Of a DNA stretch of 64,000 bases, positions 1-64,000 are shown piece by piece (positions within the stretch are counted from its first letter, which is position 1; each line of letters starts with the position of its first letter). The notes beneath the pieces are model-generated. The model was not told the DNA's origin. It was given only the letters and a program-made list of their open reading frames with translations, and did no database searches. A program made the position numbers and the translations under genes. This DNA is from Margaritispora aquatica (taxonomy: Eukaryota; Ascomycota; Leotiomycetes; Helotiales; Discinellaceae), in NCBI GenBank assembly GCA_007644065.1, contig VJWN01000013.1, forward strand, positions 124,001-188,000, read 5' to 3'.

Positions 1-2340
1 CTTTCTTTTGGATTTGATTGAGCGTTTGCATGCGATTACATGAGTTATGATTTTCACTTCTATTTATGGCAGGCTGGGACCTATGATTTTATCTTTATTT
101 CGGTTCTGTGCTTTGGTCTGGAGTTATGTACGAAGATAGATCTCTTTGGTTCCCTCTTTATTTCTTGGTGTATTATTTCATTGCGGTTTATATCACATGG
201 TTTGGACACGGGACACGACAGCAGGGCATTGCTTATTTATTTGCTTTCTTCGTGGTTTTTGATTGCTGTTTTTACTGTTGTTTTGCATGCAAAAGGTATT
301 GAGCTCGATGAGTGGAGTAAGATATACCCAAATTGTTTTCCTTTCTAATCAGCACGCATCTGCGGCAGCTAGCATCGTAGGAATGGATTATCTTTAGCAT
401 GGTTGACGAAATATACTCGCTTGTTTTCTTCTTCCACTCCTGCTCGATATCCAACATGCTACAACATGACATACAGCTCATCACTCTCAATATCAAACAT
501 CGTGCATAGGAGCGTGAAAATAGCATGTGCATGAATGATTCGCGTTCCTTGTCAGACATAAAATGGGAATACCACCTCACGTAATCAACAGTACCTCGCA
601 GGGAAAGGGGGCTCTGCCAAACCGAGCCAGCCAACCAACCAGTCAACCAACCAGTCAACCAACCAGTCAACCAACCAGTCAACCAACACGTCCCAAAAAT
701 ACCTCCTCCCTTTGCCTGATCCTTTGCCTATTTCCAAAATTATCCCCTATCCTATATCCATATCCACGTTCAAATTCAAAGCAGCGGTCAGCACGCTCAA
801 CTACATTCAGACAAACATACCGGCCAACCGACACGCGAACCGGACGGCGACGAAAGCGACGCGCAAGACCCCCGGAAAAGCCGATTCCAGCCCCAATCCA
901 GTCCCGACCAGTCCAGTACAGCCCAGCCAAGAAACGGAGGAGCTACCATGCATGATTTCCCGTTTCCCATTTGCCGTTTACCATTCCCCCCATTTGCGGA
1001 GTGCATGCCAATTACCACCGACCCAGATTCAGATACAGATACAGATGTGGATTCCGATGCATGTTCGGCCTGCAGCCTCGTTCTGGATGTTTACTGTATG
1101 TGTGCGTGGTTGGGTACGGTACTGCGGGTCGGTTGGGAGTCATGCTTCTGGCGGTGGTCACGTTCGTGGTCACGATGCGCTGGCTGTCTTTGACTGATTT
1201 AAGCGAGGAGTTGGCAAGTAGGAAAGTATGTCAGTCTGTCAGCTTGATTTGGTGGGATGGAAGGAGATGGCATTAGTACCGGTCTTACAAAACACTGTGC
1301 TGAATTTGAATTTGTTTTGAGGTGCTCGGATGCATTGAAAGTTTAAAGGAAAGGACAGGGCTGCTAAGGAGTTGGTATATGATTGGATACTGAAGTTCGA
1401 GGTGATGGCTATGGGTGTGCAGCATGTGTTGATGTGTGGATCAGCCCGGGACAGGCAGATGGAGGAGTGAGGCTTACGACTTATATTTGCGTATGTATAG
1501 GCATACTCCTACTCTAGGGTTATAGTCCCTTCGAGACACTAGGCGTATATTTCCTGTTAGAGTAGTATTTCGTAGAATCTAATCAGTTTGTTAGTCAGGC
1601 TCCCCTGCTTTGGTACAGATATCTAGACTGCATGACTGAGTCTATTTTGTCGATTATTAAATAGAACATGCGAAGTAGAAAAGATATAGATTGTGGTGCT
1701 TAGATTCTGATAAGTGGTGTGTAGTCTGTAGGGTGGTTGATTTTGAGATCTAGTTTAAAATTGAGATTGCGGTCAAACTGATACTACAACTGAGTAGGCG
1801 GAGAAGTCTTTGTTCACTGACCAAGAGCTAGATCATACTATCGGAGGAAATATTTCCAAGAAATATTGAGTAAGCTTCATTGCTTGCTATCAAGGAAACG
1901 CTAGTGTATGCAAGTCATGACAAAGGACGAGCCTGTCATGTACTTTAGAACGTAAATTGTGCCAAAAAAGGCGATGTGGAATTGAAATCGTCATCATAGT
2001 AGATCCAGCCATGAGACCAGGAAGGAACAACCCCCTATTCCCAATCATCGATAGCCACATATATTGCGGATGGCAAGCATGATGCCACAACGGGGGGGAA
2101 AAAAGAGGGGAGGCAAACAACAAAACCAGCAAGCAAACGAAACAAGAACGGCCAACGAGAATAACAAAATACCCCAAGAACCCCGTCCAGAGGCCTGCAG
2201 GAGCAGCACCTAACGTATTAAAAAGAAGCTATCTGTTATTGGGATAGGTCAGTACTCGCTTTTCTCGGAAGTGAAAATTGATAAAGAGGAAGAGAAGAGA
2301 AGGAAAGAAACAGAAGGAGGAGAGGGAACTTACGGTATGC
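1..2340. other. Gene-poor 5' end of window
   Basis: No convincing gene is visible here. The open stretches (for example 40-348 plus) are short, rich in hydrophobic codons because the DNA is T-rich, and resemble no family I know. Several overlapping frames stay open around 560-1200, but their peptides are low-complexity Pro/Ser/Thr or repeats of the minisatellite at 632-691. The stretch could hold 3' UTRs or an untranslated RNA; nothing in the sequence decides it. Confidence 0.5.
632..691. repeat. 12-bp minisatellite (CAACCAACCAGT)n
   Basis: Four perfect tandem copies of CAACCAACCAGT occupy 632-679. A fifth imperfect copy (CAACCAACACGT) ends at 691. The unit is itself built on CAAC/CCAG steps, so slippage is likely. 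It is open in several frames on both strands, which produces artefactual repeat peptides such as Thr-Gly-Trp-Leu on the minus strand. Confidence 0.9.
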
Positions 2341-4279
2341 TTATGAATAGCGGGTTTGATGAGATGGGTCAAGACACCCAATGCCGTAGCATCTGTGAGG
2401 AGGTCCAGTAGGGTGGTCCTCATATGAGTTTTGAGCTCTGGGATTTTGGGCTCTGGGATCTTGGTATGAATAATTCTGGCTAGCGTTGTTTGTGGTGTAT
2501 TGATATAGTAGTTGATCGTATGAATATTGTGGTTGTTGTGGCTGAGAGAACTGCGATTGCGTCGAGTGTTGTTCCTGGTATTGTCCTTGGCCTTGCGAGG
2601 CATAGGTATTTGGGTGATTGTATGGATCTTGTCTCATGTCGTCGTTCATATAATGCGACTGTGGGTGCTGATATGAAGGATGAGTTCCTGTCTGAGGGAG
2701 GCTTAAAGCTGGTGCAAAGTTAACTCCAGGGTACTGCCTATTATCCATCGGCCAGGATGGTGGTTGTTGAGAGTTCCGACTAGAATAGCTTGGATCTGGG
2801 TACCCGCCCATCTGAGATGGCTGCCAATTTGTAGACTGACCAGTCTCAGAAGATCCTCGATGCATGGATCCTCTCTTTGTTGATGAGGAGGATGTCCCTG
2901 GTCGGTGGGTGGTCGAGCTTACATGAGACGAAGAAGGATAATTGGAGGCTCCACCAGTAGTTGAATTGGAATGGCGCTTTGACGAAGTATGAGACGACTT
3001 GCCACGAGGTGGAAGAGGCGGATGGACGTCATTGTAGGCAGCGACGATTTTCCACTCGTCATCCTTGTCAACGGATCCGATGAAAAGAACTTTCACATTC
3101 AGTTCGATAGTGTAGACTTTTGAATAGCACAAGCGAGATGCTGGTAAGAGCCTATGCTGCGGATTGAGCGGGATGACTCTGATGTCCTCCTTTAAGAGTG
3201 GCCTTTCCCCAGGCAACAGCTCAGGTCGATAGTTGGTATAAATCATTGCATGATCATCTGGTTTTACCCCACGCTTATTGGTACCTTGCCCTTCATATCT
3301 ATAGTCTAGAGTAAGTAAAAATCTCCTAAGCATGTGATAGGCTAGCAACTTCCAGGGTGAAATGTCATGCATGTCGATAAGTAACAAATATGTGCAAAAA
3401 TGGTCTATGGAAAAGATGAGCATAGGACTTACGTCATGATGGGCCTACAAGAGTCAGTTGAGTGATGTTATAGAAGGTAGTAACAACACTTACAAGCAAA
3501 TGCAATGTGCGACATCTTTCTTGATGACTACAAATCGCCTAGTCTTTTGTATGATGCTCTGTCCTTTTGAAAATCTCTGTGAATATGTTGAATTCATCGT
3601 CGCACCGTCATCGCCAGTAGGCTCCGGCCACAAAATTTTGAATACCTAGGCCATATAGATTAGCAAGACCCGCGATTGATACAGTTTAAGGATGTTGTAC
3701 CTTCCCAAACTTGAACCTCCAACCCTCTTGAACACTATACTCTGAGTAGATGGTATCAGTGCACCATTGAGATTGGCTTTGAGAATAGATACCTACGTGG
3801 ATCAAATTCTTCTGTCTGTCTGGAACGGTCTGCTGGTTCTATCATATATCTGGTGCTTGGAACAGGGTTTAAAGCCGATTCCAGTTGCACTCCGGCAAAC
3901 TCGTCGGTCAAATCAGAAATAGGATCATTTTGAGAACTATACTCTGACTCCTGCCGTATTGTATAATCTCTTTCGCCTCCATAGGGTCCATCTGATGGGG
4001 GGAGAATTCTTCTTGACGACCTTTCATCATCATATGATGCCTGGTTCGGAACTCTGGCCGCAAGTCTCGGTGTCATTTCAGGATCTTCAACATCATGTTC
4101 GTCTAATCCACGGATTAGTTTCTGTGACCTAAATCACAACAAGATATTGTTATCTTACGTCTTGACGATGCTCGATGTCTCTCCTTTCTTTCTCCGCTCT
4201 TGCCTGCGGGTAAGCCAAACAAATCAGTTCGTTGACTAACCGATAGCCTCCTGTGTTTTTTCTCTTTGTCAGGAGACAT
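2341..4279 (-). CDS. DUF6590-type protein A with Q/N/S/Y-rich tail
   Basis: Six exons, read on the minus strand: 4279-4159, 4102-3797, 3741-3701, 3645-3494, 3444-3433 and 3298-2341. They total 1590 bases, or 529 aa. The start is the ATG of MSPDKEKKHRR. The DUF6590-like core (about residues 157-300) begins VFKILWPEP, continues with RRFVVIKKDVAHCICLPIMT and EGQGTNKRGVKPDDHAMIYT, and ends near DEWKIVAAYNDVHPPLP. The 12-base exon encoding the PIMT turn and the 41-base exon are kept in paralogue B (as 13 and 41 bases), which supports the model. The tail (about 300-529) is low-complexity, rich in Gln, Ser, Tyr, Asn and Pro, and prion-like in composition. No signal peptide or membrane segment is seen. 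The family is fungal and its function is unknown to me. It sits head to head with the coiled-coil gene at 5079. Confidence 0.8.
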
Positions 4280-5078
4280 GGTACGAAAAGTTCGATTGCA
4301 AGTAGCAAATAGAAAAATGTACAATAGTAATAGTGTTTGTACTTTGACATAACTGATGAGGAGATCGCTCACTATATATGCAATTGCTTGCATGAATTTG
4401 CGAGATGCGGCTCAACAGTGATCAATCAAAGTGCATCACATCCACACCTCCGAGAATGTGGTTGATGTTGTTGACGATGGTATACATCTTGCATAGTCGA
4501 TTGGGAAGTATTGGTTGTGAGACGTTGGAAAACGAGGGATGAGTGCAGAAGAGGGGTTGAGGGGGTCTCGAGACGAACCGACTCTCACGGCTCCAGCCGT
4601 TGTCCCCACAATTCACAGCTCGCTTCGACAAGGGGGGAGGGGACGCTTGAATGGACTTATGCAAAACTTATGCATCAAGGTACTGGGCTAATGCTACACA
4701 AACTTTCATTCGTTGCTTTGGCCGAGAATGTATATCGTCTTCTCGATAGCGTGGGGGGTTTCGGCCGGGCTGGTCATGCAAGATTTGTACTCGTTGCTGC
4801 TATAAGAAATTAGATAAAAGCCAATCGATACCTGGTAACAATCCCGAGGACACAAGCCACAAGAAACTCCTAATCTGCACTCTCTCTTCAGCCGCGAGCC
4901 GCCTGACAACAATACACACACACCTCCCGTCTCAAGGGGATGTGCCCCCCAAAGATCGACAGATTGACCGAAACATACGTTCTTTCCATCTCAAGCCTCA
5001 TATCAGAAATGCCGATTTTACTGGACACCACTTCAAAGTTCACGAGCACGACTATAGACAACGCTCACTCATACTGGG
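4280..5078. promoter_or_regulatory. Divergent intergenic region of pair A
   Basis: This 799-base gap separates the two start codons of pair A and must hold both promoters. It contains a near-direct repeat of acttatgca at about 4656-4675 and a CA-rich stretch at about 4912-4926. No certain TATA box or operator was identified. Pairs B (762 bases) and C (796 bases) have gaps of almost the same size. Confidence 0.55.
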
Positions 5079-7262
5079 ATGCTTCCCTCTCCACATCAAC
5101 AATATCAGTGTCGTCAAAATGTGAGGCTGGTACGAGAGGCCGGGAGACGGCATGAGACAAGCAACTATCCCGGATACTGGAAACTCAAGGAGATATGTTC
5201 TCGGAAAAAGGGAGGCCATTCGAGTCAGTCACTTTCAACTGGGGAGAATTCCAAAAAGACTCCCAAACGTCCGAGACGCAAGACGACCCACGTTATCCAA
5301 CAACCTGCCAGCAGTTCTGAGAAGAAGCCAGTCTACGATATGCAAAGGAAAACGGATGATGAAGATGTGCAAACGAATAAGATGTTGCCAGATAGCCATT
5401 CACTTGTGTCATTGGAGAATATTTCATGCGGGCTCAGACCCTCATATGTGACGAGCTCACAGTCTGTGCCTTTGAATGTTAATCGCTCGAAATCTCTAAA
5501 CTATGAAACTCCTTCCGACACACTCCTCTCCTCTTGGAGTGCACCCGATCCTGTCTCTGCGGTTCTAGACTTACCACGATCCGTGGACGCTGAAATGAAA
5601 TCACAGCCAGAAGTGCAAGAAAGCTATAAAGATTCTAAAGTGATATTAGCACCAACACGTAGCCACTCTCACAATTCAGTTGTTCTTTCAGATGACCAAA
5701 ATACTCTAGCGGTGGGTGCAGAGGCACTTCCAGGTATTGAGCAAGGTACGACACCGCAGCTCAATATACAAGATGGTGATTTAGATATCCAAAAAGATGA
5801 AGTAAAGGACTCTCCCTGGCCAAATATACTACCGCCTCAATTCGGGGTATTTGGAGAACTTCAACATCAAAAAATGCATATAATACCATACCACGGGTTT
5901 CAACAAAACGAAGAACATTTTGAAAGGAGACCACAGAATCACGCAGGTTTCTGGGAAGAGTGGTCAGCAGTCTCACATTTAAGGACGAGCGTTTTGGTAT
6001 TAAGGTCGAGAACGCATGGAATGAGAAGAATTATGAGAGATATGCAGCTCAGGAAAACAGCTGCAGAAGATAAATTGGTCCAGCGAGTGCTCCAGCAAGA
6101 GTTGGCTTCAGGGTCAACTTCAAGGACAAAGGAGCGTTTCACACCAAAAGAATCTATTCTAGACCTTGTCCGTGATTCTCAGGAGGCTCGCGATGAGTTC
6201 GGGCCTTTTGAAGCAAAGTGCACAGATCTCGAGGATCAACTGTATCGAGACGAGTTCAAGCTCCATCAACTTGAAGAGCAGATGTATTTGCGATGGAATG
6301 TAGTGCCAAACCTTCGCGTTAATTATCAGGAGGAATATCATGAGCCACATCAATTTTTTGAGAATTCTCCGATTCCGAGCATACAATTCCGAGAAGATCA
6401 GAAAGAGTACGAAGAAATCAAATATCATCCTCTGGTGGAGCAATACTTGTCCAAAAAAGGCGACCTCGAAATGATAAAGGAGCAATTGTATGAATTCGAG
6501 GAGCGGGTATATGATTTGCAAGAAGATCAAGAGTCGCGTGCGAGATATGGATTATCGCTTTATGCTGAAGACGAGGAGTTTTTGGGCAATTCCTCCGCAA
6601 ACAGACGAAAGATAACACAAAATATCTCGGAGAATGAGGAACAACTCCAGAAATTGAAGGCAACGTGTGAAGCCATGAAGCTCGTTGATAAGAATGGTCA
6701 ACCCACAACCGGCGAAGAATGGAAAAATATCGAGATTTACGAAGAAAACAAGACAGGGATCATTCCTGAAATGACAGAAGATTCTTCTTTCGAAATTCTC
6801 GTCACGCATCCCGAGAAAGTCTACCCAGATTTCACCTCAGATTCTTCTCGCGAAGTTGCAGAAGCTGCCCATTCATCACAAGCTACTAGCGATCTTGCCC
6901 ATAATCTAGTAGAAATTTGGATGCTCATGGTAATGAGATGCTCAATCATAGAAGCCAATCGCCTTGCAACATGGTCCAAATCACGAGGTGTCACAATCTC
7001 GGATAACTGGCAAGATTCAGTTCTAGAGCTGTGGTTCAAAGATGGCTCTTCCAACTCAATACCTGTCAATCCCAGGACTACGAGCTTGTCAACTCAAGAG
7101 CCTATCGAAGCACGCAAGAAAGCGCCCATCAAACCAATATTTTATGATGATCTGCCAATGAGGAAGAAACCTTCACCTCCACATGTGCAAATTCGACTTC
7201 CTTCGGCTCTTTCTGTGGTCATCACTGATATTGACGACGTTATGGGTCCTACTTTTGAGTGA
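5079..7262 (+). CDS. Coiled-coil protein A, partner of DUF6590 gene A
   Basis: An uninterrupted 727-codon frame; the start is uncertain. ATG 5079 is the first in frame, and ATG 5340 (MQRKTDDED) is an alternative that removes a basic, low-complexity leader. The first 300 residues look disordered. From about residue 350 to 545 the protein is strongly charged and helical (RDSQEARDEFGPFEAKC, EEIKYHPLVEQYLSKKGDL, then Glu/Gln/Arg-rich heptads), consistent with coiled coil. A C-terminal module (about 607-655) carries IWMLMVMRCS and DNWQDSVLELWFKDG. The ARDEFGP, YHPLVEQYLSK and NWQDSVLELW blocks recur in the plus-strand gene of pair B, and the first and last recur in weaker form in pair C, so the three are paralogues. 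Unlike gene B this copy has no intron in that part. No known domain is recognised and the function is unknown. Confidence 0.75.
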   Translation: MLPSPHQQYQCRQNVRLVREAGRRHETSNYPGYWKLKEICSRKKGGHSSQSLSTGENSKKTPKRPRRKTTHVIQQPASSSEKKPVYDMQRKTDDEDVQTNKMLPDSHSLVSLENISCGLRPSYVTSSQSVPLNVNRSKSLNYETPSDTLLSSWSAPDPVSAVLDLPRSVDAEMKSQPEVQESYKDSKVILAPTRSHSHNSVVLSDDQNTLAVGAEALPGIEQGTTPQLNIQDGDLDIQKDEVKDSPWPNILPPQFGVFGELQHQKMHIIPYHGFQQNEEHFERRPQNHAGFWEEWSAVSHLRTSVLVLRSRTHGMRRIMRDMQLRKTAAEDKLVQRVLQQELASGSTSRTKERFTPKESILDLVRDSQEARDEFGPFEAKCTDLEDQLYRDEFKLHQLEEQMYLRWNVVPNLRVNYQEEYHEPHQFFENSPIPSIQFREDQKEYEEIKYHPLVEQYLSKKGDLEMIKEQLYEFEERVYDLQEDQESRARYGLSLYAEDEEFLGNSSANRRKITQNISENEEQLQKLKATCEAMKLVDKNGQPTTGEEWKNIEIYEENKTGIIPEMTEDSSFEILVTHPEKVYPDFTSDSSREVAEAAHSSQATSDLAHNLVEIWMLMVMRCSIIEANRLATWSKSRGVTISDNWQDSVLELWFKDGSSNSIPVNPRTTSLSTQEPIEARKKAPIKPIFYDDLPMRKKPSPPHVQIRLPSALSVVITDIDDVMGPTFE

Positions 7263-9344
7263 ATGAGAAATAGGCGAAGATTTATTTTCTTTCGGCAAAG
7301 CTGAGTTTTGCAAGTTACTAAATTGAAGCTTTCCTTTGTTCACGACCTATATTTTGTTCTGAATTTAGCGTATGGATGGCTTGGCGTATTTGGATCTTCT
7401 GGGATACTAGATACGGCGTTTGTTTGAGAGCAGCGTATACCAGAACACATGTATTATGTTGGATCAATTTATTTATTTGTACATTATACCTAAGATAAAC
7501 TAACCTTTGTATATCCCCATATTGCTTTGTCACAATGTCATACTAATACAGATATTGATAACGAATATAAGTATCGAATTCGGCTCAAGGCTCCAATCAC
7601 TCACTCCACACATCCATCACCCAGAGCAAACCCGAACCAACCTCCAAATTACGAAATCCTACGCCATTTCAATTCTCAATATTCAAATTCAAGCAGCAAC
7701 GAGGCAAACAAGGCAGTCAAATTACCGGCGTGCATACAGCCTGGTAAGCAGTCACGAGCCATGCGTAATTATCATATGACAGTAGAAACCATGAACTTTA
7801 CATAACCTGGGCAAGCATGATATGACCTAACGTGCAGATCAGATTGGACAGGATTGCGATGTCTCGATGCAATGCGCTGCGCTGCGTAAGTTGTGTCACT
7901 TTGTGTGATGGTCACCGGCATCGATTACCGTCGCGATTCTATATTTGTGGGGGGGCTGAGGAAGAAAAAATTGCAACTTGTGTGAGGTGGGCAGATCTGA
8001 GATTCATGGATGATGCGATATATCGGGATGAGCTGCTGTGCGATAGAAAAGCTTGCGGAGATACGTCCGAAATGATGTGAGTTAGTTGTTTGGGATTTGG
8101 AGGAGAAACGGCTAGGTTGGAGAGGATGCAGTTCTTAATTTGGGACTCGTGCTGAAACATTATTAGTTATTTATTTTAAGTCTCGTTTCAAGTCTGATTA
8201 CCGAATGCTTAAACTGGATTGAACTGGTTAGGCGAGTTGCTAGTTAAATCGACATTGGCAACAAACGTATTTTCTTTCCAGCGCGGCTAGTTGTACAAAA
8301 AATAGAAGGTAAGGTTTCAGTATGTTTGTTAAGAGCCAGGTGGATCATTTTGGAGTGATGGGTAACTAATCTACTTATTCTACTCCTCGAGAGAAGTTAT
8401 TATCTATCTTAGTTGACAGTGAAGATTTTATGTTTAATAAATATATATATAATAAACTATACTCGATTGATTACGGACTTGACTACAATAAACCTGAACG
8501 CCCCTGTCCAGTTTATAATTTGTTGCAGCTTATTTATTCATTTAGTTTTGTAAGCACCTTTTGGTAACCCTAGAGAGACACAAAGTATCTTTCTGTAGGG
8601 CTATATACAAGACTTTGTAGATGTTGACCTTTGTAGTTACAGTTCATTCTCGGTAGGCTCAAGTGATGGAGATAGTACTCTCACTATAGAATGAAAATTT
8701 TTCATCTACTCTTTCAATTGTGTGCCTTGGGTTTCAGCAAACTTTTAATAATATAGTTAACATATCTATGAAGTGGAATATGCTCCTTTGTCCCTACAGA
8801 GATCACCAAATTCAAAATTCTGTACGTGACATTGGTAAGATACATTATTATCTAGCGGAGCTAAGCAAGCTAGCCTCAGAGTACGGGCCTATCTTAGCCT
8901 ATGGCCGAGTATGTAATTTCATTCCTTTCCCTAGATAGCGAGCCCAATAAGGTTAGTCAACGGACACGAAAACTAGGTCCAGCCATAACTGTAGCAATTA
9001 TTCCCCTCGCTTTCGCAGTTCCTTACAACAAAAACACATTTGAGCTGCAAACTGCAAACTACAAACTGCAAACTTCAAGGTGGATTCTACTGACATAACA
9101 TGTCCTACGACCACTCGCTCCTTGGAATTAGATGCTATATCGAAAACTACGAGCCATGCAAATCAGACTCCGATATCCAACCAACCAAGAACTACTCCAA
9201 TACATATATATTACCGATGGGACTAAAAGTATAACCCTCCCCGAGTTAGTGTGCAATGTTCAGAATTCGCAAGAGAAATGAAGTGAATACATTTTTGCTT
9301 TCCTCGAAGACGTTTGAGCATCTCTACGGCACAAAATCGACTTA
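7263..9344. other. Gene-poor spacer between pair A and the F-box-like relics
   Basis: About 2.1 kb without a supportable gene. It becomes visibly AT-rich around 8160-8760 (including a run of TA repeats near 8440). Short frames at 7507-7805, 7832-8080 and 8720-9098 resemble no family and lack coding texture. Confidence 0.5.
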
Positions 9345-10240
9345 TGTTCTAGACCATCCCTAAAACCTCGGTTATTTCACGATTTGCCAAATGAACTCCA
9401 CTTACAGATCTTCGAGTTGGTGAAGGGTCCGGCAGCGGCAGAAGCATGGAAACCCAGATATGGCCTTGGGGCTAGAGACATCAATATTTCCGATTGACAT
9501 CTCGCTGATTCCAAGAAATCAGCATGTCTACGGAAGTCCTTCTGAATTACCCAGAGCAATTGCGAGAGCTGGAGGAAGCCTCGAATATATTTCTATAGAG
9601 GTCTCTCTTCCTCGTAACTATTCTTGTTTTAACTCAGGTGGTAAAGATACCACATTGCGGAAAGACTGAAAACTTTCAAGTTCAGAACAAATTCGCTGGA
9701 CTGTTGTAAAGTAAAGTCGAGCATCTTTTGCTATTGTAACATATACTCATCTTCAATAATCAACTCAGACCACCTCGAGACTCTAGACCTGAACTTCATC
9801 TGCTTCTAGAATGTAAGAAGCCCACCGGATTTTAGCATGGAACCTTTGCTTACCTCGATATCTTAGCCCCCATCGTTAGATCTTACACTTGGTGGTGCTA
9901 TTCTCCATATCCAAGAGTTAAAAGCATTTACGCAGAAGCTAAATCCTTCACTCGGTTGGACTTGAATGGCTTGTTCTTGCTCAGTGGGACCTGGACTGAC
10001 GGTCTTGAACTATTGAAGCTTCATTATCTTAAATAAGAGCTTCATTTGATATTCATTACAGAAAGAGAGTAATTGGATGTCACTGGAAGATTTGAGGGAT
10101 CTCGATCAAATCTTCTTCGGCTCACGTCAAGGCCTTGCAGTTTTGCCGAATCTCGCTGAGCAACATTTTATAGGTCTGAGCAGTACAAAACCTTTGGACA
10201 TATTTCGCGAGGATGAGTATTAGGTGGAAGTTGAGTCATG
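9345..10240 (+). pseudogene. Relic of an F-box/LRR-like gene (copy 1)
   Basis: Coding remnants lie in different frames. Around 9373-9426 the DNA reads LFHDLPNELHLQIFELVK, which matches the consensus LPxEhhxxIhxhh of fungal F-box domains. Downstream, near 9957-10035, another frame reads TRLDLNGLFLLSGTWTDG followed by LELLK and a stop. That resembles the conserved C-terminal strand-turn (LxLxxhxLxxGxWxxLLxhLR) of fungal F-box/LRR-like proteins. Frames are broken by several stops in between, and no intron set restores one. I read this as a decayed gene copy. A second copy of the same C-terminal motif follows at 10578-11303. Confidence 0.5.
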
Positions 10241-10577
10241 AAGGTTAAAGAAGTATTTCTGAACCTAGTGTGCTCTCACGGAGCACCTTTTCGTTCTTTC
10301 TCTAATTCTGTGCCTATAGAGCGAGAACGGCTGAAAGAGTATATCTGCTTCGATGAGGATGTATAGCTATATTTCAAAATATGGGATTATTATATTTACT
10401 CAAGAAGTGAATCTAAATTATAGAGTTGTGATTAATTATGAGGCGCAATCTATTATAGATCTAATTATTTTGTATTTCTCTTAGTATAGAATTCATAATT
10501 TATATGGTATATCTAGTATCTAAAATCAATTCTGAATATCAAATATCTGTCTGACCTCATTTTACAAATGTAAATGC

Positions 10578-11303
10578 GTGTCTGTTAGAAAACTCCCACC
10601 CACTCACTTCGAGCTCAATATAACACTCCCAGAGTCCTTCGGTCTGCTCACGAGATGGCACGGGCGGGAGATTATAAGAAGAGCAGTTCAATGCCTCAAA
10701 TCTCTCAAGTTCCATCCCCTTGGAATTATCACTCCCAATTCCAACAATGTTCTTTTACAAAAAAATCTCGACCCCCTAGCTGATTTCATAATTCTCATGT
10801 CAAGCACTTCATCCCTAAAGAGCAACGATGTAAACCTTTCAACTCTACGCGCATTGGCTAGACCGAATTCTGTCACTTTCCAGCTAGTTGATATCAGTCG
10901 AGTATTGACTACCCAAAACAGGCAGAGTCTGACACACCTTCATTGCGACTTCGTGACGTTCAATTTAGCGAGCTTCTCTCAGATGTTCATACAAGCAGAT
11001 CATATGCAGGTTGTATCTCTACGTCGCATGGACCTCTCGCATGGGGAATGGGCACAGCTTCTGGATATTCTTCGTGCTCGAAAGGTGAGGCGAGTGGTGA
11101 TTAGGGATATCTTTGTCAGAGAGAGCGAGGGACTCTCACAGCAAACTGTGAATTACATACACTCTGATGCTATGATGTCGCACAGCCATGAGCAAAGAGA
11201 TACCAACTGGGCTGAAGTCTACGCCTCGGGCGTTATCGATAAATATCTCATGGCGGGTCTAAGGCATCTGCGAGACTGTGGGAGGGATTGCTATGGTGGA
11301 TGA
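10578..11303 (+). CDS. F-box/LRR-like protein fragment (copy 2), probably truncated
   Basis: A 241-codon open frame. Its C-terminal half has the look of fungal F-box-associated or LRR-like proteins: an Ala-Asp-His-Met-Gln strand leading into VVSLRRMDLSHGEWAQLLDI, then RKVRRVVIRDIFV. No F-box is present at the N-terminus and the start codon lies just after very AT-rich DNA. The gene is therefore probably a 5'-truncated relative of the relic at 9345-10240, or the surviving 3' exon of one original gene. It could be an intact small gene, but I think that less likely. Function unknown. Confidence 0.4.
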   Translation: MSVRKLPPTHFELNITLPESFGLLTRWHGREIIRRAVQCLKSLKFHPLGIITPNSNNVLLQKNLDPLADFIILMSSTSSLKSNDVNLSTLRALARPNSVTFQLVDISRVLTTQNRQSLTHLHCDFVTFNLASFSQMFIQADHMQVVSLRRMDLSHGEWAQLLDILRARKVRRVVIRDIFVRESEGLSQQTVNYIHSDAMMSHSHEQRDTNWAEVYASGVIDKYLMAGLRHLRDCGRDCYGG

Positions 11304-11926
11304 CTGCGTTGCTATGTTGTACATAGTGTAAATTTAGGATCTTGAATATAAATATGCCTCCGCATATAAATCTGCATGTTCACACAACTTCACCTACTCC
11401 GTATTCTACGGATCTCTCGGATTTCCAATAGAAGGTCATCAAACGGGGTCAAGCCGTGGCTGAAGCTAGATAGGTGAAGTGAGCGAGCATGGTATGTTTG
11501 CTGTTTTTCGATAGAGCCAAATCTGTTGAGTCAGCATAGCTAGAGTTTTTAAGTAAGCCATTATAATGTCTGCCTCCTGGTTGCTTTGAAAAGGTTCAAG
11601 CTATTTCTTTGAATCGAAATCTTCGAAAATATCATCAATTTCACGTGATATGGGTTACCGTGCAGGACCCTGCATTTGAAGAATTTCTAATAGGGTCATC
11701 AATTCCTTGGAATTAATGCTAAGCCAAGCCAAAGCCAAGTCTAGATTCTCACAGCTCTCTCTAGCTCATGTCGTCACCAAAACAGTTGTTGAAAGTCTTG
11801 ACCACACGTCATGGCGCCAGATACCCGGTTAGCACCAAGTGGTGAACAAATAAATATCTTGACGAACAACGACTCACAAAATTTCAATTCTATATCTACA
11901 TGAACAGATATAAATCACTTTTCAAA
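11304..11926. other. Spacer upstream of SDR gene
   Basis: About 620 bases with no gene seen. It contains the promoter and 5' leader of the dehydrogenase gene. A second in-frame ATG lies at 11900, but the Rossmann motif follows ATG 11927 directly. Confidence 0.5.
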
Positions 11927-12766
11927 ATGAAGATTGCAATCACAGGAGCCCGAGGCACAGTCGGCCGAGAAGTAGTGAAAGCATGTGCAGCAGCCGGACA
12001 CTCAACCGTTCAAATCAACCGGTCAGAGCAAGAACACGACGGCACCAAGAACTCAGAGATGCGAATTGCGGACGCCGCCAACAGCTACGATGACACAGTC
12101 AAAGCCTTTCGTGACTGCGACGCCGTGATCCACCTCGCCGCCCTCCCCAACCCTGTCGGCAAGGAGGACTGGCAAGTGCACAGCAACAACGTCAACGCCG
12201 CTTTCAATGGGATGCGTGCCGCAGCCGAAGTGGGCATCAAGCGGTTCTGCTACGCTTCCTCGGTGAATGCTATCGGCCTGGCTTACGCCAACCAGCCTTT
12301 GGCTTTCCCGTACTTTCCGATCGACGAGGCCTATCCCCAGAAACCAACGGACTCGTACGCGCTAGCCAAGATGGAGGCTGAAGTACAGGCACATGCGTTT
12401 GCGGATTGGTTTCCCGGGATGAATATAGCGTGCATGCGTATCCATGAGGTTGCGTCCTTGGAGGAGGTGAGGAAGGAGCATGAGAAGAATTGGGACGAGG
12501 CGGGCGTGAAGCAGCTTTGGGGTTGGGTTAGTCCGGCTGCGACAGCGAGGGCATGTCTCATGGCTGTTGAAACGGATAGGCTGAAAGGATGCGAGGTATT
12601 TAATATCATTGCGCCAACGACAACGCAGTCAACTCCTTCGAGGGATTTGGCAAAGAAGTACTTCCCCAATGCGGAGATTAGGGCTGGGCTTGAGGATAAC
12701 AAGTCATTCTTTACGAGCGACAAGGCGGAGAGAATACTGGGCTGGACGCATGATGAGAAGGAGTGA
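11927..12766 (+). CDS. NAD(P)-dependent epimerase/dehydratase family protein (extended SDR)
   Basis: A single exon of 279 aa. The start is set at ATG 11927 because MKIAITGARGTVGREVV is the usual beginning of this fold; ATG 11900 would add nine residues. The N-terminal GARGTVG is the glycine-rich nucleotide-binding loop (GxxGxxG class). DAVIHLAALPNP matches the conserved strand after it, FCYASSVNAIG carries the catalytic Ser region, and SYALAKMEAE holds the YxxxK catalytic pair. Family members act on nucleotide sugars or uronates (for example uronate dehydrogenase). The substrate here cannot be read from sequence. No signal peptide, so probably cytosolic. The gene is intronless and its third codon positions are clearly richer in G and C (GCC, CTC, ATC, AAC) than neighbouring genes, so a different history, possibly transfer, is worth testing. 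Confidence 0.85.
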   Translation: MKIAITGARGTVGREVVKACAAAGHSTVQINRSEQEHDGTKNSEMRIADAANSYDDTVKAFRDCDAVIHLAALPNPVGKEDWQVHSNNVNAAFNGMRAAAEVGIKRFCYASSVNAIGLAYANQPLAFPYFPIDEAYPQKPTDSYALAKMEAEVQAHAFADWFPGMNIACMRIHEVASLEEVRKEHEKNWDEAGVKQLWGWVSPAATARACLMAVETDRLKGCEVFNIIAPTTTQSTPSRDLAKKYFPNAEIRAGLEDNKSFFTSDKAERILGWTHDEKE

Positions 12767-13959
12767 CTTAATGCTAAACTATGAGGTCGCTAGTGGAAAC
12801 ATATCACGGGACTTGCCCCTTTATCATATCATGTGATTATCCATTGTATGAAATGATTCTTGCATTTTGGCTGAGCAATTTCCTCAATTCTTCCAATGTC
12901 GAAATCGCGCGAGAAGCCCCTGATGTGTGGAAAGATTCTCGTCCTCGGACAATGACGGTTCGAAAGCCTCACTATTCCCACCTCCCGACCAATTACCCCT
13001 TTCCCATCGGGTAAATCTCACTAGTTACACAGAAAGTCGGACATTACGCATCGATAAACGTAACCCTTTATCCAGGACACAACCTTCCATTCATCTCCAA
13101 CAATTCCATCCCATCTGTGTTGCTTTCGAGCGGCGACCCATGCCAAGTCTGCCATACAAGGGGTTGGGAACAGCAAGCCACTGCGCCACCATCACCTCCA
13201 CGACTGCAACCTTTAAATTATGGGTCCTGAACCTTTCACCGCATGGGATGGGAGTGGCGCTGCTCTCCCGACGGTGCGGCACATCGTGAAGTGAGCTGTC
13301 GATTGCAGACGGGTTGTGGGTCTTCCCGTCTGATGGAAATTTGTCTCAAAGTGCGGTGGCGTCAAGGGAGAATTCCAGAACGAGGCTGACGATAGGAACA
13401 GGAATCTGGTAAGACTTCGGACACCGAGTAGGGTTGTGTCGATGGAATGGCGAACGATTGGCTGGGAGACTTTGGTTTTGGTCGAGGCTGAAAATACGCC
13501 CGACTGTGCTGAGAAGCTGAAAAATTGCCCAATTGGGTCATTTCCGAGGCCGTGGTGATGTCTCGGTGTATTGTCTCGCCTCACGAGAGAAAAGAAAGCT
13601 GAAAACAATGCAAATGCAATGGTGACGAGGAAGTAATTTCCGGAGCAGCAGGTATGTAGATGACGAGTTCGCTTCGTGTTGGATCAAAATTGGGCTTTTC
13701 CAATGAAATGGAATATTAAAGCAGCCATGGAGGGCTGGTACGAAGGTATGAATCGCTGGGAGGATGCTTAAGAAAGCTACCGTCGACCAGTACGAAAATT
13801 GGAAAGAGATGGTGCGCCTCGAAACGGCACCCAACGTATTGTCATTGTTGACTTGAGTGGTAAGAGAAACTAGAACGAATCAGCATTATGTGGTGTAGAG
13901 AGTATTGACTGGCTTACAAAAGAAATTCATATCCAGAGGCCGTCAGTATCTTGCTACAT
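12767..13959. other. Spacer between SDR gene and DUF6590 gene B
   Basis: About 1.2 kb without a supported gene. Overlapping minus-strand frames at 13091-13834 have no recognisable content. A tract at 13190-13290 is relatively GC-rich and open on both strands but shows no family resemblance. Confidence 0.45.
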
Positions 13960-16079
13960 TCACTCCTCCTCTGAAGCAGAATGGTCCTCGTCATCTTGAG
14001 GTTCATACACTGTTTCCTCTTCCTGATAAGGGAAATCGTAGTCCTCCGGGAACTCTTCTTCAACAGGTTCTTCCTCGGCTGGCTCTCCTTCAATATCTTC
14101 CTCAAGAACTTCCCCATAATAACCTGCTAGGTTCTGCTCAGACTCTGCAACCTGTACAGAATAGGACTCGCCATAGTTGTAGTCTTCCTCGGAAGGCTCT
14201 TGTTCAATGGGTTCTTCTTCGACCACTTCGTCACACACTACCTCATAGTAGTTGTCTTCGGCACTCTCTACGTCCTCGGCTGTATTATCTTCTAGCGATA
14301 AACCCTCTAGAGATGGCACTTCTTCGCTCAAATCTGCAGCCGCTGACTCGAGCTCTTCTTCGGGTAATTCCAAATCATCTTGCTCAACAGCTGCGGCCGT
14401 TGGCGTATACCCCAGAGAACTTGCCTCTTCAGGTAAAGGCCCGAGATCTCCATTTGGTTGCATTGACCTGCTACCGAGAATTGCGTACGAAGATGGCGTC
14501 TGAAACGAAGCTGATACTGGTCGTGATGATGTGCCTTGATCGCTGGCCCATTGAGATTGTGCTAGACCTCCATTGAACTGAGCGTATGGTTGTTGGCCTG
14601 TGTATTGTGACGGACTATATGATCCACGGGACATCCCATAAGAAGGATGCTGCTGAGCAGCATATCCACCGTCATCTCCACCCATCGCGAACATGGATGT
14701 ATCTTGCCGAGTCTGCAGGTGCGATGCAGTCATTGAAGGTTTGGTAGGTAGAGGTGGATGCACGATATTGTAATCTGCCGTCATCTGCCAATAGCTGTCA
14801 TCGACCAATTTCCCTATAAACCACACCTTGACATTATACTCAACGGTATAAGTTTTGGCATAGTTCAGGCGAGATGCAGGATCCAGCTTGTGGCGTGGGC
14901 TAGCCGGTTCGACCAACAGCGGCATCTTTGTAAGTTTTGATTCTTCTCCGGGCAGGTACTCCGGGTGCTCAGTACTGTGAATAATAGTGTGATGTTCAGC
15001 ATGAACTCCATTCTTGTTCACTCCTTGACCTCCATACTGATTCATGTATTAGCTTCTCTTATATGAAATTTATACAAAAGAAAAGGATCATTCTGCGAGA
15101 TCTTACTGTCATGATTGGCCTCTCTTCGTTAGCTATTTTCCATCAAACAAGAGCAGAAATACATACAAACAGATGCAATGTCCTTCCATAGGATTGATAA
15201 TAAGAAAGCGTCGGACTTTCTCGTGCACATCTCCATTTCTTCCAGACCGGATCGTTACCGTGTCTTCTGAATTATTTCCCATCCCACCACCGCCATTACC
15301 TTTCGGCTCAGACCACAACACTTTAAATATCTAGCATTTTATTAGCTACTCACTTCAGACAGCTGGGTAGATGTACCTTGCCAGTTTTGAATACGGCAGG
15401 CTTCTGAACCTTGTAGTCTTTGCAATGTTAGAAAGCTCAAAATATAATATGGGGGAGTTCATTCTTACGAGGATCAAATTCCTCTCTCTTAGTAGAAGGA
15501 TCTCTTGTGGTTACCCTAGTCGACTGCCAAACCGGTGGCGGATTTTGTACGACTTGAGCGACGGGATTGAAGTATGATGGTGTGGTATTAGAATTTATCG
15601 GTGTTAGTCTCGTGCCCATGGGGTTCAGTGGAGCGGTGGTGTAGGCATTAACTGTGTAGCTGTGTAAGTACAAGACTTTCCTTCCCAATTTCAACTTGGC
15701 AAGTTCCTCAGAGACTCGCTGCTGTCAAAATATGTACAACAGTGGGCAATACGAACATTCCGGATAATGGCCATTCGCAGCAGGTACTCCAAACCCTCCA
15801 AAGGGACCCGGTATTCGAGGTCTCGATTCACTCGATGAAGCAGTCTGAGGTGGATTATAGTCATATTCGTACACTCCTAGTATTGGTTAGGTTGTCTTCA
15901 TAATAGCTTTTACTGATATCCTTACCGAGACCCGTCAGGCGGTATCGCTGATAACGATTCTGATTCACGTCAAACGCCCAATCAGACCACGCGGATGGGT
16001 ATTCAGACGCGAATGAATTTACATTCGAGTTTGAATGAGAACGGTGAGAGTGCCTTGGTCTCCTTCGATTCGAAGACAT
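13960..16079 (-). CDS. DUF6590-type protein B with long acidic tail
   Basis: Seven exons on the minus strand: 16079-15926, 15876-15757, 15714-15469, 15417-15377, 15330-15167, 15119-15107 and 15036-13960. They total 1815 bases, or 604 aa. The 42-base second intron is the least certain junction. The N-terminus (MSSNRRRPRHSHRSHSNSN) is basic and Ser/Asn-rich. The DUF6590-like core runs from about residue 188 (IFKVLWSEPKG) through VRRFLIIN, GHCICLPIMT and YGGQGVNKNGVHAEHHTIIH to WQMTADYNIVHPPLP at about 330. After a Tyr/Gln/Ser/Gly-rich spacer, roughly the last 200 residues are extremely Glu/Asp-rich with repeated EEEP and EEPVEEE blocks. The core and two tiny exons match gene A; the tail does not. 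It stands head to head with the coiled-coil gene at 16842. Molecular function unknown. Confidence 0.8.
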
Positions 16080-16841
16080 GACGCCAGGCGCAGCAAAGTG
16101 CGATCAACGCTCCCAAATGAATGAATGCTGCTGCCACGTCTGAAGAGTCCAACACCTGTCTCTCTCACTCGTTTTCAAGAGCGGGGTGTCCCCCGCCTTG
16201 TTCATAAATAGTCGAATGGATGTAGAGGATATGAGGCTCATGGAGGGACCACACACACCAGTCTCATTGCAAGTTGAGTCTGGATGCCAAATCGGCATCG
16301 AGTCAGGTATATGTGCTTGCATATGCATTGTATTGTTGTCCTGCAAGTGAAATAGTAGCCAGTCAGATATGTTTGGATAAGCCAGACGCGAGTGTGACAA
16401 GGACAAAGCATGAATGATAATTCGTCCCTCGGCTAGTGAGGCTTTTTGCCGCTTTAGGAAAGGTTGCTGATGTTGGAAAGGGGACCAATCGGATAGCTCG
16501 TAGTGGGTCTCGCGTGAGGAAATGAAAACAAACCCCACGCTCTTCAAGCCACGAAGGTCAAAACAGGGCTGTAATCTCATCTTTCTGATGCACCACACCT
16601 TTCCACATATGGACCAGGCGCCCAATGTTACTGAGGCTCTTCTGTAAAGCTTCTGTGTCGCGGTGTAAATATTTCAGCCTGGTACTTTGAATGCCGTGAA
16701 GAGCTTAGACGCGACGACGACGACGGCTCATATCGCTCATCAAGCTTCAGTCTTTGGCCTCTTTGCATCGCTAATAGCTAGTATCATTCACAAGGTGGGC
16801 GACTGGGCGATCTTGGGCATGGAGACCACAATATTTGCAAT
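16080..16841. promoter_or_regulatory. Divergent intergenic region of pair B
   Basis: The 762-base gap between the two pair B start codons. It contains a small plus-strand frame (16687-16935) that overlaps the next gene out of frame and is probably not translated. No clear core promoter motif was recognised. Its length closely matches the gaps in pairs A and C. Confidence 0.5.
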
Positions 16842-18904
16842 ATGGAACAGGGTGATACCAAACAACAGCCATGGAGTTTGTGGGTTATCGAGCCTCCACT
16901 ACTCACCGATACAGCGACAGCACACAAGGCAATAAATGAGTCAAATAAGAAATCGCTCATGCGTACAGATGTATCTGCTTTGAAACAGAACCTGAGTTCA
17001 GTTGTTCAGCACGACGTGGCCCTTAGATATCTAAGTCCAGAAACCAAAGATGTTCACATTTCGGAAAGAGAAACGGAATCATTACCGGATAAGCACACAA
17101 ACATATCACAACAAAGCCCAGATCAGCGATTCAATCTCAAAACGTCTTCATCACTTCCAGAAACCACACAAAGGAACGACTCATCAAGGTCTGTGTCAGG
17201 AATGCGACCTCGCCCTTCGTTCGATGAAGCACCAAAGCTTCTTTCAAAAACTTCTTACATTGAATCTGAAACCCCTGTGAATAGTCCAAATCATGAATTT
17301 GGATTACCTCCTCTCATGAGTGCTCGAGAAAAAGATACACCCAATGTCAAATGGGAACAAATCCAACAACTTCGAGTGGATGTGTGGTCATCAAGGTCTT
17401 TCATCCACCAAATCAGGGCCAGCTTGCGACAACAGCAATATCTCAAATCAGATGCTGATGATAGTGAGTTGGTTTTTGCTTAAAAATAATCTTAATAAAG
17501 AAATCTCTAAGAAAATTCTGATCGGTACTGTTCGTCACTAATTTTGATTTGATTTACCTTGGGGTGATGATGCTAACTACATCACTCAGTGCTCATCGGA
17601 AGACTGAGAATACAAGAACTCGGCGGCAACTTTGCATATCCCAGTCTCCCAAGCCACGGCCAGAAGAGTCTAGATCAATTACGGCAAGAAGCTCAAGACG
17701 CAAGAGATGTCTATGGACCTCTGGAGGATAAATGCAACAATCTAGAGGACCTTCTAAGTGCTAAAGAATTCAGACTTTCTCAGCTCGAGGAGGTATTCTA
17801 TTCTCAGAATGTGGCACCAGTCCCAGAAGTGGATTCCGAAAAGATTACTCCTCTTTCTGAACAATATCATGAATCACCGCGACGAGACTGGCGAGAAGAT
17901 GCATTTGAGGACATTACGGATATTCAATATCATCCTTTGGTCACGCAGTATCTTTCCAAGCTAGGCGATCTAGATCTTCTCCAGGAGCGACTGGACAACT
18001 TGATGGATGAGAAAGAGTCGTTGGAAATAGAGAGAGAATCTCGGTTCGTAGTGCTTCATTATGATTCAGCTCATTTTCATCTGCAAATTTTCTTATCAAT
18101 TATGTTCCTGGATTTTCCCGAATTTTCCGCACATTCTCATGTTCTAATTCTGACATTCCAACTAGTCTTCGCTTCGGACTTGCTCTAGCTCCGGAAGATC
18201 AGATCTGGCTCGACGGCTCACAATACGAGCACGACTCCCTTCTGAACCAAATTCGAAATCTCGAGAACGAAACCGAGCATTTAAGGCAAATATGTCTTGA
18301 AAAGGGTCTTGTGGATGAAGACGACGAGCCTACAACTTTTCAGGATCAGGAGGAGGATTCGTTCAAAGAAGACAAGGAGGTGTACCCGGGAGACCAGATT
18401 TCCGAATTCACGAAATTTCCACTGTTACTACCACATCCAGGAATCGCGCAGGACGGCATGGAGTTCGAAAGCTACAATCCTATGCCTGACGCGACTTCTG
18501 ATCTCACCACCACCCGCATCAACCAGTGGATGCTGCACCGACTGCGCATGTCTCCTCTGGACGTCAATTTACTAGCCAGCACATTCGAAGACACGATCGG
18601 GAAAGTCGATCGTACGTGGCAACACTCTGTACTTTCAATGTGGTACAACGACGGGACTGTGAAAGCTACACCTGGATCTCATACCCATTCAGGCTCGCTC
18701 ATCACTGAAGAAGGTGGACCGACCTCTGGTTCAGCGCCCATGCAATCGATGCTCAGTCCTGTTTTCAATGACTTCGATTTTAACTTCAATTTGCATACAG
18801 CTCTTTCAGAGACGGATAGCTCTGTGGATACAGAGACTGCCATACCGCGAGGACGACCGCCTTTTTTACCACCACAAAAACCACTATTTTGGAACGGCGA
18901 ATGA
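16842..18904 (+). CDS. Coiled-coil protein B, partner of DUF6590 gene B
   Basis: Three exons, 16842-17463, 17590-18043 and 18166-18904, total 1815 bases or 604 aa. The second donor (GGTTCGT) is weak, but phase and paralogue alignment support it. The start MEQGDTKQ resembles MGQGNSTE of gene C, which supports this ATG. The N-terminal 170 residues look disordered. WEQIQQLRVDVWSSRSF opens a helical section, and SLDQLRQEAQDARDVYGPLE plus DIQYHPLVTQYLSKLGDLDL are the most conserved blocks against gene A. The following heptads suggest coiled coil. The C-terminal module (about 472-520) has NQWMLHRLRMS and RTWQHSVLSMWYNDG. No membrane segment or known enzyme motif was seen. The conserved pairing suggests joint function with the DUF6590 protein, but this is inference. 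Confidence 0.78.
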
Positions 18905-21227
18905 GAGGAATTTTTTCTTTTGTATTTGGGGGGCACAATTATTTACGTCTTGTAAAACTGTATTTTAATTTTGCTTTACTTCTTGTTTGGTATATTTAGC
19001 GAGCGAGCGAGTACAGCACGGTGTTTGGAAGAGATGGATTTTATCAGACTTTGAGTTTGGAGGATGATACCCAGAATAGCTTTAGAAGCGTGTAACATGA
19101 TTTTCCGGCCACCGATCTCTTTACTAGATACCATCATCTCTTACTCTATTCCTTTGCTAAGACTGCCCAGGAATGGATCCTCCAATCCTTTTTCTCGTTT
19201 TACGAATGCAATCCAGCTGCCTCTTCCGTCCACACCATTGCGGGTAAGGCAACCCCAAAGAAGCCTCACCCGGGCGCGCAACAAAAATCAGCATCTCCAT
19301 TCCCAACTCTGCAACAAGCAGCTTCGAACGAAACACACCTCACACGTGCAAACTCCTGTAAGTAAGAGTGCCACAAGAGCGGCGTTGGTTTGATACACAA
19401 AACATCCTCTCGGGCTAGTGCATCCTTTCCATCCTCTTACACAACAGCATTTACAGACACCCCACGTTTTTTTGTAAATCATAAGAGGGAGCTGGGTTCA
19501 GCCTGTTGTGTGACGCAACCCTCTAATTAGACACATGACTCCTTTTGTCGTATCATTTATGGCACAGCACTATTTCTTCCGTATCTTTACCGTATTTCTA
19601 TCCTATCACTATCTAGAGAGGGAATACCCTTTGGGGAATCCATAGCACTGATCCACTCAGTAAATAGTACCCAAGCCATACATAGTCGATGCTGAACTTG
19701 CATTCGCATATATGTACTGCACATCGAGAAACGGCCATGCACTTCCATCTCTAATCGCAGCTTATCTGCATATGCAACGCTCCGGTGTTAACGATTCCTC
19801 ATTTTGTCAGCAAGTCAGAAATGAGACACCACCAAGCTTGGGTGTGTCCAAGCAGCTGGGATGTAGTATCTGGGGGTGGCACCCCACTGTGGATACAACC
19901 ATATCCGGGACATGGGCGTGCATGCTTGGTGGGTGCGGGATGTTTCTTGACTGTTCAGGGGTCTGTTGTGAGGTTGTTTGTTGACAAAGATGAGCCGAGG
20001 ATGTTCATCAATGGAAAAATAACAATAGTATGTGCCTCAAGCCAGAACAGTTACACTCTTCAGAGCAGTTGAATGAAATTCGAGCAGCGCCAGTGATAGA
20101 ATTACGGAAACAAAAGTAATATACTTGACAAAAGAACTTCTTTCGATGATCTTGCATGGCATGATATGCTTCATGTTTGTCCATGATAATCATATTCAGC
20201 AGGGTGTAATGCCCGTTGGTACCCTTATATACCCCTCCGACTGGTCTAGATCGAAGATGGCTAAATGCAGATGTTGGTAAGACTACCAAACAAATATGGT
20301 ATTGCTGCTCTTCAGTCCGAGTTGCGAAAATGCATTTAGCCATATCGTATGTCTTGTTCTTCCATTCGAAGAGACCTTGGAGTGCTGGACAAAATGCCTA
20401 CTCGGTGTCTACTCGGTGTCTACCTGCCTATTAATGAGTTCTCTCTCCCGACCTGTACAAGCATTTGAGATGCCAGAGTTCAACTGAGGAAAGCGTGCGA
20501 AATCTGCCGTATGAATTCAAGGGTTCGGCTAGCTAAGGAACATATTTGTCCGTGAAAACAACTGAAAAGTAGAAGGTGTGCTAATAATTGCCATCAGTGT
20601 CTCGCTATTCGACACTCATTGACACCTATGATTGCTGCTATGAGAGTATGCAACTCCTTGACATCACGATGGTAAGAAAACCATCGAGGTAAAATGAGCA
20701 AGTCATTCTAGTGCAGTAATATGTCTGCCATCCAAGCACACCCGCTATGTAAACTCGTCGCCTCTGCGACTCTGCCTTTAGAACATGAAATTGATGCAAT
20801 CACTTACTCCTGAGCAGTGCCATCTGCCAGCAGGAGTAAAGAAAGCGAAACGTATATGATGTCTGCGCGCCGGCAGTAGGAGAACACCAAGTCCCAATGT
20901 GCTCCAAGTTAAAATCCATGTTAACCTAATTGGAAAATATCAATACAGAGAATCGAGCTCGATAGGTGATCGTAGTCGATAAGCGTTGTTGCTGAGCATG
21001 GCGCATTGCTAAATTCAACCTCTTTTGACTCCGAGAACGGCTGACCTCCAAATCTCCAATCGAAAGTAAAACAACGGATAATTTTGCTGTGTTGAGCGAC
21101 AACAAATATCCTGTTTTCAGCTCCCGCACTGATTCAGTCCTTTGTCTGTGCTGGTCCATGTCGTATATCCTCCTCAATCTCTCTATCTGAGTTTGCTCCC
21201 TGAGTATGTGTCTCCGAAACTACTCGG
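18905..21227. other. Spacer between pairs B and C
   Basis: About 2.3 kb with no supportable gene. Short frames at 19064-19393, 19712-20072, 20008-20343 and 20926-21177 show no family resemblance. The 3' UTR of coiled-coil gene B probably lies in 18905-19100, which is T-rich. Confidence 0.5.
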
Positions 21228-22677
21228 CTAGTGTCCACTGGGCCTTTTCTTTGGATCTGGGCCTTCGCATGGCTCGTTGCCAACCCTTTCAACATAACGT
21301 GTCAACCGCTCCAAGGAGTTGGGGTGTACATATCCGATGTTAAGCACTTTCGCATACATCTCCACTGTATACAGTTTGCACAGATTCACTCTGGACATCA
21401 CCCCAAGATCTCCTTCGTCTTCACTGACAACTCTGATGGCAGTCAAGGTCAAGCCTTCTTTCACGACTTTGCCGGCAATCTTCTTTGATTGCTCTTTTGG
21501 TGCTTCCTTGTCTGTATAGATAATGACGTGCTTCTTAACATCTGGCAATCCAGGCTTGAGACAAGCTTGATTTTCATAGGTATGAATCGGACTGTGGTTC
21601 TTACTCAGCATAATCAGTCTCGAATCATAGCTCACTTACCAGCAAATTGTATTTCCCCAATTCTTCCGTACGACCACAAAGCGACGGATCTTCCAATGCC
21701 CTACACCCCTAAGATATCCAGCCTCGGTTTGTTGCCTGACGATCTCCAAACGTGAGGCAGCATCGCTACGTGGACCACCTGTTTTTGACCCAGGGGGAGG
21801 GATTTGTACATCATCTCGTGCGGGTTCGGTCCACAAAGTTGAGAAGACTCTTCCCACTTTCCAAAACTTGTCAAGCCTTTTATTTGAAATCGTTTTGTAT
21901 CCTAAGTTGAATCATCAGCAACAATGAAAATAGTACAGCGCACATATGCCTACTTTCATCAAGTATCGAACTTGAATATCCCTGACTGCTATTGGTGTAT
22001 CTCTTCGAGGTGGAGGGACCATAGCTTGCTCCTAGTATTGAGGTTAGTCGAATAACGTATTGTAGTGTCTCTTATATCATCACACCTTCGGGAGGCGACC
22101 TAGCGGCCGTTTGTGGCCATCCATGTCCCATGACATCCACGGAAGCATTGCCACCCAGACCATTGCTAAGGTTCCCCGAAAAATAACTGGGATGAGCAGG
22201 TTGCTGAAGACTTGAGTTAATAGTAGATCGCTGAAAGCGAGAGTTTAGAGAGTTGGCCTCATCGTTAGACATAGAGTTGGCGAGTTCATTCCTGTACTTC
22301 GGTGTCGAGTATTGAGTTGTAGCTGACACATCATGGGTGAAAGTCGGCGAGCCACTGGTACTCAGAGGAGAAGATCCAAAAGTCAGTAGCGTATCTGGAA
22401 TCTTGGTATTCCTCTGATTGCGTGGTGTTGACGGCGACTTTTCTTCGAGTAGTTCCTGATGCTCAAAGTTTGCAGGGTCTCCATTAGAAGGATAGTAAAA
22501 TTGTTCATTGCCATCGACAAATCTCGAGCAATACCAAAATCCGCGTTTATCCCACATTGGCTCGCTCCAAGGATTCGACCTATCAATAGCTTTTCCAGCA
22601 TGGTGAGTGGACATTGTTGGCCCAAATTTCTGAGTGGTACGAATGCATTGCTGTTGCCCGGCTACGCTTGAGGACAT
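21228..22677 (-). CDS. DUF6590-type protein C, tail-less
   Basis: Four exons on the minus strand: 22677-22086, 22031-21954, 21901-21640 and 21591-21228. They total 1296 bases, or 431 aa, from MSSSVAGQQQC. An N-terminal block (WSEPMWDKRGFWYCSRF) precedes a Ser/Thr/Asn-rich linker. The core starts near residue 240 (VGRVFSTLWTEPARDD), continues with IRRFVVVRKN, TICCPIHTYENQ and HVIIYTDKEAP, and ends with MYAKVLNIGYVHPNSLERL and a stop soon after. It is the most divergent of the three copies. It has lost the intron before the VF(K)xLW block and the tiny exon present in A and B, and it ends at the core without the 230-270 residue tail. It could be a shortened but working gene. It is head to head with the gene at 23474. 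Confidence 0.75.
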
Positions 22678-23473
22678 TAAATAGGTAGGCTTCGCTGCAG
22701 AGCCGCACGAAAAGAAACGACATGGCAGTATAAGGAGAGGAGAAAGCATGAGGAGCCAACACACCTGTGCTGTTCGTTTACACTACTGTAGAGCGCCATC
22801 TCTATCCCCGCTTCATTGGTATTGTAGATACAATGCGAGTGATGCTCGACGATACTCATGCAACCATCTTGTCGGGAGCAGCCATCCCTTGTAAGATGCG
22901 CAATATACTTAATGGGGTTAGATCAAATAAATAAACGAATGATTGGGAAGTGTAAGACACAAGTGGCCGCTTTAAGCAAATATATCGGAATTCTATCCTT
23001 GCATGTGGAACGGAGTAATCTGTTGATTGCCATCATTTATGAGGCTGTCCAATGTCCTGGATTGAGAAAGTAAGATGAGAGAGAATGACTTTGCAAAGGA
23101 AATGAGTGTAACCTCATTGTTGATCCTTCACTACCTTGCATACATGATATCATTGAATGTGAGCGAAAGAATTTCTGTGTTCCATGTCCTCTCTTTCTTT
23201 CTAATCTCCAACACCAATCCACTTGTCTTAGGAGCATTGGACAGACGATTTGATATATGTGTTGGCATTGCATTGGATACTGCACTGACACTGTGCCCAG
23301 CAACCGGATGATCCAAGAGAAACACGAAGCCATTGGAGACAATTTCAGACCTGTCTTGGCAACTCATAAATTCTCAGAGCCCCAACATCTGTGAACATAC
23401 AGGTGTCCATGACGCTTCAGATTCAAAAAACCCGACATCCAGAAAACGAGATAGCTAATGGTTACCACTTGGG
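22678..23473. promoter_or_regulatory. Divergent intergenic region of pair C
   Basis: The 796-base gap between the two pair C start codons. Minus-strand frames at 22677-22859 and 23037-23367 and plus-strand frames at 22858-23311 overlap each other and look like chance openings. No definite regulatory motif was recognised. Confidence 0.5.
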
Positions 23474-24892
23474 ATGGGCCAAGGAAACTCAACGGAACGA
23501 CGCAACACAGGTAGTGGGAGTCAAGAAATCGAAAGACGAGGTCATGAGGAGGTGGAAAATGCGCAGGATATTGTGCTCCCTCTGGTGAAAAATGAAGCAG
23601 AATTGGCTGAGAATAAGGAGAAATGGATCGAAAAGGTTCGTTTCATCGAGCTATGCAATGCCCTAAAACGACTCGAAAGACTACAGAGAGAATCTACATC
23701 TGCTTGCATCGATGCAAGTCAAGTACACCGCGAAGCTTCAATTAAACGACAGGAGGCGTGGATTGCAGATGCTAATTTCATGACGGAGGTTCAGCACCTC
23801 ATGGCTGGAGAAACAGCAGCGAGCTTTGGTGAGCTCTCGAAATGCGCAATCGAGTGTCAGATAGCCCGAGATGAGCTTGGTCCCATGGAGCAGGATGTAC
23901 TTGAAGCCGAACAGAAATGGGAGGGCACGATTTGGAAGTTACGACAAGCAGAAACAAATTTCAGTGTCAATTTCAGAGAGGAGTTGGCAATAGCCGAAGG
24001 AAACGCATCAGAAAGTCAAATAAGTGTTGCCTCCAGTCCGTACAGATCTTCTTTTGAAGTGGAAAGTCAAGCATCAGAACAAGGCATGTTTGAAATTGAA
24101 GATCACGAATCGTATCGAACTTCTGGATCTGCAGTGTCGGCCACAAGCTCCGCTGCATTTCTACCTCCAGGTGGGACTCCGGGATATGACGATGATGATG
24201 AGAATTTCACAATGGATTCGATGCTTCGAGGCATCGACGACGGCGAAGCAAAACGGCGGATGGAAGAAGAAGATGCGAACGATTGGGATTCTGGGTTTGA
24301 AGACATTGACGAAATCCTACCACACTCACCCCCTCCTCAATACAGACTATCTGAGAGAATCCCGCTGCCCAAGGAGGCACATATCCGAAACATCTACAGT
24401 CTTGACGAACTTCTCACGGACTTTACTACCGTGAGGGAAAGAATCAATATGTGGCAAGATAACGCAGCACTATACTCCCGTGTCGAAGCTATGACGATGT
24501 TTACCATCATCAGAAGCCACATGGAAGGGGACATGCCGTCCAACTGGGCTCAATTTGTGATTGCAAACTTTGAGTCGGATAGGAGCGTGGATGAGCGAGG
24601 AAAATCACTGTCTGTTAACACGACGAGACAACCTGGCTTAACTGCTGCAAGCACACCTAGAAAATACCAGGTCCATACACCGGTACCCGACATATTCGCC
24701 CCTGCTTATGCACAAACATCCAGCAGCAGGGCTTCAAGTCACATGCAATCAATGAGTCTGAGTGATTCAGCTTTGTTAAGACCAGACATTGGTTCTCCTA
24801 TATCGTCGCTTTCTCAATCGCCCGCGCCACGATTTCAACAAATTCAACGAACCAGCTTCGAAATTTTCGAAAAACAACCCGAGCCACCTTGA
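23474..24892 (+). CDS. Coiled-coil protein C, partner of DUF6590 gene C
   Basis: An intronless frame of 472 aa starting MGQGNSTERRN, similar to the start of protein B. The N-terminal half is highly charged and helical: EKWIEKVRFIELCNALKRL, then ELSKCAIECQIARDELGPME, which matches the ARDxxGPxE block of A and B. The middle is Ser/Asp/Glu-rich and probably disordered (DDDDENF, EEEDANDWDSGFEDIDEI). A helical C-terminal module (about 317-370, VRERINMWQDNAALYSRV and SNWAQFVIANFES) corresponds to the Trp-containing module of A and B. The YHPLVxQYLSK block is not recognisable here. No catalytic motif, signal peptide or membrane segment is seen. Function unknown. Confidence 0.75.
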   Translation: MGQGNSTERRNTGSGSQEIERRGHEEVENAQDIVLPLVKNEAELAENKEKWIEKVRFIELCNALKRLERLQRESTSACIDASQVHREASIKRQEAWIADANFMTEVQHLMAGETAASFGELSKCAIECQIARDELGPMEQDVLEAEQKWEGTIWKLRQAETNFSVNFREELAIAEGNASESQISVASSPYRSSFEVESQASEQGMFEIEDHESYRTSGSAVSATSSAAFLPPGGTPGYDDDDENFTMDSMLRGIDDGEAKRRMEEEDANDWDSGFEDIDEILPHSPPPQYRLSERIPLPKEAHIRNIYSLDELLTDFTTVRERINMWQDNAALYSRVEAMTMFTIIRSHMEGDMPSNWAQFVIANFESDRSVDERGKSLSVNTTRQPGLTAASTPRKYQVHTPVPDIFAPAYAQTSSSRASSHMQSMSLSDSALLRPDIGSPISSLSQSPAPRFQQIQRTSFEIFEKQPEPP

Positions 24893-27566
24893 GCTCAAAA
24901 TTTCATGGATTTGGTGCAAAATGATGTTTAACTAGGACTATTGTTCCGGTATCCTTTTCCTGTTTGGTAACAATGATGTGATGATTTTACTTTGGTGTAT
25001 TCCGTGTATTACACAGCGGTAGCTAGTGAGAGAGTGCCGACTTCGGCAAATTGAGTTGTGGAGGAGTTAGGCTGGGATAAGTACTTGGGTGATAGGTCAC
25101 TTTTAATCGGCTCGAATCTGTGTATGATAGCTTGATGTGGGTTTTTTGGGGCTTGGGTATAGAGGCGTGCTCGCGGATCGACGCGGAGATAGCTGCAATT
25201 TCTTTTTAATTATTCTCTCCATTCGGATGAAGAACTGTATCAAAATATACGAATTCCTACATCCACTTGTCAGAATATTACTAGATAGTTCACTAGACGT
25301 CAACAAAGGCTGCTGGTCGACATGCTTGATGCCGGATTATGCCCTTGTACATCACAAAAACAAGATTCGCGGACACCAAGCACCGAGAATTTAAAGCAGC
25401 GAAGAAATCTAGAATACTAAATGACTAGACTAGCATCTGGATTTCGTGTGGCACCTTGCCTCCGGCCCGCATATGCAGCTTCCTGCATCCACGAAGCAGG
25501 CGTCTCGATAGGAAATCAGATGACAGATATAACGGATAATTCAATGTTGTTCCCGTATCAAGGTGACTGCTTCATGTGATAATTGGAGAACAAAAGTACT
25601 GGTAGCACAACTAACCCAGTACTCATGGCTTCTGTCAAGCTAGAATTCGATCTGCGAGGTGGTGTGTGACACGTTGCAATCGAGTCAGCTAGGAGCTTGC
25701 TTGACGGGTGTACGCGAGAAGAAGAATGATTGTTAAGTGGCACTGTTTGCTTTTCAACTGCAGCAACTTTGACTCATCGTCCCTTGTAATTGTACACCCA
25801 CACAGTTGGGAATCCTTGGTTGGAAGAAACAGAAACATGAGGGAAGAATTGCTTCTTCGAGACTTCTCCGACGAGACACATCGACTTCTGCAAACCAATT
25901 GCAGCAACATAAGGAAATAAATAAATTGATTCGACATCTTCATCAAGAAAAACGGAGAAGTTTCCCGGTACGCCGATGACTCTGTGACCACGCAGGACGA
26001 AACGGACGACGTTTGCTCTACAGCATTTGATGCGAAACATGCATATTGCTGCACGAGAACTGTTGGAAATCTGTAAATGTCCATGCAGAGACTCCAAAGC
26101 CGACAATGGCTCATGGTCAGCCACTCGGCACTTCTGGTCTGCCGATCTATGAAGGCAAAATAAGATCGGAACGAGCCTTATATGATCCTTGCTCCCGAGC
26201 ATGATGCCCGGCTGAGAGTTGAGCACTAGCACCAACTTCTGATATGTGACTGCTCGATGAAGGACACGATTCCGAAGAATGCCCAATCGAGATGGTACAG
26301 ACGAATTCTCGTTGCCAAGGAACGCGGAGAAGGGGAATGCTTTTCAGATGTTGTTTTTGTTTTGTAAGTAGTGCCGCCTTGTAGATGTTAGTAGACACGT
26401 TGGGGAATGCATCATGCGAACTTACTAAGGCTGTCAGTCAAGTAGAGAAAAAAGAAGGATTGTTTCCTGCAAGACGAACCAATTTTGATCTCGATCAACT
26501 AGCTTGCTACTTAGCATACAGCGAAGACATCGAGGGAGACTGAACGAAGTGACACGAAATATTCCACTTGGCGTGGCTGTTGTGCTCTCCTATACTTGGC
26601 TTAAATCTCTAGACATGGATTCAGAGTCGAGTGGTCAGAAAAGCAAGACTAAAAAGCTTTCGAAGGAACGTCATCTCCTGCTGGGATCCAGTGCACCTGG
26701 GCTTCTGCCTGGTGTGAGCTGAACGAGCCATTGGGCGTTTTTCACAATACAGCTAGTTGCCTCATCTATTGGATATGGTACTTGGCCGCCTAGGGTATTG
26801 ATGTGTGCGCTGCATCACAGTGGGTGATCTTAAGTGCTTTGGTAAGGAATTGTTTATGGTTAAATCATGAACGTGAAGAAGTTGTGAAGTCAAGATTTAA
26901 GTTTGACGTGTGGGGCATTCCTCGGCTAGCCATAGCTTATTTTCAAATCCTTCTCTAGCTTGGGTGCACCGAAGGGCAGCCATAGCATTTCTGTTTTCCG
27001 ATCATTATTAATCGTTGAAGTGCAACTGTATATTTGCTATAGAGAGACCAGACTGGACATGCTTACTTTTGCTTTCATGATTTATTCAGAACTTGATCAC
27101 GAACTCGCTTAATTTACATATACCTGTTTATCAATATGTCCAATCACTACGAAACACCGCCAAATCATACATATGCTGAGTTTCTAAATGAGAGGCTATA
27201 GAGGCAACTTTTGGTAAGGGATAGGTAAATCTGAATGGAGTCTTAATTTGGAAATTGACCATTTGCTTGGACTATGTTCAGATATGAACGTAATGCGAAG
27301 AATTCGTAGAAACAAATAAAAGACCTTGCTGCCATCTGACATCAGAGATAGTATGCACATCCATAAGCATATGTCCTTTTAAAATAGTGATTCCTTACTT
27401 AATGAGTTTTGAAGTCATCTGCGAAGACAACCCTCGGATTCGGATTCGGCGCCGGATACGCCTGAAATGCCAAGCTTTACTAGCCTCGTTTCAACTTTTA
27501 CGTCAGTCAGCCTCATCGCCTTCCTTGAAGTCCAGCAACTAAACATCAACACAACAACAAAGCAAA
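24893..27566. other. Gene-poor spacer upstream of SYF2
   Basis: About 2.7 kb of mostly AT-rich DNA. The only stretch with some coding texture is the minus-strand frame at 25774-26286, listed separately. The promoter of SYF2 lies at the right end. Confidence 0.5.
25774..26286 (-). CDS. Hypothetical open frame of uncertain reality
   Basis: A 170-codon minus-strand frame with fairly normal residue composition, including CCRANVVRFVLRGHRVIGVP followed by NFSVFLDEDVESIYLF. It matches no family I recognise and another frame (25689-26114) overlaps it. No supporting splice structure was found. It may be a relic, part of an untranslated transcript or chance. Confidence 0.22.
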   Translation of the reverse strand: MGILRNRVLHRAVTYQKLVLVLNSQPGIMLGSKDHIRLVPILFCLHRSADQKCRVADHEPLSALESLHGHLQISNSSRAAICMFRIKCCRANVVRFVLRGHRVIGVPGNFSVFLDEDVESIYLFPYVAAIGLQKSMCLVGEVSKKQFFPHVSVSSNQGFPTVWVYNYKGR

Positions 27567-28530
27567 ATGCCCCCAGCCAAGAAACGGAAAACTCGCGCAA
27601 CTGCCAGTGCTGCAGAGGAAGAAGAGGTAGCAGTGATCAATACTGGTGCACCACCATCACTACCACAGGACGATGTAGCCCCCGCAACGACCACCCCAGA
27701 CCAGGACATGGCATCTACTCCAGCACCAACCTCTGACGCAGCGGCAAAGGCAAAGGAGCGCATGGAAAGATTCAAAGCCCTCCAAGCCCGAGCCAAGACA
27801 GGCGCGCAGAAGAACCTGAAAGAGGCCACGCTAGAATCGCAACGCCTCGCCACCGATCCAAACCTCCTCACCTCCCTGAATCGCAAATCCGCAGTCGCGT
27901 CACATAACTTGCTCAAGGCAGACGCCGAAGCAGCGGGCGAAGATTTTGAAAGGAAGAGAGCTTGGGACTGGACGATTGAGGAGAGCGAGAGGTGGGACAA
28001 GCGGCTCAAGAAGAAGGAGGCGCACCGTGATGATCAGGCGTTTCAGGATTACAGGCAGGATAGTAGGAAGACGTATAAGAGGCAGATACGTGATATGAAG
28101 CCAAATATGGAGAATTACGAGAAGGAGAAGATGGCTGCGGTGGAGAGGGCTGCTGCTAGTGGAGGGCTTGAGATTGTCGAGACTGATGATGGAGAACTGG
28201 TGGCAGTGGACAAGGATGGCACATTTTATTCAACGGCAGACTCGACGGGATTTGTAGAGCACAAGCCACCGAAAGATGCTGTGGATAGACTGGTCAAGGA
28301 CTTGCAGCAGGCAGAAGAGGCTAGGTTGAAGAAGCAGAGGGAGCGGAATAAGGGAGGGGAGGATGGCGACGTCACATACATCAACGACAAGAACAAGCAG
28401 TTCAACCAGAAGTTGTCGAGGTTCTATAACAAGGTAAGTTTGTTATGGTATTATCTCATGAGCTTATTCTAACTTTTATCAGTACACCGCAGAAATCAGG
28501 GATAGCTTCGAGCGTGGTACGATGATATAG
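27567..28530 (+). CDS. SYF2: Pre-mRNA-splicing factor SYF2
   Basis: Two exons, 27567-28433 and 28483-28530, total 304 aa. The 49-base intron has a GTAAGT donor, and the last exon encodes YTAEIRDSFERGTMI. The SYF2 family is a component of the Prp19/NineTeen-associated spliceosome complex in the nucleus. The sequence shows the typical low-complexity basic N-terminus (MPPAKKRKTRA), a lysine/arginine-rich helical segment (KAKERMERFKALQARAK), RAWDWTIEESERWDKRLKKK, DYRQDSRKTYKRQIRDMKP and the conserved C-terminal YTAEIRxxxERGT motif. Length fits the family. It is convergent with the COQ11-like gene 116 bases downstream. Confidence 0.95.
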
Positions 28531-28646
28531 TTGCATAGCTAGTCGGGCGGATAATACCTTTCCCAGAGCTGGGTTTACAATAGAATACAATGCAAGGCTT
28601 TGAGCCGAGATTCTCAAATCGTACACTTCCTTCCTTCTCACCATTC

Positions 28647-29574
28647 TCACTTCATGCCCTTCCTCCATGCCGTTTGAGCTAGTGACTCAATTTCAGGCAC
28701 TTCCACTGGCCCTTTCACCTTTTCGTCATCTAAGGCTTCAACCACTGCTTCTGCAACAATATCTGCCTTCAATGGCTTCACCCCCGCAGCGCCCATAATA
28801 CCTCCAAATATGCCTCCCGTCACTCCATTGAATACTGCGCCTAGTCCAGTCATAGCAGCCAGAGGAACGGTGAATGCTCTCGAGCTATCGTACAGAAAGC
28901 TGGCACGAATGAACACACTTCGCATCGTTGGGAACTCGCTGCTGATCGTACTCTCCGCATCCCTCTTGGTTTGTATGTACCTCTTTGGTAAGACTGGTGC
29001 TCCACCAGCTGCACTGATGTATGCAAAAGCTGAGACTTTTTCCTTATTTGCTTCTTGCGCCAAAGTGATTGCGGAATCTCGATTCATAAGCTCATAAGTA
29101 ATCTGCCCATCCTTCTCTTGTGGCTTGAGGTCCTCATCTGCTTTCCTTGTTAATGGGTTTTGAGATCCGCCTTTAGTTGCAGAGAATGCTCGTTTGAGGC
29201 CAGAGATTGGTGATTCTTTTCCGGAAACAACGCCTTTGTAGTCGGCTTCCAGGAGGATGCCCATGCTGTGTACCACATAGTCGGCATTTTTGAGTAAAGG
29301 GGCATATGTTGCTGGTTTGAGGATATCGGCACGCTCCCAAGTCACTTTATGTGCCCATGGTGGGGGTGTATTTGAGGCTGTCACCGAGGACCAAGTGGGC
29401 TCACCAGAGCGACTAAAGTACAGTGCAGTTAGCAGACTGCACTTCAAAGCTTTTTGATAATTGGACATACCTGATTGAAGTTACATCCCAGCCTCTTGCG
29501 ACAGCAGATTTGCATATACGTGAGCCAAGAAAGCCATTGCCTCCGCACACAACTAGTTTCTTTGCAGCAGACAT
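28647..29574 (-). CDS. COQ11: COQ11-like mitochondrial NAD(P)-binding protein
   Basis: Two exons on the minus strand, 29574-29471 and 29412-28647, total 870 bases or 289 aa. The start MSAAKKLVVCGGNGFLGSRI places the GGNGFLG Rossmann loop at the N-terminus, as in the atypical SDR family of yeast Coq11 (YLR290C) and complex I NDUFA9-like proteins. HSMGILLE, AFAYISAAGGAPVLPKRYIQ and TKRDAE carry the expected strand and YxxxK-like region. A Gly/Ala-rich stretch near the C-terminus (GLGAVFNGVTGGIFGGIMGA) is also typical. In yeast the protein belongs to the coenzyme Q synthesis complex on the mitochondrial inner membrane; the role here is transferred from the family. It is divergent from YAF9, with 180 bases between start codons. 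Confidence 0.88.
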
Positions 29575-29754
29575 TGTGAATAGTTTCAAAATCAAAGAAT
29601 CTCAGAAGAAAACATCTGACGTCTTCAACCAGAAGCATTGACCACTGCGGGCGGTCCCGCCGCTAGTATTCATCCGGAGTACCTCAACGAAGGCGGTGAA
29701 CCAAAGTCGATTCTGCAGCCAACATCAACAAGACACTTTCAGCACAACCCAGAT

Positions 29755-30576
29755 ATGGCCCCGCCAAAATCGCAAGTACGCGTGAAGGGCGTTCAAATCT
29801 ATCGCCCTTTCATCTATGGAACTACGGCAAAACTATTCGGACCAGATAACCCAAAGCCGCCTGGTATTCCCAATGAGCATACGCACTCATGGACCGTCTT
29901 CGTGAAGGGCGTAGATGACCTGGACATCACTTACTGGTGTAAGAAGGTTCAGTTCAAGCTGCATGAGTCTATACCAAACTCCACACGCAGTAAGTGATAT
30001 TCGCAGATAATATAGGATAAAAACTAACTAGACACTCTAGCGATCGATGATATAGCACCCGGAACCCCATTCGAGGTACACGAGACAGGATGGGGCGAGT
30101 TCGAGATCACCATCAAGCTCTTCTACGTGCCTGAGTCTGGTGAAAAGCCACAATCACTATACCATCACCTTCGTCTGCACCCATATGGCGAAACCGAAAA
30201 GGAGAAAGAGGACATGCGCCGTGAGCCACAGATCATCTCTTGGGTCTACGAGGAACAGGTGTTTGGCGAGCCATATGAACAGTTCTATGAGATATTGACC
30301 ACTCCTATGGAGCGAGTCAAAGGTAGCAGTGGTGGAAAAGGCACGAGGACTATGAAGGGGGGCATGGTTGGTAGCACGGGCGAACGGACGACGCAGATTC
30401 CATTGACTAAGAGACCTGGACATCCATTCAGCAGGGAAACAGAGAAACTGGAAATCAAGAAGCTTCAAGAAGCGAATATTGAGGTTAAAAAGACGACCGA
30501 GCAACTCAAACAAGATAATGTTATCCAGGAACAACGACTTGCAAGCTTGAGAGAGAAGCTTAGCTCCTTGTCTTGA
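29755..30576 (+). CDS. YAF9: YEATS-domain protein YAF9 (NuA4/SWR1 subunit)
   Basis: Two exons, 29755-29989 and 30041-30576, total 771 bases or 256 aa. I chose ATG 29755 (MAPPKSQVRVKGVQIYRPFI) rather than the upstream in-frame ATG 29638, because the YEATS domain starts right after it and the extra 39 residues look like leader sequence. The YEATS domain (about residues 8-150) shows HTHSWTVFVKG, the ITYWCKKVQFKLHES strand, TGWGEFEITIKLFY and HHLRLHPYG, including the aromatic cage context (H, S, W, G, F) used for acyl-lysine reading in this family. The C-terminus (about 210-252) is a predicted coiled coil. Yaf9 is shared by the NuA4 acetyltransferase and SWR1 remodelling complexes in the nucleus. 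Confidence 0.95.
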
Positions 30577-31913
30577 ACGCTCATTGGATGAAGATGAGCA
30601 TTGTAAAACAGACTGCATGCCGAGCATCCATAAGCTGCACTGCATATTCCCGCTGCGAAATTCGAGCCGCCCTATCTGAGGTATAACGATTTATGGCTGC
30701 ATGATCCGTGGAGATGCCACTGTTCGGCAAGTTCTATTGGACACGTCTATTTGTGATCAGGTTATGTTTTAAAGTCAGAGCTGTGCCATAGGGAATCAAT
30801 GAATTGTATGATTACGATACATTTCAAGTTTTCCAGATATGAGCTATAGAGATGCTGATCTATATGCTTTGATCAACCTGTAGATAATCAAACTTTCCCG
30901 ACGGACAATTTGATGGCAGGTATGCCTACGCTATTTGTTATTCCGCCGTCTTCACGCATATTGATATGTCTACCAACGTTCTAAGTGTTCTCAGGTGTGC
31001 TCTGTGTGGCCAGTCAGTCAAATTCTTTATTCTTAGCAATTTCTAATCTGGCTTTCCGACCTATTTTCACTCCTTCGTGGTCATCTTATGAGTCAATATC
31101 AAGCATGCCTCGGTTCCTTACAAACCATCAAAATTTCGGACAGATATTTGCTCCAGCGGTCCAAATACAAGCCGATGTGGCTTTTTACAATGACCAAATT
31201 GACCCCCATGTCAATATGAGCGTAAATGTGAGCGTTAACGTCTCCTAGTACAATCATGTTAGGTAAGATAGGCCTTTACTTTTTTTTTGGTAATCTTCTC
31301 GTTATTCCAGGAAGTAAGTAAATACCTTATAGTATGTGATTGTTTTACTGCTTTAAATCCCCAACTATGCGTATCTGCATAAAACAACCAATATCATGAG
31401 TAAGCACTCTATTTTATGATGCAATTGGTACGTAAACATCCCGCTCTAGCAGTACCTTAATTGCACATTTACCTTGACCACCCAGAAAGCAAGTCTTGCT
31501 GTCTATGCAAGTACTCGGCGAGGATAAATTCAAGTTGAAAACTGAATTCGGAATCGAGGGGTAAGATGGTGAATATACACGTGATCTCGGCAGTTTCAGC
31601 CCTGACCCGCTCTGCTTAGAAATCCAACTGTTTTGTTGTCAAATTACAAAGCACAACAGGCACATTTCAAGGCTTGCTTCCGCATTCAGTAAGTCCGATA
31701 TACTGGTTTAACAACGAGTGATTGGTTCTTCTGCACGACATTCCATCTTCAAGGAGTAGCGGGGTGAGAATAAATAGAGGGGAAGGACCCAGTTGTTTTC
31801 TTGGGCATAAAATAGCCTCTCTCTCTCTTCACTTCTTCGCTTTGATATTCAAACACATACATCTATCAGCATATTCTCTCTATTTCAAATCCAACTTCAA
31901 CCAAATCGCCAAG
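30577..31913. other. Spacer between YAF9 and the DUF1993 gene
   Basis: About 1.3 kb with no gene seen. A short frame at 30985-31248 resembles nothing known. The promoter and 5' leader of the DUF1993 gene occupy the right end. Confidence 0.5.
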
Positions 31914-32825
31914 ATGACTGTCACTCTCTACGAAGTTACTGTCCCAGTGTTCATCAAGAACATCACAACTCTCAAGTACCTCCTCAGCAAGGGTGTTGCA
32001 GATGCCAAGGTCGAAGACCAAAAGTTGCTTGACGCGAGGTTGATTGAGGATATGGGAAACTTGATTTACCAGAGTTTGTCTCCCTTCTCTATTTTATTGA
32101 AAGTTGCGGTTGAGTTGTGTCTTTTGTCTTGGGGTGGGTTTGGATCAGTAATCCACTTCGAAACGGTTTAGAAATACCCCGATTTTGCTCATTCAGGAAG
32201 TTTTTTGTTTTGTATGCTTGGGCTTGTTCTGTGCTGCTGTCTATCATAGCATGCTTCTCAGATTTAAAAACACCAACTGACCGTCTACTTCTAGTCCAGA
32301 GAGTCTCAGACACAGCCAAGGGTCTTGCAGTCCGTATTGGAAAGGCCGAAAGTGTTGCTCTAGCAGACACTGAGACGACATTCGAGCAATTGCAAACTCG
32401 TCTGGATGCTACGCTTGACATCCTCAAGTCTGTCAAGGTATGCTGATTCTTCTTCTCTCATCCCTCCACCTTCGCATTCTCTCATCTCCAAATATCGCGT
32501 CCACAACACCGGGATTTATATTCCCATTCCCATTTCAAGACCTCAAGATCAGCCGGTTCCCTTTGCAATCCAGCACCACTGTCTCAAACGCAAACGCGAG
32601 AATCGACTAACAAATTCCTAGCCTGAAGACGTCAACGCAAGCGAAGACGTCGAAGTCGTCATCAAGACCCGCAACGGCGAGAACAAGTTCACAGGCAAGG
32701 ACTACGCTATCAACTTCGCCGTCCCCAACTTCTTCTTCCACGTCACCACTGCGTACGCACTGCTCAGAAAGGAGGGTATCGATGTCGGCAAGAGCGACTT
32801 CCTGGGCCGCAACAACCCTAAGTAA
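31914..32825 (+). CDS. DUF1993-family protein
   Basis: Three exons, 31914-32073, 32295-32437 and 32622-32825, total 507 bases or 168 aa. Long introns (221 and 184 bases) interrupt a small protein. MTVTLYEVTVPVFIKNITTL at the N-terminus, QRVSDTAKG and ETTFEQLQTRLDATLD in the middle, and GKDYAINFAVPNFFFHVTTA with YALLRKEGIDVGKSDFLG at the end are the conserved blocks of DUF1993, a helical-bundle family related in fold to DinB-like proteins and common in bacteria and fungi. The length equals the family norm. No signal peptide, so probably cytosolic. Biochemical role unknown. The leader carries CT-rich runs as seen before many highly expressed fungal genes. Confidence 0.9.
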
Positions 32826-34185
32826 GCTTCTCGGCTTGCGTGATTGGAGGTGGAAAGCAAAACAGAACGGGGCTCGCTTTTTAGCGTGATCAGCTGACGG
32901 CAGTTTGGGGATGGAGGAATGAAGGCGTGCCAAAATTGGTGAGATGTCACTATAGCGTAGTAAGGCAGCTAGCTCATTCAAACGAGCATAGAGGAATGAT
33001 ACGAACGAATGAATGAAAACTTTCAAAATTTCAAACTCAAACTCCATTTTTTTTTCTTCGTAAAATCGACGCATAAATCTCCTTCTCAGCACTTAACAAT
33101 ACGAAAACATAACATAGTTAACCAAGTGTTGTTCATTTAATCTTCTCCCAGACCTCTGGAGCACCCCAGCGGTTCGGTCCGCGGACCCTGCAGTGATGAT
33201 CTGACCTGAATCAAGACCTTACAGTAGATCGATGAGGTGTGCTTCGTGCAGGTGATCTTACAGTATAGTGGGTGGTGTGCTGACGCCATATCAAGCGAGA
33301 TGGCGAGCTCGCTGTATACGAGCAGATCCCCACTGTACGTTAGAGAGTGATGTTATGTGAGTATAGTATCTATGGAATTGAGACATTGAGAGCGTGCGAT
33401 TTTTGGTCAAAAGAGCAATGTCTGCTTGGCCCAATGTGCGTGGAATGCGAAGCTGTTTGATTTTACTTGATGATCTATCTAGGATTAGGTGTCTCAGGTA
33501 CGCTCGGCAGGAAGTTGAAGCGAAGCGAAGCTAGATAGGGTTGTGCTATGCGGTGCGATGCTACCTACCTTATGCCGCGCTCCACGTAATTTGGGATTCT
33601 CACCTACAGCGTGGTTGTGGTAGCAAAATGTTTAATTAAAAGTCCTCTGATCCCCAAGGTATGTTTTCACGAGATAAAGTGATGCTGGGAGATTTGGCTC
33701 CACGAATTGAGGTATTCCATTTCCTGTTAGACCCATTGCAAAGATGGGCTCTGCTTGTTAATTTTGCTGGGTTGAGATCAGATGAGATAAGACTTGATGT
33801 AGTGTGGTGTGATGTGCTACTGGTAAACTGCTCTTTTTACTGCGTGTATTCGTCATGTTGTTTATAGATGTACCTAGTCTCTTTGAGACCCAGAAGTCCT
33901 GTCGAGCTGAGGAGCTTGAGAGTAAAACTCTGCTTTCTTCGATCAGGGTTAATGGCTTAAAGCTATTATTTTGCGAAAGGAGGAGAGGTAATTATTTTGG
34001 CACAGAATTTTAGAATTTAAAGGTCAAAATGTGATGCGATGGGGTATCGAAGACTCAAATCAATTCCAGCCAACGCCGCGCTATGTGTCTGCCTACCCAC
34101 ATTTGATAATAAAAGCAAATGACCTGAACGCCAAGTCAATGTGCAAGTCCCACGAGCCAAAACTTGCTCTCTAGCCCAGGTAAGT
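32826..34185. other. Spacer between the DUF1993 gene and IPK1
   Basis: About 1.36 kb lying between two 3' ends. Short frames (32607-33092 minus overlapping the DUF1993 exon, 33661-33867 plus) show no family features. Likely 3' UTRs and non-coding sequence. Confidence 0.5.
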
Positions 34186-35479
34186 TCAGTGATCAAGTCT
34201 GTTGAGGTAGCAAATGACAGGTTGTTGGTCAGCCTTAGCCTCCTCGCCAGTGTACCAACCTCCCTTGATCAGCTCCTCTTCCTTCTTCTTCCAGCCCGCA
34301 GCCTTGTCAGCGCTCTTGATATCCAAATCACCGAGACGACCCTCCCAAGTGGTTGAATATTGCTTGGTGGATTCGGGGAAACGCAGGAAGAGGGAGACAT
34401 CTCTCAGGGTCATGGCGAGGCGAAACTTCTCATTGGCAGCATCAGCTTGGAGAGGACCAAGCTTGTCAAGAGCGAGTTGGTTGTCACGGAGGCGGCGAAG
34501 GAGAGAGCTGTTCTTGATCCACTCAGCTAATGGTTTGACTTCCTCCTTAGGCGGTTCAGGACGATTGTGACTGCGCAATAGTTTTGCCGCAATGGCCATA
34601 ACCACCTCAGCATCATCCGAAACGAGTCCAAGGGGGCACCATGTAGTTCGAAGACGCTCTTTCTTTCGGGAAAGCTGCGCGTTCTCACAAGCAGTATAGG
34701 CGCACTGACGGCATCTAACCGAGTTGGCGGGTGCTGAAGGTGACTGAGCGAGCCACTTTGGCTTGAACTCGATGGAAGACAGGCCAGCTATAATTCCATA
34801 AGCGAGATAAATTTGGCATGCACAATGTACATACTGGAAAGAGGAGACATATCAGTGATCAAAAGTCCATATGGATCCTGCGCCAAGTAAAGTCCTCGTC
34901 GCTCCATCTTTCTTGGAAACCCCGCAAAACCCATTGAATTAAACTTTGTAGAATCTTCCTCCATGAGCTTGAGCTCATCATTGAGACGGTTGATGAGATT
35001 AATAGGGGCAATCTTGACAAGTTCCTGAACTACAAGGTCATTGTGATCGAAGAGAGGCTCGATGAGACGGTGGTAGGCTGCCTGAGAGACTTCAGAGGTG
35101 GGAGCGGTATCTACGTCCTTTCGAAGTCTCAAGAGCTTTCCTGTTAAACAATTAGCTGTGTCTCGGTGTACAAGAATTTTCAAAAGCAGGCAAGTGATGC
35201 ATTTTAATCTTAATTCTGCCGAAGGTACACATTGCAGAACATACCTTCAAAAACATCGAGATTAACAGCAAGAGTCTCGCCTCCTTTCTCATCGTAGACT
35301 TCAACAATGGATGGAGGAGGACTGCTCTCTCCATACTCCTCGAAGATGCTTGGTTCGGGAGTCGGGTATCGAACAGAGAGCCGAAAGACGATATTGGCAG
35401 CACCCTCATTCAGGTAGAAGATGCCAATATTTCGAGGAAGAGGTGGGATGCCCTCGGGGTTGATCTTGAGGACCATCAT
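34186..35479 (-). CDS. IPK1: Inositol-pentakisphosphate 2-kinase
   Basis: Three exons on the minus strand, 35479-35245, 35140-34835 and 34787-34186, total 1143 bases or 380 aa. The start is MMVLKINPEGIPPLP (the next codon is also ATG); the frame stays open upstream to 35611, but the family usually starts just before the conserved LNEGAANIVF block. The enzyme phosphorylates inositol pentakisphosphate at the 2-position to make phytate (InsP6), mainly in the nucleus in yeast. Hallmarks seen: EGAANIVFRLSVRY (nucleotide-binding loop region), GKLLRLRKD after the first intron, GLLITDMSPLS, then SIEFKPKWLAQSPSAP, CRQCAYTACENAQ and FRLAMTLRDVSLFLRF. The gene is divergent from MDM34, with an 845-base shared upstream region. 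Confidence 0.92.
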
Positions 35480-36324
35480 AACTTCGTGAGTTAATGTTGA
35501 TGCAATCTTCGAGCAGCAGAAATTGTTGTTCTGCAACAAAATAAGATCGAGGCAAAGACTTAGAAGACCTCCTCCAGCTGAGGCTCGAGGTCTCTCACGT
35601 GAGATATCCACATCTTGCTGGCTCTAGTCTTGATTGAGACTTAGTGTTTTCGGAGTAAATATTCTTCCAGATCCGGGTCACGCTTCTCTGAGAAAGTTGG
35701 TCATTGGACCAACCAACTTGGAAGTTGCCCTGATCTGATGACGCTCGGACATGCCCGTGAATAACCCGGAATTGCACGGTTATGCAATCTGTGCAATCTA
35801 TGCAGAACTATGCGGAAACTATGCAAACTATCCAATCTATGCATAGTAATGCAAATGTATGCAAATTATCCACATTTATCCACCCGTTCCTTCCCTCCCT
35901 CGCGTTCCCTCGGGCTGACGTAGAAAAAGTAAAATCGACCGACCTGCACCTTTCACAAGCAAGGAAGGAGCTGAAAGCAGCAGAAAAGGGACCGACCGGA
36001 AAAAAGGCTCACACATCGAGACAGAAACAAACATCAACCCACAACCTCCCAAAATCACTCCATTTCAACCTTCAACTCCACCATTATCATCGCGTCGATC
36101 TCTTCATCATCTTGTATCTTCATTGATACTGCCAGTCTCCTTTGTGTTCGTCCACCGATATTGCGATAAACTTGCAGGCGACCTTATCACCAGGTCCGGA
36201 CGAGAGAGGTCCCCCTCACGCGATAGAGCTTGTTAAAGCCTCTCCTGAACCACAACCACACCTTTAAGAGATCTGCGAATAGCTCTGGGACAGTGCAATA
36301 CGGAGATTCTGATGCCATCTCAAC
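35480..36324. promoter_or_regulatory. Divergent upstream region of IPK1 and MDM34
   Basis: 845 bases between the start codons of IPK1 and MDM34. It contains a cluster of imperfect TATGCA-type repeats at about 35777-35870, followed by C/T- and C/A-rich leader sequence toward MDM34. The small plus-strand frame at 35782-36126 is built partly from the repeats and is probably not a gene. Confidence 0.6.
35777..35870. repeat. Imperfect TATGCA(A)-rich repeat cluster
   Basis: TATGCA or TGTGCA or a one-base variant recurs about every 9-14 bases (tatgcaatctgtgcaatcta, then tatgcagaac, tatgcggaaac, tatgcaaac, tatgcatag, tatgcaaattatcc). It lies midway between IPK1 and MDM34. Confidence 0.7.
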
Positions 36325-38215
36325 ATGGCTTTCAACTTCAACTGGTCGCCGTTGACGGCAGATGCGGACTTCTATAAGAGAGCCCAGGAAATGCTCACCA
36401 CAGCCTTGAACAAATCGCCGAAGCCGCCGATAATAGTCGATGATATTCTGGTCAACGAACTCAACTTAGGGAGTGTACCTCCTGAGTTGGAGATTCTAGA
36501 GATAGGGGATTTGGCAGAGGATAGGTTCAGGGGGATCTTCAAGATGTGCTATTCTGGAGATGCCTTCCTGACCCTCAAAACGAGAGTCCAAGTATGTCAA
36601 GAGCAAACATTCTCTTCATCTTCTTATTGGATCCCGTGTTATTGTTTTTGTTGTTGTGTTTGTTTGGATGCGATTGTATTTTTGAAATTGTTATTGGCAA
36701 GGATTTATGCCAAAACTTTATCGCGACCTCCTTGTTATACTATAATAGAAAGCTAATATATCAACAATGTAGGCAAACCCCATGAACACATACTTGTTTT
36801 CCAAGCCATCATTCACATCTCCACAACCCTTGGCAGCATCGTCTGGGCTGACAATACCTCTTCAAATAACACTATCAGAAATTAAACTATCTGCTTTCAT
36901 CATTCTGGTATTCTCTCGACAAAAAGGATTGACCCTTGTCTTCCGCAATGATCCACTGGAATCACTTAAAGTGTCGTCCACATTTGACTCAATACCATTT
37001 GTACGAGACTATCTGCAAAAGGAGATTGAGATCCAGCTGCGAACATTGATGATGGATGAACTACCAGCCATTATCCACAGACTTTCACTAAGATTGTGGT
37101 GTCCTGAACACAAAGCAAGAGAAGAACAAGAAGCACGAACAGAAGCAACAGCCAAAGAGGAAGAGTCAATTGATCCTTTCGGAAGTCCACCACAAGATGC
37201 CGTTGATGCTCGCGGAAATGTGCTGGATGCAAGTGAAATCGCATCTCTGTCACTAGACGGAGGCTCCGAGATTCATTCGCTCTTCTCTCAAAAGAATCTG
37301 CTTCGATTAGCTACGCTGACTGATTCGCATCGTACGTTGTCATTGTTTACGCCTTCAATACGTGATGCTGTCTTCAGAGCGTGGGCGGGACCATCAGAGA
37401 AAAGTGATTCGGCTGGTACTACCACACCAAACACACCTGGGTTGCTGAGGACAAATTCAACGCTCGGTAGCTCAAGCACCACGTACACGTTCAGTCGGGG
37501 ATCAGATGATGGCCATGGTCATGTGTCGAGACCATCATTGATCAGCATGCAATCGGCGACCACAGGCCTAGGTCTTGGTTCAGGTAGACATTCAAGAACA
37601 CAGAGGAAGAAGAAAACGAGAGTGGTGAATCTCCGCAAACCAAAGACAACTGACGATATTGTCAGCGAGTCAGGTGACGGTGATAGCGAGACGACCTCTA
37701 ACTTTGCAGCGTCGGAACCAACAATGGGAGCTTTCGTGTCTGATGAGCCCGAGGATAATATAATCTCACCTCCTAATTCTCCATCACACAAGGTCCGCTT
37801 CCAAAGCATTGACCTTGGAGAGTCTCCAAGAAAGCCACGCACATCAACATCTACTCGTCCAGCTATCAATCTCAACTCGAGACCAATGCCCGAAGAGGTG
37901 ATAGTTGACACAGCTCCCATCCACAGCCGAGACCGTAGACCGTCCTTCCCACGATCAACATTTGCTCCTTATCCAGTGGACAAGAAGGCTGATGGTCCAA
38001 CTACGCCAATTTCGTATGCACCTACACCTATCATTACATCCGACACAACTGGACGCAGCATTGTCCAGCAAGCCTGGCTCCTCAAAATGGCAGGCGAAAT
38101 TGCTCGCTATGCTAACGATGAGAAAGCTGCAAATGGAGGCTTCTGGTCTTCATCATCCACTAATGGTGGCGACAGAGAAGATTCTCCACCCCCAGCCTAT
38201 GAGCCAAAAGCCTAG
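36325..38215 (+). CDS. MDM34: ERMES subunit Mdm34 (mitochondrial distribution and morphology protein 34)
   Basis: Two exons, 36325-36591 and 36773-38215, total 1710 bases or 569 aa. [20 protein letters not shown] at the very start is diagnostic for Mdm34/Mmm2. [20 protein letters not shown] followed by [19 protein letters not shown] belongs to the SMP lipid-transfer fold (about residues 1-195), which continues after the intron with [20 protein letters not shown] and [20 protein letters not shown]. The rest is a Ser/Thr/Pro-rich linker with a basic patch ([17 protein letters not shown]) and a conserved tail ([20 protein letters not shown]). The protein sits on the mitochondrial outer membrane and links it to the ER with Mmm1, Mdm10 and Mdm12. 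Confidence 0.96.
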
Positions 38216-39483
38216 GCTTATACCAGAACTGTTACTATAGATCTATCACAGCTAGATCGTACATTTCCTTTGTTGTATCAAAAGTGTATGGCGTTCGGGG
38301 CGCTGAGGTTGGGAAGGAAGCGTGGGTTGATTTTACAAACTCCACTGAGTTCAAGACTCCCCTCTTGTGTGTACATTTTCACTGCTGCAGATTTAGCGAG
38401 TTTCCTTTGTCTCCTTGCTTTTTGAAGTACTCTCCCAGTCTAGTCTTAGTCGGTAGTGGCTACTGCTTTTATGATTGATAAATGGACAAGGAGGAAGGGA
38501 AGGAAGGGGAGCTTGCTGCTACAGCTTGTATATTTCTTTTCATTGAGACGTTGGTTTACAATGGGTGGTTGGGATGGGACGGTATAGAAGGCGGTTGGGA
38601 TAGGAGGGTTCAGGAGGGTTCGGTAGGGTTGGGTCGGTAATGGGAAGATCGGGGTATATCTGTGCTGATGGCCGGACTCTAATCGAGACCCTCTGTGTGT
38701 AAAATTCGAAAAAAGGCAACTGGTGTGAGAGCAGCAGCTGGAGGTCACCTCGCTGGCTGTGGTCACAACAGACCGCAAGAAAGATATCTCATTTGTTTGT
38801 CACGAGCAGAGAGCAGAGAGCAGAGAGCAGAGAGCAGTGAGCGTTGGGAGAGAGGACGCCGGCATTTAGGATGTCCAGGAGATACCATAGCTCAGAATTA
38901 CAAAGAGAGTTGATTGATCACTGCAAAGCAGACACAGGCACCGAGCACATGTCTGGATCCACATTTCCACATCTAAGCGAGATGCACATCAAAAGTCTAG
39001 GCAAGTGAAGTGAGATTCTTTTTTAAGTTTTTGTTGTCTTTTATGCTGTCTATTTGCAAGCACATCTAAAGGTAGTTCCTCTATGATGATCTATAAACTA
39101 TTTGTTCCATGATTTCCTTTCCAAACTCCGAGTACTGCACCATTCAAGCATCTAACTAATTATGTTAGGTACGTTTGAGTTTGCATGCAAAGAGCAAGTG
39201 CTCGCAGCAATCCAGACCATTTCCTCTCCGCCGTCTTGCGCCGAATACATGAACTATGTCCCAAAACTTCAAAACCTCCGTTTCCATCACGCCCGCAATG
39301 CAAACCAAGCCCAAAGCGCAAACTCCAATATCCCAGAAGCAAGAACGCAAAGGAAAACAAAAAGAGCAATTCTCCCAGCTGGTAGTGTGGGTGTATATCC
39401 ACGCACCCACTCACCAGCCAGATGCTTGCCCACTTTCATCCTCATCCTCATCTTCATCCACATCTCCCATCCTACATCACCTT
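38216..39483. other. Spacer between MDM34 and the orphan gene
   Basis: About 1.27 kb with no supported gene. It holds a 7-bp tandem repeat at 38804-38838 and short frames without family resemblance. Both flanking genes end here, so 3' UTRs are expected. Confidence 0.5.
38804..38838. repeat. 7-bp tandem repeat (GAGCAGA)n
   Basis: Four perfect copies of GAGCAGA at 38804-38831 and a fifth with one change (GAGCAGT) to 38838. No gene is attached to it. Confidence 0.85.
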
Positions 39484-40395
39484 CTACCTCTCCTTCTTCT
39501 TACTATCACCAGCGCGGCTCCGGCGCTTAGTAGCAGCGGTGGGAGCAGAGCGCTTAGCGAAGGTGGTCACCTTTAGCTCTGCGCGCGTTGTGCGCTTGTT
39601 GGCTCTTAAGTCGCGCTCGCTTTTATCTTGATCGGTGGTAGTGGTGGTGGTAGTGGTAGCTCGCTTAGCTCTAGTGGAGATGGAGGTAGTGGTGGAGGGG
39701 GAGGTAGTGGTAGTGTTTGTGGTAGTGTTGGAGGTGGGAAGGCGATCTAAGGGGTGGTCGACAATGATGGTGTCGCTGTCGTTGTCGTCCAAGGTATAGC
39801 CAGGCTCAATGTCCACCTCATCCTCCGCCACCTCTCTAGCCGGCGCCACATTCGCCCTGGCAACTTCCCCAGGCACCTGACTGACTACAACCCTCGCCCG
39901 ATCAGCCGCGAACGGATCAGGGATCGTCACATGCCTCCCGGCGTCATCCCGAATCTTGCCCCAGAGACACTTCACGCTTGGACGAGGAAGCGGGTCGGTG
40001 TTGTTCTCCTCTGGGTGCGACTTCATGCTACCTGCTAAGCTGAACCCGACGCCGTTCCTGACCACGCGGAATGGGCCAACTTCCGGGCCGGGATCGCTCG
40101 CTAGCATGACGGGTGTCCAGTATCGTGACGTGTAGGCGTGTGGTGGGTGGTTTGGTTTTGGTGGATAGGGATACGCAGGTCGAGTGACTAGGCCACAGGC
40201 GGGTGCGGAGTTGCTGTTGGGGGCAGCGCCGACGGGGCGAGAGCCTGAGGTCGGACTCGCTGATTGAGATGCGGGAGGTGTCAATGTTCGCGCATCACTG
40301 TTGGTTGTGGCACTGGCATTTCCATTCGTGTTGTCGTCTGCCTTTTCCCTGCCTTTGCCCTTACCCCTGATGTTGAGTTTGAGGATTGGTGGCAT
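39484..40395 (-). CDS. Low-complexity basic orphan protein
   Basis: An open frame of 303 aa from MPPILKLNIRGKGKGREKAD, intronless. An in-frame ATG at 40704 would add 103 residues of unlikely composition. The only ordered-looking part is about residues 75-160 (PHAYTSRYWTPVMLASDPGP, then PFRVVRNGVGFSLAGSM and KCLWGKIRDDAGRHVTIPDP). The C-terminal half is Thr/Ser-rich with homopolymeric Thr runs and ends in a basic tail (KRRSRAGDSKKKER) that could act as a nuclear localisation signal. DNA here is more GC-rich than in the flanks. No family recognised. The start is probable, function unknown. Confidence 0.6.
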   Translation of the reverse strand: MPPILKLNIRGKGKGREKADDNTNGNASATTNSDARTLTPPASQSASPTSGSRPVGAAPNSNSAPACGLVTRPAYPYPPKPNHPPHAYTSRYWTPVMLASDPGPEVGPFRVVRNGVGFSLAGSMKSHPEENNTDPLPRPSVKCLWGKIRDDAGRHVTIPDPFAADRARVVVSQVPGEVARANVAPAREVAEDEVDIEPGYTLDDNDSDTIIVDHPLDRLPTSNTTTNTTTTSPSTTTSISTRAKRATTTTTTTTDQDKSERDLRANKRTTRAELKVTTFAKRSAPTAATKRRSRAGDSKKKER

Positions 40396-42771
40396 TACGT
40401 TTATGATTTGTGTAAGCAAAGCTCGAGATGAGAGATACAGCGTCAATGTATGATAGCTACGAAAATCCGTGGGTAAAGAAGATGTCCAGCATGGGGAAAC
40501 GGTAAGGTTAAGTACGTATTGAACATCTGAACGAGCTAAAGGTGATCTGGGACTCGCTAACAAACAATTGAGACTTCCAACCAATATTAATCGTGAAAGT
40601 TGCTCGAAATCCACAGTTTTGGATGACTTGCGACTATCGATACCGCTAGGGCGATTCTGTGACGTCGACAAGTGTTGACTTGAAGGGGAATCATTGTGAT
40701 TCAAACTGATCAGTTGGCGCGATATCAGGTGATGGGTACCTTAAAGACCCTGCCAAGGCTAGATATTTGTCTCCATGAGCCTAGTCATAGCCTTTGTACA
40801 AGCGAAAGCCAATGATTTAGCTCTTGTGAAGCAGAGGAGCTCATTCAAGCTATTGAGCTCTTCTCTTTTTGGACAGCCTTGGACAACTTGCGATTTTATT
40901 GCCCAGTTGGGACACTCTCCTAAGTTGTCCTCTTCGAACTTTGAAGAGTCCTTCTCTAGGTTTCTCTTGTTTCCGAGATACACTATTCGTCTGCCGTGGT
41001 GTTCATTCTCTTTGGTGTATCAATGTTTTGGACTCTCGATGGGACAGTGGACTTGGAACGGCAGTGTTCAGATTTTCGTTCACCAATGGCTGTTATAGTT
41101 GATGATTTCAGCCTACGAAAGCTTAGTCGGAAGCCGAATGTGCCTTCCTACAAGCAGCAAGTCTGTGTCACTGTATGATATCACTCTTCTATGAATTCCA
41201 GCGGCACTAGTCCAATGATGAGCTCATTACCCCAACTGCTCGGGGCTGTGCAGCTCTTCATACTCGTACTTCTGCATTTCAGTGTCAATCTTATGCATAT
41301 AGTATTCACGGTGTCAGATATTTGTTACAGTGAGTCTTTTTGGTTGGGTTTGCACTCGGCGTTATAGTATATCTTCATTCACGGCTATGGATCGATAATA
41401 GACTGTAGACAAAGTCCAGGTATACCTTTTAGTCATGGCAATACGTTTGCAGTTGTTTCTCAGGTACTTGAAATTTGCTGATGCCCTATGAGAGGTAGGA
41501 TTTTTCACTATACCTGCTCCAAGCACTGAAGGGAGTTCTTTATTATACCGGTTGCCCGGTCCTGATTTTGCGATCCTGCCAGTGGTAAGTTCTTGCCAAT
41601 ACCAACTTCTGTTTGCTCCATGTTCCGTCGAGGATGGGTGGCCAGAATATGCCTACAAAATTTGAAGTCACGACCACAGAAATTCTACCGGCCTTAGTTA
41701 CTCCACGAAAATTCGACCATGTGGGAGACTTGGAGTATCGGAGTAATTATTGAAGAATTAGACGCACCTGTTGGCACGATAAGGAAGTATCAGGGGCGCA
41801 TTCCCAGTTGGCCTAAGTACAGTGTGTATCAATTAATTGAATATGCTCTATCGCCAGCTTCCTGGCCATGATGTCTAGCATACTCTGTGGTGTTGTTTTC
41901 TCTTCTGGTGGATGATGATTTTTTGTCGTTCAATTCGAAGAATTGTGTTTTTAGTGGATGGCGGGTTCTCAGCTAGAGATTTCCTCTTTCAAGACAAAAT
42001 TATATTTGATCTGGTCTCTATTTTCATATCGCAGAATATTATTACAATTGCCTTGGTTTGATCCTTTGCGACCTACTTGACCTAGACAACTTAAGTGTCA
42101 TAGTAAAGAAAAAGGCAGTGTACAGTATTAAAGTCAATTTGGCATGATAATCTAGCCCTTGGCTTGAATCCAACTCCTAGCGTGTAAAACATTTTATTTG
42201 CTACTATAGATATTGCAATACGGCGTGCAGTGCACGCATATAACCAGCTAGAGATCTTATTAGAGCTTTACTAAAGTATATTACTTAGCCTAGTATTAGC
42301 TTAGCGCTAACTGCTCGACGAATACTTAGATCAGATTTCGTATACTAGCTAAAAATTACACATTCATATATTTTTAATTGTACTAACTTCGTGAAAAAGC
42401 TATGACATTGCGTGAAATTTCAAGATTTAAAACAATAACTTTGAAGTATTTTGTTATAGATTTCAGATACTATCAAGAATTGGGGCTTTTCAAGCTTTAG
42501 CCTCCGACTAGGGGTCGGTTAACCCGCTTTTTGTATCAAATCAGGAGATAGGGCTGCTTTTACGAAGCTAGACATTACTTCAAATGATAATACAGATTCT
42601 TGGTGATATTGATTTGTATCAACTTACCCAGCGAAGCCTCGAAACTTTCAGTAAAAAGCCCCCCTATTTAGCTTCCGGCTGGCTACAGTGTCCGAAAGAA
42701 AAGGAGGTCAGCTTTTCCCTTGTGTTGATCTTTAGCTTCGTATTGTCTATTAATTCTCTACTATCTGTACG
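40396..42771. other. Gene-poor, partly AT-rich spacer left of the HET gene
   Basis: About 2.4 kb without a supported gene. Frames at 40759-40983 (minus) and 40775-41178 (plus) overlap one another. The minus one (NWAIKSQVVQGCPKREELNS) has some coding texture but is not recognised. From about 42180 to 42480 the DNA is very AT-rich with many TA steps, as in mutated repeat remnants. Confidence 0.45.
42223..42237. repeat. Short perfect palindrome GCGTGCA-G-TGCACGC
   Basis: A 7-base perfect inverted repeat with one central base. It stands out as a GC-rich island inside strongly AT-rich DNA about 0.5 kb upstream of the HET gene. It may be an isolated hairpin or a protein-binding site. Confidence 0.7.
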
Positions 42772-44303
42772 ATGCCTCCTGCATACCCCTATCGTGAACT
42801 TCGCGGCGAAAACTGGATTCATTTTTTAACAATCCTCCCGAAACAAAAGTACCAAGATGATAAAATCGAGATTAGTCTTTCCGACCACCACTTGTCCTCA
42901 AACCAGCCATATGAAACGCTCTCGCATATGTGTGAAGATCTGAGTAGTTTGTGGACTATTTATTGTGACGGCGCTATTCTGGAAATTTCGTATGATCTCT
43001 ATCTTTGCCTTCTTGGGCTACGTAAAGAAGGGTTACATCACTTTCTCTGGGTAGACGCCATTTGCATCGATCAACGCAATCTAAGGGAGAAATCGCGAAC
43101 TTTACCCTTGATACCACTCATTTACAAAAATGCTGCATACACAATCTGCTGGATCCCGACACCTCTACTACCATCAGTTTCAAGATTGGTTGATCATCTC
43201 CAGTCGCGCTGGGCGCAATTGCCACAACAAGGGAGTATCATCACGGATCCTGATCCGTACCATACAGATATCAAGATTACTGCGGCGGATTTGGATTCCT
43301 TTCAAGCAGATCCGCTTCTCCAGGGCCAGCAAGCTTGGGAGGATCTAGAAAACTTCGTTAATCTTCAGTATTTTCAAGAGTATGTTCCCCCCAAATTGCT
43401 GATCTCTATGCACTTTAGTAGTGTCTGACAATTTTCTGATATTTGTACTTCAATGATAGAATTTGGATATCATTGGATTGGGTTACTTCCCACAATCTCA
43501 CCCTTCGATACGGGTCAGATAGTCTCTCATGGGAGAAATTCTGCTCAGCATTAGAAGTATGTCTCTTCTATTGTCATTCTATACTTCTGTCGTCACCATT
43601 GCTTCTGAACATAGTCATCTCAAGATATTTACGATGGCGTGTTCACCAGCCATCCGGTAACGAATAATCTCCCAGAGACGCAACTTTGGCACGACAGAAT
43701 TGCAGCCTTGCTGCCGCTGATCAGTATGATCATATTGATTCTATGTCTTGGATGCTAAGAGAATCAACAGTACCGGGCATCCCTATGAACGACAACAGAG
43801 ATAAGACCAGTGATTTTCACCGAATGGTTTCAGTTTGCCGAGGATCAGAGAAGCGAGCCCGTCGAACAGAGGATCTCAATGCACAAACTCTCCTCGAATT
43901 TGCCAATACCATTCAAACACGAGGCTGCAACAGCATATGGGAGCAAGGCACACCACCTGATCCTAAAGATCTCGTTAAACAAGTGATGAAGTTCCTGACA
44001 TTCTTGGAGGAGGAAGGAATGGAGGCGGCGGTTGATGTTCAACTCTTCTATGCTGCATGCTTGCCATCACATGGGAGAAGGTTTGGGGTTACCGGACGAG
44101 GAAATTTCTGTTTGGTTCCTAAGGATGCAAAACGAGATGACCTCATCTGTGTTCCCCATGGCAACAGAGTCCCACTTGTCTTTCGAAAAATGAAAGAGCA
44201 CTATGTAAACTTGGGTGAGTGTTACGTCGACGGCTGCATGCAGAGTGGAGTGAGAAAGGTGTTCAACTCTAGGAAGTATGAAGTCTTCAATATTGATAGA
44301 TGA
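42772..44303 (+). CDS. HET-domain (heterokaryon incompatibility-type) protein
   Basis: Three exons, 42772-43379, 43460-43556 and 43698-44303, total 1311 bases or 436 aa. The second intron (GTATGT to CGACAG) is placed phase 0 to phase 0; it removes the in-frame TAA at 43665 that would otherwise split the gene. The HET signature is clear: PYETLSHMCEDLSSLWTIYC, DGAILEISYDLYLCLLGLRK, FLWVDAICIDQRNLREKS with LIPLIYKNAAYTICW, and IWISLDWVTSHNLTLRYGS. The usual SYxWG motif is altered to SHMCED. The C-terminus (GRRFGVTGRGNFCLVPKDAK, VNLGECYVDGCMQSG) matches the tail common in HET proteins. HET proteins trigger cell death after non-self contact in filamentous fungi; here that role is inferred only. 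It is convergent with the STAND gene 300 bases downstream. Confidence 0.8.
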
Positions 44304-44604
44304 TAGTGGGTGAATCACGTGAGGAAGCAGTGTGTGAAATAGATAGGATTGAAGAGTCTGAAGAGTATCTACCGCAGTAGAGAGCTCTATATATACAGAT
44401 AGATCAGCACTTCATAAGGAATGCTCTCATATCATAAGGAATGCAGTAAGATTACGAAGAGAATCAGAATAACCGAATATCATGCATAAAAGCACGTGAC
44501 CTCTAACTGACAAATATTGTGTAGAATGGGTGTCTGCATTACTCACATAATATGTCATCTTATACAGTTCAGAATAAGACTCGTTATTGGAGTACTCTTA
44601 AAGT
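44304..44604. other. Convergent gap between HET and STAND genes
   Basis: 301 bases separating two stop codons. No gene is visible. An imperfect duplication of catcataaggaatgc lies near 44411-44443. The gap probably contains both 3' UTRs. Confidence 0.5.
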
Positions 44605-47040
44605 CTATTTAGACTTGGATAAGTGCATCCACTTAGCTAATCTACGATTTTTTTTATGAAACTTGCGATACAAATTTCTAGCAAAGGTAAAATGCGTCCT
44701 TTTATCATTCTTCGCCGGACTTTCAAAATTTGGTAGCGAGAAGTGTGTATCACTTGCCAACTGTTCAACAGGAAGATTTTCTTCGTCCTTGTAATCTGAG
44801 GGGTTTTCCTGTAAAGTGGGTATGGTTTCTGGAGGACGAAGAAGAACTACTTCATCAAGATTTTGTTGTAGCTTAACGGAATTAGATGAATCACCCGAAG
44901 ATGATATCATTCGATAATGATCGTAGAATATTTTCGTGAGTCGTGAAATGGACGTCGAATATTCGCGTTCCCTTGGAGAAATTTTGACCTGGGCTAGTAG
45001 CATTTTGCAAATTGTCTCGTGGGGGTCGAATCCAACAGAATGCCAATTTTGCAAAATAATCTTCGTTGTATCAAGCATAAGATATTCTCGCACAGTCCGG
45101 TGGAGGAAGCCAACTTTCCGATCGAATAGGATAGTTGAGGGCAAAGAACTCTGCTCGTCCTGTTCATCACGGGGCCCAAAAGATCGCACTTCGAACAGCC
45201 CTTTGCAAGAGGCATTCAGCCGCTTCACTGTATCTTTTAGCCGTTTATTTACTTGCTGTATGGAAAGTGGCTTCGCTTCCAACCCCACTACGTAGCCTGC
45301 GTCTTCTCGCATAAACCAGTAGGCTATGAGTGGTATGTCTTCTTCTCCTACCAATGTTATCGTGAACATTTCTGCGGAGTGTCCATGGTAGAATTCTGCG
45401 ACATCGGACATAATGATTCGATAGAAGTACTTGTACAAGTCCTGGGGAAGGATCCTGAGTCTTTCCCTGAGATCTGAGAGGGTGTCTCCATTTTGGAGGT
45501 CATCCTGGAATGACCGCACTACGAGGAAAACGCAAAGGAAAACCCCATTAGCTGATAGGACAATCTCGTTCAAGAGTAGCTCCCCATCCAAGTCCCTGTT
45601 TTCTAACTTCTGGTAGTTCTCGTCCTTGGCGAAGGTATCGTAGACTTAGGCCCTGATGTCTGCACGATTGAAGTCTTGCATATAAAGCTTTTGGGAACCA
45701 TTTTTGCTGAATTCGCTTTCAAACTCGTTCCACGGTCGACTAGATACGCACAATTTGAGGTTTGGCAGTTTTCTAAGCTGTCGCACAAGTTGAATCATGT
45801 CATTGGCTTCTCCTTCGTACTCGTCCAGACCGTCAATGCAAAAGAAGAGTTTCGAATCAAACTTCATGGCTGCATTACTTATAATTTCTAGCGCTTTTAG
45901 GAGTCCATGAACTGATAATGGAATTGTTGCGCCTGGCCCTTTTAAAGCTGTCACACCTGGTCTCCAGTCGTCGCTTTCTGGGAAATAGAATCTCCAGGTA
46001 TTGGGATACGCTTCCGGAATCATGTCTAGATATTGGCGCAGGATTTGGTACAAAAATGATCGTAGGACACCCTCCTGTGATTTTTGTAACGACTTGCCGG
46101 GTTCCCAAAAGAAGTACTCTGCTATGATAAGGCGGTTTTGCTTTACCCAAATGCCAAGCGTCTCGATGGTATGTGGATGATGACTCAAAAGTTTCATCAG
46201 TGTCGACTTACCCGATTCCAACTTACCAGATATCCAGTACAACTTATCGTCGGAGCATAGCCAGTCATGAAAAGTCGCAGGGCTATGCTGCTCGCTGGTA
46301 CTGAATAGCCATGACAACGTTTGCTCGTGAGCTTCACGAATATTGTCATGCCGATAATCAATCTCATCGAACCGCAATTGCTCGAGTATTATCTGCTCAG
46401 CTGAGTAACGGGATCCCCTGGCCGCTGCACTCAGTAATGCTCCCATTATACGATCCCGCGAGTCTCGCTCTTGTAGCTTGTCGCCTATTCCAACAAAAAT
46501 GCTCTCCATCTGGTTCCTCAGCTCTCTGATTTCTCCATTCCGATGCACATGCAGACGGTTATTTTGGCTCGATAGAACGTCCAACCGACGCATAATCTTT
46601 CTTGAGTCATAGGACGCCAAATGGGCATGTATGCTGTGCTCTATCATGTTCAAACGCTTTATCAAGTCATCAACCTTTGGTCTCTTCCATTCTGCAAGTA
46701 ACGCCTTGTAGAAGCTCTCAAAGTGATCAAACTTTCCATCCGTGCATTTCACCTTGAGAGTCTCAAGTACCTCAAGTAGTTCCTGGGTGACATCACTGCA
46801 TTGTACGCTAAGGGCAGGTATTGACTTCTCTTCGTCACTTAGCTGGATGCCCTCTAAGGGTTCAGCTGGCATGACTCTCGCGACCAGGCTTTTAAGCTCC
46901 TTTGTTATTGAGCCAAGTTGGATTCGATCCTTGGTAGCACCGAGAATCGAAAGTTGGCGGCTGGATGATACCAAATCTTTGGCAACACCAGCAAATTGCA
47001 GGATATTACCCGCCAAAGCGACAGCTGCCATGGCTTCCAT
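44605..47040 (-). pseudogene. NACHT-type STAND (NLR-like) gene interrupted by one in-frame TAA
   Basis: One continuous frame from ATG 47040 to the stop at 44605, broken only by TAA at 45648-45646. The first part (464 aa, MEAMAAVALAGNILQFAGVA) has the helical N-terminal domain common in fungal STAND proteins. Its P-loop reads WISGKLESGKSTLMKLL (GxxxxGKST kept, although Pro-Gly is replaced by Leu-Glu), the Walker B region is KLFFCIDGLDEYEG, and the sensor is KLCVSSRPWNEFE. After the stop the same frame continues with family-typical sequence: VYDTFAKDENYQKLENRDLD, ELLLNEIVLSANGVFLCVFL, VVRSFQDDLQNGDTLSDLRE and KVGFLHRTVREYLML. The stop lies where relatives have a variable or aromatic residue in DIxxYVxD. 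No consensus intron removes it. Reading: disabled allele, or an assembly error. No C-terminal repeats (ankyrin, WD40) follow. Confidence 0.75.
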
Positions 47041-49529
47041 TTTGCTATAATGGCCTTAGATCGTGAAGACGTCGTTTTAAAAGGGGCAGGAGGGTGGAGG
47101 GGCCATATTACGACGGCTAGAATAAAAGTTTGAGTGTTATAAAGCCCCGATTTATACTGCACAAGGTAGCGCTTTCTCGTAGTAAGCGTAAGTCGTTAAC
47201 ACTACAAAGTCAATGTATCGAGCTAGCCATCGTTGTAGGAATACCCTTCCGCACAGTAGATAATGTCAGAATGGATATGGATTAGGAACCTGAGGTTGTT
47301 GAAGCTCAGCCTGTACTGCATACTCGACAAGCTGGAGCATACACTGTTGCTTTGGGAAGCTTGGTGAAGGGGGGCCTCATTGTGAAAGAACATCGAAATC
47401 GGGTTAGTGAGGAGATAACTAAATCATAACTTGATAATGGCCGTATGAACGAAGCTTCGAGATTACTCGAGAGAGATTTCTGTGCTGGTGGATTGTTTCT
47501 AAAAAAAAAAAAAAAAAAAAGCTAGGTATAGAAGAAGTGCACAAGAAGCTACCGACAAAGATTTATAGATTGCAGGCTTAGTGTTTTCTCCATTTGACTA
47601 GTGATTTAATTCATGACGACTAAACCCAGAGTCCTGGAAAAGGACTGCCCAGAATTGAAGAGATACTAGAACAAAACAAGCGTCGTATTCTCGCGAGAAG
47701 ACAAAATCAAAAGTCGAAAGCACAAGCTTCTTTGGTCGAACTGGATGGTACTTTATGTTTACATACAATACTACAATAAAGGAGGCTCAAAGAGTCATAC
47801 AATCCCTACCACAATCACTGCTGTACTTTCCTTTAATAAGCTCAGGTCCCAGAAGAAGCTGGCTGATCATCAAAAGAGTAGAAGAGAAGAAGAAAATACT
47901 AGCTGGCGATGATATCAAGCCAGCCAGTCCACAATCCATTCATCTCTTCTCTCTTGCCAAAAGTCTACAAATCAAAGACTCTTGAAGTGACACCAGAACC
48001 AAATATCCAGACTCTAGAAGACGTCTATGCTGAAGTCTGACGATCTGGCCCATGGTAGGAGAGCGGAGAGAGTAGGCAATAAACAAGGAACTCCACCATG
48101 AGCATCTCGGTGAGGAAGACGGTCAGTTTTTTCTGCCCCGAACTTGCGATTTGCAACAGAATGGAAGAGTGTGGTGATAAAATCACGAGATCGTGTTCCT
48201 TTGATGACGAAAGAGTGTTGAGGTCAGATATACGAGGATAGGTTTCCTTACGCTCTCTCACTTGGCTAGTCAAGTGTCGGTTCACTTGATCCGACTTGGT
48301 CTTGAAGACACGACTGCCATAAATCATGAAACGTTGAGACTGCTCGAAGAGACTTCTGTATATGCTTGAGTGATAACTTTGAATTGAATTTGTAACACCA
48401 AGCACATCGTTATTGTGGTGGTTCATTTAGTGTTGAAAACATGATATCAAAAGCGAGAGCAACCCTCGAAACAAGGATACAGGAGAATGAATAAGTATCG
48501 CTAATGCAAGCATGAAGACAAAAGAAATTGTGCTCCCAAAACAAAACAAGAAGTTTCAACAGCAGCATGGCGGCAATTGAGTAGTGTCTATGTTGGAACT
48601 TGTAGCGGGAAATGGTATCTCAACAATAAACATGGCAGACGCATCTCTTCAATTGATATCACTTTGATATCTCCCTGAGACTCCACCACAGCAACTGCAG
48701 AGCATCACGATGCACTGTTAGCACATCGATATGCACCTCGACGGCGCACCAACGAATCAAGGAGCTTGAGAAAGCAATCCCCCACACATGACACGAACCT
48801 ACCTTAGGTACCTTAGGTCTATTTCCACCTTTTTCCAGAACTGGTTGAAAATGCGTTCGGACGTGAATATTTCGAACCTCTTCCCCCCATGTTTCCGCTC
48901 CCGTCTCCGGTTCCCAAATTTTCGAATTGGCGGAAGTTTGTTGCAGGTCTTCACGATGCATGACATAGTTTACATGCATACAAAGTTCAGCACGTTACGC
49001 GGTCACCAGCTCCCATACAATTTTGTATGAGGAAGGGCGGCCCGCTAGAGTCATTCAGAATGCCCCTGCAAAAAGAGGTGGTTGATCTGGGTTTCATGGG
49101 CTGAAGTGGATTTCATGGGTTGAATGGGCACGGAATATATGACTTGGACCATGCAAGACATCAAGATGGCAGATCAAGCCACATGAAAAGTAAGATGGAA
49201 GATAAGCTTCAATCTTGGACACTTCATAGTTATTCCGATCCGGCTTGGCAAGGCGGACCAGAATGCAATCCGTGTGACGGGTGATGGATGACTGATGACA
49301 TGAAGATATACCTGACCTCTCTCAAGGTGTACCTAGACTGCCTAATCCGCGTTTGCCGCATCGGTGGGTCATATTCACTTATTCCCCATTCCGATAGCCA
49401 TATCTTGGATTCGAAACATTCAACCAAGATACTGGATCAATACTGAGTGTCATTGTTTATCACGTCCTCGGCTGCTTTCGTGGCACCAATGCAACCACAA
49501 TAGCTTACCATCTTATCCCATCGCCCACC
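47041..49529. other. Gene-poor region right of the STAND gene
   Basis: About 2.5 kb. An open stretch at about 47290-47420 reads VVEAQPVLHTRQAGAYTVAL and onward before a stop, so it may be a decayed exon. It is followed by a 20-A tract (47501-47520). Frames at 47755-47985, 48025-48426 (minus) and 48659-48979 (minus) are not recognised. Tandem copies of accttaggt occur near 48805. Confidence 0.45.
47501..47520. repeat. 20-base A tract
   Basis: Twenty consecutive A residues on the plus strand. It is the longest homopolymer noticed in the window, about 460 bases upstream of the STAND start codon. Confidence 0.9.
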
Positions 49530-51048
49530 ATGGCTGATCGAGAAACTCTCATTGCACGCGCGAGGAAGGCCTTCGGAAGCAAGAGCTCAAAGAGCTATGA
49601 ACCTGTGAACACTGGCATTGGATATTCCGACGAATTTTCGCCAGCTAGAATCATCGACGATGAGGAGTACCGAGACAGCGATTATGTGGATGAGGAGGAG
49701 GAAGACGTGGAAGTAGAGGAGGATGACGGCGAGAGCGAGGTATTCTCGTGGTTCGAATATTCTATCTTCCTGCTATTAGGGGTTGTCATGCTGTGGGCAT
49801 GGTAAGCATTGCGTTCGCAGAGAAAGGAAAGCATTCTAATCTGGGTGCAGGAACATGTTCTTAGCTGCTGCACCCTATTTCCAAACTCGATTCGCAGACA
49901 ATAGAAGAATTCTCTCGAGCTTCCAGCCAGCTATCACGTCTGTTGGTTGTGTTACGAATCTGGGCTCTATGCTCATCCTCGGCCAGCTGCAATCGAAAGC
50001 GAACTATCCAAAACGAATCATATCCTCCCTCTTCATCAACATTGTCGTCTTCATTCTGCTTTCAATATCAACAACATGGTATACGGGAGTTTCTGCGAGT
50101 AGTTATTTGGTGTTCACCCTGATCATGGTATTTATTACGTCTTGTGCGACGGGCCTCTGCCAAAACGGAGCCTTCGCATTCGCGGCTAGTTTTGGGAGAC
50201 CGGAATACATCCAGGCTATCATGACAGGACAAGCCATATCTGGTGTGCTTCCGTCTGTAGCGCAAATTGTATCAGTCATGGCCATTCCTGATAAGCACCA
50301 CTGGGAAGATGCCGAAGAGGAGCTCGCCATCCTCATGACCAAGGGCAAGACCACATCCGCATTCGTGTACTTCCTCACAGCAACTATTATCAGCATTGTT
50401 GGTTTGCTCGCGATCTTCCCACTTGTCCGAAAGCACAACCGTATTCTCCAGCGCCATATGGTATCGTCGATATCGAGCGTGGAAGACTTCGAGAGATCGA
50501 AGAGGAAGGAGGTTTCTATGCGCGCGTTGTATAAGAAGCTTTCTTGGCAAGCCTCAGCAGTCTTCATTTGCTTCACGATCACGATGTTCTTTCCTGTCTT
50601 CACTAGCAAGGTTGTGTCGGTCATCCCAGAAGATAGTGCGCCTCGTCTCTTCCGCCCAGCTGCCTTCATTCCTTTGGGATTCTTAGTTTGGAATGTTGGT
50701 GATTTAATTGGTCGACTCAGCACCCTACTTCCATTCACCATGCGCCAACGACCACGCGCTCTGCTTGCACTCGCCACTCTACGGGTTGGCTTTATCCCAA
50801 TGTATTTCCTGTGCAATCTTGGAGGCAAGGGAGCAGTGATATCCAGCGATGCCTTCTACCTCTTCTTCGTACAGTTTTTCTACGGTGCAACGAACGGTTG
50901 GGTAAGCAGTCTGTGTATGATGGCACCTCAAGATTATGTTGAAGACGGAGAAAGAGAGGCCGCTGGAGGATTCATGGCCGTGAATCTCGTAGCTGGATTG
51001 ACAGCCGGCTCATTGTTGAGCTTCACCGCCTCGGGTGTTAGAACTTGA
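49530..51048 (+). CDS. Equilibrative nucleoside transporter family protein (FUN26-like)
   Basis: Two exons, 49530-49801 and 49851-51048, total 1470 bases or 489 aa. The 49-base intron splits the Trp codon of AWNMF. The N-terminal 75 residues are cytosolic and acidic (YVDEEEEDVEVEEDDGESEV). About eleven hydrophobic segments follow, beginning FSWFEYSIFLLLGVVMLWAW directly followed by NMFLAAAPYF, the diagnostic first segment of ENT (SLC29) carriers. CQNGAFAFAASFGRPEYIQA with TGQAISGVLP, and late FYGATNGWVSSLCMM with GEREAAGGFMAVNLVAGLTA, are the other family signatures. Yeast Fun26 moves nucleosides and nicotinamide riboside across the vacuolar membrane; location here is inferred from the family. 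The large hydrophilic loop after about residue 300 (SSVEDFERSKRKEVS) is also usual. Confidence 0.93.
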
Positions 51049-53088
51049 ATGTTAAGTACTGTATTCAATTCAGCATTTTTGTCCTTTGCATTGCAGCCTT
51101 TGTAGGAGTTAATGGTGCGCTACTTGTGGGGTTTGGGTAGCATATAAGACTTGGCGCATATGTCGCCGGCTTTAGTCAACTGACTTGCGATTTCGTAGAA
51201 ATGCTCAAAGATTTTGCCTCGAGTAGATTTTGAACGAACTTATTGGTGTAAATGGACTTGAGTTGTCCCTCTATCATGCGTGTGCTGTTTTGGTTCGTGT
51301 TGCCTCCACTTCTCATTTACTTCGCGATTTCCTCGGTGCTGAACATACCTATGAATATTTCACACTTGATCAAGGTGGTACATACGAATCATACACCTCG
51401 TTGTGTGTTCTCTTTCTCCTCTCCCTTGTCACAAGTACACTGGTGGTCCTCTTGAAATTGAAACACGTTGTTAGTTCAATCCCAAAATAGACTAAATCTG
51501 CCTCGAGAGTTACCTACTTAGGCAGCTGCTCTTACTATGCTGTAGTTTTGGTTTATTGGCGCTGCACTCTAGTGAGTTTTGATATCGGTTGCTCTTTTCT
51601 TCACGAAGTGTCCTAGCGAATCTAGTTGTAGAAGCGATAACATATCTTTGTGATGAATGACGTAGAAGCAGCTTAGTTTATAAAGTATATGTTCTAAGGA
51701 CTCGAGGAATTCAAGGCCAATTGGTTTTGTCTGAATTTGGAGTGAAATTGGCTAATTCAGGGTAGGGTAAGTGCTGCCCATGACCTCCCTCTGTCGTCGA
51801 TGGTAGGTAGCTCTCCGGCTTCTCTTTCTATTTAACTCAGGAGAGCATAATTAGCCAATCTTCTCACAATGCCCACAAACACCGTCCATCTTTCAGCAAA
51901 GAAACAGAACATATCAAACCTAGATACCTACTTCGTTACCTAAACATCGTTATCCAAGCAATATCACATATCTATCATTTCAATGACGACACTAGGTAGA
52001 CATTGTCCATTTATCTTTGTCTCTAATCTCATGGCATGATCGAAAAATGAATCAAGGTTGGTCTCGCTCTGACTTCAAGGCGTGCTTTGATGTATTTCTA
52101 ATACGTACTTTAGATTCCCACTCAAATTTCAAATTTATAGGCCCAAATTCACCTTTGTCAGCACAACTCCACTTGAAACGACATTTTCACTTAGTTGAAC
52201 TGAATTTAGCATCAATCTGGCACAAAATCCAAACTATCAAGCTTAATTTCAGAATCTCACCCCAAGCTACACTTTCACATTGTCTCGCATAATCTTGCAT
52301 TCCCTCTTGTGTATCATTAGCCTCGTTTACTATTTCAACAATGGTAGATTAGAAAGATTTCAATCATTCAACATGAGCAACACATCTATCATCACTATTC
52401 TTTGATTGTGGATGCCGATTCTGATAAGCGACATACTCTGAGCATATCAGTTCAATCGGCGAGAGCAAGTCAAAAATTGGTTTATGTGACAAGCCGAAGG
52501 GGCTTGCATCAACATAACCTTTGTAGACACAAATTAGGTATACTATAATCGCGAATCCTCTGATTGTTATTGCCCGTATAGATGTATGTGTAGCCAAGAA
52601 ACCAAGTACGCCCTCTGGTGGCAGAGAGTTATCGTTTCAGAAAGTCAAATCAGGTTGCAATATTAACAGAACAGGAAAGCCCTCAGATTCTCTGCACGAA
52701 ACTGCTTTTGGTTTGTCCAAACTCGCTTACCATAGCTTCCTTGAATATACCAATTTAATTTGAATCTCACTTCTTGAATGTGCCAGTTCACTTCGCACTT
52801 TCAACTTCGGCCTATCCACCTCTCGTCGCCTAATCAACGGAGTGAACCAGCCTTCCCCTCCCATTTGGAAGCCCGGTCTCGTGATTATCACGTTATCTTC
52901 ACCTAGTCCAGTTAGCGCACCTCTTGCCCATCTCGCAGCCTCAATATCAACTCCCTCAACCGCGAATCTGACATTCAATCTGACAACTCTCACCTCGCAT
53001 CCTGCGACGCGACCTTTTGGATCTCTTCATTGAAACCTTCAATAACAATACTCGCAATAATCCCTCGCTTTCTTCCATTACCACAAGG
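51049..53088. other. Spacer between the ENT gene and the C2H2 gene
   Basis: About 2 kb with no supported gene. Small frames at 51230-51490, 52017-52292, 52364-52597 and 52727-52993 resemble no family. The C2H2 leader and promoter occupy the right end, with CT-rich sequence near 52900-53080. Confidence 0.5.
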
Positions 53089-55470
53089 ATGGAGACTGAA
53101 CCGCAATCGTTCCAATGCACTGAGCCAGGTTGCGACAAGTCCTTCCCAAAGAAGTCACAAATGCATGGGCACAAGAGCCGAGTCCACGTCTCGAGGCCTT
53201 TCTCATGCACCTTCCCAAAGTGCAACAAGAAATTCGCAACCGCCAACTTCCTCCAAACACACATCGAGCAGAAGCACCAAGATGCGGCGCCAGCTCCCTC
53301 CATTTTCTTCTGCGACTATGATGGCTGTGCTATGTGCGAGGGCGGAGAGTTTGCGGGCTTTGTCACCCAAGAGGCGTTGACTACTCATCGGGGTCGGAAG
53401 CATAGGCTCTGGATTTGTGTTACTTGCTCCAAGATATTCCCTAGGGACGTTGCGTTGAAGAACCATTGTTCTGTAAGCCTCCTCGTCTTTGCCAGTGCAG
53501 CGCACTGCCTAAAATGAATTTTGAATTGATGATGGGAAGCTAACATTTACCTGACAGTCGGAACATGGGACTCGCTTACCTTCGAAGTCTGCCAACAAAG
53601 AGTCTGATTTGATTGAGAGTGGTACCACTGCTGCTAGATCACCCCAACATGCTCGCCGTGATTTGTCAATGGAGGAACCTGAGCTTGAGCTTGGCGCAGA
53701 AGGTTTTATGTGCTTTTTCGCTGGCTGTGGCTCTACTTATGGCACACAACAAAGATTGCGCAACCACATTGAGGTCAGTACACACTTTCCTTCTCTCCAT
53801 CGGTGGGAGCTCGCTTGCTTGCATTCTTTGCGGTCCAAAAACCACACAATCTTGTAATTGTGTGGGAATTGAAAGGAATTGCGGTCACTGACTATTCGCA
53901 GGTTCGACATGCAGACGAATCGGGGCCAAGCAGCAACCTTGTCAACCATGCCATCTTTGATGATGATTACGAAGGTGATTCGGACGAGCATATGGGTAAC
54001 ACTGACCATCCGGCTAATGCCCGCGCCCGCCATGTTGATTTCGCTGTCCCTAGCAATGCAAAGAAGAGTGCTCGCATTTCATCTGTCAAGAAAGGCAAGC
54101 AGGTTGAAAGAGATATTTCAGATGTTTCAGATGATTCCGATGTGTCTGAGGATCCAGATGACCCTGCTGTTCGTCGTGTGCCATTGCAGAACAAACAGGT
54201 GACTGTAAGTCTAGACTAAGTCCTCTTTAATTCCAAGTTGGCTAATAATTGCATAGGCTCTTCAACCACAAACACCTGCTGTACGTGGTATTCGTGCCAA
54301 TGCTAAAAAGACTCCTGGAACTGTAGATAAGACCCCAATGGGTATTCGACGTTTTGCAAACACAATCATGCTCAACAACGCGCATCAAGACCCAAAACCC
54401 ATCCGTCGAGAACTGCCTACTAAGGATGATATCCGCTTGAGTGATGAAGGCGAAGTATTTGTAAGTTTGTTCTTTCACTCTTCTTCAAAGTGTGTTCTGC
54501 TCGTGCGCATTCGACTTTCCTCAATGCCTTAGGTCGCCATGCAACCTACGGCGAGAATTTAGTGTGCACCTTGAGCGTGTCAACTCAGTAGCTAATTCTC
54601 CACTAGGTCGACTCAGACAGTGGTTCCGAATTCTCCAATGATCTTGACGCCGAGAACGACTCAGACAACGAGCATCCCCACAACAAGCGCGCTCGAAACA
54701 AGCAACCAGTTCACCCTGACGAGTCCGAGGATGGCATGTCAGACGGCTTCTCGACTCCTCAAACCAAGACCAAGACTAAAACCAAGACTCGCAAAGCAGC
54801 CACTCTCCCACCACGCTCCAAGGCCAAAATCAGAGCCGACGAAGAGAACAACCCCTTCTTCGAGATGCCCTGCCTGCAAGCAGCCACTGGCGCCGGTTTT
54901 CGCAACGATGTCCTGCTCTACCCAGCTTCTGCAGAACGCCAGGCCGAGATCGATTGTTTCCGCGCCCGTGGCCAGATCACCGAGGACCTTGATTTCGATC
55001 TCGGTCTTGCTTTCCCTCGTCCTCGCCCCAAAGACACTATCTTGGCTAAGACTCTTAAGGCTCAGACCGCCGCACTCGTCCGCGCCCGCATCACCCATCC
55101 CAAAGAGGTCCGCATGTCCTTCCCCTATGTCGACGGCGTCCCAGGCCTAAACCTCCCCGATGAGATTTTCGAGGCTCCTCCCCCTCTCGCCGGTGTTGCT
55201 ATTGTCGCTGATGGCACTGCTAGAGATAGTACCGGTCGGATCCGCGGTCGCATCTCCAGAGGTGGTAAGATCAAGAAATATGGTAGTCGCAGCAAGCTGG
55301 GTCCTCCGACAACCAAGCGCGATTACAACTGGAAGGATCCCATCAAGAATCAGAAAAAGAAGGACGCCCAGGCCGCTCGTCTCGCTGCTGCTATTGTGGC
55401 CCATTCAAACGTCATTCCTGTCATGGCTCGAGTCAAGAAGGGTACCAAGGGTCCTACTCCTGGCTACTAG
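53089..55470 (+). CDS. Five-finger C2H2 protein with acidic/basic disordered tail
   Basis: Five exons, 53089-53472, 53558-53773, 53902-54204, 54257-54460 and 54607-55470, all phase 0, total 1971 bases or 656 aa. ATG 53017 in the same frame would add 24 residues. Zinc fingers: FQCTEPGCDKSFPKKSQMHG with HKSRVH; FSCTFPKCNKKFATANFLQT with HIEQKH; an expanded finger FFCDYDGCAMCEGGEF ending THRGRKH; WICVTCSKIFPRDVALKNHC with SSEH; and FMCFFAGCGSTYGTQQRLRN with HIEVRH. The last two fingers are each completed across an intron, which supports the junctions. The rest is disordered: acidic Ser/Asp stretches (ISDVSDDSDVSEDPDDP), a (TK)n run ending TRKAA, and a basic C-terminus. Probably nuclear and nucleic-acid binding. 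Target unknown. Confidence 0.85.
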
Positions 55471-57764
55471 GGGAAGGTACTTGCGTTATGCTTCGTCATT
55501 GGGGATATTCGGGATGGGAGGAGAAGCTGCCCTTTGTGAAGCTGTGATTGTGTATTTTTGATGCGATCAATGACCGAGACTTCAACTCGGTATTTCTGGC
55601 CGAATCTCTCTGAATCTGGGTATCGGCAACTAGCGTTTCTGGACAACTTCTTTCTGGCTGGCGTATTAAGCATGCAGAGGCGGCAAAAATGGTGGTTCGA
55701 CATACACACAACTGGCTGACAATAACGATGAAAAAGCACCCATATTCACACACATCAGGGATAATTTCAATGTGTATGGAGGGAAGGGAGTTTCGTTTGG
55801 TCTGATCTTGGTTTTGGTCTGGATTTTGCTTGTTGCGTGCTTGCTTCATCACTCTTTTACTTATCTTGGCGTTTGGTCGTTGAGTTTGGGAATGGACGGA
55901 CAAACGGATGGACGGTCAAACTAGTGCATTCTTTCCGGCGCAAGTCTTAAGTACAGGAAGTTAGTGAATTCAATGGATAGTATGATACTACATTTACAGA
56001 GTTTTGAGTGTGTATGTGTATGTGTGAGGTGAAGTGCTGAAGTGATTGTGATTGTGTGTTTGTTTAAGGATGTTTTTGAGATTGATTTCACTGTGGCATC
56101 ATGAGACTGATAAACAGAGAAATGTTGGGACAGTGGAGTTCGATTCTTTGTTGTTAGGCAAAGCACTCCCCTACTCCTCGATCAAAGCAGAGATTTGAAA
56201 TATTGAAGAACCATCTCTTGGTCTCTCCTCTCCTTCCCTCTCTAAACATTGGCTCCATGTCACATCAGGCCGTTTTCTCGCTTACTCAACTCGAGTGACA
56301 CCCGTCAACACAACACGACTCTTTGCAAATGCTGGACAGAGACTAAAAGCCGAAAAGAACCAAGGAGCGACATAATCACACATAAGGCCATATAAAGGAG
56401 CATTGAGTGACGGAGTGAGTTTTCAAATCCCCAAGTTAAGGTAAGAAGATGTTGGTCGATCACGAAGGAGAGGGAGTGTCAATTGAGTAACTCTAGGTTG
56501 TGAGGAGTAGAACACCACTGGATCTGTAATTCTAAAATCTAGGAAGAAAAGTCTAGCAATAGCTTCATATCTCGCTTTCTTCCAATTGCCAACGGCCAAT
56601 TGCCAACTCCTCAATGCCAATACTCTCCAATCCAAACGATATATAGATAGATACTCATCATCTACGTCCACCCCATTCCATTCCACAGGTAACGAGTCCC
56701 AAACAAGAAGAAGAAGAAGCTGAAATCTTCTAAATCACCAAGCCCTCTCCCGTCTCTCTACTTTCCCTCACTTCACTTCCTTCACTCCTCATAGTCCTAG
56801 TCTCACACACCTAAGCATACGTCCCAAGAACTAGTTTGGAAGATGGGAAAGATAGACCGATGGTAGGTAAGGTAGGTAGGTAGTTTTGCCTGAATTCTAG
56901 CTTTGTGGTTGATGTTCGTCTTAACACGCTTTCACGGACGAAAGCGAATTAAATCAAAAGTTGCGTGGTGCGTGGTGCCGTACATGTAGTCAAACCTCCA
57001 ACCGCTTATAGACAGGGTATACTAGATTGTTGCTTTTGCATCTGCATCTACTATGTTTTGAAGTTTTCAAAGTTTTCAAGGCGGGGTTGGAAGGAAGAAG
57101 ACGAATTGAACAATTTTCGTTGATGGCTGGTGTGATGTTGGTTGGTAATATCTTCAATTGCATGGAAGCAAATAAGTAGGCAGCAAGCAAAGCTGGTCAT
57201 AACTTCATCAAATTGAGCGGGAATGCTGGATATCATCTAATGCACCATCATCTACTATCATACATACATAATACACGATCTCTCTCTCGCACCCTATGTT
57301 ATGGCATCTCTCATCTAAAGCTCTCTACTCCTGTCAAGCGAGAAGCAAAAGCCACAAGGCTCTTCAGTATAGATTGCCCATTTCTAAAAACTCCAATCCA
57401 TTCCCATTTCCTTGCCAAGTGTGGAGTTTACCGTGTCCAACCAACCCCCAATATCCAATTGTTGTTTCCAAGGGTATCATCTTGCCAAAATTCGTAAAGT
57501 GAAGGAAATTCGCGCCGGCTCTAGACCCGTTTCCTCAGTGCAGATATCTTCCTCGCATACTCTTTGTGCGCGCTTCTTCGCTTCTTAGAATTCGAACTCG
57601 ACTGCTATCGCCCGTCACCGAATGCCTACGTGTCAGGGCATGCATAGCTATTGAGTGGTGCCTTGTTTTCGATTGCACAACAATTTGCGGTTTGCTGCCC
57701 ATCGGACAAGAAACCGATTGACAGCCGTAGTCTACCTGGGCATGAGTAGTGAATAAGATCTAAA
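55471..57764. other. Spacer between the C2H2 gene and the Zn2Cys6 gene
   Basis: About 2.3 kb between two 3' ends. Only short frames are seen (55467-55903 minus, 56423-56686 minus, 57213-57502 plus) with no family resemblance. A GGTAGGTA-type microrepeat lies at about 56860-56884. No gene is supported. Confidence 0.5.
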
Positions 57765-60700
57765 TCAAGTCCCACCTGCACTCCAATCCGGGGTATTCTG
57801 ATAAATGTTCAAGTTCTGATTATCATAATCTGCAAACTGAGCCCACTGCTCCGTTATGGCTGGATCCGCATCTGCCCAAGGACAAACTCCCCCACTCACA
57901 GACCCCATTTGCTGCTCTATATTTGCCTGCCTGTACGGAAACCTCAACGTGTGGAAGTCGTTGGAAGGTGACTTCGTTGCGGTATCCTCATTCTCTCCAC
58001 GAGGTCTCGCAGTACTCATACTATTTATCCCATGGATGAAAGGTTCAATCTGTGCTGGATCGTTCATGCTTTGAGTCAGCGCGAATCCAAGCTCAGTTAC
58101 CGCCCTGCTGATATCGCTCGAGTCTTTACGAGGTTCCTCAGTGTTGGCCCTGCTGGTTCCGGCAATGAATGGATCAAAGATCACATTAGACACAGCTCCA
58201 TATGCTGGATTATTGGAGGTCCCGAGGGCAGTTTTGGTATTCATCTGTGCAGCTTTGGGTGACGCACTGTCTATACCTATGAAAAATGGCTGAATCTTGG
58301 ACGGCACATCCTGAACTATTGTATTTGGGCCTTCCATAAAGACGTTAATGTCGCCAGGATATCGAGTTAATTTCCCTGGGACGTCATCTGTGATGCGAAA
58401 TTTAGATGAGGCCCATTGAGTGGAGCTCTTCGCACCTGGAAAGTAATTTTCTGGAATCAATAATGGATTTGCATTTTCTTCGTTGTTAGGCGGCAGATCG
58501 TCAGGGCTAGACACAACGCTTGTGATCCTACCTTCAGACATCATAATGTCGGATCCAGGCGTGAGCTTTGAATTTCCAAGGTGATCGCTACCCGAAGACG
58601 AACCCCCTGTATGATAGCTTTCCATATCTTCGAGCGTCATCTTCTGACCATGTCGGTCGACAAGAAGTCCATTAATTGGTAGATTCGGAATGCGGCCTTG
58701 GCTGTTGAGAGCTGGTTTTTTCTTATAGATCCCAGCAGCTTCAATGTCCAGTTCTAGTTGCGCGATGAAGTGTTTCGTGATAGGATGTTTCCGCCCTATA
58801 GCACGCATTGCGGTGAGAAGAAATTCAAGATTAGGAAGTGATTGGGCGTAGGGCTGCGCTGATTTTTGGTTCTTCACGTACTGCGAAATGATCAGTTTGT
58901 TTTCGGATGTTAACTTGGTAACATGCGCTTATGAGTCTAACAAAAGTTCGAACTACAGCATCATATTTAAGGCGCTGAGCGAACACAAAACTAGACGAAA
59001 GTGTACATACTATTCCAGCTGCAACATAAAGACAAAACCCCACCCAGGAGTGCATCTAAGAATATTAGTATGATTGATACGCAGTGCATGTTGCTCTTAC
59101 CTTTGCAGGGTCAATATGACAAGTGAGTCTCATAATGTTTGTAATTTCGTCGGAAGCCATTATGCAACGACCTTGACTCTGCTTGATAAAATTTTCGTCT
59201 AGGTTGTGCTTTGTACCTGTTGCAGCGGCAGCTTGATGTAAACCTGGTTCAGAATCACAGCTTAGTCCAAAGTCCTCGATAGTTACATCACAGACTAAAA
59301 GCCATTCGCAACTTACATATAGCTGAAGTGTGGATGTTAAGGTTAAGAAACACAACGTTCATGTTGTGAAGACCCGCAGGTAGCCTTAACTGATCAGGAA
59401 GGAACATGAATGTGTTCGATAGCACATTGTCCATTTTTCGATGGCGCTTCCAGAATTCGCCATTCTGGAGATCGTCTGGATTTTCATTCGGACCTACCTT
59501 GTGTAAATGCTGGAAATTGTGACCGAAGAGAGTTGCCGACATAATGACACCGCTGAAAGGGGAAATCTTTGAAGCACCATCTTGGCTAAGTGCAGTTTGA
59601 AGAGATATTGTAGGCTCGTCTATGCCATTCTCGAACGAGTACTCAGAGATTGGCAGATTTGTCTTAATCTATGTTGATGTTAGAAGGGTAGCCATGTAAT
59701 AATAAGCGAGGAAAATTACCTCTTCTTCGCTAATGATCATTGGCCATCCAGTTCCTGAGCTTGACCACCTGTCTGCATAATACGCTGCCCAGAAGGTTCG
59801 GCGACGCTCCTCGCGTTCAATGACATCTCTTGCTGGAGGGAGTATTGTCTTTATTCCTGGGTTTGAGCTATCCAGTCGATCCAGACCCAGCATATGACAT
59901 AGCCGAATTATTCGACCTGCACTCATCCACGAACGTGAAAAGTACGTCTTCTTCGCCTCGTAGCTAGCCATCAGACCCCAAGCCTGTACAAAAATCAGCT
60001 TTGTCAGATTTTTAAACGGCAAGGAATTGTATTGCTTGAAGACTAAGCTGATAGCTAATAGACAGCCCCATGTGCATTGATGAGCTTGACCAGTGACCAG
60101 TAACTCTTACCTGTGCGTGCTGTATTGAGATAAAGGCCTCTCCGTGACCTTTCATTTCATCGATCTGGATGTATTTCCTTGAACGCTCATACAGTAATTC
60201 TTCTATAGATGTGTATTTGTCAGAGAGGGATGCGGCGATAGCGAACATGGCATATCTCAGACAAACTGGCGGTCTTGCATTTGGAGCTTTGGTGAGCGAA
60301 GCATAGAATCTTGACCGATGCATCATTGGCATGGTAGGATGAAATCTCTCGAAATATATTTCATACCTAGGACGATCAGCAGGGGTACTAGTAGCTCTCT
60401 TCCTTAAACACTAACAGTTCATTCATCATATCCTCTGGGGGCAATGGCTCCTGCAGGCCCAAGGCAAGAAGTTCTTGTGAGAAGAATGGTTCGGTACCAA
60501 GAGCTGTATTTTCTGGTAGCATATTATACTGTGATGGCATGGCGAATGACGGATCCATAAGATTTGAATCCTCCATATCAATATTCATATCCATTCCAAG
60601 AGAATTCCAATCTGCCTCCATGCTCACACTTCCCACATCTACACCAACCTCCGTGACAGAGTATTGTCTTGCCGCAGCTGACTTAGTCTCTCCGACCAGT

Positions 60701-61082
60701 TGGGTCTCTACCTGGGCTACCAACAGTCAGACAAGGACTCAAGCTAAGGCATATGTCACAGATATAATATATGTCAAGAATGCCCACCTAATCGAGCCTC
60801 GAGCTCCTTCATATTACGCCGTTTCGAGCCCAGGTTTCGTCTTCTCTCAGGATATTCGCAATCGTGTCGCAATCGGGCGCAAGTAGCGCATGAAGGTTTT
60901 GCCCGGTCGCATTTCAGCTTGCGTTTTCTGCAACTCACGCATGATATCGTCTTCTCTGGTAATGGCCTGCTACTGTCATCTGCTTTGGATGGTGCTGGTG
61001 GCTGTTGCGATTGTGAGCTATCGTCGAACTGCCCCGCGATGCTTGCAGAGTCGGGCAAATTCCCTCCTGTGGTCGCAGACAT
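57765..61082 (-). CDS. Zn2Cys6 fungal transcription factor
   Basis: Eight exons on the minus strand: 61082-60788, 60716-60416, 60366-60111, 59983-59720, 59668-59317, 59243-59101, 59055-59011 and 58880-57765. They total 2772 bases, or 923 aa. The binuclear cluster C48-x2-C51-x6-C58-x5-C64-x2-C67-x6-C74 reads CVSCRKRKLKCDRAKPSCAT followed by CARLRHDC. A short basic linker follows (RRRNLGSKRRNMKELEARL). An acidic Met/Asp-rich segment covers about 110-195. The fungal-specific regulatory region (about 199-480) shows YFERFHPTMPMMHRSRF, RSWMSAGRIIRLCHMLGLDR and EERRRTFWAAYYADRW. The last 370 residues are mostly disordered. The exon 45 bases long (MHSWVGFCLYVAAGI) and the intron after it are the least certain. 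It is divergent from the metal ATPase gene (1288-base gap), so a regulator-target link is possible but unproven. Confidence 0.9.
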
Positions 61083-62370
61083 GGAGGGCGAGGGTACCGT
61101 GAAGTCGTATCAATTGCAATCACAATCTCAAGTCTTCGATTTATATATACATATGTGTCCAGACTTGTTTTCCTTTCACGCGTTTGCATGTGCCTGGCAC
61201 AGTGATGTGACATGGAAATGTTCATCCAACATCGATTTAGTGGACCACCGTAGAAAATTGCATGGCATGGCATGCCTGGACTTGGGCATGGACATGGACA
61301 GCATTCCTCCGAGTCCAGACTTTTCTTACTCTAATCGTTGGTTACAGGCTATCGATAAACTTTGACGCCTACAAAATCAGACAAATCACCACTCAACGGA
61401 GTTATGGCCAAGTCTTATCAGCGAGATCAGAGAATTTTCGATGACCCAGGTCACAGCAGGAATGCCCCAAGCTTTGCTTGAAGCGGTTTTGTCTGATGTC
61501 ATGAAGACGATAGAAGAGGGCAATGAAAGTGTTTTCTCATGTTTCGTACTTCGTATAGCGTTGTATGCCCTCTTCTACCCATCAAGGTGTTATTTCACTA
61601 ATATATATACTAATACTTGTTAGCTGTTACCATTCAAGCGAGTAGTTTTCTGTGCAACACTATCTGTCTCCTTACTCTACTCTTTTAACTACTCCAACTT
61701 TCAACAGAAATTGTATGCTGATGATGAACAGGAAGCAATACGTCGTGTCCTTATTACCAGACCCATGCTTGTGGTTATTCTGGTTGCTCACATATCCCTC
61801 GATGACCTGCTTCAGAAAGGTATTGAGAGATGCAGTATTGGCAGTATCCGATGCCTGATCGGAGGGAAAATCATCACCCGCGAGACTCCTTTGAGAGTGA
61901 GGATCCAGCTGGTGCTGGGCAAATACATGATTGGGGAAAACTGTGATATATGATCGAGCTGTTTTTGAGCTCTTTCGAAGCGTAGTACCGTCCGGTTCCC
62001 AGTGTGATGGATTGTGCATCGTGCATTCGATGCTCTGGCTGGTTGATGCACCAGAGGCTAGAGGAGAGAGATAAAGGAACGGTGAGTGGCAGTTGGAGTG
62101 GCAGTAGGTGCAGCCATTCCCGTTCATTACTCGAGTATGGCACATGTCCAGCTCATTCCTTTTTACAGTGTAACTTTCCTTCCTTTCCTTTTCTTGCCGT
62201 GTGTCACTCTCTTTTGACGGGAAGGTGCATTTTGATCGTTTTGATCCTACTTGACTTCTGCCCAAGCCTTCTATTTGCGATAAGATCCTATCGAAGCCCT
62301 TATCCAGGTACTTTGAATCTGTTTTACAACTTCATAAACCGCTAAGTTACCAATTTCTCAGTCTTTCAAC
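61083..62370. promoter_or_regulatory. Divergent region between the Zn2Cys6 regulator and the metal ATPase
   Basis: 1288 bases holding both promoters. It contains a cluster of gcatggcatg/tggacatgg-like short repeats near 61260-61300 and a TATATA stretch near 61600. No copper-response element could be claimed with confidence. Short frames on both strands (for example 61672-62265 minus) resemble nothing. Confidence 0.5.
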
Positions 62371-64000
62371 ATGGCCGGCTGTTGCTCAGGCGGGTCCTGT
62401 TCCTCTACAACGTCACCACAAATGTCAGAAAAGAAACCGGAAGTGCTTACGGATGAAGACTGTTCTCTCGAATCTTGTTGCGAAGAAAGCAGCGTTCAAG
62501 ATCTAGAAGAGCTCTGTGGGGAGAAACGTCAGAGTGAAGGCATTATCGTGCCTCAAACTGGCGAGAGCAATCTCCCCACTTTCACTGTTGAGGGTATCGA
62601 CGGCTCGTGCATGCCAACAAACACAAAGCGGCCAGCTTTATGCAATGAGAAGCTTTCATCGCATTCTTCCCTGCAAACAGCTTGTAGATATTCGGGCTCA
62701 TGTTGTGGTGGAAAGATTGTTGAGCGTCGAGAAGAGCCAGAGGTTGCACAGGACTTTCTTGGAGAAAAGCCTTCGAACGGAGGATCGCCGGTCTCAACCA
62801 AGTCTGAATTTCCAGCTACAACAGACATGCCGATCTCATTCTCCCCCAATACCACTGGATGTTCTGAAGATAGCACGTGCTGCGTTCGCAAGCTCTCTGG
62901 CCAGTCTGATAGCGGCCCATCACAATCGCAATTCGACATTAAAACAGACACGGCATCCGATACTATAATTGAAATTGATAGTATCGAAAGAATCACATTA
63001 GATGTTCAGGGCATGACATGTGTAGGTTGTGAGAAGAATTTGATCAAGGCACTGAACTCGATACGTACCATATCAAACATCAAAACAAGCCTATTGATTT
63101 GCAAGGCAGAATTCGATTTTCAGAGCTCAACGAAATTACCGACTGCCGAACTGGTTGCAAAAGAGATTGAAAGGATGACGGGCTTTACGTGCAGGCGAAT
63201 TTCAAATCTGGGAGAAGAGATAGAACTTATCCTGCCTTCCCATACCAGAAACTCTATTGGAACTCTCCCTTATGGTGTGTCGCTGGAATATCGAAGTCGA
63301 GATCGAGTAATCGTGAATTTCAACCCAAGTAGTATCGGTGCTAGGGATTTGCTCTCAAACCCTTTCTTCAATAATGCACGTTTAGCGCCACCCCGACATT
63401 CATCGTCTGTAGAATCTGGAAAGGCTCATCTACATAAAGCTATTTGCATGACACTGTTATCGATTCTTCTTACAATTCCTGTACTGGTTCTGGCTTATGG
63501 CCAGCTTCCAAAACGAGAAATACTTTATGGTGCAGTGTCTTTGGCCCTGGCAACAATCATTCAGGTTGTGGTTGCTGGACCGTTCTATATTCGGGCCTTT
63601 CGGACTCTGATCTTTTCAAAAATGATTGAAAGTAAGTCAAATCGCATTTTTGCAATCTCGTTTAGGCAATCATACCAATGGCACAAATGACTTCCACACT
63701 CCTAAGACACATAACTCCAAATTTATGTTCCAAAACCTATTCTCGTTCCTCGATACTCACAGACTAAGAAGCTAACTCGATATTTCTAGTGGATATGCTG
63801 GTGGTATTAAGCACAACAACAGCCTATGTATACTCTGTAATCGCTTACTCATTTCTGGTATACAATCAGCCTCTCTCAACAAGCTCGTTCTTCGAAACAA
63901 GTACACTACTTGTCACAATCATTATGATCGGGCAGACTTTAGGAAAGTTTGCTCGACAACAGGCTGTTGAGTCAATTTCAATTGAATCCCTACAGACTCA
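62371..64000 (+). CDS. P1B-type heavy-metal ATPase, N-terminal part (runs off window)
   Basis: Two exons visible, 62371-63631 and 63790 to beyond 64000; the intron splits an ATG codon (A|TG). The N-terminus starts MAGCCSGGSCSSTTSPQ and carries further Cys pairs (ESCCEESS, GSCCGGK, STCCVRK), as in fungal Cd/Cu exporters of the PCA1/CRP1 kind. An HMA domain (about 208-280) has the metal-binding GMTCVGC, with Cys 217 and Cys 220. Membrane segments begin near residue 353 (AICMTLLSILLTIPVLVLAY), followed by YGAVSLALATIIQVVVAGPF, and after the intron by LVVLSTTTAYVYSVIAYSFL and TLLVTIIMIGQTLGKFARQQ. The CPC motif, the phosphorylation DKTGT site and the ATP-binding domain lie beyond the window. The family pumps Cu+ or Cd2+ out of the cytosol; ion choice is not decided here. 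Confidence 0.92.

Follow-up and report, generated by a model that had tools for sequence, protein, structure and literature searches.

Divergent pairs of DUF6590 and acidic helical protein genes in Margaritispora aquatica, with a predicted MazF-like fold for DUF6590

Introduction

The closest described systems to the gene pairs reported here are the MazF/PemK toxins with their antitoxins and the two-gene cell-death clusters of fungi. MazF-type proteins are described as prokaryotic in excerpts of PMC8634880, and excerpts of PMC2446400 report no eukaryotic sequence that satisfies that paper's full criteria. In fungi, tightly linked gene pairs are a usual form of incompatibility loci (excerpts of PMC12881547), and gasdermin-protease two-gene clusters have been described as cell-death units (excerpts of PMC10197012). 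No fungal MazF was noticed among the papers listed in literature searches that combined MazF or PemK with fungi or Ascomycota.

The DUF6590 pairs described below resemble MazF/PemK loci in the barrel predicted over the whole DUF6590 domain, in an invariant Arg at the position of the catalytic Arg, and in an adjacent gene for a second protein, which is acidic here. As in MazF loci, the partner family varies by locus: nine plasmid loci comprise seven with AbrB/MazE, one with a ribbon-helix-helix protein and one with PrlF. The differences are considerable. The host is a fungus, and the DUF6590 proteins measure about 330-730 aa with disordered flanks, compared with 109-126 aa in ten MazF proteins. 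Whereas type II toxin-antitoxin genes form a same-strand operon, usually with the antitoxin upstream, the DUF6590 units are divergent. The partner is long and helical and, unlike MazE, carries no MazE domain. The Pro that follows the catalytic Arg in MazF is Arg or Lys in DUF6590, and the column of the catalytic Thr shows no conservation. With the fungal cell-death clusters, including linked het/vic pairs, the DUF6590 pairs share two tightly linked genes, a possible effector and a possible controller, but no gasdermin, protease, HET or NACHT domain was found in their proteins. The Pfam description of DUF6590 (PF20233) gives no function and mentions no divergent helical partner, and no paper was found that names DUF6590, PF20233 or the InterPro accession IPR046497.

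Results

The window is the whole stretch of 64,000 nucleotides analysed here. An initial annotation had placed three head-to-head pairs in it (A, B and C), each a minus-strand DUF6590-type gene and a plus-strand coiled-coil gene, and all three were recovered at those positions and in those orientations, with PF20233 matches above the cut-off in each (best E 1.8e-28, in C). Genes were modelled ab initio, and the small DUF6590 exons were then joined by hand at GT-AG sites, partly guided by homology; for this reason, intron positions common to A and B carry no independent weight. The DUF6590 genes carry introns, so their 5' ends extend past the open reading frames first annotated (to about 4279 in A, 16081 in B and 22557 in C). 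The coiled-coil gene of pair B has two introns. The features are:

2341..4279, minus strand: pair A DUF6590 gene (PF20233), hand-spliced domain model, start at about 4279 from the ab initio model
3797-4101 (3' part), 3701-3741, 3494-3645, 3433-3444 and 2341-3298, minus strand: pair A DUF6590 domain exons, hand-spliced
4280..5078, no strand: 799 bp of intergenic DNA separating the divergent predicted starts of pair A
5079..7262, plus strand: helical coiled-coil partner in pair A (727 aa), model without intron
13960..16081, minus strand: pair B DUF6590 gene (PF20233), hand-spliced, ATG at about 16081 from the N-terminal reading frame
15469-15487 (part), 15377-15417, 15167-15330, 15107-15119 and 13960-15036, minus strand: pair B DUF6590 domain exons, hand-spliced
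16082..16841, no strand: 760 bp of intergenic DNA between the divergent genes of pair B
16842..18904, plus strand: helical coiled-coil partner in pair B (604 aa), with exons 16842-17463, 17590-18043 and 18166-18904
21228..22557, minus strand: pair C DUF6590 gene (PF20233), hand-spliced, start at about 22557 from the ab initio model
21954-22003 (part), 21640-21901 and 21228-21591, minus strand: pair C DUF6590 domain exons, hand-spliced
22558..23473, no strand: 916 bp of intergenic DNA between the divergent genes of pair C
23474..24892, plus strand: helical coiled-coil partner in pair C (472 aa), recognised by profile match and more diverged than any other member

Searching the 42 Mb genome with the PF20233 profile returned at least eight DUF6590 genes, and all eight exceed 27 bits, the gathering cut-off set by Pfam. 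Four lie on the window's contig (C5), namely those of A, B, C and a fourth pair (pair 0) directly left of the window (C5:117863-123962), and the other four make up a cluster of their own on contig C47, where the four open reading frames score 37-55 bits. A divergent neighbour of a helical family accompanies seven of the eight, a count that refers to adjacency of genes only. The paired arrangement is more extensive than first noted, with pair 0 and the C47 cluster added, and the pairing of DUF6590 genes with divergent helical neighbours is well supported. On C47 the same divergent arrangement involves another helical partner family; homology between the C5 and C47 partner families was undetectable (hhalign probability 0.4%). 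The divergent stretch of the eighth gene (G, on C47) holds no clear gene model and ranked 284th among the matches listed for the helical profile of C47, which we do not count as a match.

The proposal that the unit was duplicated as a pair and stayed paired is supported. Order and orientation are kept in all four C5 units despite intervening genes, which between A and B include an NAD-epimerase, and the trees of both families divide the four pairs as AB|0C, an agreement expected by chance once in three. No direct DNA repeats of at least 30 bases joining the pairs were found at window positions 1-26000, where a 12-base tandem repeat at 615-692 is the sole repeat family. The duplications of the pairs are old.

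The coiled-coil proteins of A and B are 41-42% identical over their core (E 1.9e-18 and 1.1e-18), and identity among the units falls as low as 18-26%. Single-sequence searches, whether with the A, the B or the pair 0 protein, left the C protein unmatched. It did match, at E 1.9e-7 and above 500 of 500 self-shuffles, a profile that combines A, B and pair 0 with four database relatives, which makes the alignment of the plus-strand proteins significant by profile; with pair 0 left out, the match was marginal (E 0.0054, below one self-shuffle). The sequence blocks that the initial annotation had listed as common to the three pairs are only partly so: VHPPLP and the exact CLPIMT occur in A and B and are absent from C, and NWQxSVLxxW takes variant forms in B (TWQHSVLSMW) and C (NWAQFVIANF). 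No unpaired coiled-coil copy was found in the genome at E <= 0.001. Weak matches on C15 (E 0.051) and C3 (E 0.018) were rejected, with no family-profile match even at E 1.

The partner proteins are acidic and helical, and neither HET, NACHT or other known effector domains nor MazE/AbrB, RHH or similar domains were found in them. The structure model of the A protein has confident helices at residues 292-349, 367-413, 458-495 and 503-539, with low confidence at 1-293 and 660-734, and a structure search with its confident part returned generic long helices only. Comparison of the coiled-coil alignment with PDB sequences gave a single weak oligopeptidase match (E 0.17), which was discarded.

An AlphaFold2 model of P0013, a close DUF6590 relative, matched MazF/PemK/CcdB toxins in Foldseek, with no match reaching E 0.001, and in VIA-align, where 50 of 50 rows belonged to MazF-type proteins or CcdB and the matches listed included no barrel of another kind. 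The predicted PemK/CcdB-type SH3-like barrel fold of DUF6590 is well supported by these model comparisons. In a profile-profile comparison with MazF (P 0.0013, probability 18%), none of 400 shuffles reached the score, and the first R of RRFVVI aligned with the catalytic Arg (Arg25 of Bacillus MazF; R29 in E. coli, as counted along its sequence). This Arg is invariant in 29 of 29 DUF6590 domains, a count that leaves out P0026, which has Ala at this position. The MazF catalytic Thr column (Thr48 in Bacillus) holds Thr in one of the 29 domains, and a Thr that is invariant in all 29 (PIxTY) lies one residue past it. The PemK/MazF profile (PF02452) gave no match for 10 proteins at E <= 10, nor was one found in PHROGs or NCBIfam. 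The full DUF6590 alignment had one match among PDB sequences, ribosomal protein mL68 (E 7.4e-5), at profile positions 308-412, which were taken for a low-complexity tail.

The expectation of pairing elsewhere gained the pair left of the window and one probable metagenome contig: A-type DUF6590 and A-type coiled-coil relatives probably lie on the same contig, because they share the same longest-contig figure of 189,488 bases. Against this stand the database relatives, 91 of DUF6590 and four of the coiled-coil protein (three in one search and one more in another), an imbalance that speaks against obligate pairing; the coiled-coil search was insensitive, as the second search missed P0002 and P0003, which the first had found. 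Copies of A-type and B-type recur in other fungi, and no relatives of either family beyond fungi were confirmed in scans of viral contigs and prokaryote genomes.

Discussion

We tentatively propose, at somewhat less than even confidence, that DUF6590 is a MazF-fold protein that binds or cuts RNA and is controlled by its acidic helical divergent partner. Each DUF6590 copy would be one half of a two-gene unit. The MazF-like barrel would bind, and probably cleave, RNA at a site including the invariant Arg and perhaps the invariant Thr of PIxTY, and the helical partner may bind the barrel and thereby restrain or direct it. The shared divergent region would drive expression and so keep the two products balanced. 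The overall logic would be that of an RNase and its inhibitor, and in the fungus it could act in nonself recognition or antiviral defence, or could control the turnover of RNA. The MazF fold predicted for DUF6590 lends structural support to the guess of a toxin-antidote-like arrangement made in the initial annotation; toxicity and the interaction with the partner are the parts of it that we infer.

It is conceivable, if on balance unlikely, that the MazF fold has been put to new use as a module that binds RNA or protein without catalysis and that the partner belongs, as a constitutive subunit, to the same and perhaps nuclear complex, with no poison-antidote logic. The unconserved catalytic Thr column would be in line with such a role, as would the zinc-finger fusions or tandem DUF6590 domains in the relatives P0007, P0016 and P0025, the basic nuclear-signal-like stretches found in several proteins by a simple pattern search, and the long flanks of low confidence in the structure models. 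However, 29 of 29 domains keep both the Arg and the Thr, even though identity to P0013 is only 15-23% in those of C47 type, and eight diverged copies would be unusual for a constitutive subunit.

The RNase-inhibitor reading can be extended to a eukaryotic MazEF-like system, in which MazF-derived RNases, each held inactive by a divergent acidic helical antidote, would have been amplified as diverging cognate pairs for nonself recognition or antiviral defence, with whole partner families exchanged between lineages. We consider this extension doubtful.

Incompatibility or killer-type loci, in which linked genes are polymorphic between strains and a mismatch kills fused or meiotic products, have a rather low probability in our view. 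The partners are fast-evolving and multicopy, and the linked two-gene form recalls the fungal loci introduced above, but the recurrence of A- and B-type copies in other fungi is more in keeping with old paralogues than with a single recent polymorphism, and no HET, NACHT or other known effector domain was found in the partner proteins. Slightly less probable still is mere inertia, by which a pair with a shared divergent promoter would have been duplicated and never split, its products being linked neither in function nor physically. Joint duplication of adjacent genes is common, and many DUF6590 relatives have no detected coiled-coil relative. Yet the pairing persists at the lowest coiled-coil identities with other genes separating the units, C47 repeats the divergent arrangement with another helical family, and A-type members of both families apparently share one contig in another organism. 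Least probable of all is that DUF6590 is an unrelated small beta-barrel convergent on the MazF shape, for while no sequence library found MazF, SH3-like barrels recur in many contexts and MazF itself shares the SH3-like fold while being unrelated to its other members (excerpts of PMC7180214), the VIA-align rows listed are uniformly MazF-type or CcdB and the match between profiles at the active-site Arg outscores every shuffle.

If the reading of DUF6590 as a MazF-fold protein under the control of its divergent partner is true, a widespread fungal family of unassigned function would acquire a fold together with a likely active site and a genetic partner. The MazF-type proteins would then gain a eukaryotic branch arranged as two-gene units.

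Divergent gene pairs on C5

The window is part of a genome of 42.4 Mb in 49 contigs, in which a profile search with PF20233 (DUF6590), scoring its best candidates only, matched ten stretches that belong to eight genes; the genome thus has at least eight. Four of these lie on C5, the contig on which the window occupies positions 124001-188000 (one left of the window and A, B and C within it), and four, named D, E, F and G, lie at 2.80-2.85 Mb of contig C47. The genes contain introns, and A, B, C, the left-pair gene and the C47 genes are members of DUF6590.

In each of the four C5 units, a DUF6590 gene on the minus strand is divergent from a coiled-coil gene on the plus strand, with 760 to 1370 bp between the predicted starts. 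The initial annotation had described A, B and C as three pairs of the same order and orientation, which was confirmed here and extended by the left pair. The proposed paralogy of the coiled-coil proteins held directly for A and B (E 1.9e-18 in a single-sequence search), and the same search matched A to the left pair (E 1.5e-6). Membership of C was seen by profile only: it is clear when the profile includes the left pair (E 1.9e-7) and marginal when it does not (E 0.0054, a match ranked below one of C's own 500 shuffles). An ARDxxGPxE or AQDELGPAE block and a C-terminal W-rich helix block are common to all C5 coiled-coil proteins. Among 1018 ORFs of at least 60 aa from the scanned loci and the window, the coiled-coil profile matched only exons of the four C5 genes. 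No further member was found in the genome at E ≤ 0.001, and two weak matches on contigs C15 and C3 were without support from the family profile.

The window also carries a 12-base tandem repeat in five copies at 615-692, and two other genes were annotated:

Window 44608-47055, minus strand: NLR-like gene in two frames, with an NPHP3_N NACHT-type domain (PF24883) and DUF7791 (PF25053)
Window 62338-63687, plus strand: gene whose protein carries PCA1-type heavy-metal-associated domains

A different partner family on C47

On C47, the DUF6590 genes D, E and F are each divergent from a helical gene at a distance of 312 to 386 bp. Beside E, two helical genes stand in tandem (coordinates of the surrounding stretch L019):

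L019 3077-4040: first helical gene, a spliced prediction
L019 4473-5267: second helical gene

The helical proteins D, E1, E2 and F are weakly alike, with leave-one-out E values of 1.3e-5 to 0.0055, and each outranked all 500 of its own shuffles in the leave-one-out profile test. Any relation to the C5 partners was undetectable (hhalign probability 0.4%), and the divergent arrangement is thus repeated on C47 with partners of another type. For G, no partner was confirmed. The stretch divergent from G is possibly a decayed partner. Only broken frames occur there (L020 7313-8300), with a REWRAIY block resembling that of partner D.

Relatives outside this genome

The database search returned 91 DUF6590 relatives, and those with organism names are fungi, which we take to be Helotiales nearly throughout, plus one Alternaria. 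Two database searches yielded four relatives of the coiled-coil protein, all metagenomic. No coiled-coil match was found in the named DUF6590-bearing fungi, in a comparison where the second search also missed the known relatives P0002 and P0003. Since the longest contig is 189,488 bases for both the coiled-coil protein P0003 and the DUF6590 fragment P0059, the two are probably located on one contig. The DUF6590 tree groups P0059 with A at a support of 0.83. In the coiled-coil tree, P0003 falls together with A and the metagenomic relative P0001 (support 0.99). This A-type grouping of both proteins is consistent with inheritance as a pair. Among the other DUF6590 relatives, P0007, P0016 and P0025 combine the domain with zinc-finger Pfam domains (PF26082, PF26176) or carry DUF6590 in tandem in one protein.

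Predicted resemblance to MazF and possible function

The AlphaFold2 model of the DUF6590 relative P0013 predicts a MazF/PemK/CcdB-type barrel. On the MazF/PemK side, the sequence comparison used ten proteins, one from E. coli K-12 and nine homologues from plasmids; on the other side stood 29 DUF6590 domains. Of 52 alignment rows, 27 had been left out because they covered less than 160 residues of the domain, P0026 among them. Local profile-profile alignment gave a score of 25.6 (P 0.0013, probability 18%), which was reached by none of 400 column shuffles (best 20.9); the reversed profile scored 12.6. Global mode produced no useful alignment, and sequence libraries did not report MazF for the DUF6590 proteins. 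The catalytic residues of MazF are Arg25 and Thr48, according to an excerpt of PMC7354611. In the aligned core, the catalytic Arg falls on the first Arg of RRFVVI, a MazF Pro on the conserved Pro of CLPIxTY, and the catalytic Thr on the variable x of this motif, one residue before the invariant DUF6590 Thr. Both Arg and Thr are conserved in 29/29 domains; P0026, outside this set, has Ala at the Arg position. A further motif of DUF6590 proteins, of the N-terminal WSxW...RYRL...YEYDY type (window about 16081 in B and 22557 in C; P0013 residues 42-65), is folded confidently as beta strands in the model.

All 12 partner proteins are net acidic; the DUF6590 domain has a positive net charge in 27 of 29 cases and is neutral in B and F. 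In this comparison, limited to the partners and the domains themselves, the charges would agree with sequestration of an RNA-binding surface, but acidic charge is common among helical proteins. The model of coiled-coil protein A consists of four confident long helices with disordered ends, and its structural matches were generic only.

The pairs perhaps work like MazF-MazE, but DUF6590 proteins are without sequence-profile membership in the MazF family, and the pairs do not form an operon containing a known antitoxin domain. Because these two tested features are lacking, we did not file them as a MazEF system. Judging from excerpts of the sources, the published notions nearest in spirit are a fungal two-gene cell-death cluster (PMC10197012) and a linked incompatibility pair (PMC12881547), and these excerpts mention neither MazF nor PemK.

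We consider the fold and the pairing very probably real. RNA as the target is a plausible idea that we hold with some doubt. The full mechanism, in which a MazF-fold protein would bind or cut RNA and its helical neighbour would control it, is the reading we favour, although it is put forward slightly more tentatively still.
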